Assembly (NCBI RefSeq): GCF_026151205.1 | Contig: NC_087074.1 | Span: forward strand, 10,325,226 to 10,389,225 | Length of the DNA stretch: 64,000 nt | From: Bolinopsis microptera | Taxonomy: Eukaryota > Ctenophora > Tentaculata > Lobata > Bolinopsidae | Direction: 5' to 3' | Shown here: in pieces, positions 1 through 64,000 of the stretch | Layout: each line of letters opens with the position of its first letter | Numbering within the stretch: the stretch's first letter is position 1 | Notes under the pieces: model-generated | Told to the model about the DNA's origin: nothing | What the model saw: the letters and a program-made list of their open reading frames with translations, nothing else | The model's database searches: none | Made by a program: the position numbers and the translations under genes

Positions 1-1290
<1,290 letters not shown>

Positions 1291-1339
1291 TTTCAACTAT
1301 CAGTAAAGGTCCGAATCATGTTGATGGGGTAAGCGGTAT

Positions 1340-1960
1340 AAAGAACGGTGAATAAAAAAGCGATTATAATCGCTAATAAGCGCTTTTCAATTCCGTTCCA
1401 GCCGGTATTAAAAAGAAGCGCTTATAAGCGCTTTTTTGTACAACCACGTTTAGAACCATGTTGATAGGAAAAACGGTAAAAAGCGGTGGAAAAGATAGAA
1501 AAAGCGGTAAAAAGCGGTAAAATAAAAAGCGACAATAAGCGACAAGGAGCGACAATTGGCGATAAAAAATCGCTTATAAGTGGTTTTTTAAAAAGCGCTC
1601 TGTAGTCGCTCTGTAGGCGCTTTCAAAAAGGCTAAATTGCAGTCAACGTATAATCGCTTATTTATCGCTTATAAACGGCGCTTATAAGCGCTTTTCTGAG
1701 TGGCCGCTTTTCCAGCGCTTATAATCGCTTTATTCTTGGAAATATCGCTTTCGAAGCGATTTAATCGATTAGAAACGACCAAAAAGCGATTATAAGCGCT
1801 AAAAAATAAGGTAATCGCTTTTAAAAATATTTACAGCAATTATAATCGGTTATGAGCGCTTTTATTTGAATCAATTATAATCGCTATAAAAGCGATTATA
1901 AACAGCCTAAACCGATTATAATCGCTAAATAAGCGCTCAGTAGGCGACAATGAGCGCTCA
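1340..1960. repeat. Dense field of GCGATTATAATCGC-type palindromes
   Basis: About 600 bp are filled with short perfect or near-perfect palindromes of the form GCG(A/C)TTATAA(T/G)CGC, often AAGCGCTTATAAGCGCTT, spaced tens of bases apart. Clear examples lie at 1360-1375, 1416-1433, 1677-1695, 1785-1800 and 1911-1926. GCGGTAAAAA direct repeats are interspersed near 1476-1520. The organisation resembles subterminal binding-site arrays of non-autonomous DNA transposons, but I could not define terminal repeats or a target duplication. Confidence 0.6.
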
Positions 1961-2093
1961 TAGTACAATTTTCTTTATGGAAACTTGCCCTAGATCCGTG
2001 GCACTGGTTCTCCTTTACGACTTTTGATACTTGACCAAAAGTCAAGTATTTGCCTTCTGGGGGAAATATTAGAATTTTTGAAGTGATATTATA

Positions 2094-2241
2094 AATGCCC
2101 AGAATATTATGAATATCTAACATAAAATGGTGGGAACTTATTATAAATACGCAGCATATTATGAATATCTAACATAAAATGGTGGGAACTTATTATAAAT
2201 ACGCAGCATATTATGAATATCTAACATAAAATGGTGGGAAC
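2094..2241. repeat. 52-bp tandem repeat, about 2.8 copies
   Basis: Three successive copies of a 52-bp unit containing TATTATGAATATCTAAC and ATAAAATGGTGGGAACTT. The common core starts near 2121, 2173 and 2225. The first copy differs slightly at its left end and the last is truncated. No coding potential is attributable to it. Confidence 0.9.
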
Positions 2242-2948
2242 TTGTTATGACAGTTTAGGATCGGGTCGAGGTTAGGTTGTAGCGACTGCTACAGTTAGAG
2301 AAATATGAGAGATCAGACATTAACATGAGAACGAAAATGGGCATTGAAACCCAACTTTCCTCTTAACGAAGATGCGATGAAATTTGGAACTTAACGTTTC
2401 ACAACTATACGGCAGTAGAGTTGTTTTACCCTAATTGTAGATGTCAAATATAATTAGAGTAGCATTATTGTATCGTAATTTTACATATTAAGTATAACAA
2501 GAGTATAATAATTTTGTTTTCTCCCTGGCGAAGTAGTCGATTTAAGTCAATAAGTCTGATATAATTATACTGACATAATTAATTATACCGTATAAAATGG
2601 GGGATTAATCCTGGCCGAACTGAGAAATACTGATCAGTAGTCACCAGATTTAGAACAGGCAATAAAACTCTAGTACCGACTGAAAATACAATCATTAATC
2701 GATTGTGAAAACTTGTTCAACTTACTGGCTGTCTATATTTCAACTAGCTTGTTTTCATCATGATAATGTGACAGGTTAAAAACAGGAGATGTCAGGAATA
2801 TTGGCTCATGATCAAATCTGTCCGGATCAACTTTATCAGGGTATTGTCATTAATACTACATGCAACTTGTCACTAATTATTAATATTTTAGTACAAGAGA
2901 CCAGTCAAGACACCAGGACAGTCAAATACGGGACCTGCAGTTGCAAAG

Positions 2949-4258
2949 ATGACCGATGTCACTGAAAATGGTAATATTTCAACCCAACTAAATATGTACA
3001 TTCATTTCAGTTCAGTACATGTTTTGTCCAGGAATTATTCTGCACAAATTTAATTGATTATTTTGTAACATTTTTCAACATGGCTAGGTCCTAATTTAAG
3101 TCCTAAGTTCTAATCGCAGGTCATACAATGTTGTCAATGGAAGAACAACGGATTCTTCAGTCACTGGAGCGACTCGATGCCAAACTTAAAGGTAAATTTG
3201 AACTCTAGTAATCGGTAATAGGCTGTCAAAGTTCAGTGTTTTCTTGTCAATCATGTTCTTATCACTTTATCAACTTTTTGGGCCTTAGAGGCTTAAGAGA
3301 TGGATAGAGATGGATATTGAGAGTTTAAAATTAACAGATCCAAAATCTAAATCGCCTTACTCAAATTTAGACTTTTTTCTCCTGCAGCTTTCACAACATT
3401 TCCGATCTGGTGTTTTGACCAATAGGCAATATCCAATCATGTCGAGATGCTTAGATCCGATTCTTGGTTTGGGGCAATGTTTGCCAACTGCTGATTTTAA
3501 TCACATAACATATAAATTCGATTGGAATTCTATTCGAGAACACGATGACAACAAAACCATGGGAACAGAAACTTACACCAGATTTTTGCCAAATTTGTTA
3601 CTGTTGTGATGACGCGCGGCAACATTTTAATGATTCAAAGCCTTTTTCCAGTAGTGTGTGTGGTGTAAAACAAGTGAATTGCGCGCGCGTTTCTTAATAT
3701 TTATAAATTCAAAATTTTGTCTGGCTGGCAACAATACCATTAATTATTTAAACTATTAATTATTTAAACGACAGCTTATCCTCCTGTTTAATCCTAAAAT
3801 GTGATTACTATCTGCTGAATGCTGAGCTGAAATTCTTTTAGATAACGGTGCGTACGAAGCAACTGAGCCCAAAACACAGATCGTCACCTTTTCATCGCCA
3901 ACATTAGAAGTTAGTTTGGAAATATTTTATCTGCTTTACTTACTGCTTTCTTTTGTAAATTGCACATCTTAAAGCTGAATCTTTGATTCATATCTATTTC
4001 ATGTTACATCAGATGCTACAATTCGCTATCTATACAATAGTCATAACAATTCTACTTGTTACTTGCTCGCTGCATTATACAACTTAATATATATATAACC
4101 GCACTGCCATTATGACGTATGTTATACTTGTACTTGCATATCAATCATCAGCATGACCGAAACTTTTTTCGTAGGTCTCAAGACCGCAGACGAGAAGTGA
4201 AACATACAAAAGACTCCTAAATAGGAAAACCAACGGGATTTCCTCCAAATACAGATGA
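2949..4258 (+). CDS. Small four-exon gene, 81-residue predicted protein of unknown function
   Basis: Exons read as 2949-2970, 3120-3191, 3842-3909 and 4175-4258. Each is flanked by GT donors (GTAATA, GTAAAT, GTTAGT) and AG acceptors (CGCAG, TTTTAG, CGTAG), and the phases 1, 1, 0 are mutually consistent. The joined frame runs from ATG to TGA without a stop. The start is the ATG at 2949, and a TTTTAG acceptor-like site lies about 60 bases upstream. The protein is hydrophilic. It begins with a short acidic stretch, then a likely amphipathic helix (SMEEQRILQSLERLDAKLK), and has a basic C-terminus (YKRLLNRKTNG). No signal peptide or membrane segment is visible. I do not recognise the family. The case rests on four matching splice junctions rather than homology. 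Intron 2 carries an open frame at 3310-3609 that I take as chance. Confidence 0.45.
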
Positions 4259-6733
4259 TTTGAACGATTAAGGAGGATACGAGTCACCGCACAACTCGAA
4301 AGTTTATTTAATCTTTACAGCTCGATCCTTTAGTCAAATATTTATCTAAAACAGTCTCCGACTTCCTCGCGAGTAAGAAGTAAAGGATTGAAGACATTCT
4401 TGGATCAGCAAAAGTTGTTATCCAGATCATCATCAAACTCGATTTTATTGTGGATTCGAAAGAGCGGTAAAAATGACTGCTAGAAAAAAAAGTTTACTAG
4501 TTTTTTTGCTAATATCTTGAGAAAGCTAAAGAAATAGATTACGACCAGTTCGAATCCATTTTGATTGTTTTAACTGTTTTTGTTAGTGCTGTGTTATATT
4601 ATTCTGTAGGCTCTAGAGATATAGGTAGATTTAGTAGATGTATTTATAAGATTAAGAAACATTCCGAGTGTAACTAGTGTAAATATTAAATGGTATGTTT
4701 TTGTATCAACCTCATACACTTGTTTTACTTTCAACAGGCAACAATCGAAACATAATTCACAGTATGACTTACATTTATCGTATATAAAATTAAAAATGTC
4801 AATAAAATCTTCCCTAAAATCCATTTATTTGCGTTTCGTTCAACAATCGAAGACATGCATATCAGGGGGGCGGCAAATTGTCGTTTGAATGTGGGACGAT
4901 TTTGGAAAACTTAACTAAAGTACTTACTCACTAAAAAGACACTTTTTTAATAGATTTTACCAACGTATTCTCTAAAATCAGTATATTAAAAAAATTGAAG
5001 GGGGAGGCAGCAAAATTTAGCGGCCCACGCCCGTCGCCCCACAGTTAGGTTTCGCTACTGCATGAATGCCGATGGTGCTGAAATGGTGTCTGGTTTTAAG
5101 ATAAAGAGACTGCTATTTTGAAAGCCGCAGCTCCTAATTTAAACTCAGAAGAAGTTTCATCAACGGTTCTTAAACTAAAGAGAGGTACCACCTGGTAGTG
5201 GTACAAAACGTCTGCGATATCTGATTATAATTCCTAAATTCCTGTCAGAGAAACTCGGCAAAACATCACAACGGTGGAGGTGTGACCTATTAAATATAGA
5301 ACCTATAGAAGCTCAAACTCTTTACAAGTTTGACGTCAGAAAAAGGCCGTCCGAATAGGTATTTATTTTGTCAAACTAGCCAAGATCATTTTTATAACGT
5401 GTTTTTTAAGTGATTCTCAATGTCTTGGCAATTAAAGACTTTGGTTGAAAGGTCTTAACCATTTTTTTTTGAAAAGTTTAAACTTGAAATTCCAGAAATA
5501 ATTAATACCTCTGTTTTACTATATAGTGCGAACATGCTACCAAGATTGGTCCATTTAATTGTCCAATTTTTAAATATCTGTCAAATAACAGTGCTTCATG
5601 GCTGCTTCATGGGTGGTGTATAAAGTCATATGAATACTGAATAGCCGGAACGGAGAGACTTGGCAGATAACTTGCAAGATGTCAAATACAAAGTTGTCTG
5701 AGTGCATTGTGCAATGACTGAGTGTTGTTCTTTGGTAAGTCATTTTTGGATTACTCTAAATTGGGAAGGATTGTGGGTGTCGTTTCTACAGAATTATTTC
5801 CTTTTTCATTCTATATATTATATAGAGAATGAAACAGTCATACATACACATAATCATATACACACAATATTGGTTCAATGTTGGCGACATCGATGTCACC
5901 ACAACACTCAACAGGAAAAGGAAACACGTCTTTAAGAATGAATTTAATCGATTACAAAACAACAAATTTAACAAGTCATAAATAACAAATAAAAACTACC
6001 CACGGCTACGTTAGAAACGATGTAATCGTAACAGAAATCCAGAACATCTCATCAGAGAAGCTAATTTTTCAATATGGGGTCGTTCACATATTACGTCATC
6101 ATTTTTTGGACAATTTTTGCCCCCCTTTCCCGTAATCAGTTTCACACATAGCTATTGTGTCAAAACTACACTAGTGTAATCATCTAGAAACATACTCACG
6201 TAATATTTGAACGACCCCTATCAATAAAAACCAACTGGTTCAATTTCACCTTTAGAATGGATACAAAATAAAAGAAAGCTAAGTCGATTAATTCCTCGAT
6301 ATAAACTGATAAACTGGTGAGACGATCCCGAAATAAATTGCACCACGACAGATATAATCTATAATACAACAATATAAATATCGTTTAATCGTTCGTGCCG
6401 AACGGTCAAAACCATCACTTCAACGTGTTAAAGGCTAGGCACCGCCCAACCCCACTGTTATTAGACCAAATAGAGCACCCACTATAGTTACCTCCTGGAT
6501 AGATATGCATTATTTCGAGCACCAAAATTAATATCATTAGTTCGTGAATTGTACGATAAAATCGAGCGGATATCTAGTAGTGTTGGATTGCATAATGCAT
6601 AAGAATGTGAATAAATGCAAGGCTTGAAATAGTGGCCTGGCTATTCAAAACATGATCAATCATGAACCAGAAACGTTAGGTAAAATGTAAATCTAAGCCT
6701 AAACTGGACGATTGGTCTGTTCTTGAAGCGTCC
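4259..6733. other. Intergenic stretch between the small gene and the CCP/VWD gene
   Basis: No gene could be supported. Several short open frames on either strand (for example 4594-4824 minus and 5702-5935 plus) lack domain signatures and splice context. Around 5180-5360 a plus-strand frame reads as a plausible peptide but is broken upstream, so it may be a decayed mobile element or an unrecognised exon. The converging 3' ends of the neighbouring plus and minus genes fall at the borders of this stretch. Confidence 0.4.
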
Positions 6734-6964
6734 TCAATTTTTCTCAGTCTGCCTAACGTCCGACATCTTCCTCATAAGAAGACGGTTAATGACTGATTTA
6801 GTTATCCAATCTTCCCATAGTCTGTATACTCAGAATCTTGTCTGATGCCTTCGCTCGGTATTACCTGCCGTTATCAACCAAATATAGCTGATCAGATTCG
6901 TTTGCCACATCAGTCCAGTTTCCCGGTAACAAGTCCATTGTGTATTTGTATTGATCTTTCCAAT
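6734..6964 (-). CDS. Last two exons of the CCP/VWD gene (C-terminal tail)
   Basis: Exon 6865-6964 follows a TTTGCAG acceptor and ends at a GTAATACC donor in phase 2. It encodes a non-cysteine segment with an NWT and an NES glycosylation sequon. A terminal exon 6734-6821 begins after a TATACAG acceptor in the required phase and encodes 28 residues, largely basic and helical-looking, before a TGA stop at 6734-6736. It contains no TIL cysteine pattern, which often follows C8 in this class of protein, and no membrane anchor. The terminal exon is supported only by phase and the absence of stops, so an alternative downstream exon remains possible. Confidence 0.5.
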
Positions 6965-9900
6965 CTGCAAATATAGGTATTTTCAAATAAAATCTGTGAG
7001 TGTGGAAACCGAAAGAAAGCCGAGAACTAAACTTTGTCCTGTTAAAAACGTATCCAGAATGGAGCCTCTTTATTTGAAACTTATAAACGTATAAACTTAA
7101 GCTGGTTATGTAAATGATGGAGTGACTGACCACAGGGGGTGCCACACCGCCAGTCCCTCATCTTTACACCTCCGTTCACACAAGTACTGGCTATCTCGGA
7201 CAGTACTGCACAGAAGGGCAGGTACAGGTCCCGTCTCCAGTCCACAAGACACACTTCTGACACACACTGCTCATACATAGAGTCTCCAGGTAACACCTAG
7301 AAACAAGCTACATTTACAAAATGATTTGCATCGATTGACTTGCCCCAAGCATGTCCAAGTAGAGTTGTCTAGTTAACAATAAATAGCATCTTTCTAACCT
7401 TGTGGCAAGAAGAGAAAGGTCCGGAAAGAAGTATACTGCACAAATCTTTAGCTTTAGAGTGGAGTTCCTGGTTGTTATGACATGGGGAGCGTGGGACTGA
7501 GACCACACCACACTTCTCTAATCCAGTCTGAGGGTGGGGAAATGGTTTCAAGTGTTGTATAATATTATGTTCATCAGTTGTGCATGGTTCATGATTAATA
7601 TTGAGAGAGATTCATAACTGGCACACACAGTTCAACACCAAATTAGCTATCAAGCTATCTCATTTGTAGATTAAGGGTATCAAATTAGACGACTTGGAAA
7701 ATCATTTGTATGATCTTACAAGAACTGAACAACCGAACAACAAGCCTACCTCATACGTCTGGACGAACGTCTCCACAGAGGGAGCTATCTTGGCAGCGAG
7801 CCAGATAAATAGATCATCATGTGGGTTGGAGTTGGGAGTCCCACACAGTCCGCACATCCTGTTAACTCCACCTCTCGGCTTCAGAATCTCAACTTGTAAC
7901 AGTCCGTCATACCTGTAGAGAGTGAACGTACAGATAGTGGTAACTCTGCTTTAAAGACAATACTTTTAAGACGTTTGTTTGTGGCAAATATATTTACTGC
8001 TTCTCCAAGTCTCTCTTTGATAATAGATTGAATTGCTCTACTTAACGTTTAACATTACTTTATAGCTTACAGTTACCAAACATCTACCTTGGTCCTTGAT
8101 ATAATTATACCTGAGTACGATGTCGAGGAGTCTGTGTTGTAGGTAGAGGTGAGTCTCAGTTCTGTACACAGTAGTGGAACCGAGTATTTTCTTTCTGTTA
8201 GGTGAAATGTAGTAAACCTGAAGTGAACAGTCAGTTAGGAAATTGTAAAGGGTAAAGTGGTAAAGTAATTATGTAATTATGTGTTTTCTCAAAAAATCAC
8301 ACAAAATACAGCTAGAATGGGAATGATAATTCCCTCCTCTCGTTGTGCAATACCAGCTAGTTTATGGCGTTCAGTATCTTACTAAGATCCAACTTATTGA
8401 ACTAATCGGACTAATTGGATGTTACCTGATCATCGAAGACAATACCCCAGCCCCTCTTAACGGTGATAGAATCAATACCCTTAAAAATAGTTGCTGATAA
8501 GATGCAAGAAGCAGAGCTAGTTTCACTGCATCTTCCCATCTCTCCGTAAATGAAGAAATCGTAATCCTGCGAGTGAAAGAGTAAAAATATCGCCACAATC
8601 TTATCAAGCGTCAAATTGGTATTCTGAGTAAGCAGAAAAAAGGAAATTGGAAGTGTAAAAATGAACTTTATTTAAAATAATATCTGACCCTGCAATCAGT
8701 AGCAAATATGTAGCTGCAACTAGACTGGAACTGGTAAGTCAAACCATCAAACGTTCTGACGAATTGTCCTCCGGATACCGAACACCTTTCGTACATTTCC
8801 AGAAAATTCAACATTGCTGAAGTTAAATTCAACAATTACACCCGGAAACGACCACTTTTAAGTCCCGAACTGGTCAGTACACATATACGTTAGAGGTCTT
8901 TTGTTAGATTAGCAACTACTAACCCAGACCTTATCATGAAACCAAAAAATTGATAACCATCTTTTGACAGAAATGTTTCACTTATATCAGCATAGCACGG
9001 CCAAAATAATAAAAATTCAGAAAGCTACCTTACAAGACATTTTTATAACGTACGAAATGCGACGGTTTTCCCGAAATTTCGCCATATTTTCGGACCGCCA
9101 AAATTTCGGTCGTCGTAATAGAATCCGTCGCATTATTTTTAGCTTATTCCAATAATTGTGGCTTCATCGATTCATTTTGTTCTTGAAAAGTTAGTGATAT
9201 GATGGTGGGACAAATAAACACAATATTCCATGATGAATTTAATGTCAAGTTATACGTTTTAAATTTACAATAAATTACATTTATGTGCTAACATAAACGT
9301 CTTATAGACTAAGTCAAGATAAACAATTTAATACCAAACTCAATAAGTGAAACTGAAAGATTCGAGCCGGACCCCTTAGAGGAAGATGAAGAAATCGATT
9401 TATAAGTTTCATTTTGTTTCAACATGATTTTACCGATTTTTAGAAAATTTTGAATTTCCTTTGTGTCAGAAAACAAAATGATGAAAAATACCCTTATTTT
9501 CTGTGACGTCCGAAATGTGACGGTTTTTGTTCAATTTCGCCATATTTTCGGACCGCCAAAATTTCGGTCGTCGCACATTGGTCCGCCACAAAAATGTCTT
9601 GTAAGGTACTTACCACTGTCTCTACGCGACAATGGAGTTCCTACTACAGGTCCTGTATAAACACCACCTTTGGTGGCCCTCTTACAGGACTTTGTCATTT
9701 TAGCAGGATACTCGCTCTTATCTGATGTCCTACTTGCAATATCTTCTTTTTCTGAGGATAGTGTAGAGCTATTGCAAATAAAGTTTCCACCAAATCGAGA
9801 ATAATCAATATAATATTAACACATACTGCAGAAATCTGTTGCAACACTCACCTGTCTTAATACAAGCCCCATATCCAGGCTCTACACCAGACTCTTTACA

Positions 9901-12900
9901 TCGCATCAAACCACTCCCCTCAAGATTGTAACCCTCGTTACACTGTACCCTCTGCGTTACACCCACACTTATATTGTAACTCCCTCCGTGGGGGACTGTA
10001 ACGCCACATTCCCACATCTCACATTCTCCTGGAGACGGCAAGAAAGTTAGCACTAGAGGTGTCAATATTGTATTCGCGACAAAAATGATAGAATTTGGAA
10101 ATAGTCAGTAGTTCTTGCCTTGCATCTTGGTCGACCTATCACGAACAACTCGTGGACTTGTCCACTTCTAGTTATTTACCCATGAACGCGCTGCCACATA
10201 TTTAAAGATCTACGTGTGAACTACCTACCAGGCATTCTATCAAAAAGGTTGTTGCCGAGACAGGTGATATGATGATTGCCACGGAGCTGGTAACCAGGGT
10301 GACAGTGTATCTGGAGTGTGGTGTTTTGTGGGATGTGCCCCCAAACTGAGGGGTAACCGCCCCTTATCTTCGGAGAAACACACACAGCACTCGTGTTATC
10401 TGCCAAATAGTTGTGTTGGAGCTTTGGGAAGGTTTGGGTGGTTATTGTGCAAATGAATTATTGTCGTATGTTAGACTGAGAGGAGTACTATAATTTCGAT
10501 GAACCCAACCTCAAAAAGTCCGTGTCATTATGTGACAAAATAAACACACATAACCTTTTTGTCTTATAATAAACTCACTAACCCTTAACACAGTTGCCGA
10601 GGACTCTATCTAGAGTTCCATTAACAAGGCAGGTAGCTATGGTAGAACCGTTTGAGAAATATTCCTTTTCACAGGACAAAATAACACTGATACCAGGTAA
10701 CATGTTCCCTTCAAAACTCGTCATTCCATTATTTTTCAAAGGAATTTCACACGTCACATTGGCTGGGAGAATAGAAGGAATAAGCTAGGTAGTACTTGAA
10801 ACTGAAGTATAATCTTGCAGCCACAATTATACACGATAGTGTCAATCTCTAAATTATGTTTTATACTACAATGACTGAATACTAGTACTACATAATATGG
10901 AAGACAATTCGTTTGAGAAGGTGCTGAGTATTCGTGAAATAATAGTTTTACTTACTCTGGATACATGAACCAAGACTGACATTGAATAGTTCAGTGCCCA
11001 TACACCGCACTGCATTGTTTCCAACGGGTAGAAAACCATCCTGGAAAGTTCAAATTAATGAAAGCATCAAATCCAGTAGTCGACTGTAGCGAAATTTATA
11101 ATTATCGATGGGAATTATTAGCGGAAATTTTTGTTACCAATTCAAAAAGTAAAGTGTACCCAAAAGAAAGTTGACTAATTACCACACAGGTAAGGGAGTA
11201 TTCGCGACCAGGAGACAGTCTGTAAGGAGACCGTGAGGTGGTGTTGTCCCGGGCTATGGAACAGAACCCGTAACTAGCACAACTACCTAGAGGTCTGTCA
11301 AGAGATCCTGGGGGGGGGGGGGGGGGGGGGGGTCAGTTATTATACCACAATAAAGTTTTCTGTGATTGAACAATTTTTGTCACAGCTAGTACAAAACATC
11401 AATGAATTAAGTTGAATCCAAACCTGTTGGAAGGCATTTAGCCGACTGATGACCGTTTGGTAACCCATAGTTACACGCCATAAACACGGTTTCCCCCTCC
11501 GGTACGAATCCCCTTGCTCCCGTGTATCCGTTATCGATTTCCGGTACTGGACACCGGATTGAACTGCGGCACTTTGGTGTGACCACATCATAAGTACCGT
11601 TCTCATGGCACTTCATTCTCTGTGTACCGACCAGGGTGTAGCCACGCTCACAGTACACGGAGACTATGCTACCTTCGTATATTGTTTTACGGAGATCGTA
11701 TGAGATCCTGATCCCTGAAATAATCATTTGCTTAACCTCTGGGAAAAGTTTGCACAACAACCATATTCAGTTGCACATAAACAAATTATGGAACTTAGAA
11801 ATGGAATTTAATTCTGACATCTGTATATTATTCTGTTTTACTTATAATTGAAAATCCACAGTCGCACTTACCAACTCTTGCCGGCTGGTAGATCTGAAGA
11901 TCAGCATTTTCAACAACAGGAGGCTGGCACACCCTCCTACACTCGCCAATAGTGTCGTTATAGAAACCTCCTTTTAAACACCTGACAGTTAGTTGCCCTA
12001 TTATCACGTGCTCTACCGGGCAGGTTAGGGTTATCATCGTGTCCTCTGTTATCCGACCTACTGGTCTTATCTCTCCTGTGGGGATTGTTCATCAACATTT
12101 TATAATCCACATTGTTGAATTGAAACAAGGAGAGTACTTATAAGCTTATACATGTGTTCTAATCCTTGTGTTCGTTATATTATGATGTTATATTACCCAT
12201 GATCTAATAACAAACTGATACAACTGGTCCAATGATCCAAGCTCTTACCCTTCCTCGGCTCTATCTCAGGACAGGTGAGATAAGAGCAGACCCCCAGGAT
12301 GTGAGCATAAGTTCCGTTAGGTCTGCACTCCGAGGTGAGGTTCCCTACCACTGTCCAGCCGTCCGGACATGCTAACACTATCTCCTCTCCCACCCTCACT
12401 CGCCCTGAAAGAAGGGTGTCAGACATACCCAATTCTATATCACGGAATTGCTTACTGCAATGCCTGGAGTAAAAGATATACAGAAATGTGACCGATTAGA
12501 CCCTGTAAATGAGTCAGTTTCACGTGTTAGTGTTACTTGTTAGATGGAAAAATAAATGCTACGTACCTGATGGTTTGATAATTCCTTCCTTCCCATAGCT
12601 CCCTCTATATTCCTCACAGTGCGTCCTATTAAGAGTCATATTCAACATTGCTACATTAGAGCTGGAGGCCGGATCGTAGGTCTGATAAGAAACTGTTCTA
12701 TCTAACTCAGCCTCTAGAACACAAGTACCCAGGGGGTAGTCAAACAACCCTATATCACCGCATCTGACGTAGTTGTTCCCCACCAGGTGATACGATTTGT
12801 TGCAGTGTATCTGGACGAATCTCCCTTCAGGAACGGATGGAAGTAGTGGGGTGGTGTACCCGTTAAGTGGCTGTCTCAGAGGACATCTGTTAAAAGTGGT

Positions 12901-15900
12901 CTTGATACAGGGGCCCACAGCGTACTCATCATATGTCCCATCGTCCTGACACCACGCTTCAGAGGGACCCGCTAAGTTCCACCCAATCTCACAGTTCACA
13001 AACACTTTCTTCCCGGCTCTTGGCCGACCTTCAGGGATCACAGCACCGTCAACAACAAACAGTTGAGGACAATACACCGGCTCACAACTCCCAGGTTTCT
13101 TATCATATTGGGGGAGTTTCTCTGGATAAACTGGTTCAAGACAGGTAGTTCTCTGATAACCTGTTATCTGGTACCCGGGCCTGCACTCTGTTATCTCCAC
13201 TGTGTCCCCAGGTAGAGGGGGCCATCTCGCCGCTGTTAAATTACCGTTAGTAAGTGTAACGTTCTGACAGGCTCTAGCACACTCTGCTGGTGACTCATCA
13301 CAGGTCCAGCCCTGTTTGGTGGGGTAGAACCCGGCGTAACATTCAGCTGAGAAATGTGTCCCCACTAGTGGTAGCACGAACCCGTATTTAATCCTACTTG
13401 CGTCACAGCTCCTACATGACTGGTCTGTTTCTATGACACTTCCGTTAGTGTAGCACGTGAGTGTGTTGTTACATGGCAACAAATATGACACGTGATCACG
13501 CACAACACGTGTCTCACGCGTGAGTTCTGGCGGAGAGCAGTCACGTGGTATACAGATGGGAGGCTGAAAGGAGGGTGTTTTACTGCAAGCAGTGGGAGAA
13601 GTGCTGATGTATCCAGGGTTACAGGTTGCTGTGATAACAGTACCGTCTGGAACTGTGCCAGCTGGAGAGAGGGCGCCGTTATCTGTTTCCTCGTTCACTT
13701 CACAAACACCAACACATGATCCTGGAAACATCTGGTTTACTACACACAAGATATTGATAGCTAAATGACTATTAGGAATTAAATTTGAATAGTTGTAAGT
13801 GAAGCCTTATTTCCCATAGTATACCAATGAACTTGTAAATCTGCAAGCTTTGTTCTTAATAAGTTAATATTGAATATGATAGTTTATCTTGTTCTTAAAA
13901 ATTTGAACTTACCTATGAGAAGCACGTTAAGCAAAGTAGTACAACAAAAAAATCTGATTTGATAACTAATTTCAACCATCATAAAAACATTGCAAGTGAA
14001 CCTCACGAACACATTACAAGCAAAATTATCTATGCAAAAACTATAGCTTCGTAGATACAGCAGTAACTCCCATTGCATCTAGGAAACAGGTTCTAAAAAT
14101 ACACATTAACGCTGATTAATATACCAACCTACAGACGGGTAAAACACTCCGTCACCTCTACATCGTGTCATGGTCTCTCCAATAGGTATGTACCCATCCT
14201 TACAGGTGAGGAGGAAATAGTCTCCGTCTTGAAGCTGTTCTAGAAGGTTGTCCGATGAATTGGGGACGTTCGGGACCACACAGTGGCCTGGGGAGACTGA
14301 ACAGGGTTTTGTGAAAGTCAGATCATGCCATCAGTTATGTCCGATTTTCTTATGTCAGATTTGAAAAATTTAAGAAATTTGCTGTTTATAAAATTTGGCA
14401 CAAATACGCAAGATAAAGGCAAGTAGCATGAACAGGTAGTGGTAAATTACGCTCATGATTACACCATTACCGTTGGTATAAATTATAATTGTGTAACTAT
14501 GTGTGAATATTTCGGTATATTGGCTGTATCCTGGATTTGGTTTAATTAGTTTCTTTCGGCTCTGTTTGCATTGGCAATGATGAGTGAACGCGGTGTCTTT
14601 TTCATTGCACTGAACTTGCACATTTATGTAAATTGATGTCAATATTACAGGAACATAATATTATGTTAATTTTGTTTTGCTTTTTGTTTCATTTTTGGTT
14701 CATATCAGGAAGATGCATTACGTAGACCTAAGCTATTTCGAATGTGCACATATGCAATCAGCAATGTTTAAATATACAGTATATATGTAAAAGTAAGGAA
14801 CCTACGTTGAGCGCACCGTCCCCCAATAGGATAGAAGTTGCCATCATTTCCACAGGTTTTCTTTGGGTTTCCACCAATGAACACTTCTTCTTTCGGACAC
14901 GTGACATTAATTACATCGCCAGATATCACGTGGGTTGCCAAGGTTAAATTTGTTCCCTCTATTGCTGACACGTCACACCTAGGAACAGAATTTTAGTACA
15001 CATTCTTTTGGGTGCAGCCGATTTGCAGAACAAAGATTTTCTCAGTATTCCATTTTGCAAAAGGCTGAAGTCCATCGTTATTTTGACTGCAATATCGATT
15101 TTTTACTTCAGTGTTGTTTACAAATTTAATGCTTGATCGTTATGAACCAGGGTACATTGGCACAGAGCCAGCTTGCTTTTCAAAGTCAAACTCAAAAGCG
15201 GGGAAACCATCACCTCCTAATAAAATTAATACGTTTTATAAAGAGCTCACACTGTGGCATGGTTGGTTAGAACACACGTGGGAAGCAGCAGGTTGATATC
15301 CACGTCTCTCCAGCAGCTAACTGTCTCCTCTCCTAACAGGTAGTATCCTTCCTTACAAGTTATCCTCACTCCTTCTTCAATAGTCAGAGCCAGCCCATTC
15401 TTTAAGACACCGCCAAACGTGGCATTTGTAGCCGCATTGTTTGAAATTTCTTCTGAAATTGTGAAGAGAGTTTGATTAATCAAGTTGTGAACAAGTCGTA
15501 TTTATTAACAGTTGGAAAATTTGGATACCTATGCACTATGAATACCAAATAATAATTGTTGTGCAACTGTTAATTCTAATGTATCTCCAGTTTTAAGGAT
15601 TGTAGAGAGTTCCCGTAAATTTTCTAATCCCTTAGGCGAGTTGACTATTTTTCTTAATTGCCTTAAGAGTTAGGGACGGTCGGAATTTTTACCAAGCAAC
15701 ATTGTTTTTTTATTTTTTTATCACCAATGATTAGTTTCAAATCTAATTAACCAATGGCTTAAAAGTTAAATTGTCTTGACAAAGTACTCATTTGTATGAA
15801 GAGATGCACGCTCTGGTTTAAAACGAAACGTATATGATGGTAATTTGTTTGTGTAACTGATGTATATGAATTGATTTCTTAATATCACTCTACATTGAAG

Positions 15901-18900
15901 AACTAATTTATCGTTAACAGCTGTATTTGTTGATCTGACGGCCAATACCTCAAAGTCATATCTACCGCGGTCTGGGTCAAAATTTCGCGACGGCGGCTGC
16001 GGCGAATCGCGGTTGTGCACGTTTCCGTCACCTACCCCTTTTAATAATAATAGGTACATACTAAAATATTATTTCTATAAATCATGCGAGGTTATATATC
16101 CAATATCCATTTTATATATAAAATGGTACGTTACCTTGCTTGGTGTCTCTTTGTATAATAACTTTTGGATATCCGTAGCTCCCTTAAAAGGTTAAAACTA
16201 TCTACGCATCCACCTTACATGTTCTGACTTAATGTTTGATTCTCAATCCATTTTCATTATTTTTGTATGCACCAGCAGAAAGCCCTCCCTCGTACGCTTA
16301 AAATTGCTTAATACCTCTCTTTTATCCTTCTTTCTCATTCAATACATTGTTTATTAAATTACCGTAGAGTGTAGATGGACGAGTTCCGTGGATTACAAAA
16401 CCCGGGTGGAATGGTGTCAAGACTCTTGAAGATTAAATTTATTTATTTAAAAGTTTCCATAGCATTATAAAGACAACAAGTACATAATATGACAGAGACA
16501 AATAATATCCGTAGCCATTAAAAGGTTAAAACTATCTAATTCTATTCATCCACCTTACAAGTTCTAACTTAATGTTTGATTCTCAATCAATTTTCATTAT
16601 TTTTGTATGCACCAGCAGAAAGCCCTCCCTCGTACGCTTAAAATTGCTTAATACGTTTCGTTTATCCTCCTTTCTCATTCAATACATTGTTTATTAAATT
16701 ACCGTAGAGTGTAGATGGACGAGTTCCGTGGATTACATAACCCGGGTGGGATGGTGTCAAGACTCTTGAAGATTAAATTTATTTATTTTAAAAGGTTCCA
16801 AACTCCACGAACTTTTAAAATGTAAAAGAAATTACCGAACTTTCACCGAACTTTTAGCTGATAAAGTAAAAATAATTTATTGTATCGACTGTCTTAATAA
16901 AAATGAGCTCAACTTATTCTAATGTTCATAAATCATTTAACTTTAAGTATTCATTATAAACATTTGGTCACATGTTTTGTACCATTTGTCTCAAGGTGTA
17001 CTCGATTATTAATTTTCAATTTTATAAAACCACTATAGCATTATATTAAAGACAAAAAGTACATAATATGAAAGAGACAAATAAATTGTGATCAAATTCT
17101 GAACTATGGTTCGACACTATCGTATTAAGATAAAGTCGAGACGGTGCGGTCAGCAAAATAGCAACAGTCATATAATATATTGTCTCGCTTTACATATTAT
17201 AGTAAGATATACTTATATAGGGAAGCGTCGTGTGCTGATGCAATGTTCTATCGGCAAGAACTTTGTGCTCGGTATTCTCTCCTTCTCTTATTTTAGTGGT
17301 TATAATTGAACAGATTATGCTTATTGATCGAAACATTTGTTTAACGTTACCTGTAATCGTTTTATTTTGTATATAGTGAGGTATGTAAATATTCGTTTCA
17401 AATACTATCTGAGCTTATTTTGTATATAGTGAGGTATGTAAATATTCGTTTCAAATACTATCTGAGCTACGCGTTATACGTATTCTCCCTTAATTATCAT
17501 CAACATACCAATGTGATTATCTTTGTTTTCGACCACTTCCTTGATCAGATTACCATGTTTCACCTGAGTCACCTGAAAATTCTCATCGGCAATAATTGGT
17601 AATAATTTATGTTCAAAGCAATTTAATGAAGTCAATTACTCATCATTCACTTCTTAACATATCATATTGTGCTGTGGATTGTTGGACTTACCATGCAGTT
17701 TGTTTTGTGAGGTACACATCTACCATGCCGGGTAAACTGCCCTGATGAGGTGCAGGTAATATCACGCATTCCAACCATGACGTACCCTTTGTTACAGCTC
17801 ACTTTTCCAACTGATCCTACCTGGTTCACAAAGTTTAAACCATGTTAGTTTCCGTTACAATATTTGCTGGGTAACGGAATAACGGATTCAATACAATATA
17901 CTGATAATCATTTGACAAATTTGAAATTTGAAATTTTTCCTTCGATTTGTCTTGCTTTTCTCATTCTGCGATACTAAAATTTAATCACGATAATAATAGA
18001 AAATGTGAACGATATTGAACGCAGATAAAAACTAAAAAGGTTTCTGCACAGAATCCCATTATTAAAATGGTCAGTAAGCTTACCACAACAACTCCGGGAG
18101 ATTTAACATGAACAGTTCCGTTCTGTACTGCTGGCAAAATACAGGCTTGTTTGACACACTTAGCTATGGGTCTCCCATCCTTCGTTGTTATTAGTTTGCC
18201 GTCATGGCACTGGCCGCTTTGATAAAGGTTATGCTAAGCAAATAATGCACTTTTCAAAAAGTAATAAACTAGGATGGTCTGTTTTCTGCCAACAATATCC
18301 TTTTATTTAGTAAAACAGTCCTAAAAAAATAAGTTTGGTAACCCTTAATTAATCATATTAAACCATTGACATTAAACGTATTAATTAAAGTAATAACCTA
18401 CCTTGTAACATGACTATTCGGATGAAACCCATGATTACAACGTAAATTGAACTTCTTCCCCGTCTCCAATAGATCTGAAATAGATCAAATAAGTGCAAAC
18501 CCTCTTTGAAATTGAACCCCTACCACTATCTTTGAATCACACAAAGACTGGGTTTAAACCGTTAAACCGTTAGTACACCAGGTGCGCCGGTGCGGTAAGA
18601 ACAATGGCTCATGTGGGAGTGGTGCTATTATTAAAGGTGGCACAGTGGCTCAGGTGTTTGGAAATTAATTTGAACTAATGTTGTTACATCATTATTCACC
18701 TCATAAATTTCTATTCTTCGTCCATCTGAGCGGCCATAATTATTAATTACATGAATTAAAACTAGCGTGTTTTACTATCAATAAATATGATTATGGTGCT
18801 TGGATAAGCATAAAAGTTTGGATAAGCAATAAGCATTAAAATTTCCCACCTTTCACTCCTTTTGTGCAAACCCATAGATTTATCTTACTTAATATTAGGT

Positions 18901-21900
18901 ACTTTAGGCCTAATAGTAACTAGGTTAGGTTGGATCGCTTTTGGACAACAGTATTATATAGTACGTCCTCCAATTACTCCAGTTTCAAATATTTTTGTAG
19001 GTTCCATTCCAAAAGTGAGTTCTATGTGATATTGTATCTTTTGGTTCGCAGGGTATTTTACATCTTAAAGCTAGTTAAGTATTTGATACAAACAGGATGA
19101 TACGTTTGCACATAACCTCAACTTTTTTTGTATCTTAGCTATATGATATATCCTGTCTAGATGTGTATCCCTAATCGCTGCAGGTTGCTTACAGATTGCC
19201 AGTAATTGTTTAGTGCCAAAAGTGCGCGACTTGTTATAATTTAGTTTAGTCTCAACGCCTTTAACTCAGAAACCTTTCCGTAGAAATATTACAAAATATT
19301 ATATTATTATGTTACAAAACAATTGTTACCTTCTCCACGCCAAATCACTGTCTTACGCAATATACATCTTGACTCAAAGACTGACAGCAACATATGAAAT
19401 ATAAGAAGCCACCACAGGAGTTATTAAACATCGCGTGGCTGACAGGATCTGGCGACGTTTCACCGTTGCTAACAGCTGTGGTAGAGCTATTACAAATGAC
19501 ATAATGTGGCCTCCAACACAAGACTCGGAGAGCTAGCCCGGGTTATTACAGACTCTCCCCTAGTTCTAACTCACATCATCATGTCATTTGTAATTTCTTG
19601 AGTTATTATTGTTGTGTGGTGGCTAGCTGTGGTTTGGCTCTCTGAGCGTATTATAGCGTAATTTAGCGTACAGTTATATAGTGTTATTTATGGTTTTGAT
19701 AAACCGTTTGTTTTCGCTGTCCGCTTTTAAAATTTTGCTTAAAGTTAAACCAGGGTAGCATTGATATTGAAGGTCGATATCATTTATATTGTTTAAATGG
19801 GGAAAAAAGTGGAACGAAAATTAATAATTCCCTCAGTTACAAGAATTGCTATAAAAAAGTTGATGGACAAAATCTCTATTAGTATTAAACCTAAAGATTA
19901 CAAACATTAACAGAACGATGAGGTTCCCGAGATTAACTCTGATACGGATCTTCCTTTGTGGCGCCGCAGGTAGTTCATACTACATAAGCCAATGATTGTT
20001 TTATTGATTATTATATCGCCAAATTGAATTAAAGTAATTTTATATGGCACTTAGTTGTAGTTCTTAACAATACTCGGCTGACTCTTCAGTCGGAGGCTTG
20101 GAGTCGAGTCTATATCAGTCGATTTTTATATTATCCATAACTTTGCCTCATTCTGCAGTCCACAACACATGTTGGAAAATCTGATTAACTTTTAGGCAAT
20201 ATTGCCGACTGATAGCTTTTCGCAAAATGACTGATGACGCTGTGGTTTTCGAACCCACGGCGATGTTAAATTTATTAAGTTTTAGAAAGTTTTCCAATGA
20301 ATAAGATAAACCAAATTTCGGATTTGGGTCAACAAATTTAACAATTCTGATAGAAAAATCAACATAAACGAAATTTATTTCAGGACTGTGGATCCTGGAC
20401 ACCACACTAAACATCAGCGACCATCCCAAATCTTACAACGTCAGCCCCACTGAAGATGTAAAGTTCCACCACAAAGCTTATGCATTGCATCCTGATTTTA
20501 ACATACAATCACTCAACGGTGTTAAATTAAAAACGAATCACGACGTTAAGCCACAATCTGTTAAATCCAAATTATTTGATGAAACCAGTGACTCTAATGA
20601 GGACGAAAATGGGAACCAACTGGAGACCAAAGCAGAGAAGCATATAGCGACCAGGATGAAACGAATAAAAACTCTGTGCAATAAAATGGGCGACCCTTAC
20701 TACCACTCATTTCACTTATATTTCTTCCAAGATGTGAGCTCAATCGACATGTCCTGGTGTCCTGTGTTCAAGGCGGGGAGTTCTACTTGGCGAGATTTCT
20801 TTATCGACTATGATGTGGAGCAAGATGAGACCATTAATGTTGCTCACTATCACTTGGATACCCTTCATAAGTTTAATTTAGGTCGTGGTAGAATGGACTC
20901 TCGCAGAGGTCCTAGGAAACTAATATATCCGAGAGAAACTAGTAACAGCATAAGATTCACTGTTGTTAGACATCCTGTATCAAGACTGATAAGTCACCTT
21001 CATAAGGCACAAAATTATCCGTATGAAGTGAAGCGACAACGTGCGATGTGGACCGAGGAGGCCATTGTGAACGCTAGGACAAACTCTTCGTGGGACGATG
21101 AGACTGAAACGAAATACAGACAAGAGTTGACTCAATATGTGGATGAACTTGAGCCTGTAGTGGATCATACTCCCTATTCAAAAGACAATCCATATCTTCA
21201 TCCCCCTTACCCAACTTTTGGGGAAATGATTGACTTTATGATAAAGCACAGAGAACCTAGAGTTGACAATCAAGGAGCAAACGGTCACTGGCGGCCGGCC
21301 GTAGAATGGTGTGACATTTGTAAAAATGATTATGATATCATAATTAAATTGGAAGAGGAACCAGACGAATTAATGGTTCTTCTAAAGAAACTGGATTTGC
21401 TCCACTATAGAGACATTTTTATGAAAAGACATAATTCTTCGAGTAAAAAGTCTATTTCGAAAAAAGAAGTTTTGACAAAATACATGATTAATCTCTTAAC
21501 TGAAAAGCAGATAAAGTTTTTAAACAAAATGTATGAACGAGATTTTGAACTGCTTGGTTACGAGCCAATACCATTACAAGGCTATGAGTTGTAACAGTTT
21601 TTATCATGAGAGAGATACCAACCGAATTCTGTTTTATTTTTTATTGTACAATCGACACATTGATTATTCAAATTAAATGCTTGAACCTGTCAGTGTGACA
21701 TGTTGATTATGTTAACTAAAAGTTACGTACAATCTTCTTTCCTGATAATAGAAACCCAATGTTGTGTCCTCAAAAAACCTGGTGGCATCGGACAACACAG
21801 CCTCATAGTCATAGTATGCTATTAATTGCTTACTAATAAAATTGTCGATCACCAACGCAAAATATTTGAATATAATTCGAATAATTCACCCCTGAACCTT

Positions 21901-24900
21901 AAGTCAAATAGCGAATATTTGAGGTATGCATGCTTCGGAGTTATGCAACCACGACTAAATTTAACCAAACAATCAATATACTCCTCTTTTGTCACTTCTC
22001 TAGCATTTAGTTTTGCGGTGCAAGCAGGATCAGTGACGGAATGAGACGAATTTTTATTCCGATTTTTATCGTCACGTATTTGTTTTGGAAGACATCTCCT
22101 ATTCTCCGTACTCATCTATCCTCAAGTACTTCCATATAATAGGGCAAATAGGTACAATGCTATTAACCGGCTGCTAAGGTAACACTCCCTCATTAAAAAA
22201 AACCCATTAATTTTAGTGCAGTTAAGGCGACTTTTAGTGCAGTTAATAAGTTTATACCGAAAGTTTTGTATTAACTCCACTTACTGGTGTATTAAGTGCA
22301 CTTAGTGCAGTTAATAACTTACTTACTTTGGTTACTTTGGTGTGCTTCATAGAATCCTCTATCGGGTCATCAGAGTTGCTGACCACCCGGACAGCGAGAT
22401 CGCTGCCTTTATTCCACTCCAGTCCAGTAACGAGTTTCCATTTCGACAGCTGTATCCTGCCACTAGAGGCTCATCCGGGAATGATTTCACAAACGTTGTA
22501 AGCATTTCTTTAAAGTCTAGGGGATCTTCGATAGCATGCATGTTTGGTGGGATTAAGTTCCACAATCGAGGTCCAATTACTGCAAACGAATTGTCGTAGA
22601 GCGTTAGGTTGCGCTGACTGCTAGATTTATTTTTGTATCACGTTGTGACCCCTACGGTCGTTTCACTATCGTCCTGACGTCGACGATACAGGGCCGGGAG
22701 CCGCGCACTTCGTGCGTGGCGGGTCATACAACGAATGACAAATTTATTCAGAGTGGGAATAACTGCCTTTTCACTTTTGGCTATGTCGGAGTGTTGCGGA
22801 GAACTGGATGTTGACATCATTTGGGCACATCATTCTAAAAATGATGGTATATCGTTCTTTCATCCGTTGCAACGACATCAAATTTAAGGCCTTGAGTCTC
22901 TGCCAGTAGTTTAGATGCTGTAGGCCATCAATTCTTGTTGTGAACGTTCGCTGAACCCCTTCCAGTTGTTGGACGTCTGCACTCTTGGAAATATTCCATA
23001 AGTGGCAACAGTACTCGAGATGGCTTTTGAGTTCTGATGAGAGATTTGTAAAGGGTCAGCATGGTGACTTTGTTCCTCGTTTTAACATTTAAACGCACTC
23101 AGAACCCAAGCATCAACTTTACGAGTGCACGTTCGGCTAAGGTAACGTGGGGGGTCGCGTCGGGGACTCCAGGATGAGTCAGCTGAAACCATCACCCCTA
23201 AATCTTTAACCACTTTGGAAGGGTATAACATGTTGCTTCTGAAACTTGGTATACTTGGGTTAGGATGGCGAATGGGTGGTCTAGCAAGGTGTTTGAGGAC
23301 TTGATAAATTACTTTTTGAGCCGCGCGGAACGTACGTGCTAACCGGAAAGGGCTGTTAGAAATAGATGGCTGTTAGAAATGCCATTAAAATGGCTGTTAC
23401 ACTTACAGGACACAAATACCTAAAAGCCCTCTAACATCCAGTTAACAGCCGGTCAGCATTGTACTAATTTGCCTGATATAAGACCTGCGCAGTTTGTACC
23501 AATAATTTAAAAAGGGCGTATCCTACAACACCACCTCACCAAATATAAACTCATATCCTACCAGCACCACCTCACTGGATACCAACTCAGGTCATTGAAC
23601 TAACTTCACGTTTTTATTCTTCCCGCTGTCCAGTGCGTGCCAATAGTTTGTTTGCCTATCTTACATACCTACCTGTCGGAGCTGTCTCTCCATTTGTTTC
23701 CAGTTAACAACACCACTAACACCACTAACACTACTAACACCACTACACACTAACAACACCACAGTTCATAGTTCAGGATTTCTATTGAACATTTTCAAAC
23801 CGAATTTCCCTCTTTTTTGAAAGGTCTGTATAAACGTTTGGGCGAAATTCCGTAACTGTAAGTGGTGGATAATACTTGTTAGAACCCATCTTGAACCCCC
23901 TCCTCATGGTTGTGCAATTCGTTCATGCCGAATTGCTGAATTGTTTTTAGCATACTGCCGAATCGTGTTTTCGCGTATTTTACGAAGATTTTAGCTACTC
24001 CTTTTAGCTATTCTTACTCAATTTGATCAATGAAAACATTCGGTATAATCGTCCATGATCAGTCATTGTTTTGCCCTACATTTCGTAGTTTCCGAAATTT
24101 CAAATGCCGAATTATTGACGGACTGTTTTTCAAAACCCAGATTGGCGGTATATTTCTAAATTTGGAAACAAATTGCAAAACTATGGTTTGGGACCCGTAT
24201 TAACAGTGCTAAAATTTCCACACAGTTTAGCTTCTCATAAATAACGAACAGTTGAAAAATCGATTAGATATTTGATTGTATTAGACAGCTATTAAGCGAA
24301 TAACCTCCACTCCATCTTATTCTTCACAAATCATCTTCTCAAATACCATTTTTTCCTTTTAACTCCAGTACGTACCTCACCCGTCACCGGACATAACGTC
24401 ACTGCACTAATCGCATACATGTTTATACTAGTGAAGTCAATCCCGATGTCGGGAATTCCCGATCCCGGGATTTTCCGACCATTTTTGGCCATTGAAATTC
24501 CCGACCGGGAAATTTTTTTATTTCCCGAATTTCGGGAAATTTTATGCAATGTAATTTTAAACATTTTAGCGCCTAGATTAGCTTGCTAATGCTCGAATCT
24601 ACGATGCTAACGCTGGGTAATAAATGATCATGATATAACACTCATCTTGACATACGTTGCATGCCACTTTTCGCGCACGTGTTGTAAAATATGCGCGCAT
24701 CTATGATCTAGCAGCTAGCTGCCTGATCCGACCATTTTGTTTTCAGTTCTGTGGAGTTTGGTTGCTTTGCTGCGCGCGAGTTGGTTTCGTTTACACGTCA
24801 ATTGATCATTCCGACTTTATTACTTTTTGCAAACAAAGCTAGATGTCCGAGTCTAATGCGAATGCAGGTGACGATGTAGAGTAAAACAAAGTATTTTAGT

Positions 24901-27900
24901 AAAACAAAGTATTTTATTTATTAGCAGTGCAATCAATTCATATGATATAATTATAAGAATATAATAGTATGTCACACCTATTTAACTGTTACGTTTGAGT
25001 AGTCGTGCCATGGCTAAATTTAACTAGGACCAGTGGTGTCGATTAACATTTAATAGGTGTTAAGAAGTTCTTGAGGTCCAAGATCACTCTCAAATTCAAA
25101 ATGATTCTTCTTTGCTTTCTGTGACTCATAGTGAAACCACCAACACCGAACAATTCTTTTCAGTTCCTTTAAAAAAAATGTTCTGCTGCTTGTCAGTAGT
25201 TCGAAAAGGGACATGGACCCAAGTTAGGATTTGCTCAATGTAAACACTGTTCGAAAGTTCTAAAGACTAGAAAATTCTAATCAAAATTGCAATTGACACT
25301 ATCATCTATACTGCTTCAAGTACAGTTTTATGAAACTCGTAGTCGAACTCCAGGATTGGCACCATTTGTTTTTAACAAACTTTCAATGTTCGGAAATCCC
25401 GATCTCCGGAAAATTCCCGATTTTCGGGAATCCGGGGATTTATTTCGGTCGGGATTCCCGAATCCCGGGATTTTCAAATGAGATAGTGAATGACTTCACT
25501 AGTTTATACTTTACAGTTTCTAGTTCGTGCTGTATCGTCTCCTTTAATTGTAAACATGCGGGATAACCGGATAATAGTCCGTTAATTAGTAATAATAATC
25601 TGAGCTATCAGCTAATCGCTTCCCGGTTATCATAACTTACAAGATTTATAAGTTTCGTAAAGTTAATAATCTAATATAATTTCATGTGGTGTCATAGAAC
25701 CTTGTTTACATGAAAACTATTTTCAGTTCAACCGAGTTTTGAATCTTGATACAGATACCGATTTTAGTATTTTGAGAAAGTTGTGTAGTCAGTAGAAATT
25801 AGAAATTAGAAATTAGAAATTAGTATATTCAGTACTGTACATTCTTTATGGTACTGCGATCAAAATTTTAAATTATGATTTATACTAAAAAAGCAGTCAA
25901 TATTTCAGTTTACAGTATGAAAAGATGCTCAAACTTCGCCCTCTTAAAAATAACCCTTTTGGCTATAGCTATAGGAGGTAAGAATTAACTCACTTATTTC
26001 AGGTATTATTATTACGTTATTTAAGGGGACGTACACCAAAACCGTTCATGATTATTCTCGGCTAATGACCTTATATTTGGAAAATATAGACAACAGCAAC
26101 AAGTTTGGGCACTTTTTAAAAACTCGCTAAAAAAAATTTGATACAGTAACCTACTCAAACCTTATTTCTCAAAAATTGCTTAGTTCAAATATTATTTTAT
26201 GTTTTATAAAAGTATATAAATTTTAAATTTCAGGATTGTGGATCCTGGACTATCAATTCAATTTCATATCGGAACTTATCATCGGAGACGAGCTTGCAGC
26301 AATAGAATTGCACAATCCGACTGGGGAAATAAAGTTACCTATTTCAAAGTCTACCGTAGCGTCAAGTCAAAGATTTGATATCAAAAGCATGGTTACACAA
26401 ACTAAAACCCCTTTTACCGGTATTTCTGAATATGATCAATTAACGAACGAAGTAGAAAAGCAGTTGGAGTATGATGATAATCTGTCCTTCGCAAAATCCA
26501 TTAAAACGATTAACGAAGTCAACGAAAAGTTTAAAACCCATCATATGAAACCGGGCAAGAAAGAAGAACAGGCACGAAAATCGTTCGAGCGAATGGGAGC
26601 GGAGGAGCGAATAGCAGCTAGAATGAAAAGAATAAATACACTCTGTGAGGACCAAACCTATCCAAACTTCCATAATTTCAATTTCTACTTCTTCAAAGAT
26701 TTTGGCCCCAAAGGAATCACTTGGTGTCCAGTATTTAAAGCGGGTAGTTCTACTTGGAGAGATTTCTTTATCGACCATCTTGTGGAACCAGAAGCAACCG
26801 TTCAAAATGAGCATTACCACCTAGGCCTCCTTTCCCAATTTGACGTTGGTCATACTTACACTTATACTGAAAGGATCACCCCAGTAGAATCCAAGTATCG
26901 AAATTATCAGAGAGAAACCAACGGTAGTGTACGATTCACTGTTGTAAGACATCCCCTATTTAGACTGATAAGTCACCTTCATAAGGCACAAAACTATCCG
27001 TACGAGGTGAAGCGACAACGCAAAATGTGGACCGAGGAAGCCATTGTGAATGCTAGGACAAACTCATGGTGGGACGATGAGACTAAAACAAAATACAGAC
27101 AGGAGTTGACTCAATATGTGGATGAACTTGAGCCTGTAGTGGATCATACTCCCTATTCAAAAGACAATCCATATCTTCATCCCCCTTACCCAACTTTTGT
27201 GGAAATGATTGACTTTATGATAAAACACAGAGAACCTAGAGTTGACAATCAAGGAGCAAACGGTCACTGGCGGCCAGCCGTAGAATGGTGTGACATTTGT
27301 CAAAATAATTTTGATATCATCATTAAATTGGAAGAGGAACCAGACGAATTAATGGTTCTTCTAGAGAAACTGAATATGCTCGAGTATAAAGATGATTTTA
27401 TGAAAAGACATAATTCTTCAAATAAAAAGTCACTTTCGGAGAATGAAGAATTGGAAAATTATATAAAATTCCTTGATGAAAAGCAGATAAAGTTTTTAAA
27501 CAAAATGTATGAACGAGATTTTGAAATACTTGGTTATGAGCCAATACAGTCACAAGGCTATCCGTCATAGCAGTTTTTATTTGTTTAAAAGATATATTTC
27601 ATTACTTACTTTTGATCAGTCTTCAGTAATATTCTTACGTGGAAATTGTCATTAATAGAAATTGAATGAACAACAATTAACTTCGCAAATTTGTAATGAG
27701 TTAGCCAAAAAACAGCTATTCTGCCAAACTGGATAAAACACCATGGCGGAATAATATTATCCACGGTTTGTGGAGCTTGATACAGACAGATATTATACCA
27801 GCCCTTATTCAATCTTGTTGGCCGTGTCTTAGTGGACTAAACTGCGAGAGAAATTTGACCTACCTCCTTATATGGGCATGTCACGTGATCAAATTAAAAC

Positions 27901-30900
27901 CAGTAACCAGGTATGCCTCATAACTGGGCCAATTAACACAAACTTCGATTGAGTTCAGTTTAAACTTTTAGCCAGTTTGTAGATCACCGACCGGTTATAA
28001 GCCGGCTACTAACCGGCTTATAGCCGGCTACAATTTTTATAGCCGGCTATAAGCCGGCTTATAGCCGGTTAGTAGCCACTTACATTTGTTGTTGAGCGAC
28101 GGCTATTAGCCGGTTATAAGCCTGCTTATAGCCGGTCGGTGATCTACCAATTTCCCAAACTTTTAACTGTCGGGTATCCTTTTAGAGTGATGGACTTGTG
28201 GTAAGAGCTCTCAAATGTATTGCTGATCCGATTTGAAATGAAGTTTCTCCCTAGTTAATTAGACTAAATAAGGTGCCAATAGTACACTAGACAGATCCTT
28301 CTAAAAAAATTGATCTACCGACACAAGAAGCTTCCAAAGGATTTTTGACGTTTTTGAGTCCCTTTAGGTGCCCTTTATGGCTGACCAACTTTTCCAAACT
28401 TTTCCACGTGTCTTAAGGAAACTTTTTGACACTTTTACCAATTTTTACCACCTTTCTTGTTTGTCGAATATCATTAGTTATGAACATCGTAAAACTAAAA
28501 GGCTGCGGATTAATCGTAGGGTGTTCATCTTATCAAGAAAAAAACTTTTGTGAGACAATTTTTACGTCAGACAATCAGTTAATTGGATAATTATCAATTA
28601 GCTTATTAGCAACAATTTTAAAGTTTTTATTGGCCCAAAATGATCGGAATAGCTGTGAAAATCACAGTTGTGAAAGAACTGTGATTTTCTCAGAAACTGC
28701 ACCAAAGGCACATTCAAGATTGAACTGATAGCCTGCTGTTGTCTGTACTATAATGTTATTTATTTCAATGATGAATCAGCGGGGTTAAGATAATCACATT
28801 TGTAATAAATAAAACCTCTCTGTACCGTCAATTGTGATAATCTAAAGCGGCCTACCTGGATTACAATACCTCTTCTTTTCCTCAACAATCAGACCGAGTT
28901 GTGCAAGAACTGTGATTTATCATAGCTCATATCGCATTTAATTTGGTGGGTGATGTAAGTAATATCGAGCTGTATTCAATCACACTATCACAATACGACA
29001 CATAACAATGTACAACTACAATGTATATTACATGGCCCTTAATTCCAAATCAACATCCTTAATAACATTAACAATAACAATCCTTCCTGATCAACGATTA
29101 TTAGAGGCCTGTCAATTTGAAAATCGAATTAAAATGTTTATAAAAGGTCTATAGAGGAAGCAATTTCCAAAAAATCCTGACTCCTGGAACTCATTTAACT
29201 GAATTAATTATTACCGTTTCTTGATTTTAGCCGATCCTGAGATATGGGGGTGATTTGAGGTATCTCGCATAGCAAATGAAAGAATGAAGCGGTATATGTA
29301 GTACAATACAAAACGAGTCACAGTAGATGTTGGAGGTGTATTTACAATTGCTTCCTAGTTGTTCCTTGGTTTCCCTTGTCTTTTCTTGCCTTCTTCGAGC
29401 TGTAAATGAGCCATGACGCCAAGTAGGCGTTTTCGTGATAAACTGTAAAACCTCTATACCGGGTCTCTCGCGGTATAAAGCGTTTCATATACCGCATTAA
29501 GGGCCATATCACATATAATATACACGTATTGACATTGTGTCGTATTAAGATTGAATACAGCTCGATATGTACTTACATTGATCACCCACCAAATGTGATA
29601 TGAGCTATGATAAATCACATTTCTTGCACAACTTGGTTTGATTGTTGAGGAAAAGAAGATGTCTGGTAATCCAGGTAGGCCAGTTTAGATTAGCACAATT
29701 GATGGTACAGAGAGGTTTTATTTAAATTGAATACACATGTATTTGAAGGCTGCTTGCACAAATTTGATATGGATTGTTGTATGTTATACGCCTGTGTATT
29801 GTATTCAATTAGTTTAAATGACCTCTGATTATCGTTTCTTTACTACTTGGTTACCCTTGTCTTTTCTCTCTAATTATCAACCTCTGTAGCATACCTTATG
29901 ATGCAGAGTGTGAGCCTTATAATAGTAAGAGATCTCGTTAACATGATGATACATATTGCGGTTCTTTTGCGATAGTCAAAACGCGACAACTAGCGCTGGA
30001 TGGCGACAACTAGCGCTATCCAGCGCTAGTTGTCGCCATCCAGCGCTAGTTGTCGTGTTTTGACTATCGCAAAAGAACCCATATTGCTTGTCTAAACAGC
30101 TCTAAAGACGTGTATTGGCTGCCTTGTTTATTTACTGACATATTTGTTCTGGATCCCTTATTAATTAATAAGGGGTCGACCCTTGCTTATTATAGTATTA
30201 TTACTTATTATTGGCTTCTCGATTGCTCCTTCTTTATAAATCTTGTTTCATTTGGTTCGTACTCAAAGAGCTATAGATTATTACATTTAACTCATATAAA
30301 CATGTCGAGCCTTTCGGAGAATGCAGTCCTTTCGGATTATTAATATTAATGACGCGTGCTACGAAAATCTAATGACTATCAAGGTTGGTCCAAAAATGGA
30401 TCCCTGAGGTATCCAAATAAAAAAATCGCCTCTCCAATATTTATTTTTTATTATCTCAACTGTATTGGAAGGGCCTAACATCGAATTGGAGAGGCGATTT
30501 TTTATTTGGATACCTCAGGGATATATGAAAATAAAGTTACGGTGACTCAATAGGTGAAACAATTAGCTCTCTAGTGCGAGTAAAAATAGATTTGGGGAGT
30601 CGTGAGTGACACAGTGATACGTCATTGATATGTAGTCCCTGCAGCCCGCTCCATCACTTGCCTATATAAATACTCGATACTCATCTGACGATCAACAATT
30701 AAGCTAATATTACACTCATTTTGATCGTTCCTAATGTTTCTTTTGTCGTTGTATAAACAAATATGATTCATTTAAAGTTGTGTGTAGTTCGTGTTTATAG
30801 TAAAAGTTGTTCACATAGTCCACTAACGCGGTACCCCGGCCCAGGGGGGGGGGGGGGGCATCTTAGGGGGGCGCAAAATCGTCGTTTGAATGTGGGACAA

Positions 30901-33900
30901 TTTTGAAAAACTTAACTGATGTACTAGCAAAACTCTTGTGGGACACACTCAACTAGAAAAGTTGAGAGGCCTCAAATCAAGTCTCATTAAAGAGATATCA
31001 ACAGATCGTGTGAGCCACTGCCAGACTAACCTGTGATTAAAGTTTTCCAGGCTCTATGAGCTTATGAGTGTGGCAGAGAGTGTCTTCTTTGTCCTATCCT
31101 TTGTCCATGATGCTGGTAACGTACTCTTGTTGTAGGTGGAGGTGACATAAACTCATTGGCATGAAGGATAAGAGATGATGAGGATTGAGGCCACTGGGTA
31201 CATCGTTATAGCCACCAGCGGATGTATTCTAGCAAGTACGTAAAAGTGTACAAATGTCGCCCCTAGTTTATTCTCAGAATTGTACTATGTCTCACCACAG
31301 TGGCTTAAGATCGCTAATATCGCCTCACATGCCGAAGGTGCCGAGTTGCGAGTTCGAATTGGGTTTCATGCACTATTTTGCGTCCGAACTGGGGCGAAAT
31401 TTCTTATCATCCTTTGATAATGATTTGATCCATGTCGGTGACTACGAAAATGTATTTGTTCAATATTTGGTTGCTGAAAACATTCCTAACCGGCAATGAA
31501 CAGGACTACAGTAATGGTCAACCGTTAAAGAATTGATAAAAAAGAGTGGATGATAATTTTGTTACTGAGGTATCCACAGTTGCAATTTTCCCTCCTTGAG
31601 TTTAATATTTTGCACACCCAAACAGCAAAATTCCCCAACATTTAATTATGGCAAATTAACAGTGATAAGTTTAACAACAAAACAACCCTTGCTGGTATAG
31701 AGACTTAAATATGTTCTGGATTTCTTATGTTTCGTAATGGAGGATAATTAGAGCCTATAGAGATGCATGCGAGGAAGCTATGGAGAAGTAGTTATAAGAT
31801 GAGGTCACGTGACACACAACTGAAAATGTGTATTTGTTACTTTATGTATTTCAAGCTAGTTTTATCAAGCTATTAACTGGTGTCTTGTTCGCATAGTTTT
31901 ATATCGAATTAATTCGCTGTGATATTTCACTGTTTTTTAAATTGGTGTAGTTTTACAAATACAATTAAATATATCGAATTTGATTACCGAGGTTTATTAA
32001 CTAAATTGCTCATAGAAGTAGAACATCTGAAATTAGAGACCAAAATTGAAAATACTTTTAGCCGATAACTCATCTCAGTTATTCGGAGATGAGTTAATGT
32101 GCTTAGTTGGATAAATTTCACTGTATATTTTGTTGTGTTGATACGATTCTTGATACCGCTTTCAGTCACTGATATAGTCTCCTTGAGTATGAAAAACCAT
32201 GATAACACTATGCTGTCCGTTTTTATACTGAGTGTGGTACGTGTCATCATTCTTACGATTGAGTTCAATGACCTTTCTCCTGATTTCAGAAATCTTGCTT
32301 TATTGACACAGTAATTGCTGCAATATCATGAGCAGTAACAAAAGCTCTCTTGAATGTTCATGCTTTCATACTGCAATCACACATTTTTAATAATGATTTT
32401 AAATAATGATTATCAAGTATTGCCAAAACCACAGTGTTTCAGTTTACAGTATGAAAAGGTTTTCTATAAGAACCCTCTTAAAAATGATAATTTGGGTTGC
32501 AGGAGGTAAGAGTCAATTTAGTTTTATTTAAAGATTAATCTATATAATCTTAGGTTTTGGATCCCGCCTTTACATTTAAATAAATGCAATGGTTCATTGG
32601 ATGAAAACTGCATTTTACTGATATTTCGTAATTGATATAGTAGCACAATCCACAACGTTATTTTGTTATTTCAGGATTATGGATTCTGAACTATACGTAT
32701 AACTGCAACTTTACACCAGAGCTTATCATCGAAGACAAAACTGCAGGAATAGAATTGCTCAGCCAGGAAGAGGAAATACATTTACCTATTCCAACGTCAA
32801 TTCAAGGATTTGATATCAAAAACATAATCGAACATCCTAAGAACCCTTCTATCGAAAACTATAATAAATACGAAAAGGCTACGAACAAAGTACAAAAGCA
32901 GTTTAGAAATGATGCTTATCTGTCCTTGAAAGAAGCCATTCAACCGATTGCCGAAGATGAAATAAAGATTCAGAATCCTGAGGAGAGAATAACAGCGAGA
33001 ATGAAGAGAATTAATACACTCTGTAAGGAACCGCAGACTCCGAGATTTTTAAGAAGCTTAATTACATTCGATTTGTACTTCTTCAAAGACTTTGGCCCCA
33101 AAGGAATAACTTGGTGTCCAGTATTTAAAGCGGGTAGTTCCACTTGGAGAGATTTCTTTATCGACCATCTTGTGGATCCAGATGCAACCATCCAAAATGA
33201 ACATTACAAACTGGGCGTCCTTTCAAACTTTAAGATCCCAAGAAAACGATCTAAATATCGAGATAACGATAAAGACAGTTTACGTTTCACTATTGTAAGA
33301 CACCCCATATCTAGACTGATAAGTCACCTTCGTAAGGCACAAAACTATCCTTACGAGGTGAAGCGACAACGCACAATGTGGACCGAGGAAGCCATTGTGA
33401 ATGCTAGGACAAACTCATCGTGGGATGATGAGATTAAAAAGAAATACAGAACAGAATTTACTACATATGTTGATGAACTTGAGCCTTTAGTGGATCATGT
33501 TCCCTTTTCAAAAGACAATCCTTATCTCCATCCGCCACATCCAACTTTTGTGGAACTGGTTGACTTTATTATACAACATAGTAAAGGAGTAAAGGGTGAC
33601 AAAAAAGGAAGAAACGGTCACTGGCGGCCGGCCGTAGAATGGTGTGACATTTGTAGAAATAATTTTGATATCGTAATTAAATTGGAAGAGGAATCGGACG
33701 AATTAATGGTTCTTCTAGAGAAACTGGATATGCTCCAGTACAAAGAGAGTTTCTTGAAAAGACATAATTCTTCAAGTAATAAGTCAATTTCGGAGAAAGA
33801 GTTGATTGAGCAATATGTAAATCTTTTGAATGAACAGCAGATAAGTTTTTTAGACGAAATGTACGCACGAGATTTTGAACTGCTTGGTTATGAGCCAATA

Positions 33901-36900
33901 GCATCGCATTCAAGGACAAAAGAAAATCGCGATTATTTAGGCCAAAAATCAAAGCGCCGCGACAAGCGAAACTAGGCAAAATCGTGGCGAAAATCTCGAA
34001 AATCGCAGCAAAAAATAATGTATTTGCACGAATTGAATTATGAATTAGGGGTACACTGGTTTGTGTGGGTAATGACTTGCTAGTTGGTTTGTGTGTACGA
34101 CTTAGAGGTGGCTACTTAGAGGTTGCGGTATGTTGCCAGCATTATGGCATCCTTCGTATAAGTTTTTCACTATATCACTATGTTCGTAGAAATATTTCCT
34201 TTACCCTCATGAGTTTTCGTCCATATTGTGTTCGCAAAGGTATGTTATAAAGTTATGATATAGATTAAGTGTCTTAACAATTGATCAATGTTCTCATTAA
34301 GTTCCAAATCTCACTTAACAAATTTATCGCGGGGAATGAGAAAAATAGCGATTCCGCACGTGCCGCGATTTCCTTTTGACCTTGATCGCATTTCACAAAG
34401 CAATCATGATAAAAATGGCGTAGATGGGCGTGGTTAAGGCGCCACTTGGGTTTCATTTCTTCTATTTTACTTTGTTTATGTTCTAGTTATACTGATGGCA
34501 TCAAAACAAGCTTATTTTGGGAATTTGTATCAGGTCCAACTTACACGGTTTGACGTGAGGTTAGACGTGTTCCACCTCAACTCACTCAAGGTATAGAAAG
34601 TTAATTACCTTAGTACACTTCAAACTGTCCTTCTCTCTCAGCTAATTTATAATTATATTTCGTGTTTATGCAGCACTTATATCTTTTTTTTTAAATAGTA
34701 AGGTTTAAAAATCCACATATTATGCAATATGCAACTTATATTAGCATATTGCAATTAGTGAAGTCAATGTCGATCAAAATAATCAATCCCGGGATTCGGG
34801 AATCCCGAGCAAAAAAATCTCGGGATTCCCGAAAATCGGGATTCCCGAAAACCGAGAATTTCAAGGGATTCCCCGAAAATCGGGATTCCCGAAAGCAAAT
34901 GGCTCCCATTTTGTGTATCATGTCACAAGAAGATACCAAAAGTGTCATCATTAACCTTCTTTTCTCAAGTAGTACCTTAATAAGACTACTATTGCACAAA
35001 CAACTTGGGCCCATACCATTACGAAATTTTGTCTGCGTTCTGTCATCTGTTGAAAAGGTTCGCCCAGGCTCAATCGATCAGGACGGCCTGACCGTTTTTT
35101 ATAGCGGCGTCCATAAATACTAGCATCTTCCCCTTAACCTCTGGTTGGGAGAAACATCAAACAACTCATCTCCATTTTAATAGAGATACGTGTTGGTATT
35201 TTAGATGGAGCTTCAGAGTTCAGCATTCAGGACTGCTGGATCGGATGAACCTTTTGTTTCGTCTAGAAACTCATATAGTTTTATTTTTGTTTTTCTTAAC
35301 CTTGACGATACAGGCTAACAGTCTCCACGACGTTCGAAAACCTGATTAACGCTACCGTGTAACTTTAATACAAATATTGAAAATTCCCGAAAATCGGGAA
35401 TTGTGAAAATTTCCCGGTCGGGAATTCCCGACCGAAAATCGTCGGGAAATCCCGGGATTCGGGAATCCTCTTGTCGGGATTGACTTCACTAATTGTAATA
35501 CCCTTAGTTTTATATCAGAATAATGTAATTAATGTAATTTTGCATAGTTACAATATAACGCTTGAGTTCTTATGTGTGATAATTGTAACTTGCTCTGATT
35601 GATATGCTCACTTTTAATCAGTGAGTGTCATCACCTCTTTATCTGTGCAACACATTTAATTTAGAAGACTAGCCTAATTTCTTAATTTAGAAGACTAGTG
35701 TCTAGCCTAATTTTTCAGTTCAGACAAATGATATGTGTTACACACACATCATTCTCATTATTGCTTTATTGAATTCTGCAATTTTTACTCTCCCCAGGTC
35801 CCCGATACCATTTTACTTCCTCCTTGTATTATATGGCCAATTATCCATAGCAACGTCATTAAATAAGTTTTCCTCTGTACTTGTATCAGTAACCCACACT
35901 TTTTAACCTTGGCTCCATAATATGAAAGAGCTGTTTTAATCATTAATGAAAGGCTAGTATATGTACAATGTACATTTCGGCCTACTTTCATGTGTTTGTT
36001 TTATTTTCTGTACATTTTTAAATTTGTTTAAATTTGTTTTGTACATGATTTATTCAGATCGTTGTTTTGAACTGCTTACCAAGTTTTCTTTTGACAAGCA
36101 AGTGCAGAGTGTATCGTAGATTTTAAATATTTTGTGTGGTCTGTACTGGAATGATTAACTTTCTTTTACACTTCATGATTCTTTTTCCATGTTTCCACGT
36201 CATCGTTTATTTATACTAGCAGGAACCCGTCTAACCCTTAAGTGGTGTCAAGACTCAAGAGACTAAATGAATTATTACCTATTTAATTGGCGTTTTTGAC
36301 ACCACTTGGGGGTCCAAATTTTGGACACTAAAATTGTTATTTCTTGGAAAAGTTTTTATTTTTTCATGCTGATTTGAAGGCCATCATTTGACCCAGTCAA
36401 AAAAGTTCAGTTTTATATCTTTTACGGTTTTTGCGAAAAGTCGCGTTAAAGTTGATGCCGTGGTGTCAGTAAAATGGTACGGATATATATCGTCTCGCTT
36501 TATATTATATAGTAACACCCCAGTTCCACAGTCGGATATTATGCCAAATTATTAGACGGAGATCGTCTACTGATATTTTTCCGGATATTTCTCCGGTTTG
36601 CAGTTCCACGACCTTATCCGGAGACCATCTACGGTACATTTTACTGACGAAACAAAACAACCCTACAATACAGCTAATTCGCCCGCGCGCGTTGGTCTCC
36701 GGGAATTAATCATCTCCGGAGATGATCTACGGGAAACGGACCTCCGTCTAATAATTTGGCATAATATCCGGCTGTGGAACTGGGGTGTAAGATTTCATTT
36801 AAGTGTAAGTGTATGTTACTTGTTAAAGGTATACTTTACTTTTACTTGGCCCGTCACCCTTAGGGGCAGCTAGGACAAATAATTTTTATTTAATTTGCGT

Positions 36901-39900
36901 TTGCCACCACATTGGGCGTACAATTGTGCACTAAAATTGTTTTTTGAAATGTAATTTTAAGTGTTGAGTATTTACATAATAAGTTCAGTTGTTTTTTTAC
37001 ATTTATTTAGAAAAATCTCAAATTTCGTATTTGTGTTGGAAATGTACGGATATACTAACGCACTTAAAGTTAAATAACACCCCAGTTCCACATCTTTATC
37101 CACTTTCAGCCACGGACTTGAGAGTATCTGGTCGCGTTGATATATGTGCCGGCGCGCGCGGCTGACCGGAGACCATCTGGTAAGATGTTTTACGCCGAAA
37201 TCAAGCATACATCAGCAATTCGGTAGCGCAGAGGACCGGAATAATCTTCGGAGGTCTACTGGGAACATCCCCCATTTGTCCCTGTCTGTTTAAGATTATC
37301 ATAATTAAAGCTGATGATGTAAAGGATGCCATCCGTTTTGATACTTAAATGTTTACTTAGTGTTAAACACGAGCGAGGTTATATTATTATTCTCCGTTTA
37401 TTTTACTCATTCTTTTACTAGTTACAGTCCGTTTCTAATTTATTACTATGTAATTTACTAGGTACTTTCTTCACATATTTTATTCAGGTATTTTATATTA
37501 TAGCTGTAGTTATTTTCTTATATTATCACATTTTAAATTTTAGTAACTTAAGAGTAGTTTTACAATTGTAGCGTAGCATGATTGTCAAGCTATGTAGTAA
37601 TTGCATTAGTGCAGTAAATGATATTTCTTGATTTGTTTACTTTACAGCTCACTAGTATGTAACCAGAGCGACAAGCTTGAACTGGCTGGAGGGGGTCCTC
37701 CAGCATAGCAAATTTGTGTTTCATTGTTTGACCAGGGCTTAAATAGTAATACTAAACACACGGAACTCTGGTTTCCTTATCTGGATAGGTATGAACAAAT
37801 GTTTTTTTGGATTGTTTATACTGAAACCACACTGTTTTACACTATGATAATTAAGAATAATCGAAAAATGCAGTTATTAAAATTTCAGTTTACAGTATGA
37901 GGAGGTTTTCAAGGATCAGTCTCATAAAAATGATACTTTTGGTAGCAGGAGGTAAGAGTCAACTTACTTTTATTTGAACTTGTATGTATAATGCTCTGAT
38001 CATGCCTTTACATTTGAATATTTATAATCATGGCTCATCGCATGAAACAATATCAAATCCCGATAAGTCATGTATTTTATCATAGCACCATTCATGACGT
38101 AATTTCTTATTTCAGGATTATTGATCCTGAACTATAATAATTACTACAACTTTACGTCAGAGCTTATCATAGAAGACGAACCTGTAAAAAGAGAATTGCT
38201 CAGCCAGGAAGAGGAAATACATTTACCTATTCCAACGTCAATTCAAGGATTTGATATCAAAAACATGATCGAACACCCTAAGAACCCTTCTATCGATAAA
38301 AAAGAAACCATTGACTTGATTGACGAAGATAAAGTAAATATTCAGAACCATCATAAGAAAGAGGATAAGAAAGAAGAACAGGTTCGTATACCTTTTTATT
38401 CTGAGCCAATAGGAGCGGAGGAGCAAATTGCAACTAGAATGGAGAACATCAATGAACTCTGTAACTCTGATTCAATGAAAATGCATAGAAAAGATTCAAC
38501 ACATCGAATATTAGGTAGGCGCAGTTTATATTTTTTCAAAGACTTTGGCCCCAAAGGAATCACTTGGTGTCCAGTATTTAAAGCGGGTAGTTCTACTTGG
38601 AGAGATTTTTTTATCGACCATCTTGTGGATCCAGATGCAACCGTAGGAAATGAACATTACAACCTTAGCCTCCTGTCCAAATTTACACTCTCACAGTTAC
38701 TCAGACAGTTACGCAAATCCAAAAATCACAAATCCAAAGATCACAAATCCATTTCCAAAGATCTAGTAGTAGATGAGACAGAGGTAAACAATAGCATACT
38801 TTTCACGATTGTAAGACACCCTGTTTCTAGATTGATAAGCTACCTTCACAAGGTACAAAATTATCCTTTCGCGATGAAGCGACAACGTTTAACTTGGACC
38901 GAGGACGCCATTGTGAGCGCTAGGACAAACTCATCATGGGATGATGAGACTAAAAAGAAATACAGAACAGAATTGACTACATATGTGGACGAACTTGAGC
39001 CTTTAGTGGATCATGCTCCCTTTTCAAAAGACAATCCTTATCTCCATCCGCCACATCCAACTTTTGTGGAACTGGTTGACTTTATTATAAAACATAATAC
39101 AGGAGGAAAGGGTGACAAAAAAGGAAGAAACGGTCACTGGCTGCCGGCCGTAGAATGGTGTGACATTTGTAGAAATGAGTATGATATCATAATTAAATTG
39201 GAAGAGGAACCGGACGAATTAATGGTTCTTTTAGAGAAACTGGATATGCTCCAGTACAAAGAAAGTTTCATGAAAAGACATAATTCTTCAAGTAATAAGT
39301 CAATTTCGGAGAAAGAGTTGATTGAGCAATATGTAAATCTTTTGAATGAACAGCAGAGAGAATTTTTAAATAAAATGTTTGCGAAAGATTTTAGATTCTT
39401 TGGTTATGAGAAGATTCCATTATAATTCACCAAAAAAGGTGTTCGCGTAATTTATATTCTTTATTTGGTTTTATTTTAATTCGAAATTTATTTTCTTAAA
39501 ATAATGATATGTGACTTCCTTTCGAAAACGGGTGCAGGATCATATCCACAAATAAGTTCACTGGGGAATTAGGCTATAAGATCATGAATAAAGCGTATAC
39601 GGACACGTTCATTTGAGTTTGAGGATATTGCTAAACAAAAATAATAGCGTTTTCGATGATAATGGCTTAATTTAGGGGTAAATGATTTTTTACCTTAATG
39701 AGGTCAATTCTGTCACATTATATGAAATTTGAAATTTTGGGTGAATTGCTGAAATCATTTATATCTGATTTTGGTTTGGAAGGCTCTATATAAGGAGATA
39801 CAGTTGATTCAAGCTAAGGGCAGTTGATGGTAACATTGTCACAAAATGTTACGATTTCTTGCCCCTATTTTGAAGAACGATACCTCGATTAGAATTCAAT

Positions 39901-42900
39901 ATTCTTCCAAGAATGATTCGTAGCAAATCAGAACCCGTGTTTAACAATAATGAGTTTGATTTTACTAAGTTACCGAAATGTGGCGAAGTTCACTTTTCCT
40001 GCCCCAACAGTATAAATTCAATGTGATGAAAAATTGCCATGGGTTTTTATATTTCCTGCATAAATCAATTCCAACTATAATAAGGCATGTTGATGTGAAT
40101 GAAAATCTATCTAACTTATGCAATGACTGATGTGACAACATTTACATTTATTGCCCCTGTTTGAAGAACTATACCTCGATTAGAATACAATGTTACCTTA
40201 TCATCAGGCTTGTCCGCCGTCGCTAAATGGATCGGCGGCGGCGTTTCACTAAAATTACACCGGCGGCGGCGGCGTACGCCGGCGTGAGCCGTGAAATCAA
40301 GGCCAACTAAATTGAGGTCTATGAAATATGAATATGATCATGTACTTAATTTGGATAATTTAGACTTAACTTCAACAAATGATGTTGGTATATTGTTATG
40401 GTATTATCTGCTATCAAATAAAAGTTGAGACAAATTGATACAATTATTTTATTTAAGGTAAAATACATAAACAATAAATTATTGCTGAAATCAATGGATC
40501 TCTCAATCTTTTTTGTTGGAAACAAAATCATAGTTTTTAGAACAAAACAGTGTATAGATTTGAAATTCTTAACATTCATCCTAGATCGCTGACTAGAAAG
40601 AATTAAACCTGCAGCCGACCAGGTTCTTTCAATTTCCGCACTACTGGCAGGTTATACAATGCACTATTCTTACTATGTTTGAGAGTATTAGGGAAGTTTT
40701 TTGCCTATCGGCCCAAAATCTTAAAAGTTCGGATTGTAAAATTTCTTCTTCAGTCAAACTTATGAGTAGGTATCTGCTCAGTTCTTCTGATAATCAATAT
40801 TGTTAAGTTAGCTAAAAGTGTGTATCATGTGTGTGTTGCCCCTAGCCGCTAATCGCTATCAGTAACACTGATATATCTTCAAATGAAGACAGAATTATTT
40901 TGAAGTCAGAAAATGCACGCCGTACGCCGATGTACGCCGGGGTGTATCGGCGGCGTTCGGCGTGGCAAAATCACCCGGCGGCGGCGGCGTTCGGCGGCGG
41001 CGGACAAGCCTGCTTATCATCATACCAATGTCGATAAAAAAGGAGCAAACAGAGTTATATTATGATTTCTTTGTGACGAAATTTACATGTTTTTACCATT
41101 TATCAAGTGGACCAAAGATGCCTGCTCTGGACTTGGTACCACAGAAAAATTCAAGTCAGCCCAGAACGCCGCTCAATTCAAAGAAAAAGTTGATTCTCTT
41201 CTTCAAACTGATATTTCCTCCCCTGACGACATTCGCAGTTTCAATGAAATTGTGATTGCCACCTTTATTAACCTGGCAAGTCAAGTTACCACCCAGAAAA
41301 GTGGAAAGCCCAGTACTAACAAAAACAAATGGTTTGATTGGAGTTGTAGGCATGCTAAACGATTAGTCTGTAGAGACGAAAGAGCCAAGAATAGCACCCA
41401 CATCGATCCTATGCTCGTGGAATCCAACCGAGCAAGATTTTACCTCCGTAAGAAAGAATACAGGGCACAAACACGAGCTAGAAAGGGAGCTTACCTATAC
41501 AAAGTTAACGAAAAAATCAACCATAGCAACAACATCAACTGGGCTGCTTTAAAAGACCTCTCGTCCGCTTGCAAGGACCCTGATACATTCGACATATATG
41601 ACCTGGTCACATTTCACAAGTTCCTATACAATCAGAAGTGCAAGGACCCCTCGCACGGTGGACTACAAACGAACACTTCGACCAACGAAGCTGGTGAACA
41701 GGGAACCGAGTACCACCGCGAGCCATCAGTCGAACTTGAAAAACTCAACACAGAGTTTACTATCCAAGAACTGGAGAAAGTCACCAATAAGCTCCAGAAT
41801 AACAAAAGCGTTTCATGTGATCTTATCTCCAACGAGATGCTCAAGAGCTCCAAACTCGGTCTCCAAAAAGTCCTTCTGAAACTATTCAATGGTTGCCTAA
41901 CGCAAGGAATCTACCCATGGAACTGCTCAATAACTACCCCCCTACACAAGAAGGGGGACAAGCAGAACCCCGATAACTATAGAGCAATCACAGTCGGAAG
42001 TTGCCTTGGAAAACTCTCTGCATCCCTCCTCCTTGATAGGCTGATCGAATTCCGTAAAGTCGTGTGTCCCGACTTCCCTCACCAACTAGGATTCAGAGCT
42101 GGTGCCCAGTGCTCTGACCATATCCTGACCCTTACAACGATCATCGAGAAGTATACAAAGAAGCTGAAGAAGAAAATATTCGCTTGTTTCGTGGACTATC
42201 GTAAGGCGTTCGACACAGTCTGCAGGGATGCTCTCATGTACAAACTCAGTACACTTGGTATCGGAGGAAGCTTCTTCTCTTGCCTCCAGAACATGTACAG
42301 CAACTCAGTTACCCGTATCAAACTGAGCAAGAAGCTGTCGGACACCATCGATGTCACCATTGGTACCAAACAGGGGCATCCAATGTCTCCGGAGCTCTTC
42401 AAGATATACATTTATGACCTCTCCATTAGACTAGCAGCTCTTGAGGACATGTCAACACCAGAACTGAACGGCTTCTCGGTCAGCAATCTTCTGTGGGCAG
42501 ACGACCTGATACTTTTGGCACTCGACGCCAGGCTTGTCCGCCGCCGCCGAACGCCGCCGCCGCCGGGTGATTTTGCCACGCCGAACGCCGCCGATACACC
42601 CCGGCGTACATCGGCGTACGGCGTGCATTTTCTGACTTCAAAATAATTCTGTCTTCATTTGAAGATATATCAGTGTTACTGATAGCGATTAGCGGCTAGG
42701 GGCAACACACACATGATACACACTTTTAGCTAACTTAACAATATTGATTATCAGAAGAACTGAGCAGATACCTACTCATAAGTTTGACTGAAGAAGAAAT
42801 TTTACAATCCGAACTTTTAAGATTTTGGGCCGATAGGCAAAAAACTTCCCTAATACTCTCAAACATAGTAAGAATAGTGCATTGTATACCTGCCAGTAGT

Positions 42901-45900
42901 GCGGAAATTGAAAGAACCTGGTCGGCTGCAGGTTTAATTCTTTCTAGTCAGCGATCTAGGATGAATGTTAAGAATTTCAAATCTATACACTGTTTTGTTC
43001 TAAAAACTATGATTTTGTTTCCAACAAAAAAGATTGAGAGATCCATTGATTTCAGCAATAATTTATTGTTTATGTATTTTACCTTAAATAAAATAATTGT
43101 ATCAATTTGTCTCAACTTTTATTTGATAGCAGATAATACCATAACAATATACCAACATCATTTGTTGAAGTTAAGTCTAAATTACCCAAATTAAGTACAT
43201 GATCATATTCATATTTCATAGACCTCAATTTAGTTGGCCTTGATTTCACGGCTCACGCCGGCGTACGCCGCCGCCGCCGGTGTAATTTTAGTGAAACGCC
43301 GCCGCCGATCCATTTAGCGACGGCGGACAAGCCTGCTCGACGCCAATAGCCTGCAGAAACAACTTGATTGCCTGCACGAATTTGCAAGTAAATGGGAACT
43401 GTCAATTAATATCGACAAAACCAAAATCATGGTATTCAACTCAAGCTCTCGTTTGCTGAAGTGCTCCTACGGGTTCAAACTAGGGAACCTGGACATCTCA
43501 TCGGCCAAATCTTACTGCTATCTAGGCATTCAATTCAGTCTCAACGGTTCATTTAAAGGTGCCATGAACGAACTAAGGAAAAAAGCACTAAGAGCATTTT
43601 TCTCGATCAGACGCATGGTCGACACTCGAGCATTAACAACAAAACCATGCTCAAGCTTATAGACAGCCTCGTTAAACCAGTCGCTACGTATGCCTGTCAG
43701 ATATGGCTACCGTGTACAAAAATGGCAAAGGAGATGGCTTGCGCTGATGGTTCAAGACAGAACCTTGCTAGAGCTGCAACAAAGGACGCACTTGAGACAA
43801 CACACCTGAAAATGCTGAAGTGGGTGCTCGGCTTACACAAGAAAGCTAACAACAACTTCTGATACGGAGATACGGGCAGGTTACCATGGGCCCTGTCGGT
43901 ACTACCACAATGCCTGAGATACTTCGACAGATTGTCTCAGACATCACCTGACGTGAGCAGCGTCAACTTTCTTGTACATCAGACATTCCAAGAGCAGAAG
44001 AATCTAAACCTCTCTTGGTATAAGATCTGGAACTCGATCGCTCAGTCTGAATCCAAAGCGGCCAAATTCGCTCGAACCGACCAACACAGAGCAGATGGAA
44101 CGACCTCAACTGCACATGGAAATTTGGTCGATCACTTTGTAAAAGATTGGAGAACAGATTATTGAGAGAGGGAGATACACAAAAGAAACTGGAACGTGGA
44201 CGAGAGCCTGCAGATTCTGCTGCAACAAGGAGAACGTTCAAGGCTTAGAATATCTCCCCTTTTTCGAAGGAACAATCATTGAAAATGAAGAACACTGCCT
44301 CACTGAATGTCCAATGTACCACTCAGCGAGACTTTCACTGTCGGACAACCTTAAGAGTCTTCTGCTGCTCAAGGAATACGGAGCTATCATGAATTCTGCC
44401 CATGTGCAAGAACTGGGCAAATTCCTTTGCAACTGTCACCGCATCAGGAACCCGAAAAAGACGCCAATACTGCCTGTCACCCCATCAGGACTACCAACTC
44501 AACAGACATAATACAGATCAACCATCATTATGCAGATATTACGATCTGTTGTACGAGCATGGAACACTAGTGATTACTGTTTCCAGTACGTTGTGACTGT
44601 GAGTGGGAGGACTGTTCGAGTATGAATGTGTCTTTTGTGGACTCGAATATTGATTTCGCAGTTTAGTGATCATTGAAGTTGCCTTTTACTACTTCCTCTT
44701 ATGTTAAATTATTATTTCAGCAATTATTTCTATTTCGGTTGTTTGTACGGGAGTTAAATTTTAAGTGCTTTCGTTTTAAATTTTCATGATTCTTGAAATT
44801 CGAATTTTACTCACTCTAGGTATGTTACTCATTCATGTATAGTCGAGACGATGGTGTTAGTGCCAGCTCCGACAACTTTACGTTTAATTCCGTTTAATTC
44901 CGTTTAATTCCGTTTAATTCCATGATGAGATGTTATAATTGTGCCAATGTTAACATATTACTGACACATAATCATTTATATGACCGGTGTGCGGTTGAAA
45001 TATTGTTAATTGATCCATAGTACGTACTATAGGGTGTTTAAGTTGGTATACTAATATTTGCTCAATTTCACACATGTTGAGATATCATAAAAATATATCT
45101 GACAAAGTTTGCCTAGAGGATGAGACGATTATCCCAACCATTGAGGGTTTATATAATTTCATAGTGTGACAAATTTTACCTCGTCGTGCCATTTAATAGG
45201 GCCACTAATATTTACCAATATCCTCAAACTTCAATGAACGTGTTCAATATCCATATATCAAGCTTTTCAGTTGCAAAAGAAATTTAACAAACCTTGTTTC
45301 CCAAGATTTGACATTCCAAGGAGCATAACACCGTCCTGAACTGTAGGGACCTGGCACGACGACAGCTTGTTTATACAGCTCCCTGGGGTTGGATCTAGTT
45401 CCCCTCCGTGTTTGCATAGTGATGTTGTTGCTCCCTGTCATACAAGGGGAGGGATAAATTGAAAATCGTAAAGGCATTTAAGGTATATAACTTATAAGCT
45501 GTTAATATTGTACAATTGTTAAGATTTAGGACTCCTGAACTTTCCAGGACATTCTTCCGGTGATAAGTGATGGATAATTAAATAGGGACAGTCACTAATA
45601 CTAATTAATACCAACCGAAGGAACGAAGCCGTGGTGACAACGAAGGATCGCTTCCTGGCCCACCTTCGTTAATCGTGGTATGACAGATCCACTTCTAACT
45701 GTTGGGGCTTTACATTGCTTACTTATGCACCTGCAAGTAAAGGCAGGACAGTCGACTAAATGTGTATATCATCGATTATGGTATGATAAAGATTTACATT
45801 GCATTCGCATCAGAAAAGCAAAATTAAAAATGTACCATAGAAGTATTTTTGAAATGACTTACGATCCAAGGGGTACATGATCATTGCAAGATACATATCC

Positions 45901-48900
45901 TCGTCCCTTCAGCTCAAATCCGGGATTACAAGATATTCTGACCACGTAACCTTGCTAAATGACAACAACATGTATAATTCTCGGTGCTAAATCAATATGT
46001 TTAAGTTGATACCTTTTTCAGGTTCTATAGCTGATTGACTTGATGTATTTAGACTGATTGGTATATCATGTTTTTAAATCACGTGCACTTTTTAAATCCG
46101 TTTTATCATTAAGGAAAACAATTTCTGACTGACTCACTGAGCTTGTAACTATTGAATTATCAATTATAAAAACATTTACTGTATCTAAGTAGAAATGCAA
46201 AAGCTGATAAAAATTTCGAAAATAACACATTGACATAATGAAATCACCCTGATAAGAGAGCCATTAGGAGTGGAGTAGGGGAAGGCCGGGCAGTCTGATT
46301 TAGCACAGGCTCCAATGTCGGGCACCAGAACTCCTCTCCTACACACTGAAGTGTTGGCTCCGACCTGCGATTACTTTACATTATGCAGTGGTAGTTGGGT
46401 GGTATAACCAGCGAGTAAAACACTTCACCAGCAATGGTAAATGAAAATTCTGGAAATTATGAGTAGATAGTCCATTTGGTAACACGCTAGACAACATTTT
46501 GTATATCATCCAGAACATGGGATCAGACAATTTGAGTGCGCGGTAAAAAGAGGGATTTACTAACCAAGTCGTAGCCAGGATCGCAATTAAGCGATACATT
46601 ATCTCCATGAGTGACAGAGAAAGAGGAATAGATACCAAATCTTCTAATTGGCAACTGACATTCTCTTACACACCGTCCAATGGGTGGATCTAATTGAAAA
46701 ATATGTAATTGGAAGCATCAGTCATCAGAGTTGTCAGTTTGAATAGGTCAACGTTTACCAAGCTAATGTGGACAGTTTTAAGCAGAATTTTGTTCTTTTG
46801 AAATAGAAATTCTATTTTTTTGCATTTTTTACGACAAAAGTTTTCCTACAACCCTTAATTCACTAACCAAACTCAAAACTAGACAAGCAGGAGGACTGAC
46901 TGTTCCCACGAAGAGCAAACCCTTTCCAACACTTTAAGAACACAGTGTCTCCAACAGTTACCCTTCCTGTGGCGGGGAGACCTAGGATCGTTCTAAAGGA
47001 CCCATTAGCGACTGCAGGTAGTGGACATTTCCCTAATTCACATCTCCCTGTAAAGGAAAGCAGTTTGGTCGGATAATTATAATTATACAGGTTGAAATGC
47101 ATAAACCCAAAAAATGTGCTTTTCATTGAGTGGCAGGCTTTTATAAGATTTTATCGAAAAAAATCAAGTTTCATGATGGGATCACGTTTTACGTTTACAA
47201 TATCAAATATCAGCAATGAATTATTGTATTTGTCAATAGATTAATAGTGTGATGATACAAACAAACTAAACATTTTCCCACAAGATATGAGATTACCTAC
47301 CTAGCGGTTGGTCAAGTCGTCCTGTCTCAGTACAAAGGGAGACACCGTTCCCTGTTTGTTCATATCCCAGGTTGCAACTGAGTGTGATGTTTTCTCCTTC
47401 AAGTAATCGGTATTTCTTCAGTACTCCACCATGTATTGGAGATACTCTGCACACTGATCGGAAATACTCTGCATAATCGTGAGAATAGCACGAACTACAA
47501 GTGTGATACCATGTGTTAAGTGTGATACCATGTGTTAAGTGTGATACCATGTGTTAAGTGTGATACCATGTGTTAAGTGTGATACCATGTGTTAAGTGTG
47601 ATACCATGTGTTAAGTGTGATACCATGTGTTAAGTGTGATACCATGTGTTAAGTGTGATACCATGTGTTAAGTGTGATACCATGTGTCCAATGCTGTTAG
47701 AATATTTTAATAATCGCACATTCTATCAAACTTCGTATTGGAATCTTTAAGTTTATGAATGCACAAAAAAAAGCATCAAAAAAGCATTACTCTAAATCTG
47801 AAGATGGAAAAGTTTTCTCACCTCTCTTGCAAATACCAAGTTCTGATTTCACGACACCCTTATGGCACAGTGAGTAGTGATTACCCGACAACTTGAAACC
47901 TTCATCACATATCATAGAGAAATATAAACCCGACTTGATAGGGTCCGGAGGTTGAGGCGTTCCGTGAAGTATTACTGGAGGTTTACAGTAGCTCCCTGGA
48001 AACAAAGTGAAGTATTACTGGAGGTTTACAGTAGCTCCCTGGGAACAAATCAGGTCTATTTATTTGTCATTTATTTGGGTAATGGGACATTTTATATTGA
48101 AAAAAATCAAAATGATTATTAGGAGGATGAATAAGGATTCGTTAGTCGATTTAAAAATAAAACGGGTAACAATATTTTAACAAGTGACCTACCATTAGGG
48201 ACACAAGAGCCAATGTCTGGAGCGAACCTACCATCCCCACCACACCTAATAACATGATCAGTCCTGTTATACAAATACCCCTCATCACACCCCACTCGTA
48301 CCTCTGTTGAGGCTGGGACCTCCCCTGGAGGGTCCAATACTCCGTGTTCTATAATGATCGGGGGACACATTATCTTGGGCTCTGCAACTTGGCTATTTGG
48401 AAGGCTGTTCTCTTCTGACTCTGAGATTTCGTTTGATATGTCATCTGGTTCTGATGTAGCAACTTGGTTTGGGATCACTGTACTGTTACGGGAAATGTAG
48501 TGAGAAATACCATTTGTCCGCTGTGAAGGAGAAGATTTACTTTCACCCTCCGTACTTCCCTTGTTGGGAGTCACTAAACTAGGGTCGTTACCGTAGTCGG
48601 GGGTGCTGTAAAGTAAATGTGAAGTAGGTGCTTCTGTCTGGATACGGTTATCTTCTGTTAAAGTATATTTTGATATTTCTCCTGTTGTTGAGGGGTTTGT
48701 AGAAAGTCTTTTGTAGGGATTTTCCTTCGGTTCAACTGTGGATTGTTGAAACTGATTATTTGAATTGGAGTCATTGGAAATTTCCTTATCATAGTTGTCA
48801 ATGCCATCGGAATCATTCTCCTCGCTGATGATCTGAACAACAGCTTTGGTAAGGAACCCAACCTCAATAAACTCTTGATCCAGAGACTTATCAAGATCGT

Positions 48901-50697
48901 CCTTGTTTTCACAAGTCCCAGTTACTCCATCATACGAGCCATTTGACAGGCAGGTGAAAGTAGGAGAATCTCCTACATATTCGAGACCTGCCAGACAGAT
49001 TACAAAAACTTTCTCAAAAGCACTGGGCTTGGCTGTTGGCACGATAATGGCTTTATCAACGTCAAGTTCGGGACACTGAATTCGCGTACATTCCCCGAGC
49101 TTGGGCTCAAATTGAAGATCAATCCCACAGAAATGGACAGCAGTTGGTCTTGAGTACAAATAGCCATCATCACAAATTACCTCTACCAAAGCTCCCATTA
49201 AAACCTCTGAATCTGGCCTAGTCTCACCGTTCTGGACACCAACTTTTGAGCACCTGCCCAGGGGCTTATCCTCAATACACTCCCCAAACTCCAAATTGTA
49301 GGTACCATCTCCCTGACAGTAATGTAAATAGTTGGTACGAGAGTACGAGTATCCAGGTACACACTCCACTTTGAGCCAGGTATCTATCAAAGCAGGTGAA
49401 GCAGGGATGAGAGAGTTGGCTATCTTAGGGGTGGAGCAGTGAGTGGGTCTCCTCTCTGTCAGTGACGAGGCATTGCTTTCCTCCGCAACACACCTACCAA
49501 TAGGTGGGGTGTAAGTCTGAGAGTTCAGGCAGATGTGGATACATTTGTTAAGAGAATATTGGTAGCCAGGGTGACATTCCATTTGTACCCACATCCCTAT
49601 CGGGGTGGCTGGAAGGGAGAGGGAACCTGGGATCTTGATGGGTGGACAGCTGAGAGAAGGGCCAGGAAACAGCCGTATACACTTTCCCATTTTCGGTACA
49701 AGTTCTCCATTTCTATCGCAAAAGTGATTTGTTTCTGATAAAGTGTAAGTAAAGTGGGAATTGCAAGTAACTTTGACCCAAGCACCTGCAGATACCATTT
49801 TGGATGTGTCAACGTGTGCGTTTAATATCACCGGAACTGAGCACTGGAGAATAGGATTACAGGATCCAATTGGTGGGTTGAATCTCCCACGATGAGTACA
49901 AGAATGAGTTGTCGAGAGGAGCGAGTAGACATACCCTGCACTGCAAACTATCCTTATTGTTTTACCAGGTAGCGAGGTGGCTGATCTGCTGGTTATAGCA
50001 TTGTCGATCTTAGGAATACGACACCTCCTTATAGGTTCAGATCTGAAGCAGTTTCCTATAACTCCTTCGTATTTTCCATCACTGCGGCACAGTATGAAGG
50101 GGGTAGGCTCCGAGTAAGCAAATCCCTCGAAACATTTAATCTGAGCCCAAGAATTGGAAGTTACCACACCCCTAGGATGGACCTCTCCAAATGCAACATC
50201 CATTTCAGGACAATCAAGAGCCTCGGGTTGACAGAACCCAACAGTCCCCTCTAAAGATAGAGAATCAGGTCTGCAGTAGAGTCGGGACCCGGCGTGAGAG
50301 TGTTTGAAACCTTGATCACAGATAACTGTCACCCAGTGTCCACTCATAATCAGACCTGGTGAGCTTATTCTACCTTGAGCTATACGAGGTTTATCACAAT
50401 AATCTTTACGGCACTGACCAACTCTAATATCGTACCGTCCGTCGGGTAAACACTGAAGAAACTCCCAAGGCTCGCTGTATTTGTACCCTTTCTCACAATG
50501 AACACTGACGAACGAATCTGGTTTAACAGGGCCCCGTGGTCGGACTGAGCCTCTGGGGATGTTTAACTGAGGACAGGTGGAGACAGGAGAGCAGAATCCA
50601 CAGGATACAGGACATGTCTGTGACATATAGGAGCGCTGGGAGGAGCAGAGACCATCATCAGCCCAGCCTGGGCAATGGGAGTGGGCGTCCCTACACA
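6734..50697 (-). CDS. Giant ShKT - CCP(x~35) - VWD - C8 extracellular protein gene, 33 exons seen, 5' end missing
   Basis: I join 33 minus-strand exons into one gene because almost every junction has GT-AG borders and matching phase, and many junctions cut a CCP domain that is completed only by the next exon. Order of the product: ShKT, ten CCPs with a Ser/Thr/Asn/Glu-rich linker, about 25 more CCPs, a linker, a von Willebrand D domain ending in CGLCG, a C8 domain and a short tail. The summed coding length is about 8.2 kb (about 2,730 residues). CCP domains are protein- and glycan-binding modules of complement regulators, selectins and adhesion proteins. VWD plus C8 is typical of mucins, von Willebrand factor and zonadhesin-like matrix proteins. 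The product is therefore expected to be secreted or extracellular. No membrane segment is visible at the C-terminus. The exon with signal peptide and start codon was not found, because the most upstream exon starts in phase 1 after a TTTCAG acceptor. One junction (17692 to 15452) has mismatched phase. The join across the 26.8-kb intron is inferred, with two separate genes as the alternative. Confidence 0.7.
7131..8816 (-). CDS. VWD and C8 domain exons of the CCP/VWD gene
   Basis: Six exons in matching phase: 8689-8816, 8426-8566, 8111-8217, 7750-7912, 7399-7527 and 7131-7296. The first four give a complete von Willebrand factor type D domain: it opens with CSVSGG, TFDGLTYQF and CSYIFATDC and closes with CGLCGTPNSNPHDD, which contains the family's CGLCG signature and the acidic, asparagine-rich metal-site region. 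The last two give a C8 domain with the expected cysteine spacing (EKCG, SPC, LCSIL, SSCHK, QCVSEVC, FCAVL, TC, WRCGTPC). The VWD-C8 pair mediates disulfide-linked assembly in mucins and von Willebrand factor, so multimerisation is a reasonable inference. The donor after 8689 is a weak GTCAGA. Confidence 0.85.
9028..9606. mobile_element. 579-bp TIR element with TA target duplication, inserted beside a splice donor
   Basis: Inverted termini CCTTACAAGACATTTTT (left) and its complement (right) are flanked on both sides by TA (9026-9027 and 9607-9608), as in Tc1/mariner-like MITEs. The interior holds two direct copies of a roughly 65-bp segment (9054-9120 and 9508-9576) containing CGGACCGCCAAAATTTCGG. 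No transposase is encoded. It sits in an intron of the CCP/VWD gene, and its right end starts at intron position +8 counted from the donor of exon 9614-9751, so the GTAAGT donor itself is intact and its last base falls in the TA duplication. Confidence 0.75.
9614..12404 (-). CDS. CCP 28-35 exons and linker exon of the CCP/VWD gene
   Basis: Nine exons: 12249-12404, 11872-12075, 11424-11714, 11183-11307, 10956-11040, 10583-10762, 10229-10399, 9852-10028 and 9614-9751, all with GT-AG borders and consistent phase (mostly phase 1, which is typical of shuffled CCP modules). They encode CCP repeats with the four-cysteine plan and a Gly-Tyr/Phe after the second cysteine, for example CERGYTLVG, CHPGYQLRG and CNEGYNLEG. 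Several domains are split near the hypervariable loop by an intron. The last exon (9614-9751) carries only one cysteine and is Lys/Ser/Thr-rich, a linker between the last CCP and the VWD domain. Potential N-glycosylation sequons are frequent (NGT, NDT, NGS, NTT). The intron 3' end before 11183-11307 uses a run of 23 C as its pyrimidine tract. Confidence 0.85.
12567..15452 (-). CDS. CCP 19-28 exons of the CCP/VWD gene, including a 1.15-kb intronless exon
   Basis: Exons 15251-15452, 14806-14978, 14129-14287 and 12567-13721. The first three encode about one CCP each. The large exon carries six CCP-like units and the start of a seventh, with typical CNPGY, CRPGYQITG, CEIGWNLAG and CNKSYHLVG cores. 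The second and third units of this exon are unusual, with shortened loops and atypical cysteine spacing (around SYLLPCNNTLTCYTNG and HFSAECYAGFYP). The donor of 14806-14978 is best placed at GTAGGTTC, which gives the correct phase with exon 14129-14287. Exon 15251-15452 begins in phase 1, while the preceding recognised exon (17692-17820) ends in phase 0, so a micro-exon or a one-base discrepancy is likely there. Confidence 0.8.
15453..17691. repeat. Intronic repeats: about 337-bp tandem duplication and 55-bp tandem repeat
   Basis: The intron between CCP exons holds two direct copies of a roughly 330-bp segment (about 16166-16450 and 16503-16795) sharing CCAGCAGAAAGCCCTCCCTC and AATGGTGTCAAGACTCTTGA. 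It also holds two adjacent copies of a 55-bp segment around 17363-17468 containing AGTGAGGTATGTAAATATTC. The GGTGTCAAGACTC motif recurs at 36250 and, inverted, near 57775, so part of this is a dispersed repeat. I found no convincing exon in this stretch. Confidence 0.7.
17692..18474 (-). CDS. CCP 17 (second half), 18 and 19 (start) exons of the CCP/VWD gene
   Basis: Exons 18402-18474, 18084-18216 and 17692-17820. The first begins after a TTTCAG acceptor in phase 1 and encodes the second half of a CCP (FNLRCNHGF...), so it needs an upstream exon that supplies the first half and one extra base. The exon at 45293-45434 supplies exactly that. The next two exons complete this CCP (GQCHDGK...AKC), encode another (ACILPAVQNG...SCNKGYVMVG...GRC) and start a third (NCM). 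Donors are GTAGGT, GTAAGC and GTAAGT. CCP modules act as extracellular binding units. Confidence 0.8.
18475..19917. other. Start of the 26.8-kb intron and upstream region of sulfotransferase 1
   Basis: No exon of either strand could be supported here. A pair of inverted 14-base copies of ATTACAAATGACAT lies near 19490 and 19580. The AG before the start codon of sulfotransferase 1 (AACAG, 19909-19913) resembles a 3' splice site, as for its paralogues. Confidence 0.4.
19918..21594 (+). CDS. Carbohydrate sulfotransferase 1 (Sulfotransfer_2 family), two exons
   Basis: Predicted Golgi type II enzyme that transfers sulfate from PAPS to a sugar hydroxyl. Exon 1 (19918-19969) encodes MRFPRLTLIRIFLCGAA and exon 2 (20384-21594) continues in phase 1 through GLWIL, so the intron splits the signal anchor. 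Total 420 residues. The PAPS 5'-phosphosulfate loop is KAGSSTW (about 147-153) and the 3'-phosphate site is RHPVSRL (about 213-219), both as in the CHST8-14/HNK-1 sulfotransferase family. A conserved EWCDIC cysteine pair and NSS sequons follow. The start is the ATG that opens the hydrophobic segment. In-frame TTG codons inside exon 2 are not starts. It is the first of four tandem copies inside an intron of the opposite-strand CCP/VWD gene. The acceptor sugar is unknown; GalNAc or chondroitin-like is inferred from the family. Confidence 0.88.
21595..22339. other. Spacer downstream of sulfotransferase 1
   Basis: Contains the 3' flank of sulfotransferase 1 and, near 22195-22320, four short direct copies of a TTAGTGCAGTTAA-type motif. 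The overlapping opposite-strand frames at 21826-22115 have no recognisable domain and I treat them as chance. Confidence 0.4.
22340..23330 (-). pseudogene. LINE reverse transcriptase relic (C-terminal part)
   Basis: On the minus strand, broken frames read as the tail of a non-LTR retrotransposon RT: a segment near 22550-22640 gives NSFAVIGPRLWNLIPPN, the characteristic end of many CR1/L2/RTE-like RT proteins, followed by an FKEMLTTF helix. Upstream (about 22640-23330) fragments such as KVVKDLGVMVS, resembling the lead-in to the RT thumb region, lie in other frames. Several stops and frameshifts show it is dead. It lies between sulfotransferases 1 and 2 inside the large intron. Confidence 0.65.
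23331..24420. other. Gene-free intron stretch with short ACCACTAACAC repeats
   Basis: No gene or complete element could be supported. A short run of ACCACTAACAC-type repeats lies at about 23708-23762. Otherwise the stretch is unremarkable AT-rich DNA between the LINE relic and the hAT-like element at 24429. Confidence 0.4.
24429..25501. mobile_element. hAT-like non-autonomous element A (1,073 bp), TSD GTTTATAC
   Basis: Termini TAGTGAAGTCA and TGACTTCACTA are perfect inverted repeats flanked by the 8-bp target duplication GTTTATAC (24421-24428 and 25502-25509), as in the hAT superfamily. Both subterminal regions hold clustered CCCGGGA/GGGATTCCCGA palindromic motifs that probably act as transposase binding sites. 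The interior is AT-rich and encodes no recognisable transposase. Element B at 34756-35491 is of the same family. Confidence 0.85.
25502..25916. other. Upstream region of sulfotransferase 2
   Basis: Contains the right target duplication of element A, four short AAATTAG repeats near 25799-25822, and the sequence TTTCAGTTTACAGT immediately before the start codon of sulfotransferase 2. That sequence is shared with sulfotransferases 3 and 4 and resembles a 3' splice acceptor. Confidence 0.5.
25917..27570 (+). CDS. Carbohydrate sulfotransferase 2 (Sulfotransfer_2 family), two exons
   Basis: PAPS-dependent carbohydrate sulfotransferase, predicted type II Golgi membrane protein of 465 residues. Exon 1 (25917-25977) encodes the start of a hydrophobic anchor (LLKITLLAIAIG). 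Exon 2 (26234-27570) joins in phase 1 after a TTTCAG acceptor and begins GLWILDY. It has a longer charged stem than copy 1, then WCPVFKAGSSTW (5'-PAPS loop) and VRHPLFRLISHL (3'-PAPS site). Copy 2 is the only one with LF in place of (V/I)S in that motif. From the 3'-PAPS site to the stop it is nearly identical at DNA level to copy 1, while its central FFKDFGPKGIT segment matches copies 3 and 4. The start follows TTTCAGTTTACAGT, shared with copies 3 and 4. Confidence 0.88.
27979..28147. mobile_element. 169-bp foldback element built from GCCGGCTTATAG palindromes
   Basis: Ends GTAGATCACCGACCGG and its complement form inverted termini. The interior is a succession of self-complementary GCCGGCTATAAGCCGGC-like units, so the whole element can form an extended hairpin. 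A clean target duplication could not be defined. Confidence 0.65.
28806..29724. mobile_element. About 920-bp element with about 200-bp inverted arms
   Basis: The left arm (about 28806-29005) and right arm (about 29515-29724) are long imperfect inverted repeats; shared blocks include AAAACCTCTCTGTACC, CTCAACAATCA and GAGCTGTATTCAATC. The middle encodes nothing recognisable. This looks like a foldback or long-TIR non-autonomous transposon. The target duplication is uncertain. Confidence 0.65.
29961..30078. repeat. 118-bp near-perfect palindrome
   Basis: Arms of about 55 bp start GTTCTTTTGCGATAGTCAAA and contain two copies each of GCGACAACTAGCGCT. The right arm is the complement with one mismatch. 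The flanks CATATTGC on both sides suggest a duplicated target, so it is probably a foldback MITE. Confidence 0.75.
30400..30522. repeat. 123-bp inverted-repeat element
   Basis: Arms of about 39 bp, opening ATCCCTGAGGTATCCAAATA and closing with the complement, separated by a 45-bp AT-rich loop. It is non-coding. Probably a small foldback element. Confidence 0.7.
32451..33975 (+). CDS. Carbohydrate sulfotransferase 3 with transposon-derived C-terminus, two exons
   Basis: Two-exon member of the same array: exon 1 (32451-32505) encodes MKRFSIRTLLKMIIWVAG and exon 2 (32675-33975) joins in phase 1. Total 451 residues. The PAPS motifs KAGSSTW and VRHPISRL, the EWCDIC pair and the NSS sequons are conserved. 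The stem (LLSQEEEIHLPIPTSIQGFD) is almost identical to copy 4. The last 22 residues are not family sequence: a 474-bp hAT-like element begins at 33911, inside a codon, and supplies a basic tail (KSKRRDKRN) and the stop codon. In the flank beyond the element the old frame would have ended within six codons, as in the paralogues. The catalytic region is intact, so activity is plausible. Confidence 0.87.
33911..34384. mobile_element. hAT-like non-autonomous element C (474 bp), TSD ATCGCATT, inserted in sulfotransferase 3
   Basis: The left end CAAGGACAAAAGAAAATCGC and the complement of the right end, CAAGGTCAAAAGGAAATCGC, are near-perfect inverted repeats. The element is flanked by an exact 8-bp duplication, ATCGCATT (33903-33910 and 34385-34392). 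There is no transposase. Its first 65 bases are translated as the new C-terminus of sulfotransferase 3. Confidence 0.88.
34393..34755. other. Short spacer between hAT-like elements C and B
   Basis: Includes the original 3' flank of sulfotransferase 3. I see no gene or repeat here beyond the target duplication of element B at 34748-34755. Confidence 0.4.
34756..35491. mobile_element. hAT-like non-autonomous element B (736 bp), TSD ATTGCAAT/ATTGTAAT
   Basis: Same family as element A: termini TAGTGAAGTCA and TGACTTCACTA, flanked by 8-bp duplications that differ at one base (34748-34755, 35492-35499). Subterminal blocks of GGGATTCCCGAAAATC-type repeats occur at both ends. The interior has no transposase. 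The single mismatch in the duplication suggests an older insertion than the mirror-image hAT copies at 40205 and 42529. Confidence 0.8.
36214..36492 (+). repeat. Dispersed repeat, copy 1 (about 280 bp)
   Basis: Runs from TACTAGCAGGAACCCGT through GGTGTCAAGACTC and TTTTGACACCACTTGGGG to GATGCCGTGGTGTCAGTAAA. A diverged copy in reverse orientation occupies about 57530-57817, and part of it (GGTGTCAAGACTC with flanks) appears twice near 16410 and 16755. Non-coding; the class is unknown. Confidence 0.75.
36515..36788. mobile_element. 274-bp inverted-repeat element (ACACCCCAGTTCCACAG ends)
   Basis: The termini ACACCCCAGTTCCACAG and complement extend into about 50-bp imperfect inverted arms (GGATATTATGCCAAATTATT in common). 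A second copy of one end lies near 37077. Non-coding MITE-like element. The target duplication is not clear. Confidence 0.65.
37897..39425 (+). CDS. Carbohydrate sulfotransferase 4 (Sulfotransfer_2 family), two exons
   Basis: PAPS-dependent sulfotransferase, 454 residues. Exon 1 (37897-37951) encodes the anchor start (MRRFSRISLIKMILLVAG) and exon 2 (38116-39425) joins in phase 1. It has KAGSSTW and VRHPVSRLISYL and the EWCDIC pair. The loop between the two PAPS motifs is expanded with Lys/Ser-rich repeats (KSKNHKSKDHKSISKD), which is the main difference from the other copies. The C-terminus is slightly shorter, ending YEKIPL. The stem is nearly the same as copy 3. The start follows TTTCAGTTTACAGT. 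It is the last gene of the array. The neighbouring downstream DNA is mobile-element sequence. Confidence 0.88.
39426..40204. repeat. Spacer with a diverged direct repeat
   Basis: No gene is seen. A segment containing TTGCCCCTATTTTGAAGAAC and CCTCGATTAGAAT occurs twice, near 39861 and 40151, about 290 bp apart and diverged, which suggests an old tandem duplication. The 8-bp target duplication CTTATCAT of the next element ends at 40204. Confidence 0.55.
40205..41012 (-). mobile_element. hAT internal-deletion element, copy 1 (808 bp), TSD CTTATCAT
   Basis: Ends CAGGCTTGTCCGCC and GGCGGACAAGCCTG, followed inward by GGCGGCG-rich subterminal tracts, flanked by exact 8-bp duplications CTTATCAT (40197-40204, 41013-41020). 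On the minus strand it encodes the C-terminal hAT dimerisation segment of a transposase, but a one-base insertion relative to copy 2 (in GTATAACCTGCC versus GTATACCTGCC) breaks the frame before its SSAEIERTWS core. It is nearly identical to copy 2 at 42529-43335, in opposite orientation. Confidence 0.92.
41013..44921 (+). pseudogene. 5'-truncated LINE (non-LTR retrotransposon), RT frame split by a hAT element
   Basis: The reverse transcriptase frame is open from about 41066 to 42528 and resumes at 43344 after the inserted hAT copy 2. Visible RT blocks: PLHKKGDKQNPDNYRAI, QLGFRAG, FACFVDYRKAFDTV, GTKQGHPMSPELF and LLWADDLILLALDA (the catalytic pair as WADD), then KTKIMVF and YCYLGI. Downstream are at least two frameshifts (near 43635 and 44145) and one in-frame stop (near 43861), then a C-terminal zinc-knuckle-like segment (CRFCCNKEN...HCLTECP). 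No endonuclease is seen, so it is 5'-truncated. The 3' end is placed at four tandem TTTAATTCCG units (44881-44921), a tail type known in CR1/L2-like elements, which is an inference. Confidence 0.8.
42529..43335 (+). mobile_element. hAT internal-deletion element, copy 2 (807 bp), TSD CTCGACGC
   Basis: Perfect inverted ends CAGGCTTGTCCGCC/GGCGGACAAGCCTG with GCC-rich subterminal repeats, flanked by exact 8-bp duplications CTCGACGC (42521-42528, 43336-43343). It carries an open frame 42784-43194 with the hAT C-terminal dimerisation signature (SSAEIERTWSAAG, SSQRSRM) but no DDE catalytic core, so it is an internal-deletion derivative that needs a transposase from elsewhere. It interrupts the LINE RT frame immediately after the WADD motif. 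Removing the element plus one target copy leaves the LINE frame open, so the LINE was still open at this point when it was hit. Confidence 0.95.
44922..45292. other. End of the large intron before the 45293 exon
   Basis: AT-rich DNA with no recognisable exon or complete element. It separates the LINE tail from exon 45293-45434, whose donor (GTTTGTTAAA on the minus strand) opens the 26.8-kb intron. Confidence 0.4.
45293..47995 (-). CDS. CCP 11-17 exons of the CCP/VWD gene
   Basis: Nine exons in matching phase: 47822-47995, 47301-47468, 46868-47047, 46565-46689, 46248-46364, 45863-45954, 45616-45730 and 45293-45434, with each junction completing a CCP domain. Note that this is eight exon intervals after the large 48193-50697 exon, which makes nine with it. 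Conserved cores include CDEGFKLSG, CNLGYEQTG, CWKGFALRG, CDPGYDL and CNPGFELKG. From 46565 onward introns cut domains in phase 0 or 2 as well as phase 1. The lowest exon ends in phase 1 in the middle of a CCP (SCQVPTVQDG...GKQ) and its second half is found only at 18402-18474. A 43-bp duplication overlaps the acceptor of exon 47822-47995. Confidence 0.82.
47501..47687. repeat. 19-bp minisatellite, about 9.8 copies
   Basis: Near-perfect tandem copies of GTGTGATACCATGTGTTAA. It occupies the 3' part of the intron upstream (minus strand) of exon 47301-47468, starting only about 32 bp from the acceptor, and produces a spurious open frame. Confidence 0.95.
47964..48049. repeat. 43-bp tandem duplication across a splice acceptor
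   Basis: Two copies, 47964-48006 and 48007-48049, of a 43-bp segment that includes the first 32 bases of exon 47822-47995 and its acceptor. Copy 1 has TTTCCAG and copy 2 has TTCCCAG, so the exon now has two consecutive possible 3' splice sites. Use of the outer one would add 43 bases and shift the frame. Confidence 0.9.
48193..50697 (-). CDS. ShKT plus CCP 1-10 exon (2.5 kb, intronless) of the CCP/VWD gene
   Basis: One 2,505-bp exon, phase 1 at both ends (acceptor TTTCAG, donor GTAGGT). It begins with a six-cysteine ShKT domain (CRDAHSHCPGWADDGLC...SQTCPVSCGFC), a small fold found in many animal extracellular proteases and matrix proteins. Ten CCP repeats of about 60 residues follow, unusually uniform, with a recurring YSxx motif after the second cysteine (GYKYSEP, GFAYSEP, GYQYSLN, GYSYSRT, GYLYSRP). 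A linker of about 170 residues rich in Ser, Thr, Asn and Glu separates CCP 9 from CCP 10 and looks disordered and possibly O-glycosylated. The signal peptide exon upstream was not found. The exon's GTG at its border is not a start codon. Confidence 0.85.
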
Positions 50698-50834
50698 CTG
50701 AAATATAAAACCATGGTTAATGGTCATTGATCACAATGGGGCGTACATGACTTTTAATAAGTTTTCTGATCAATTAGGAGACTTTTGAATTAGACATTGA
50801 ATACCGAGACTTTCAAAGAGACCTCATCTAGAAC

Positions 50835-51260
50835 TATAATATATATATACTAATAATATACGCTAATCTAACTGCGTATAATGCGATTACACTATTTATT
50901 GCACGAGGCGCAGCCGATTGTAAATTGATATAATAATCGCACGAGGCGAAGCTGAGTTTGATTATTGCAGTTATTTCACAAGGCGCAGCCGAGTGCAATA
51001 ACTGGTGTAATCGCATCATACATGCAGTTAGATTCGCGCATAACTCCACGCTTCTGGTGTTATAATTAGTGCGATTAGTTTATAATCACACCGACTATGT
51101 TGTTATATACGCTAATCTTACTGCGTATAATACGATTACACTATTAATTGCACGAGGCGCAACCGAGTCTAAATTGATACAATAATCGCACGAGGTGAAG
51201 CCGAGTTCGATTATTGCAGTTATTTCACGAGGCGCAGCCGAGTGCAATAACTGGTGTAAA
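50835..51260. repeat. Two copies of a CGAGGCGCAGCCGAGT-type palindromic repeat
   Basis: Segments 50855-51030 and 51105-51257 are diverged copies sharing ACTGCGTATAAT, TTGCACGAGGCGCA and CGAGTGCAATAACTGGTGTAA. Each contains alternating inverted halves (TGCAATAA/TTATTGCA), so both can fold. Non-coding, probably MITE derived. Confidence 0.7.
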
Positions 51261-52835
51261 ATTTGCTGTGCATTTTTCAGAATTTGGCCGCCAAATTTTT
51301 AAAGGCCTAACTCAAAATTCAACAACAAAACTTAATGTCGAAATGCGATTCTACGTTAATTCTGAAAATTTCATGAAAAAATATTGAAACCCTATTGATT
51401 TTTATTGTTTTAAGCGAAATCAGTTTTGAAAATATCGCGAACTGAGATATGGGCGATTTTGTTCATTTTTTACGATTATTTGAACACAGAATCCACAGTA
51501 AGGTAAATATTGAGCTGATAATCGTAAAGAATGTGTAGTTTAGGCTTACCTTTTATATAAAGTTGGTTTTATTCAAAAACATTGATATTTGACCAATTTA
51601 TAGGCCAAAATCGATCAAATTTGGTGCGTATGTCCAAATATGGGTATATAGTTTTTAGCTCGTAACTCAGTCATTTTTCGTCCAATCTTGATGAAATTTC
51701 ACATGCGAGTTCAGGGGATCACTATAGCTACAAGTAGAGCACCTAAAATGAGGGTATTTGGCTAAATTTGGCCTAGTTTGGACTAAATATGGGCGTGGCT
51801 GCCCCGCGGGCACCGTTTGGCGGTTGGGGTTCGGGACCCTCTCAAAAGTTCGGTCACCGGTCCTAGTTTGTTAGTCAACTGCTATCTCGAAATCAAGTTT
51901 CACAAAAAAATCAGGGTGAACCCCCCTTATTATTCTTAAGCTACAAACTTATATTTAACTAAGCTACAAACCTATATTTGATTAAGCTATTAACCTATAT
52001 TTGATTAAGCTATTAACCTATATTTGATTAAGGGGGGGGGGGGGGGGGGGGGGGGGGGGTTCACCCTGATTGATGTAAAACTTAGTTTCGAGATACCAGT
52101 TGACCAACAAACTAGGACCGGTGACCGAACTTTTGAGGGGGTCCCGGACCCCAACCGCCAAATGGTGCCCGCGGGGCAGCCACGCCCATATTTAGTCCAA
52201 ACTAGGCCAAATTTAGCCAAATACCCTCAGCATGCCCAAAACCCAGATGCTCTACTTGTAGCTAGTGATCCCCTGAACTCGCATATGAAATTTCATCAAG
52301 ATTGGAGGAAAAATAACTGAGTTATGAGCTAACAACTATGTTTATATATGGCATACGCACCAAATTTGATCGATTTTGGCCTATAAATTGGTCAAATATC
52401 AATATTTTTGAATGAAATCAACTTTATATGAAAGGTATGCCCAAACTACACATTCCCTATGATTATCATGTCAGCTCAATATCTACCTTACCTAACTGTG
52501 GATTCTGTGTACAAATAATCGCCAAAAATGAACAAAATCGCCCATATCTCAGTTTGCGATATTTGCGAAACTGACTTCGCTCAAAACAATAGAACTCAAT
52601 AGGGTTTCAATATTTTTTCACGAAATTTTCAGAATCAACGTAGAATCGCCTCATGACCTTAAGTTTTGGGACAGAATTTTGAGTAAGGCCTTTAAATTTG
52701 GCGGCCAAATTATGAAATTTGCCGGGCATTTTTCAGAATTTGGCCGCCAAATTTTCGGTCACTGGTCCTAGTTTGTTGGTCAACTGCTATCTCGAAACCA
52801 AGTTTCACAAAAAAAATCAGGGTGAACCCCCCCCC
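51261..52835. repeat. Foldback block: about 670-bp inverted arms plus a deleted third copy, with G/C homopolymer borders
   Basis: A forward copy (about 51261-51932) and a reverse copy (about 52060-52712) of the same about 670-bp sequence, alike throughout (for example TTTCAGAATTTGGCCGCC, GGTTGGGGTTCGGGACC, AATCAGGGTGAACC). They are separated by four units of the 23-bp repeat and a run of 28 G (52032-52059). A third forward copy with a large internal deletion (52714-52826) follows, ending in a run of 19 C. The homopolymer runs mark the junction with the 23-bp repeat each time. No protein is encoded. Confidence 0.85.
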
Positions 52836-52845
52836 CCCCCCCCCC

Positions 52846-53325
52846 TTAAGCTACAAACCTATATTTGATTAAGCTACAAACCTATATTTGATTAAGCTAC
52901 AAACCTATATTTGATTAAGCTACAAACCTATATTTGATTAAGCTACAAACCTATAGCTATATCTGATTAAGCTACAAACATATATCTGATTAAGCTACAA
53001 ACCTATATTTGATTAAGCTACAAATCTATATTTGATTAAGCTACAGACCTATATTTGATTAAGCTACAAATCTATATTTGATTAAGCTACAAACCTATAT
53101 TTTATTAAGCTACAAACTTATATTTAACTAAGCTACAAACCTATATTTGATTAAGCTATTAACCTATATTTGATTAAGCTATTAACCTATATTTGATTAA
53201 GCTACAAACCTATATTTGATTAAGCTATTGACCTATATTTTATTAAGCTATTAACCTATATTTGATTAAGCTATTAGCCTATATTTGATTAAGTTACAAA
53301 CCTAAATTTGATTTAGCTGCAGGTA
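52846..53325. repeat. 23-bp minisatellite, about 20 copies
   Basis: Tandem copies of TAAGCTACAAACCTATATTTGAT with variants in which CAAAC is replaced by TTAAC. Four to five more units lie at 51937-52031, between the arms of the adjacent foldback block. Non-coding. Confidence 0.95.
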
Positions 53326-54398
53326 ACTGGCACATCCACACAAACAGTAGGATTTGTCTTCCCAGTTCCATTTGGAATGTTGGGCAGCTAAATTGGATTC
53401 CTGGTTCGTTTTGATTTCATGAGGGAATTCATGTCGTCTTTTTTGGGCAAGGGATCCTAGAAGATCGAAATTATAAAACTTGTCTTGTTATACACATTTG
53501 ACAGTGCATCAACATTAAAACATTAATGTTTAATTCTTAAATATTCTTCAAAATTAAAAAATAATCCGTTCTTCATACTGATTATAATTTGTAATGAAAG
53601 CAATGTGTTTATTCAGAAGTTCAGATGAAACGACGGTGTTTGCCCAAAAACAACTTAACATGCCGCAAATTGATTTCATAGATTACTTAATGTTCATGTT
53701 AATCGGAGACAAAATTGCTCGTCAAAGAAACAAAGTAAAATGTTTGAACCCGGTGTGGAGGCAGCGTTTATGAGTTCATAAAAACTCCCACTGCAGGGGA
53801 GGCGGTCACCAAGACACTGAACAAAACAGTTCGGTGGACGTTGGCAGAACAGCAAAGTACCATTGCGCACTTGCAAAATGTGTACTATTGAGCTTCGACT
53901 CGATAATTACCAATTAAGGCATCCGGCGTTTTGTAATTGAAGCTGTTATATCCCTGAACCTCTGATGCATAACAATAAAGGTAGCTTATTAATAAAAATG
54001 AGTGTCCTTTTCTTTCATTTTTGATAAAATTCATGATTTGATTTTAAAAACTGAATGAGATACTTGTAGAACAACTTGCTGCTGCAGGATTATTCTATGT
54101 TCGTTGAGATATCCCATATCATATTAAGAAATATTCGCAGCAAATATTTCATCCAGATAATTCAGGTTATACTATAAATATAAATTAAAAACGAAGGCGG
54201 GTGCAAAAAAATTCACAAAAGCAGCAAAAGATTAGCACAACCTGGTGCACAACATCCACCTCACAGTAGGCACAGACGCAAAATAAATTAAACCAATTAA
54301 GGTAAATAATTCAAATAATTGGAGCAATTCAGCTACTACATTAACTTGGGGGTGCAGTAATCATATTTACCAGCGAGTTTGCGTATAATTTGATTAGC
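53326..54398. other. Gene-free stretch, possible relic frames
   Basis: No gene could be supported. A minus-strand cysteine-containing frame at 53694-53876 and a second one around 53330-53460 read as protein-like fragments but have no recognisable domain and no consistent splice borders, so they may be remains of a mobile element. The 5' exon of the CCP/VWD gene must lie upstream of 50697, but I could not find it here. Confidence 0.35.
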
Positions 54399-56228
54399 AG
54401 CCGCACCGTCTCTCTTCATCAGAGTGGCAATATTTAGGGACTACCAAATAATAAGGAGCTGCACCGTCTCTCTTCATCAGAGTGGCAATATTTAGGGACT
54501 ACCAAATAATAAGGAGCTGCACCGTCTCTCTTTATCAGAGTGGCAATATTTAGGGACTACCAAATAATAAGGAGCTGCACCGTCTCTCTTTATCAGAGTG
54601 GCAATATTTAGGGACTATCAAATAATAAGGAGCTGCACCGTCTCTCTTCATCAGAATGGCAATATTTAGGGACTACCAAATAATAAAGAGCTGCACCGTC
54701 TCTCTTCATCAGAGTGGCAATATTTAGGGACTACCAAATAATAAGGAGCTGCACCGTCTCTCTTCATCAGAATGGCAATATTTAGGGACTACCAAATAAT
54801 AAGGAGCTGCACCGTCTCTCTTCATCAGAGTGGCAATATTTAGGGACTACCAAATAATAAGGAGCTGCACCGTCTCTCTTTATCAGAGTGGCAATATTTA
54901 GGGACTACCAAATAATAAGGAGCTGCACCGTCTCTCTTTATCAGAGTGGCAATATTTAGGGACTACCAAATAATAAGGAGCTGCACCGTCTCTCTTTATC
55001 AGAGTGGCAATATTTAGGGACTACCAAATAATAAGGAGCTGCACCGTCTCTCTTCATCAGAGTGGCAATATTTAGGGACTACCAAATAATAAGGAGCTGC
55101 ACCGTCTCTCTTTATCAGAGTGGAAATATTTAGGGACTACCAAATAATAAGGAGCTGCACCGTCTCTCTTTATCAGAGTGGCAATATTTAGGGACTACCA
55201 AATAATAAGGAGCTGCACCGTCTCTCTTTATCAGAGTGGCAATATTTAGGGACTACCAAATAATAAGGAGCTGCACCGTCTCTCTTTATCAGAGTGGCAA
55301 TATTTAGGGACTACCAAATAATAAGGAGCTGCACCGTCTCTTTTTATCAGAGTGGCAATATTTAGGGACTACCAAATAATAAGGAGCTGCACCGTCTCTC
55401 TTCATCAGAGTGGCAATATTTAGGGACTACCAAATAATAAGGAGCTGCACCGTCTCTCTTTATCAGAGTGGCAATATTTAGGGACTACCAAATAATAAGG
55501 AGCTGCACCGTCTCTCTTCATCAGAGTGGCAATATTTAGGGACTACCAAATAATAAGGAGCTGCACCGTCTCTCTTTATCAGAGTGGCAATATTTAGGGA
55601 CTACCAAATAATAAGGAGCTGCACCGTCTCTCTTTATCAGAGTGGCAATATTTAGGGACTACCAAATAATAAGGAGCTGCACCGTCTCTCTTCATCAGAG
55701 TGGCAATATTTAGGGACTACCAAATAATAAGGAGCTGCACCGTCTCTCTTTATCAGAGTGGAAATATTTAGGGACTACCAAATAATAAGGAGCTGCACCG
55801 TCTCTCTTTATCAGAGTGGCAATATTTAGGGACTACCAAATAATAAGGAGCTGCACCGTCTCTCTTTATCAGAGTGGCAATATTTAGGGACTACCAAATA
55901 ATAAGGAGCTGCACCGTCTCTCTTCATCAGAGTGGCAATATTTAGGGACTACCAAATAATAAGGAGCTGCACCGTCTCTCTTCATCAGAGTGGCAATATT
56001 TAGGGACTACCAAATAATAAGGAGCTGTACCGTCTCTCTTCATCAGAGTGGCAATATTTAGGGACTACCAAATAATAAGGAGCTGCACCGTCTCTCTTTA
56101 TCAGAGTGGCAATATTTAGGGACTACCAAATAATAAGGAGCTGCACCGTCTCTCTTTATCAGAGTGGCAATATTTAGGGACTACCAAATAATAAGGAGCA
56201 TTTTAGGGACTACCAAATAATAAGGAGC
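54399..56228. repeat. 58-bp minisatellite, about 31 copies
   Basis: Tandem units of 58 bp containing GCACCGTCTCTCTTCATCAG, TGGCAATATTTAGGGACTAC and CAAATAATAAGGAGCT. Units differ mainly by a C/T change (CTTCATC or CTTTATC). Rarer variants (GGAAATATT, AGAATGG, GCTGTACC) mark individual units. The array ends in two partial copies. It encodes nothing and, having no distinct spacers, is not a CRISPR array. Confidence 0.97.
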
Positions 56229-56959
56229 AAACGTTTACGGAGGCATAAGGATAAGTGCTATTTCAGCTAGTGAGTTATGTCCAATCTAAGGATAAGACTG
56301 GATCTGGTTAAGTCAATTTAGGGACTACCAAATGATTTCCACCGATATTTTGACGAGCTGAACATTCTGTACCGTTTGAACATCCTCGATTTGCTTAAAT
56401 CTCAAAAATGGTGAGCTGCAGGAGGTCAGATTTCCGAGTTATAGAAACCTTAAGACTGTTCCGGTCGGCGGATGGTAGTTCGAATGTATGGGGATTTTGT
56501 AATTTTCCAAATTTCCTTGTTCCTACCACTACCAGTAGTAGTACCACTTAAATATGTCTCCTAGAGTATCCCTAATTACGTTAACCCCAACAGCAGCATC
56601 TGGAAACCTTAGCGTACGACGGCTTGGTCATATAACCAGTAGCAAATTTATTTCAATGTAAAGTTTATCTCCTACAATTGATAAGCAATCATAACAAAAG
56701 ATGAGCAGGTTTGCTTATAAAACTCCTCTATAGCGTGTGATCGGCCGAGCGTCACGTGACAGGGAAGATAGTACCTCGATTGGTCAGTGTTTACTGTTAT
56801 GTTAACTGTTATAGCTTTTGTCTCGAGCTGCAGGATTGGCCACCGTATTGTGTAGCTTCTTAAATCATTTAGTTATATCTTGTGTACTAGACTATTATAT
56901 AATTTTTGTCGCATAGTAGCGGGGTAGTAAATAGTGTGTTTCATTTCGTTTCGTTTCAT
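56229..56959. other. Gene-free stretch upstream of glycosyltransferase A leader
   Basis: No gene or complete element is seen. The first bases contain remnants of the 58-bp repeat (TTTAGGGACTACCAAAT near 56318-56332). Short TTTCGTTTCG repeats near 56943-56955 precede the block conserved between the two glycosyltransferase genes. Confidence 0.4.
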
Positions 56960-57086
56960 ATTTCATGCAGCAACGCATACAACATGGAATACTGGGAGTA
57001 GTGTACTGGCTTCAAGATTTGCACTACAAACATGTCCACCACATTGAGTTTTTATCACAGCTCATTATTCCCCAGAGCTTTTATTG
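56960..57086 (+). promoter_or_regulatory. Conserved leader or promoter block of glycosyltransferase A
   Basis: About 125 bp from TTTCATGCAGCAACGCATAC to CCCAGAGCTTTTATT are conserved in front of glycosyltransferase B (60740-60868), although the intervening DNA differs. In gene A the block is followed at once by GGTGAGTTAG, a good 5' splice donor, and the coding exon starts after a TTTTTAG acceptor 1.08 kb later, so it may be a non-coding first exon. The corresponding donor is not obvious in gene B. Confidence 0.55.
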
Positions 57087-58168
57087 GTGAGTTAGTGGTA
57101 CTGGTAAGATCCACTAAAAATTTTTCATTTTTTTTGCAAACTGATCATTATATTGCCCGTTCGTGTTAGTTTTATTTGTCATGATTATTAAGTTCTGGAC
57201 AGTTATCTAAATTATAAATTTTGTGAATCACGGCCTCAAAGGTGGTCTCTTGATTATTCGCGGTTTTAAAATTGTGTACTGATCAAATAAATGAAGACAA
57301 CGAAGATCATGCAGTCATAAAAGGTGATCCTGTATGTAAGAAAACCTCCGACCGACCTCCGACCGGCGTTCACCTACCGCCGACCGGCGCCCGACCGACC
57401 TCCGACCGACCTCCGACCGACCAGCCTTGTCTGTTCTATGACCTAAGAAATTATAGAAACCCCCTATTTAATTTTTCTTCATCATCTAGCTCTGTACAGT
57501 AAAAAGTATGGATTTTATTTGACAATGACGATATATATATATCTGTGCCATTTTACTGACACCACGGCATCAACTTTAACGCGACTTTCCGCAAAAACCG
57601 TAAAAGATATACAACTGAAACTTTTTTGACTGGGTCAAATGCTTTTATGCTTTTCAAATCAGCATGAAAAAATAAAAAATTGGCCAAGGAATAGGAGTTT
57701 TAGAGCCCAAAATGTGGATCCCCAAGTGGTGTCAAAAACGCGAATTAAATAGGTAATAATTATTTTAGTCTCTTGAGTCTTGACACCATTTTAGGATTAT
57801 ACGGGTTCCTGCTAGTAATTATAAAGCATGGCAACGCGCGTAGCTAAACTGTGCTAAAAAATCTAGGAACGCTATAACGGGCGCATTTTCATTTTCTGCA
57901 ACCTTGCTAAAACTTGCAAGTTTTCAATTCCATTTGCAAGCTAAAATTGGTCAGAACGAAGGGTCTGTTTTTTAGTAAATTTCCAGTGTTGCCGGAGAGA
58001 TTTCGTCCGGTTTATTAATATAATATAGATAAGGGGAAGTTATTGAATCTGTCCTCCTTTTCAGCTATTGTCTTAACGCATGGTTACTGTAAAGGTTGTC
58101 ATCTATTAAAGTTTGTAAATTTTAGCCTTCGTTTTTACTTCTATCGTGTTTTTACTCGATATTTTTAG
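57087..58168. repeat. Probable 5' UTR intron of glycosyltransferase A, enlarged by repeats
   Basis: Contains short CCGACCGACCTCCGACCG repeats (57344-57424) and the inverted second copy of the dispersed repeat (about 57530-57817, matching 36214-36492). In gene B only about 64 bp separate the conserved block from the start codon, so the extra kilobase here looks like later insertion. The stretch ends in TATTTTTAG directly before the ATG. Confidence 0.55.
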
Positions 58169-59752
58169 ATGAAGGCTTTGACAAGACAGTTGAGGACACG
58201 ATTCAGCTTCAAATTCGTTTCTCTTCTTCTCGTTTGGATCATTATAATCTTCATTACCCTGCATAACTTCGCAACAAAAACAGAGATTCGGTTCCAAACC
58301 ACCAATTATCATTTTTATAAACACCGGATACGGCTGTGGAACGAGGGTCGGTGTATTGATTCACCAGATGGTAAAAGATTGGAAGTGTACTTTTGTGACC
58401 CTGATGTGGAGCAAACTTTTAGCCTGGATAGTGACCACAAGTTGATCTATGAGAGAACTGGTGGGTGTGTTGGTTATTCTAAATCTGAAGAGGGATCTAT
58501 CACGAATGAATCTCTTCATCTGCAAGAATGTGACGCCAGCGAGGGTGTTGGTTACTTTGATTTAATCAATGGTTCCTATATAAGGCTCAGGTCATCACAG
58601 AACTCACACTTAGAATCAGCACCACACTTCATTACCCCTTTATTTAAAATTGATCCACAATTGTTAAAATATCAGAAAGTCTGCATCAACGGTACTGTGG
58701 GTCTTACTAAATTTTACAACGATAGATCTCGAGTTATCCTATCAGAGGAATCATTTTTCCAAGAGGACAGGAAAATATTGAAAAACGCAGTGATACCACC
58801 CAGCGAAGATTTCTGTGACTTCAAAGCCTGTGGGTTCAACAGACGAATATCTCCGATAGAGAAACTACCAACGGATCAAGTACAAAGGTGTACAAAACCT
58901 TGGGAATGCGTAACTCTGGTAGTAAAAACTGCCCGTAGGCCCCATTTAGTTGCTCGTTTAGCTCAGTCAGTCAGGGATAGTTATGGATATGACTTGCCGA
59001 TAGCTTGCTACGACGACGGGCCAGATGATTACCCTCAAGATATTAGAGATCGGTTAGCTCAGTATCCGTTACTGACGTACGTTGTCAGTGACGATGAGGA
59101 TTTGGGAATAGCAGAGGGGAGAAACAAAGCCCTCAAAATGGTTGAAACAAAATACTTCTTCATTTTAGATGACGACGTGATGTTTATGAACACAACAGAC
59201 ATGCAAACTATGATTGACATTTTGGACACGACTGATGCCACACTTGTTGGTGGTCAGCTACTTGGAAGGGCAAATTTTGCAGCTTTACTGAAGTTTGGAT
59301 ATTTCGGTGGAACCCTCAGAAGATTGGGATACTTCCCTGGAACTTGTAAGAAACTTAACCAAACTGTTCCGAACTACCCGCGGTGCTTCAGATGCGAACT
59401 TAATTCAAATATTTGGATGGCAAGGACTGAGCCAATTCTACAAATCGGGGGATGGGATCCTGAGCTGAAGGTTTTTGAGCACAAGGATGTTTTTATTAAA
59501 ATGAAAGCAGCAGGTTACAAATTAGTTACCTGTAAGGGAATATTTCTTAGGCACGATAAACCTAGCAAAGGCAGTCCAGAGCAGGGTGAGGGCTACGATG
59601 AAAAGAGACATAGAGGCTTGGGTAGGTTTGTGAAGCTCATCTCAGGGAGGTACAATGTTCACGATTTTTTCAGTTACCATGATGCAGATGTTGACGAGGA
59701 TGGCGATCCAGTGTTAGTTAATGGACCACCGAACATGTATACAGGGTGCTGA
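58169..59752 (+). CDS. Glycosyltransferase A: type II membrane protein with ricin-like lectin and B4GALNT-like catalytic domains
   Basis: A single open frame of 527 residues. A short cytoplasmic N-terminus is followed by a membrane anchor (about 15-32), then a ricin-B-like beta-trefoil segment (about 53-140; RLWNEGRCIDSPDG, FCDPDVEQTFSL, GGCVGYS, HLQECDAS) and the catalytic domain (about 245-510). The catalytic part starts TLVVKTARRP, has the nucleotide-sugar metal motif LDDDVMF at about 333-339, and has the NIWMARTEPI...GGWDPEL...EHKDVF pattern that resembles GT12 beta-1,4-GalNAc transferases (B4GALNT), within the GT2-like fold. Expected role: Golgi transfer of GalNAc, or a related sugar, to glycoconjugates. 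Donor and acceptor are unproven. The ATG directly follows a TTTTTAG acceptor-like site. Several N-glycosylation sequons occur (NES, NGS, NGT, NTT, NQT). It is paralogous to the truncated gene that follows. Confidence 0.85.
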   Translation: MKALTRQLRTRFSFKFVSLLLVWIIIIFITLHNFATKTEIRFQTTNYHFYKHRIRLWNEGRCIDSPDGKRLEVYFCDPDVEQTFSLDSDHKLIYERTGGCVGYSKSEEGSITNESLHLQECDASEGVGYFDLINGSYIRLRSSQNSHLESAPHFITPLFKIDPQLLKYQKVCINGTVGLTKFYNDRSRVILSEESFFQEDRKILKNAVIPPSEDFCDFKACGFNRRISPIEKLPTDQVQRCTKPWECVTLVVKTARRPHLVARLAQSVRDSYGYDLPIACYDDGPDDYPQDIRDRLAQYPLLTYVVSDDEDLGIAEGRNKALKMVETKYFFILDDDVMFMNTTDMQTMIDILDTTDATLVGGQLLGRANFAALLKFGYFGGTLRRLGYFPGTCKKLNQTVPNYPRCFRCELNSNIWMARTEPILQIGGWDPELKVFEHKDVFIKMKAAGYKLVTCKGIFLRHDKPSKGSPEQGEGYDEKRHRGLGRFVKLISGRYNVHDFFSYHDADVDEDGDPVLVNGPPNMYTGC

Positions 59753-60739
59753 ATGTGATGCGTTTGAAAACTATTTTTGTTTTTACACGTTTAATATTTA
59801 TAGTTTGTATTGTTGATTGACATACGTGACATAAACTATTAATTGAATTATGTTTAGGTATATCTGTAGGAATGGCGAGAGATATTAATATATGTCCACC
59901 TATGCTGTTTCTCAAGCAACATAACTGCATAATGATTCATCTGGTGGGTCAGCATGGTCTATTTTATTCTTAAACTACAGAATGAACTAGTATACTCTTA
60001 AACTGTGCGTGAAGGGAAAACAAAAATATGATTTTACTTTTCATGCATGATGTTGAATCAAACAATTTAAAATATAAATGAAATAAAAGAATGTCCAGTC
60101 TACGAAGAGATCAGACAAAGAAACAGCACCAAACTTCACAACCTGCTCAAAAATAGTCAATTCAGTAAATTATTTGAGGAAACTACATTCTTGAGATTAG
60201 AAATTTTGTTTATAATTTATTTCGTGAAAGATTTCCTAAAAGTAAGCTGTGACTGAGTATCCATGATAATCCTTGCACATTTTGAAACCAATTCTTTATT
60301 TGTGATATGTTTTTTGTTTGGTTGGATAATTTTCATTTAATTGATCTGGATCTGACACATGTAAATTTGTACTCATCTTTCTAATTTCTAATTAATATAA
60401 CCCTAGAGGAATGAATTTATGACTTGTGTGCAACTCTATGTTGAGATGAAATAATATTTAACAATTTGAACTATAAATTTGGACGACATCTCAAGGTTTA
60501 TATAGTAGGCTATTATAGTGGTTTAACTTTAACAAAAAATAAGTCTACTACAAATAAAAAAGAAAAAAAAGAAAAACAGTTATATTTAAAAATTCTGAGT
60601 TGTTACGTTAAGTATGAATGCAATTATAAATAAAATTTGTAGATACCCTAACGGGTTTGATGAGAGACTAGCTATAAACCTATAAAGTGACAATCTTCTT
60701 AAAAAAAATAGAATTACATGAGTACATTCTTTTTCTAAA
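59753..60739. other. Spacer between glycosyltransferases A and B
   Basis: AT-rich 3' flank of gene A and intergenic DNA. AATAAA-type signals occur near 60081, but I cannot assign one with certainty. No gene is seen. Confidence 0.4.
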
Positions 60740-60868
60740 CATATTTCATGCGGCAACGCATATAAAACATGGAATACTGAAAGTAGTGTACTGACTACAA
60801 ATATTGCACTACAAACATTTCCACCACATTGAGGTTTATCACAGCTCATTATTCTCCAGAGCTTTCAT
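60740..60868 (+). promoter_or_regulatory. Conserved leader or promoter block of glycosyltransferase B
   Basis: Counterpart of the block at 56960-57086 (TTTCATGCGGCAACGCATA ... CTCCAGAGCTTTCATT). It lies about 64 bp before the start codon of gene B, and the ATG directly follows ATATTTCTAG, again acceptor-like. Conservation through a non-coding block shows that the duplication that made genes A and B included upstream sequence. Confidence 0.55.
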
Positions 60869-60932
60869 TACAGAACTCGTACTCAGGAATCATCGTTTTT
60901 GCGTTTTTCATGTTGTTACTTAATATTTCTAG

Positions 60933-62156
60933 ATGAGAGCTTTGGGAACACAATTCAGCACTACTGGGAATATCAAAATAGTTTCCCTAATACTCTTAGG
61001 GTTCAGATTAATATTTATAGTCCTGCATAACTTCGCAATAACAGCAGAGATCCGGTCCCGAACCACCAATTATCGGTTCTATAAACACCGGATACGGCTG
61101 TGGAACGAGGGTCGGTGTATTGATTCACCAGATGGTAAAAGATTGGAAGTGTACTTCTGCGACCCTGATGTGGAGCAAGCTTTTAGTCTGGATAGTGACC
61201 ACAAGTTGATCTATGAGAGAACTGGTGGGTGTGTTGGTTATTCTAAATCTAAAGAGGGATCTATCACGAATCAGTCTCTCCATCTGCAAGAATGTGACGC
61301 CAGCGAGGGTGTTGGTTACTTCGATGTAATCAATGGTTCCTATATCATGGTCAGGCCATTACAAAACTCACACTTAGAATCAGCACCACACTTCATCACC
61401 CCTTTATTTGATGTTGATCAAAAACTGTGGAAACTGAAATATCGGAAAGTCTGCATCAACAGTACTGTGGGTCTTACTAACTTTTACAACAATAGATCTC
61501 GAGTTATCCTATCAGAGGAATCGCTTTTTCAAGAGGACAGGAAAATATTGAAAAACGCAGTGATACCACCCAGTAACGATTCTTGTGACTTCAAAGCCTG
61601 TGGTTTCAACAGACGAATATCTCCGATAGAGGAACTGCCAACGGATCAAGTACAAAAGTGTACAAAACCTTGGGAATGTGTAACTCTGGTAGTAAAAACT
61701 GCCCGTAGACCCCATTTAGTCGCTCGTTTAGCTCAGTCAGTCAGGGATAGTTATGGATATGACTTGCCGATAGCTTGCTACGACGACGGGCCAGATGATT
61801 ACCCTCGAGATATTAGAGATCGGTTAGCTCAGTATCCGTTACTGACGTACGTTGTCAGTGACGATGAGGATTTGGGAATAGCAGAGGGGAGAAACCAAGC
61901 CCTCAAAATGGTTGATACAAAATATTTCTTCCTTTTAGACGACGACATGGTGTTTATGAACACAACAGATATGCAAACTATGATCGATATTTTGGACACG
62001 ACTGATGCCACACTTGTTGGTGGTCAGTTATATCATTCTAAAAATTGGGCAGCTTTACTGAAGTTTGGATATTTCGGTGGAACCCTCAGAAGATTGGGAT
62101 ACTTCCCTGGTACTTGTTCGAAACTTAACCAAACTGTTCCAAACTTCCCGCTGTAA
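60933..62156 (+). pseudogene. Glycosyltransferase B, truncated by an LTR insertion
   Basis: Paralogue of gene A, closely similar over its whole length at DNA level: membrane anchor, ricin-like domain, TLVVKTARRP and LDDDMVF are all present. The frame ends after TVPNFPL, at the point where gene A continues PRCFRCELNSN. From 62152 the DNA is unrelated, starts TGTAAG, and contributes the TAA stop. The missing part (about 130 residues in gene A) contains the MARTEP...WDPEL...EHKD portion of the catalytic domain, so the 407-residue product is very likely inactive as a transferase, though a membrane-bound lectin fragment could still be made. The remaining 3' part of the gene should lie beyond the retrotransposon, outside the window. 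Confidence 0.85.
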
Positions 62157-63249
62157 GAAACCCCGATTGGTAGATAAGATGCCAGTATGTTACAGTAATC
62201 ACGCCGAATGCTCGTGGTATTTCGCTGTGTACAGTGTCCATCGGAGACGTAATCATTAGACGTGGTCTTAAACTTCTACCCCGTTCCAGTATCTTCTAGA
62301 ACAAGTTTTCCCGCTCTGACCGTTGGCGATGTCCAGCTACCTTATCTACTCAACGTACCAATTCCCATGGAACAGAGCTCCGATCGCCCCACGATGATAG
62401 TCCGCCCCTAATTAACTGGAAATCGGAGACGGGGTCAAGGGAACTTGGCATTGGACCCGGGGTCAGACGCGCCGAGACGCAGAGATTCAGATGACTTCTA
62501 TTACAGGCATTTACGTGACGCAGCTCAGCCCTCGCAGAGATCAGCCCCCACGGATCCTGGATCTAGAGGACCACGCCGCTATCGCAGATCTCAGGATGCC
62601 GACTAGGAGAACTCATACCTCGGATTAGCTCTCAGCAGTTGCAGAAGGACCTCGCTACTTCAGATGCCGGCCCGTCCGGAGACTTCTCTCCTGCTAACGC
62701 TACTTTCCTATCGACGACTGGGTGAGTACTCCTAGAGTGGCCTTAGACTATAACGTGTTAAATTATTCTATCGCTAACTATGTATGTATCCAATGATTAG
62801 TTTATTTACCTTGATGTCAGAAGCTCGATTCTGGCCCCTTAAATAAGCGTACTTCACTAGACTTAAAACATACAAGTATGTGACCTAAGAGTCACTAGCA
62901 CAGGAACAGTCCTGTGCTATAATTATCATTGACAGTGTTAAGACTGGGAGTCCTCGCGGTTCCCAGCATATAATCGTGGTGCAGGTGGTAATGCACCAGT
63001 CCATTGAGGTTGGGTGTCACTATATTAGTGGAACTGTACGATCCCTGACCCTGGTGAGACCTGAAGGAGGATATGATCGAGGTAAGTGATAGCCCGCATC
63101 TCCTGGCTAACCAGGCACAATCATATTTCGAGAGCAGTAGGTACGCTCTCGTGGAGCCTATAATAAGTATCCTGACCTAGGTTTTATTAGTGTGTTTCGG
63201 TCCACCCTTTTGTAGATATTATCGTTTCAACTGAGCGTTGTGTCTTACA
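62152..63249 (+). mobile_element. Probable LTR of a retrotransposon (1,098 bp)
   Basis: The segment opens TGTAAG and closes CTTACA, a perfect 6-bp terminal inverted repeat of the canonical TG...CA type. It is markedly more GC-rich than its surroundings in its first half. It begins exactly where similarity to glycosyltransferase A stops. Two bases after its end comes TGGAAGCCGC (63252), in the position and form of a tRNA primer binding site. A good splice donor, GGGTGAGTACT, lies near 62719. Only one LTR is in the window, so the assignment cannot be confirmed by a partner copy. Confidence 0.6.
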
Positions 63250-64000
63250 AATGGAAGCCGCATACGGGACCCAACTTTAGTGGTCAGGCAGTATTGCATA
63301 CCGTACCAGTTTTATAACAAACCATCCACTGTCTTAAACGAAAGATGATACTTAGTATGCTAAGCCTTGTACGCACATAATAGTAAGAACACGGTCTAAC
63401 ATTTAAAAAGATTATAACAACATCTTCCCCGCATATTATACTGGAGAGACGCTGACGCCTGTCCGTTCTAAAAGAAGTACAGTACCGACACCGGACGAAA
63501 CTCGCCGCTTTCTCAACACGCTGCACAACGCCACGGATCCCCCCTGTCCTGACGAGAACTGGGAGAAACAGGTCCGTGTATTTAATATTTTAAACGCCGA
63601 AAATATCGATAATAAAATCCCGATTTATGGATGTTAACGTTAAAAGGTCTGGCAAACCATCGCTTTCTATAAAAGGGTTGTTTCTTAAAATATTAACCAT
63701 GTACGAAAGAAATATTATATACACTGAAAGAGTGCAGGCACTTTGCCTCGGAACGGGCAGTTCCAAATCTTGAGAAGGGTTAACATTAAAAGTTTGACTG
63801 TCCAGTCGCCCGTCATAGCGAAGTGACGTCAGTTAGATTAAAAACTTAATATTTTACCGCCCTTCGGAGAAGGGAGGAGATGCGTCCAATATATTTTGTA
63901 GTTAGATTCACGTCACAATCAACTTAGCGCTACTTTGGTTACCCTCACGATCACGAAACTCACAAACGACAAATCGCACGACATTCACTAGTAACCAAAG
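63250..64000 (+). other. Putative leader of the LTR retrotransposon
   Basis: Starts with the TGGAAGCCGC primer-site-like sequence (63252-63261). No gag or pol frame is visible before the window ends, and the minus-strand frame 63284-63526 has no recognisable domain. If the LTR call is right, the internal coding region lies beyond 64000. Confidence 0.4.

What the first reader, a model, noticed from the sequence alone, without database searches (positions are those of the whole stretch)
18475..45292. Array of four sulfotransferase genes nested inside one intron of an opposite-strand CCP/VWD gene
Exon 45293-45434 (minus) ends in phase 1 halfway through a CCP domain with only its first cysteine. 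The next minus-strand CCP exon, 18402-18474, starts in phase 1 and supplies exactly the missing half (second cysteine followed by HGF). The joined domain has all four cysteines with normal spacing. The 26.8 kb between them holds four complete plus-strand sulfotransferase genes plus several mobile elements. A tandem gene family growing inside an intron of an antisense host gene is unusual and raises questions of transcriptional interference and co-regulation.
Basis: partly seen in the sequence, partly recalled or inferred. Interest (0 to 1): 0.85.

Follow-up and report, generated by a model that had tools for sequence, protein, structure and literature searches.

The report
Sulfotransferase gene cluster inside another gene
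Four related enzyme genes sit inside one giant intron of a large gene, probably for a secreted protein, that is read from the opposite DNA strand; gene-inside-gene arrangements are already known to be common in animals, but this is a clean example whose founder enzyme gene probably lost most of its own introns.

Summary
Exon 45293-45434 (minus) ends in phase 1 after the first cysteine of a CCP domain; exon 18402-18474 starts in phase 1 and supplies the second. The 26,818 bp between them hold four intact plus-strand Sulfotransfer_2 genes of two exons each. New evidence for one host gene: both halves of the split domain independently pick the same domain (45.6 kb) as nearest relative among the CCPs compared, and no phase-1 partner found inside the intron scored as well. 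This supports the reading at DNA level; no transcript was available.

The nearest relative by identity in the same genome (chromosome C9) has ten exons. The nested genes keep only its first intron and lack the other eight, as expected if the founder lost introns through reverse transcription before tandem duplication. The fuller tree groups C9 with the nested genes (97/98), favouring loss, but rival groupings are not rejected.

The genome looks like a ctenophore, probably Bolinopsis (inferred). Nested intronic genes are abundant in a ctenophore (PMC8527503), and a multigene nested cluster is known in the Drosophila dunce intron (PMC10835880). It is a well-supported new member of a known kind.

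The parts
48193..50716 (-). host gene, long exon: ShK domain plus ten CCP (sushi) domains and a low-complexity linker; exact 5' limit of the exon and the host's start codon not found
   Evidence: (ShK E=9.2e-10)
45613..47995 (-). host gene, seven further exons with short introns; CCP domains at 47.9, 47.3, 46.9, 46.6, 45.9, 45.6 kb
45293..45434 (-). host exon before the giant intron: end of the 45.6-kb CCP and first half (C1) of the split CCP; ends in phase 1
18475..45292 (-). 26,818-bp host intron holding the array
19918..21594 (+). sulfotransferase gene ST1, exons 19918-19969 and 20384-21594, 420 aa
25917..27570 (+). sulfotransferase gene ST2, exons 25917-25977 and 26234-27570, 465 aa
32451..33975 (+). 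sulfotransferase gene ST3, exons 32451-32505 and 32675-33975, 451 aa
37897..39425 (+). sulfotransferase gene ST4, exons 37897-37951 and 38116-39425, 454 aa
40205..43335 (.). mobile DNA in the intron: reverse-transcriptase fragment flanked by two inverted copies (40205-41012, 42528-43335) of a ~0.8-kb element
18402..18474 (-). host exon after the giant intron: second-cysteine part of the split CCP, phase 1 in, phase 2 out
17692..18216 (-). host exons 18084-18216 (weak acceptor) and 17692-17820: end of the split CCP and the next CCP
9614..15452 (-). host gene, further CCP exons (fifteen profile stretches; some exon borders unsettled)
7131..8566 (-). host gene, VWD and C8 domains over about five exons; 3' end of the gene not found
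   Evidence: VWD E=9.7e-08, C8 E=4.5e-13

Best explanation
One large minus-strand gene for a probably secreted ShK-CCP-VWD-C8 protein (found from 50.7 down to 7.1 kb; both ends of the gene not located) contains a 26.8-kb intron. Inside that intron, on the other strand, lie four tandem genes for Golgi-type carbohydrate sulfotransferases (PF03567). Most likely history: one member of a multi-exon sulfotransferase subfamily lost all introns but the first, by recombination of a cDNA with the gene or by copying from a partly spliced RNA. This intron-poor gene came to lie in the host intron and was duplicated at least three times there; neighbours probably exchanged sequence by gene conversion, and mobile elements enlarged the intron. 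The host still splices across the whole array. Shown from sequence: exon phases, the split domain, four intact coding frames with Ka below Ks, the intron pattern. Inferred: splicing in vivo, direction of the intron change, order of events, a neutral rather than regulatory reason for the nesting, and the glycan targets.
For: Splice sites and phases fit. Both half-domains, ranked separately, have the same best match, the 45.6-kb domain: first half 42 against next 27 and joined domain 82 against 59, among 26 domains; second half 64 against 46 among 31 second halves, whose four nearest all lie on the far side of the intron. Shuffled halves reached the score 0 of 2000 times each, and 0 of 500 for the second half with the maximum over all domains. 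No phase-1 acceptor found inside the intron does as well. Four intact ORFs, Ka/Ks about 0.32-0.52 in 6 of 6 pairs. The C9 gene has 10 exons with GT-AG introns and shares only intron 1 with the nested genes; three of its introns (I6, I7, I8) recur at the same place and phase in two C13 relatives. In the catalytic part C9 is 50-56% identical to the nested genes and 36-39% to C13; in the fuller tree C9 plus nested has support 97/98. Longest shared third-position runs exceed shuffles in 3 of 6 pairs, p 0.002 or less.
Against: No transcript evidence. A CCP first half carries little signal: donor 45293 ranked 16th of 182, behind at least two donors inside the intron and behind the best plus-strand control. 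Acceptor 17816 also completes the domain. The C1-C2 spacing is long, and the acceptor of exon 18084-18216 is weak. Neighbouring domains in this gene are not usually each other's nearest relative: 6 of 62 neighbour ranks are 1, mean rank 11.1 of 31; and with only the C2-C3 part, two of the four nearest lie on the near side. The unconstrained gene finder chained both blocks but put implausible exons in the gap at one setting and joined 45293 to 15452 at the other. Twelve hydrophobic start codons, four with a phase-1 donor, were listed in 18475-22000; I judged none convincing, but a separate start is not excluded. For intron loss: AU tests do not reject C9 plus C13 or nested plus C13 (p 0.35 each; 0.49 and 0.19 with a smaller set), and single-exon genes are common among the more distant relatives. 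The nested genes as one clade have 80/97, 35/85 and 86/94 in three trees. Three of 6 pairs show no long shared run, and uneven constraint could mimic conversion.
Confidence: 0.82

Rival explanations
1. Two separate tandem CCP genes on the minus strand, with the sulfotransferase array simply intergenic.
For: No RNA evidence joins the blocks; the gap is 76 times the longest of the ten other introns measured; a C6 copy carries the 5' block without the junction in the 40 kb read; the first half of the split domain is weakly informative by HMM.
Against: Each gene would end or start in mid-domain: no equally good phase-1 partner was found in the gap, and the two orphan halves are best explained as one duplicate of the 45.6-kb domain. 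The C6 copy breaks off inside the exon, at 45408, while the window exon runs on intact, so it looks like a truncated copy.
Confidence: 0.13
2. One gene, but the 26.8-kb interval is an assembly misplacement (array or 5' block wrongly placed).
For: The block 45408-61382 has a second copy on C6 whose coding parts are frame-broken with many single-base indels, a sign of poor local assembly there or of decay.
Against: The window copy is frame-intact, the exon crosses the duplication edge without a break, the stretch 17600-19800 as a whole was found nowhere else (about 170 bp of it are repetitive), and the window holds no N.
Confidence: 0.05
3. On the origin of the array: the nested genes are an ordinary mRNA retrocopy (processed retrogene) that landed in the intron.
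For: Eight of nine introns of the C9 relative are missing.
Against: Intron 1 is retained at the same place and phase, and an acceptor-like AG stands just before the start codon as in C9, so the copy does not start like a mature mRNA. Poly(A) tail and target-site duplication were not looked for.
Confidence: 0.25
4. On the origin of the array: the nested genes show the old, intron-poor state and the C9/C13 relatives gained introns.
For: More distant PF03567 genes in this genome have the catalytic domain in one open frame, and AU tests do not exclude the needed grouping.
Against: It needs about eight gains, three of them before C9 and C13 separated; C9 is more alike to the nested genes than to C13 and groups with them at 97/98.
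Confidence: 0.17

Closest known systems
Nested intronic genes of the ctenophore Hormiphora californensis (PMC8527503; passages read)
   Same: Genes lying within one intron of another gene; 2357 such genes in 1654 hosts, 1109 of them beside a mobile element; the Figure 4 legend describes four genes nested in one host, two of them doubly nested.
   Different: The passages read say nothing of a tandem family; I did not check whether this host or array exists in that species.
Sgs4 and four ng genes inside an intron of Drosophila dunce (PMC10835880; passages read)
   Same: A cluster of nested genes in one host intron; three of the ng genes resemble Sgs3 but lack its intron.
   Different: Short threonine-rich protein genes of an insect; here Golgi-type enzymes with one intron kept, all on the strand opposite to the host.
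LRRTM genes nested antisense in alpha-catenin introns (PMC3933685; abstract read)
   Same: Opposite-strand gene in one large host intron; the authors' model is translocation into the intron.
   Different: One nested gene per host; by that model family growth was by duplication of the gene pairs, not by a tandem array in one intron.
C9 sulfotransferase gene of the same genome (G000:C9:14678501-14684500, locus L065)
   Same: Same subfamily, same first intron, same core motifs.
   Different: Ten exons against two; no second copy was seen in the 6 kb read.

Membership tests
Nested intronic gene | guest lies wholly within one intron of another gene | tested here: met
   at gene-model level only:
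Nested intronic gene | host transcript is spliced across the guest | not testable with these tools
   no RNA data
Nested intronic gene | guest makes its own transcript | not testable with these tools
   only indirect: intact frames and Ka < Ks in 6 of 6 pairs
Sulfotransfer_2 (PF03567) sulfotransferase | profile match over the curated cut-off | tested here: met
   4 of 4, 68.7-79.4 bits against cut-off 22
Sulfotransfer_2 (PF03567) sulfotransferase | PAPS-binding motifs (motif recalled, from no call) and N-terminal membrane anchor | tested here: met
   CPVFKAGSST and RHPxxRLIS and a hydrophobic first exon read by eye in 4 of 4; binding and membrane topology not tested
CCP/sushi host protein | sushi domains with four cysteines | tested here: met
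   Pfam Sushi E=7.3e-17 with three stretches on the joined piece; own profile finds 35 minus-strand stretches over 9 bits, some of them halves
Processed retrogene | no introns, mRNA-like ends | tested here: not met
   intron 1 kept in 4 of 4; tail and target-site duplication not tested
Reverse-transcription-mediated intron loss | run of adjacent introns lost from the 3' side, 5' intron kept | tested here: met
   introns 2-9 of C9 absent, intron 1 present, in 4 of 4 genes
Reverse-transcription-mediated intron loss | introns were present in the ancestor | tested here: inconclusive
   favoured by shared intron places in C13 relatives and C9 plus nested at 97/98; rival groupings not rejected

The most novel reading that the evidence does not exclude
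The antisense array acts as a switch on the host: transcription of the sulfotransferases across the 26.8-kb intron decides whether the host RNA ends early, giving a short ShK-CCP protein, or is spliced through to the VWD-C8 form. The array would be one spliced-leader-resolved transcription unit. This would couple glycan sulfation to the form of an extracellular-matrix or immune protein.
Probability: 0.05. Interest if true: 0.75.

Novelty: new member of a known kind. Interest (0 to 1): 0.4.

Why it matters
It is a compact natural case in which three processes can be read together: birth of a nested gene, one-sided intron loss, and growth of a gene family inside another gene's intron. If the genome is a ctenophore's, comparison with other ctenophores would date each step. 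It also warns annotators: a gene finder with a cap on intron length would split this host in two.

Tried and rejected
A home-made gene finder (codon usage plus generic splice matrices) chained both CCP blocks at the penalties tried but put spurious exons into the gap or skipped real ones; I do not count it as evidence.

HMM score of the joined domain as sole proof: rejected, because the first half carries almost no signal.

The C6 duplicate as an independent witness of the junction: rejected. It ends at 45408 inside the exon beside a short tandem repeat and has 122 indels in the exon stretches compared, 116 of them frame-breaking, so it is a pseudogene or an unpolished stretch.

A distant multi-exon gene on C1 (L068) as outgroup for intron positions: it has no intron at the I6 site, so it does not help to date that intron.

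Solved structures for ST4: none up to E=1. Rfam (gathering threshold) and tRNA searches of the window: nothing. Spliced-leader motif AATTTGAGGT in the window: none.

Rows dropped: five CCP domains with unsettled first halves (15.3, 12.3, 12.0, 11.6, 9.9 kb) were left out, and two of the 26 used were incomplete (14.1, 11.4; one X placed in 14.1). In one search my ORF filter kept 15 of the 30 fetched PF03567 loci and so left out L001 and L002, which were among the better single-exon matches; searches used seven of the 15. L063 (C1), with the highest single match outside the array, is only a piece and was in no tree.
Full report
WHAT WAS CHECKED. The claimed junction is exact. On the minus strand exon 45434-45293 is open, ends in phase 1 and is followed by GTTTGT; exon 18474-18402 is preceded by TTTCAG, takes one incoming base and is followed by GTAGGT. 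The domain is completed by a third exon, 18084-18216, which supplies C3 and C4; its acceptor is weak. The interval is 26,818 bp, against 132-353 bp for the ten other introns measured between 50.7 and 17.7 kb (borders set by hand).

ONE HOST OR TWO GENES. If the CCP blocks were two genes, the first would need the second half of a CCP, and the second gene a first half plus a start, all within the gap. The 18474 exon completes the domain at 16.3 bits. Of 193 phase-1 acceptors with a cysteine inside the gap the best gave 9.7; in the other two phases, which do not fit, the best gave 14.8 and 11.2. With two-exon combinations (563 single and 964 paired candidates) the best inside the gap was 14.3, and a plus-strand control gave 9.9. 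The same scan showed that 17816 completes the domain even better (45.8 bits), so a form that skips exons 18084-18474 is possible; it spans the array too. The reverse test was not decisive: joined to the 18.4-kb half, donor 45293 was 16th of 182 at 17.8 bits, and the best of 116 plus-strand controls had 19.0. A separate start near 18.5 kb is not excluded: 12 hydrophobic start codons, 4 with a phase-1 donor, were listed in 18475-22000.

THE INDEPENDENT TEST. I asked separately which of the window's domains each orphan half resembles most. The first half (at 45.3 kb) picks the 45.6-kb domain among 26 (score 42, next 27). The second half (at 18.4 kb) also picks the 45.6-kb domain (64, next 46, among 31 second halves), and its four nearest are all on the other side of the intron. 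The joined domain picks it too (82, next 59). Shuffled halves never reached these scores: 0 of 2000 for each half, and 0 of 500 with the maximum over all domains for the second half. Against this: using only the C2-C3 part, the 45.6-kb domain is still first (50, next 38) but two of the four nearest are on the near side; and neighbouring domains are in general only mildly alike (6 of 62 neighbour ranks are 1, mean 11.1 of 31). The simplest reading is one domain, a duplicate of its upstream neighbour, now cut by a giant intron.

THE ARRAY. Four plus-strand genes, ST1-ST4, each with a short exon (start codon and most of a membrane anchor), a phase-1 intron of 164-414 bp, and one large exon. All four pass the Pfam Sulfotransfer_2 cut-off. 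They are 55.8-73.6% identical to each other. Ka is below Ks in 6 of 6 pairs. Synonymous divergence is patchy, and the longest shared runs at third positions exceed shuffles in 3 of 6 pairs, p 0.002 or less, while the other three pairs have p 0.13, 0.80 and 1.00. This suggests gene conversion; uneven constraint could contribute.

WHERE THE GENES CAME FROM. The own genome (G000, 264.65 Mb, window at C3:10325226-10389225) gave 82 family matches at E up to 0.001. Searching with ST4 gave 31 matches, four of them the array itself. Outside the array the best single match was a piece on C1 (47% identity), and the pieces of highest identity (40-65%) lay together on C9:14.68 Mb; distant single-exon genes (29%) also matched. 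The C9 gene resolves into ten exons with GT-AG introns. Its intron 1 has the same phase and lies at the same point of the membrane anchor as the intron of ST1-ST4. Introns 2-9 are absent from all four nested genes. Three of these (I6, I7, I8) recur with the same place and phase in two C13 relatives. Loss from the 3' side with the 5' intron kept is the pattern attributed to reverse transcription and recombination (PMC3488318, passages read). In the catalytic part C9 is 50-56% identical to the nested genes and 36-39% to C13; nested and C13 share 37-41%. A first rooted tree left the grouping open (C9 plus nested 50/83). With 16 single-exon outgroup rows C9 plus nested has 97/98 and the nested genes 86/94, but AU tests still do not reject C9 plus C13 or nested plus C13 (p 0.35 each). 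Loss is favoured, gain not excluded.

THE INTRON'S OTHER CONTENT. A reverse-transcriptase ORF lies at 41066-42646. Two inverted copies of a ~0.8-kb element, 40205-41012 and 42528-43335, differ by one substitution and one indel, each sit between 9-10-bp direct repeats, and have 40 further matches at about 38 places (40 of 68 candidates scored). So the perfect-looking inverted repeat is two recent insertions, not a palindrome of the array.

WHOSE GENOME. Contigs C1-C13 make up 258.07 of 264.65 Mb (97.5%; lengths, sum). A published leader motif of a ctenophore has four exact copies within 83 kb on C13, and 254 matches with up to two mismatches against 124 in the reversed control. Bolinopsis microptera is reported with 13 chromosome-scale scaffolds holding 97.23% of the bases (PMC10232365, passages) and 265 Mb in 346 scaffolds (PMC11797021, passages); G000 has 232 contigs. 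I infer a ctenophore, probably Bolinopsis. This is not proven.

COMPARISON. Nested intronic genes are known and abundant: 2357 in 1654 hosts in Hormiphora, 1109 of them beside a mobile element (PMC8527503, passages). A review holds that such genes mostly accumulate neutrally (PMC3488318, passages). A cluster of genes in one intron, three of them lacking an intron of their relative, is known in Drosophila dunce (PMC10835880, passages). Antisense nesting is known for LRRTM (PMC3933685, abstract). Interference between nested genes and hosts has been studied in human cells (PMC3192792, abstract and outline). Searches of the paper library for nested tandem genes and for ctenophore sulfotransferases (8 of 14 papers listed, none opened) showed no description of this locus in the listings; that is a limited search.

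VERDICT. Observation confirmed, nested reading supported at DNA level, mechanism of origin plausible with loss favoured but not proven. A good example of a known kind.

Noticed in passing
window 45408-61382 and G000:C6:11803705-11820686 (L052-L054): A second copy of the host 5' block and the GalNAc-transferase region lies on C6 at 90-92% identity. It starts abruptly inside the host exon, and in the 45408-52125 part has 224 indels against 360 substitutions, with 116 of 122 exon indels frame-breaking: pseudogene or unpolished assembly.
   Followed up: partly
window 40205-43335: Two inverted insertions of a ~0.8-kb repeat element with 9-10-bp target-site-like repeats, on either side of a reverse-transcriptase fragment; one copy appears to cut the reverse-transcriptase frame.
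   Followed up: partly
window 58169-59749 and 60933-62156, plus a fragment at about 75.4 kb (beyond the window, L058): Tandem plus-strand genes, the first related to beta-1,4-N-acetylgalactosaminyltransferase 1 (PDB 9h6j, E=8.8e-11), both with a ricin-type lectin match below the cut-off. GalNAc transferases beside a sulfotransferase array may be a glycan neighbourhood.
   Followed up: no
0-4 bases upstream of the start codons of ST1-ST4, both GalNAc-transferase genes and the C9 gene: An acceptor-like AG stands just before the ATG in 7 of 7 genes (scores 2.5-8.1; 26% of 2054 ATGs of the window reach 2 within 15 bases): 5' UTR introns or spliced-leader trans-splicing.
   Followed up: partly
G000:C13:12796643-12894453: A cluster of ctenophore-type spliced-leader motifs (four exact and three with one mismatch, all on one strand, within about 98 kb).
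   Followed up: no
window 54399-56199 and 47499-47687: A 58-bp minisatellite with 31 copies upstream of the host exons, and a perfect 19-bp repeat of about ten copies inside a host intron.
   Followed up: no
window 16300-16800, minus: Two alike stretches each reading like a CCP piece without its cysteine (PSHPGYVIHGTRPSTLYG and PFHPGFVIHGTRPSTLYG): perhaps a duplicated dead exon of the host.
   Followed up: no
window about 18880-19056: A repeat of about 125-175 bp with some 40 listed relatives in the genome at 72-85% identity, in the giant intron close to the host acceptor.
   Followed up: no
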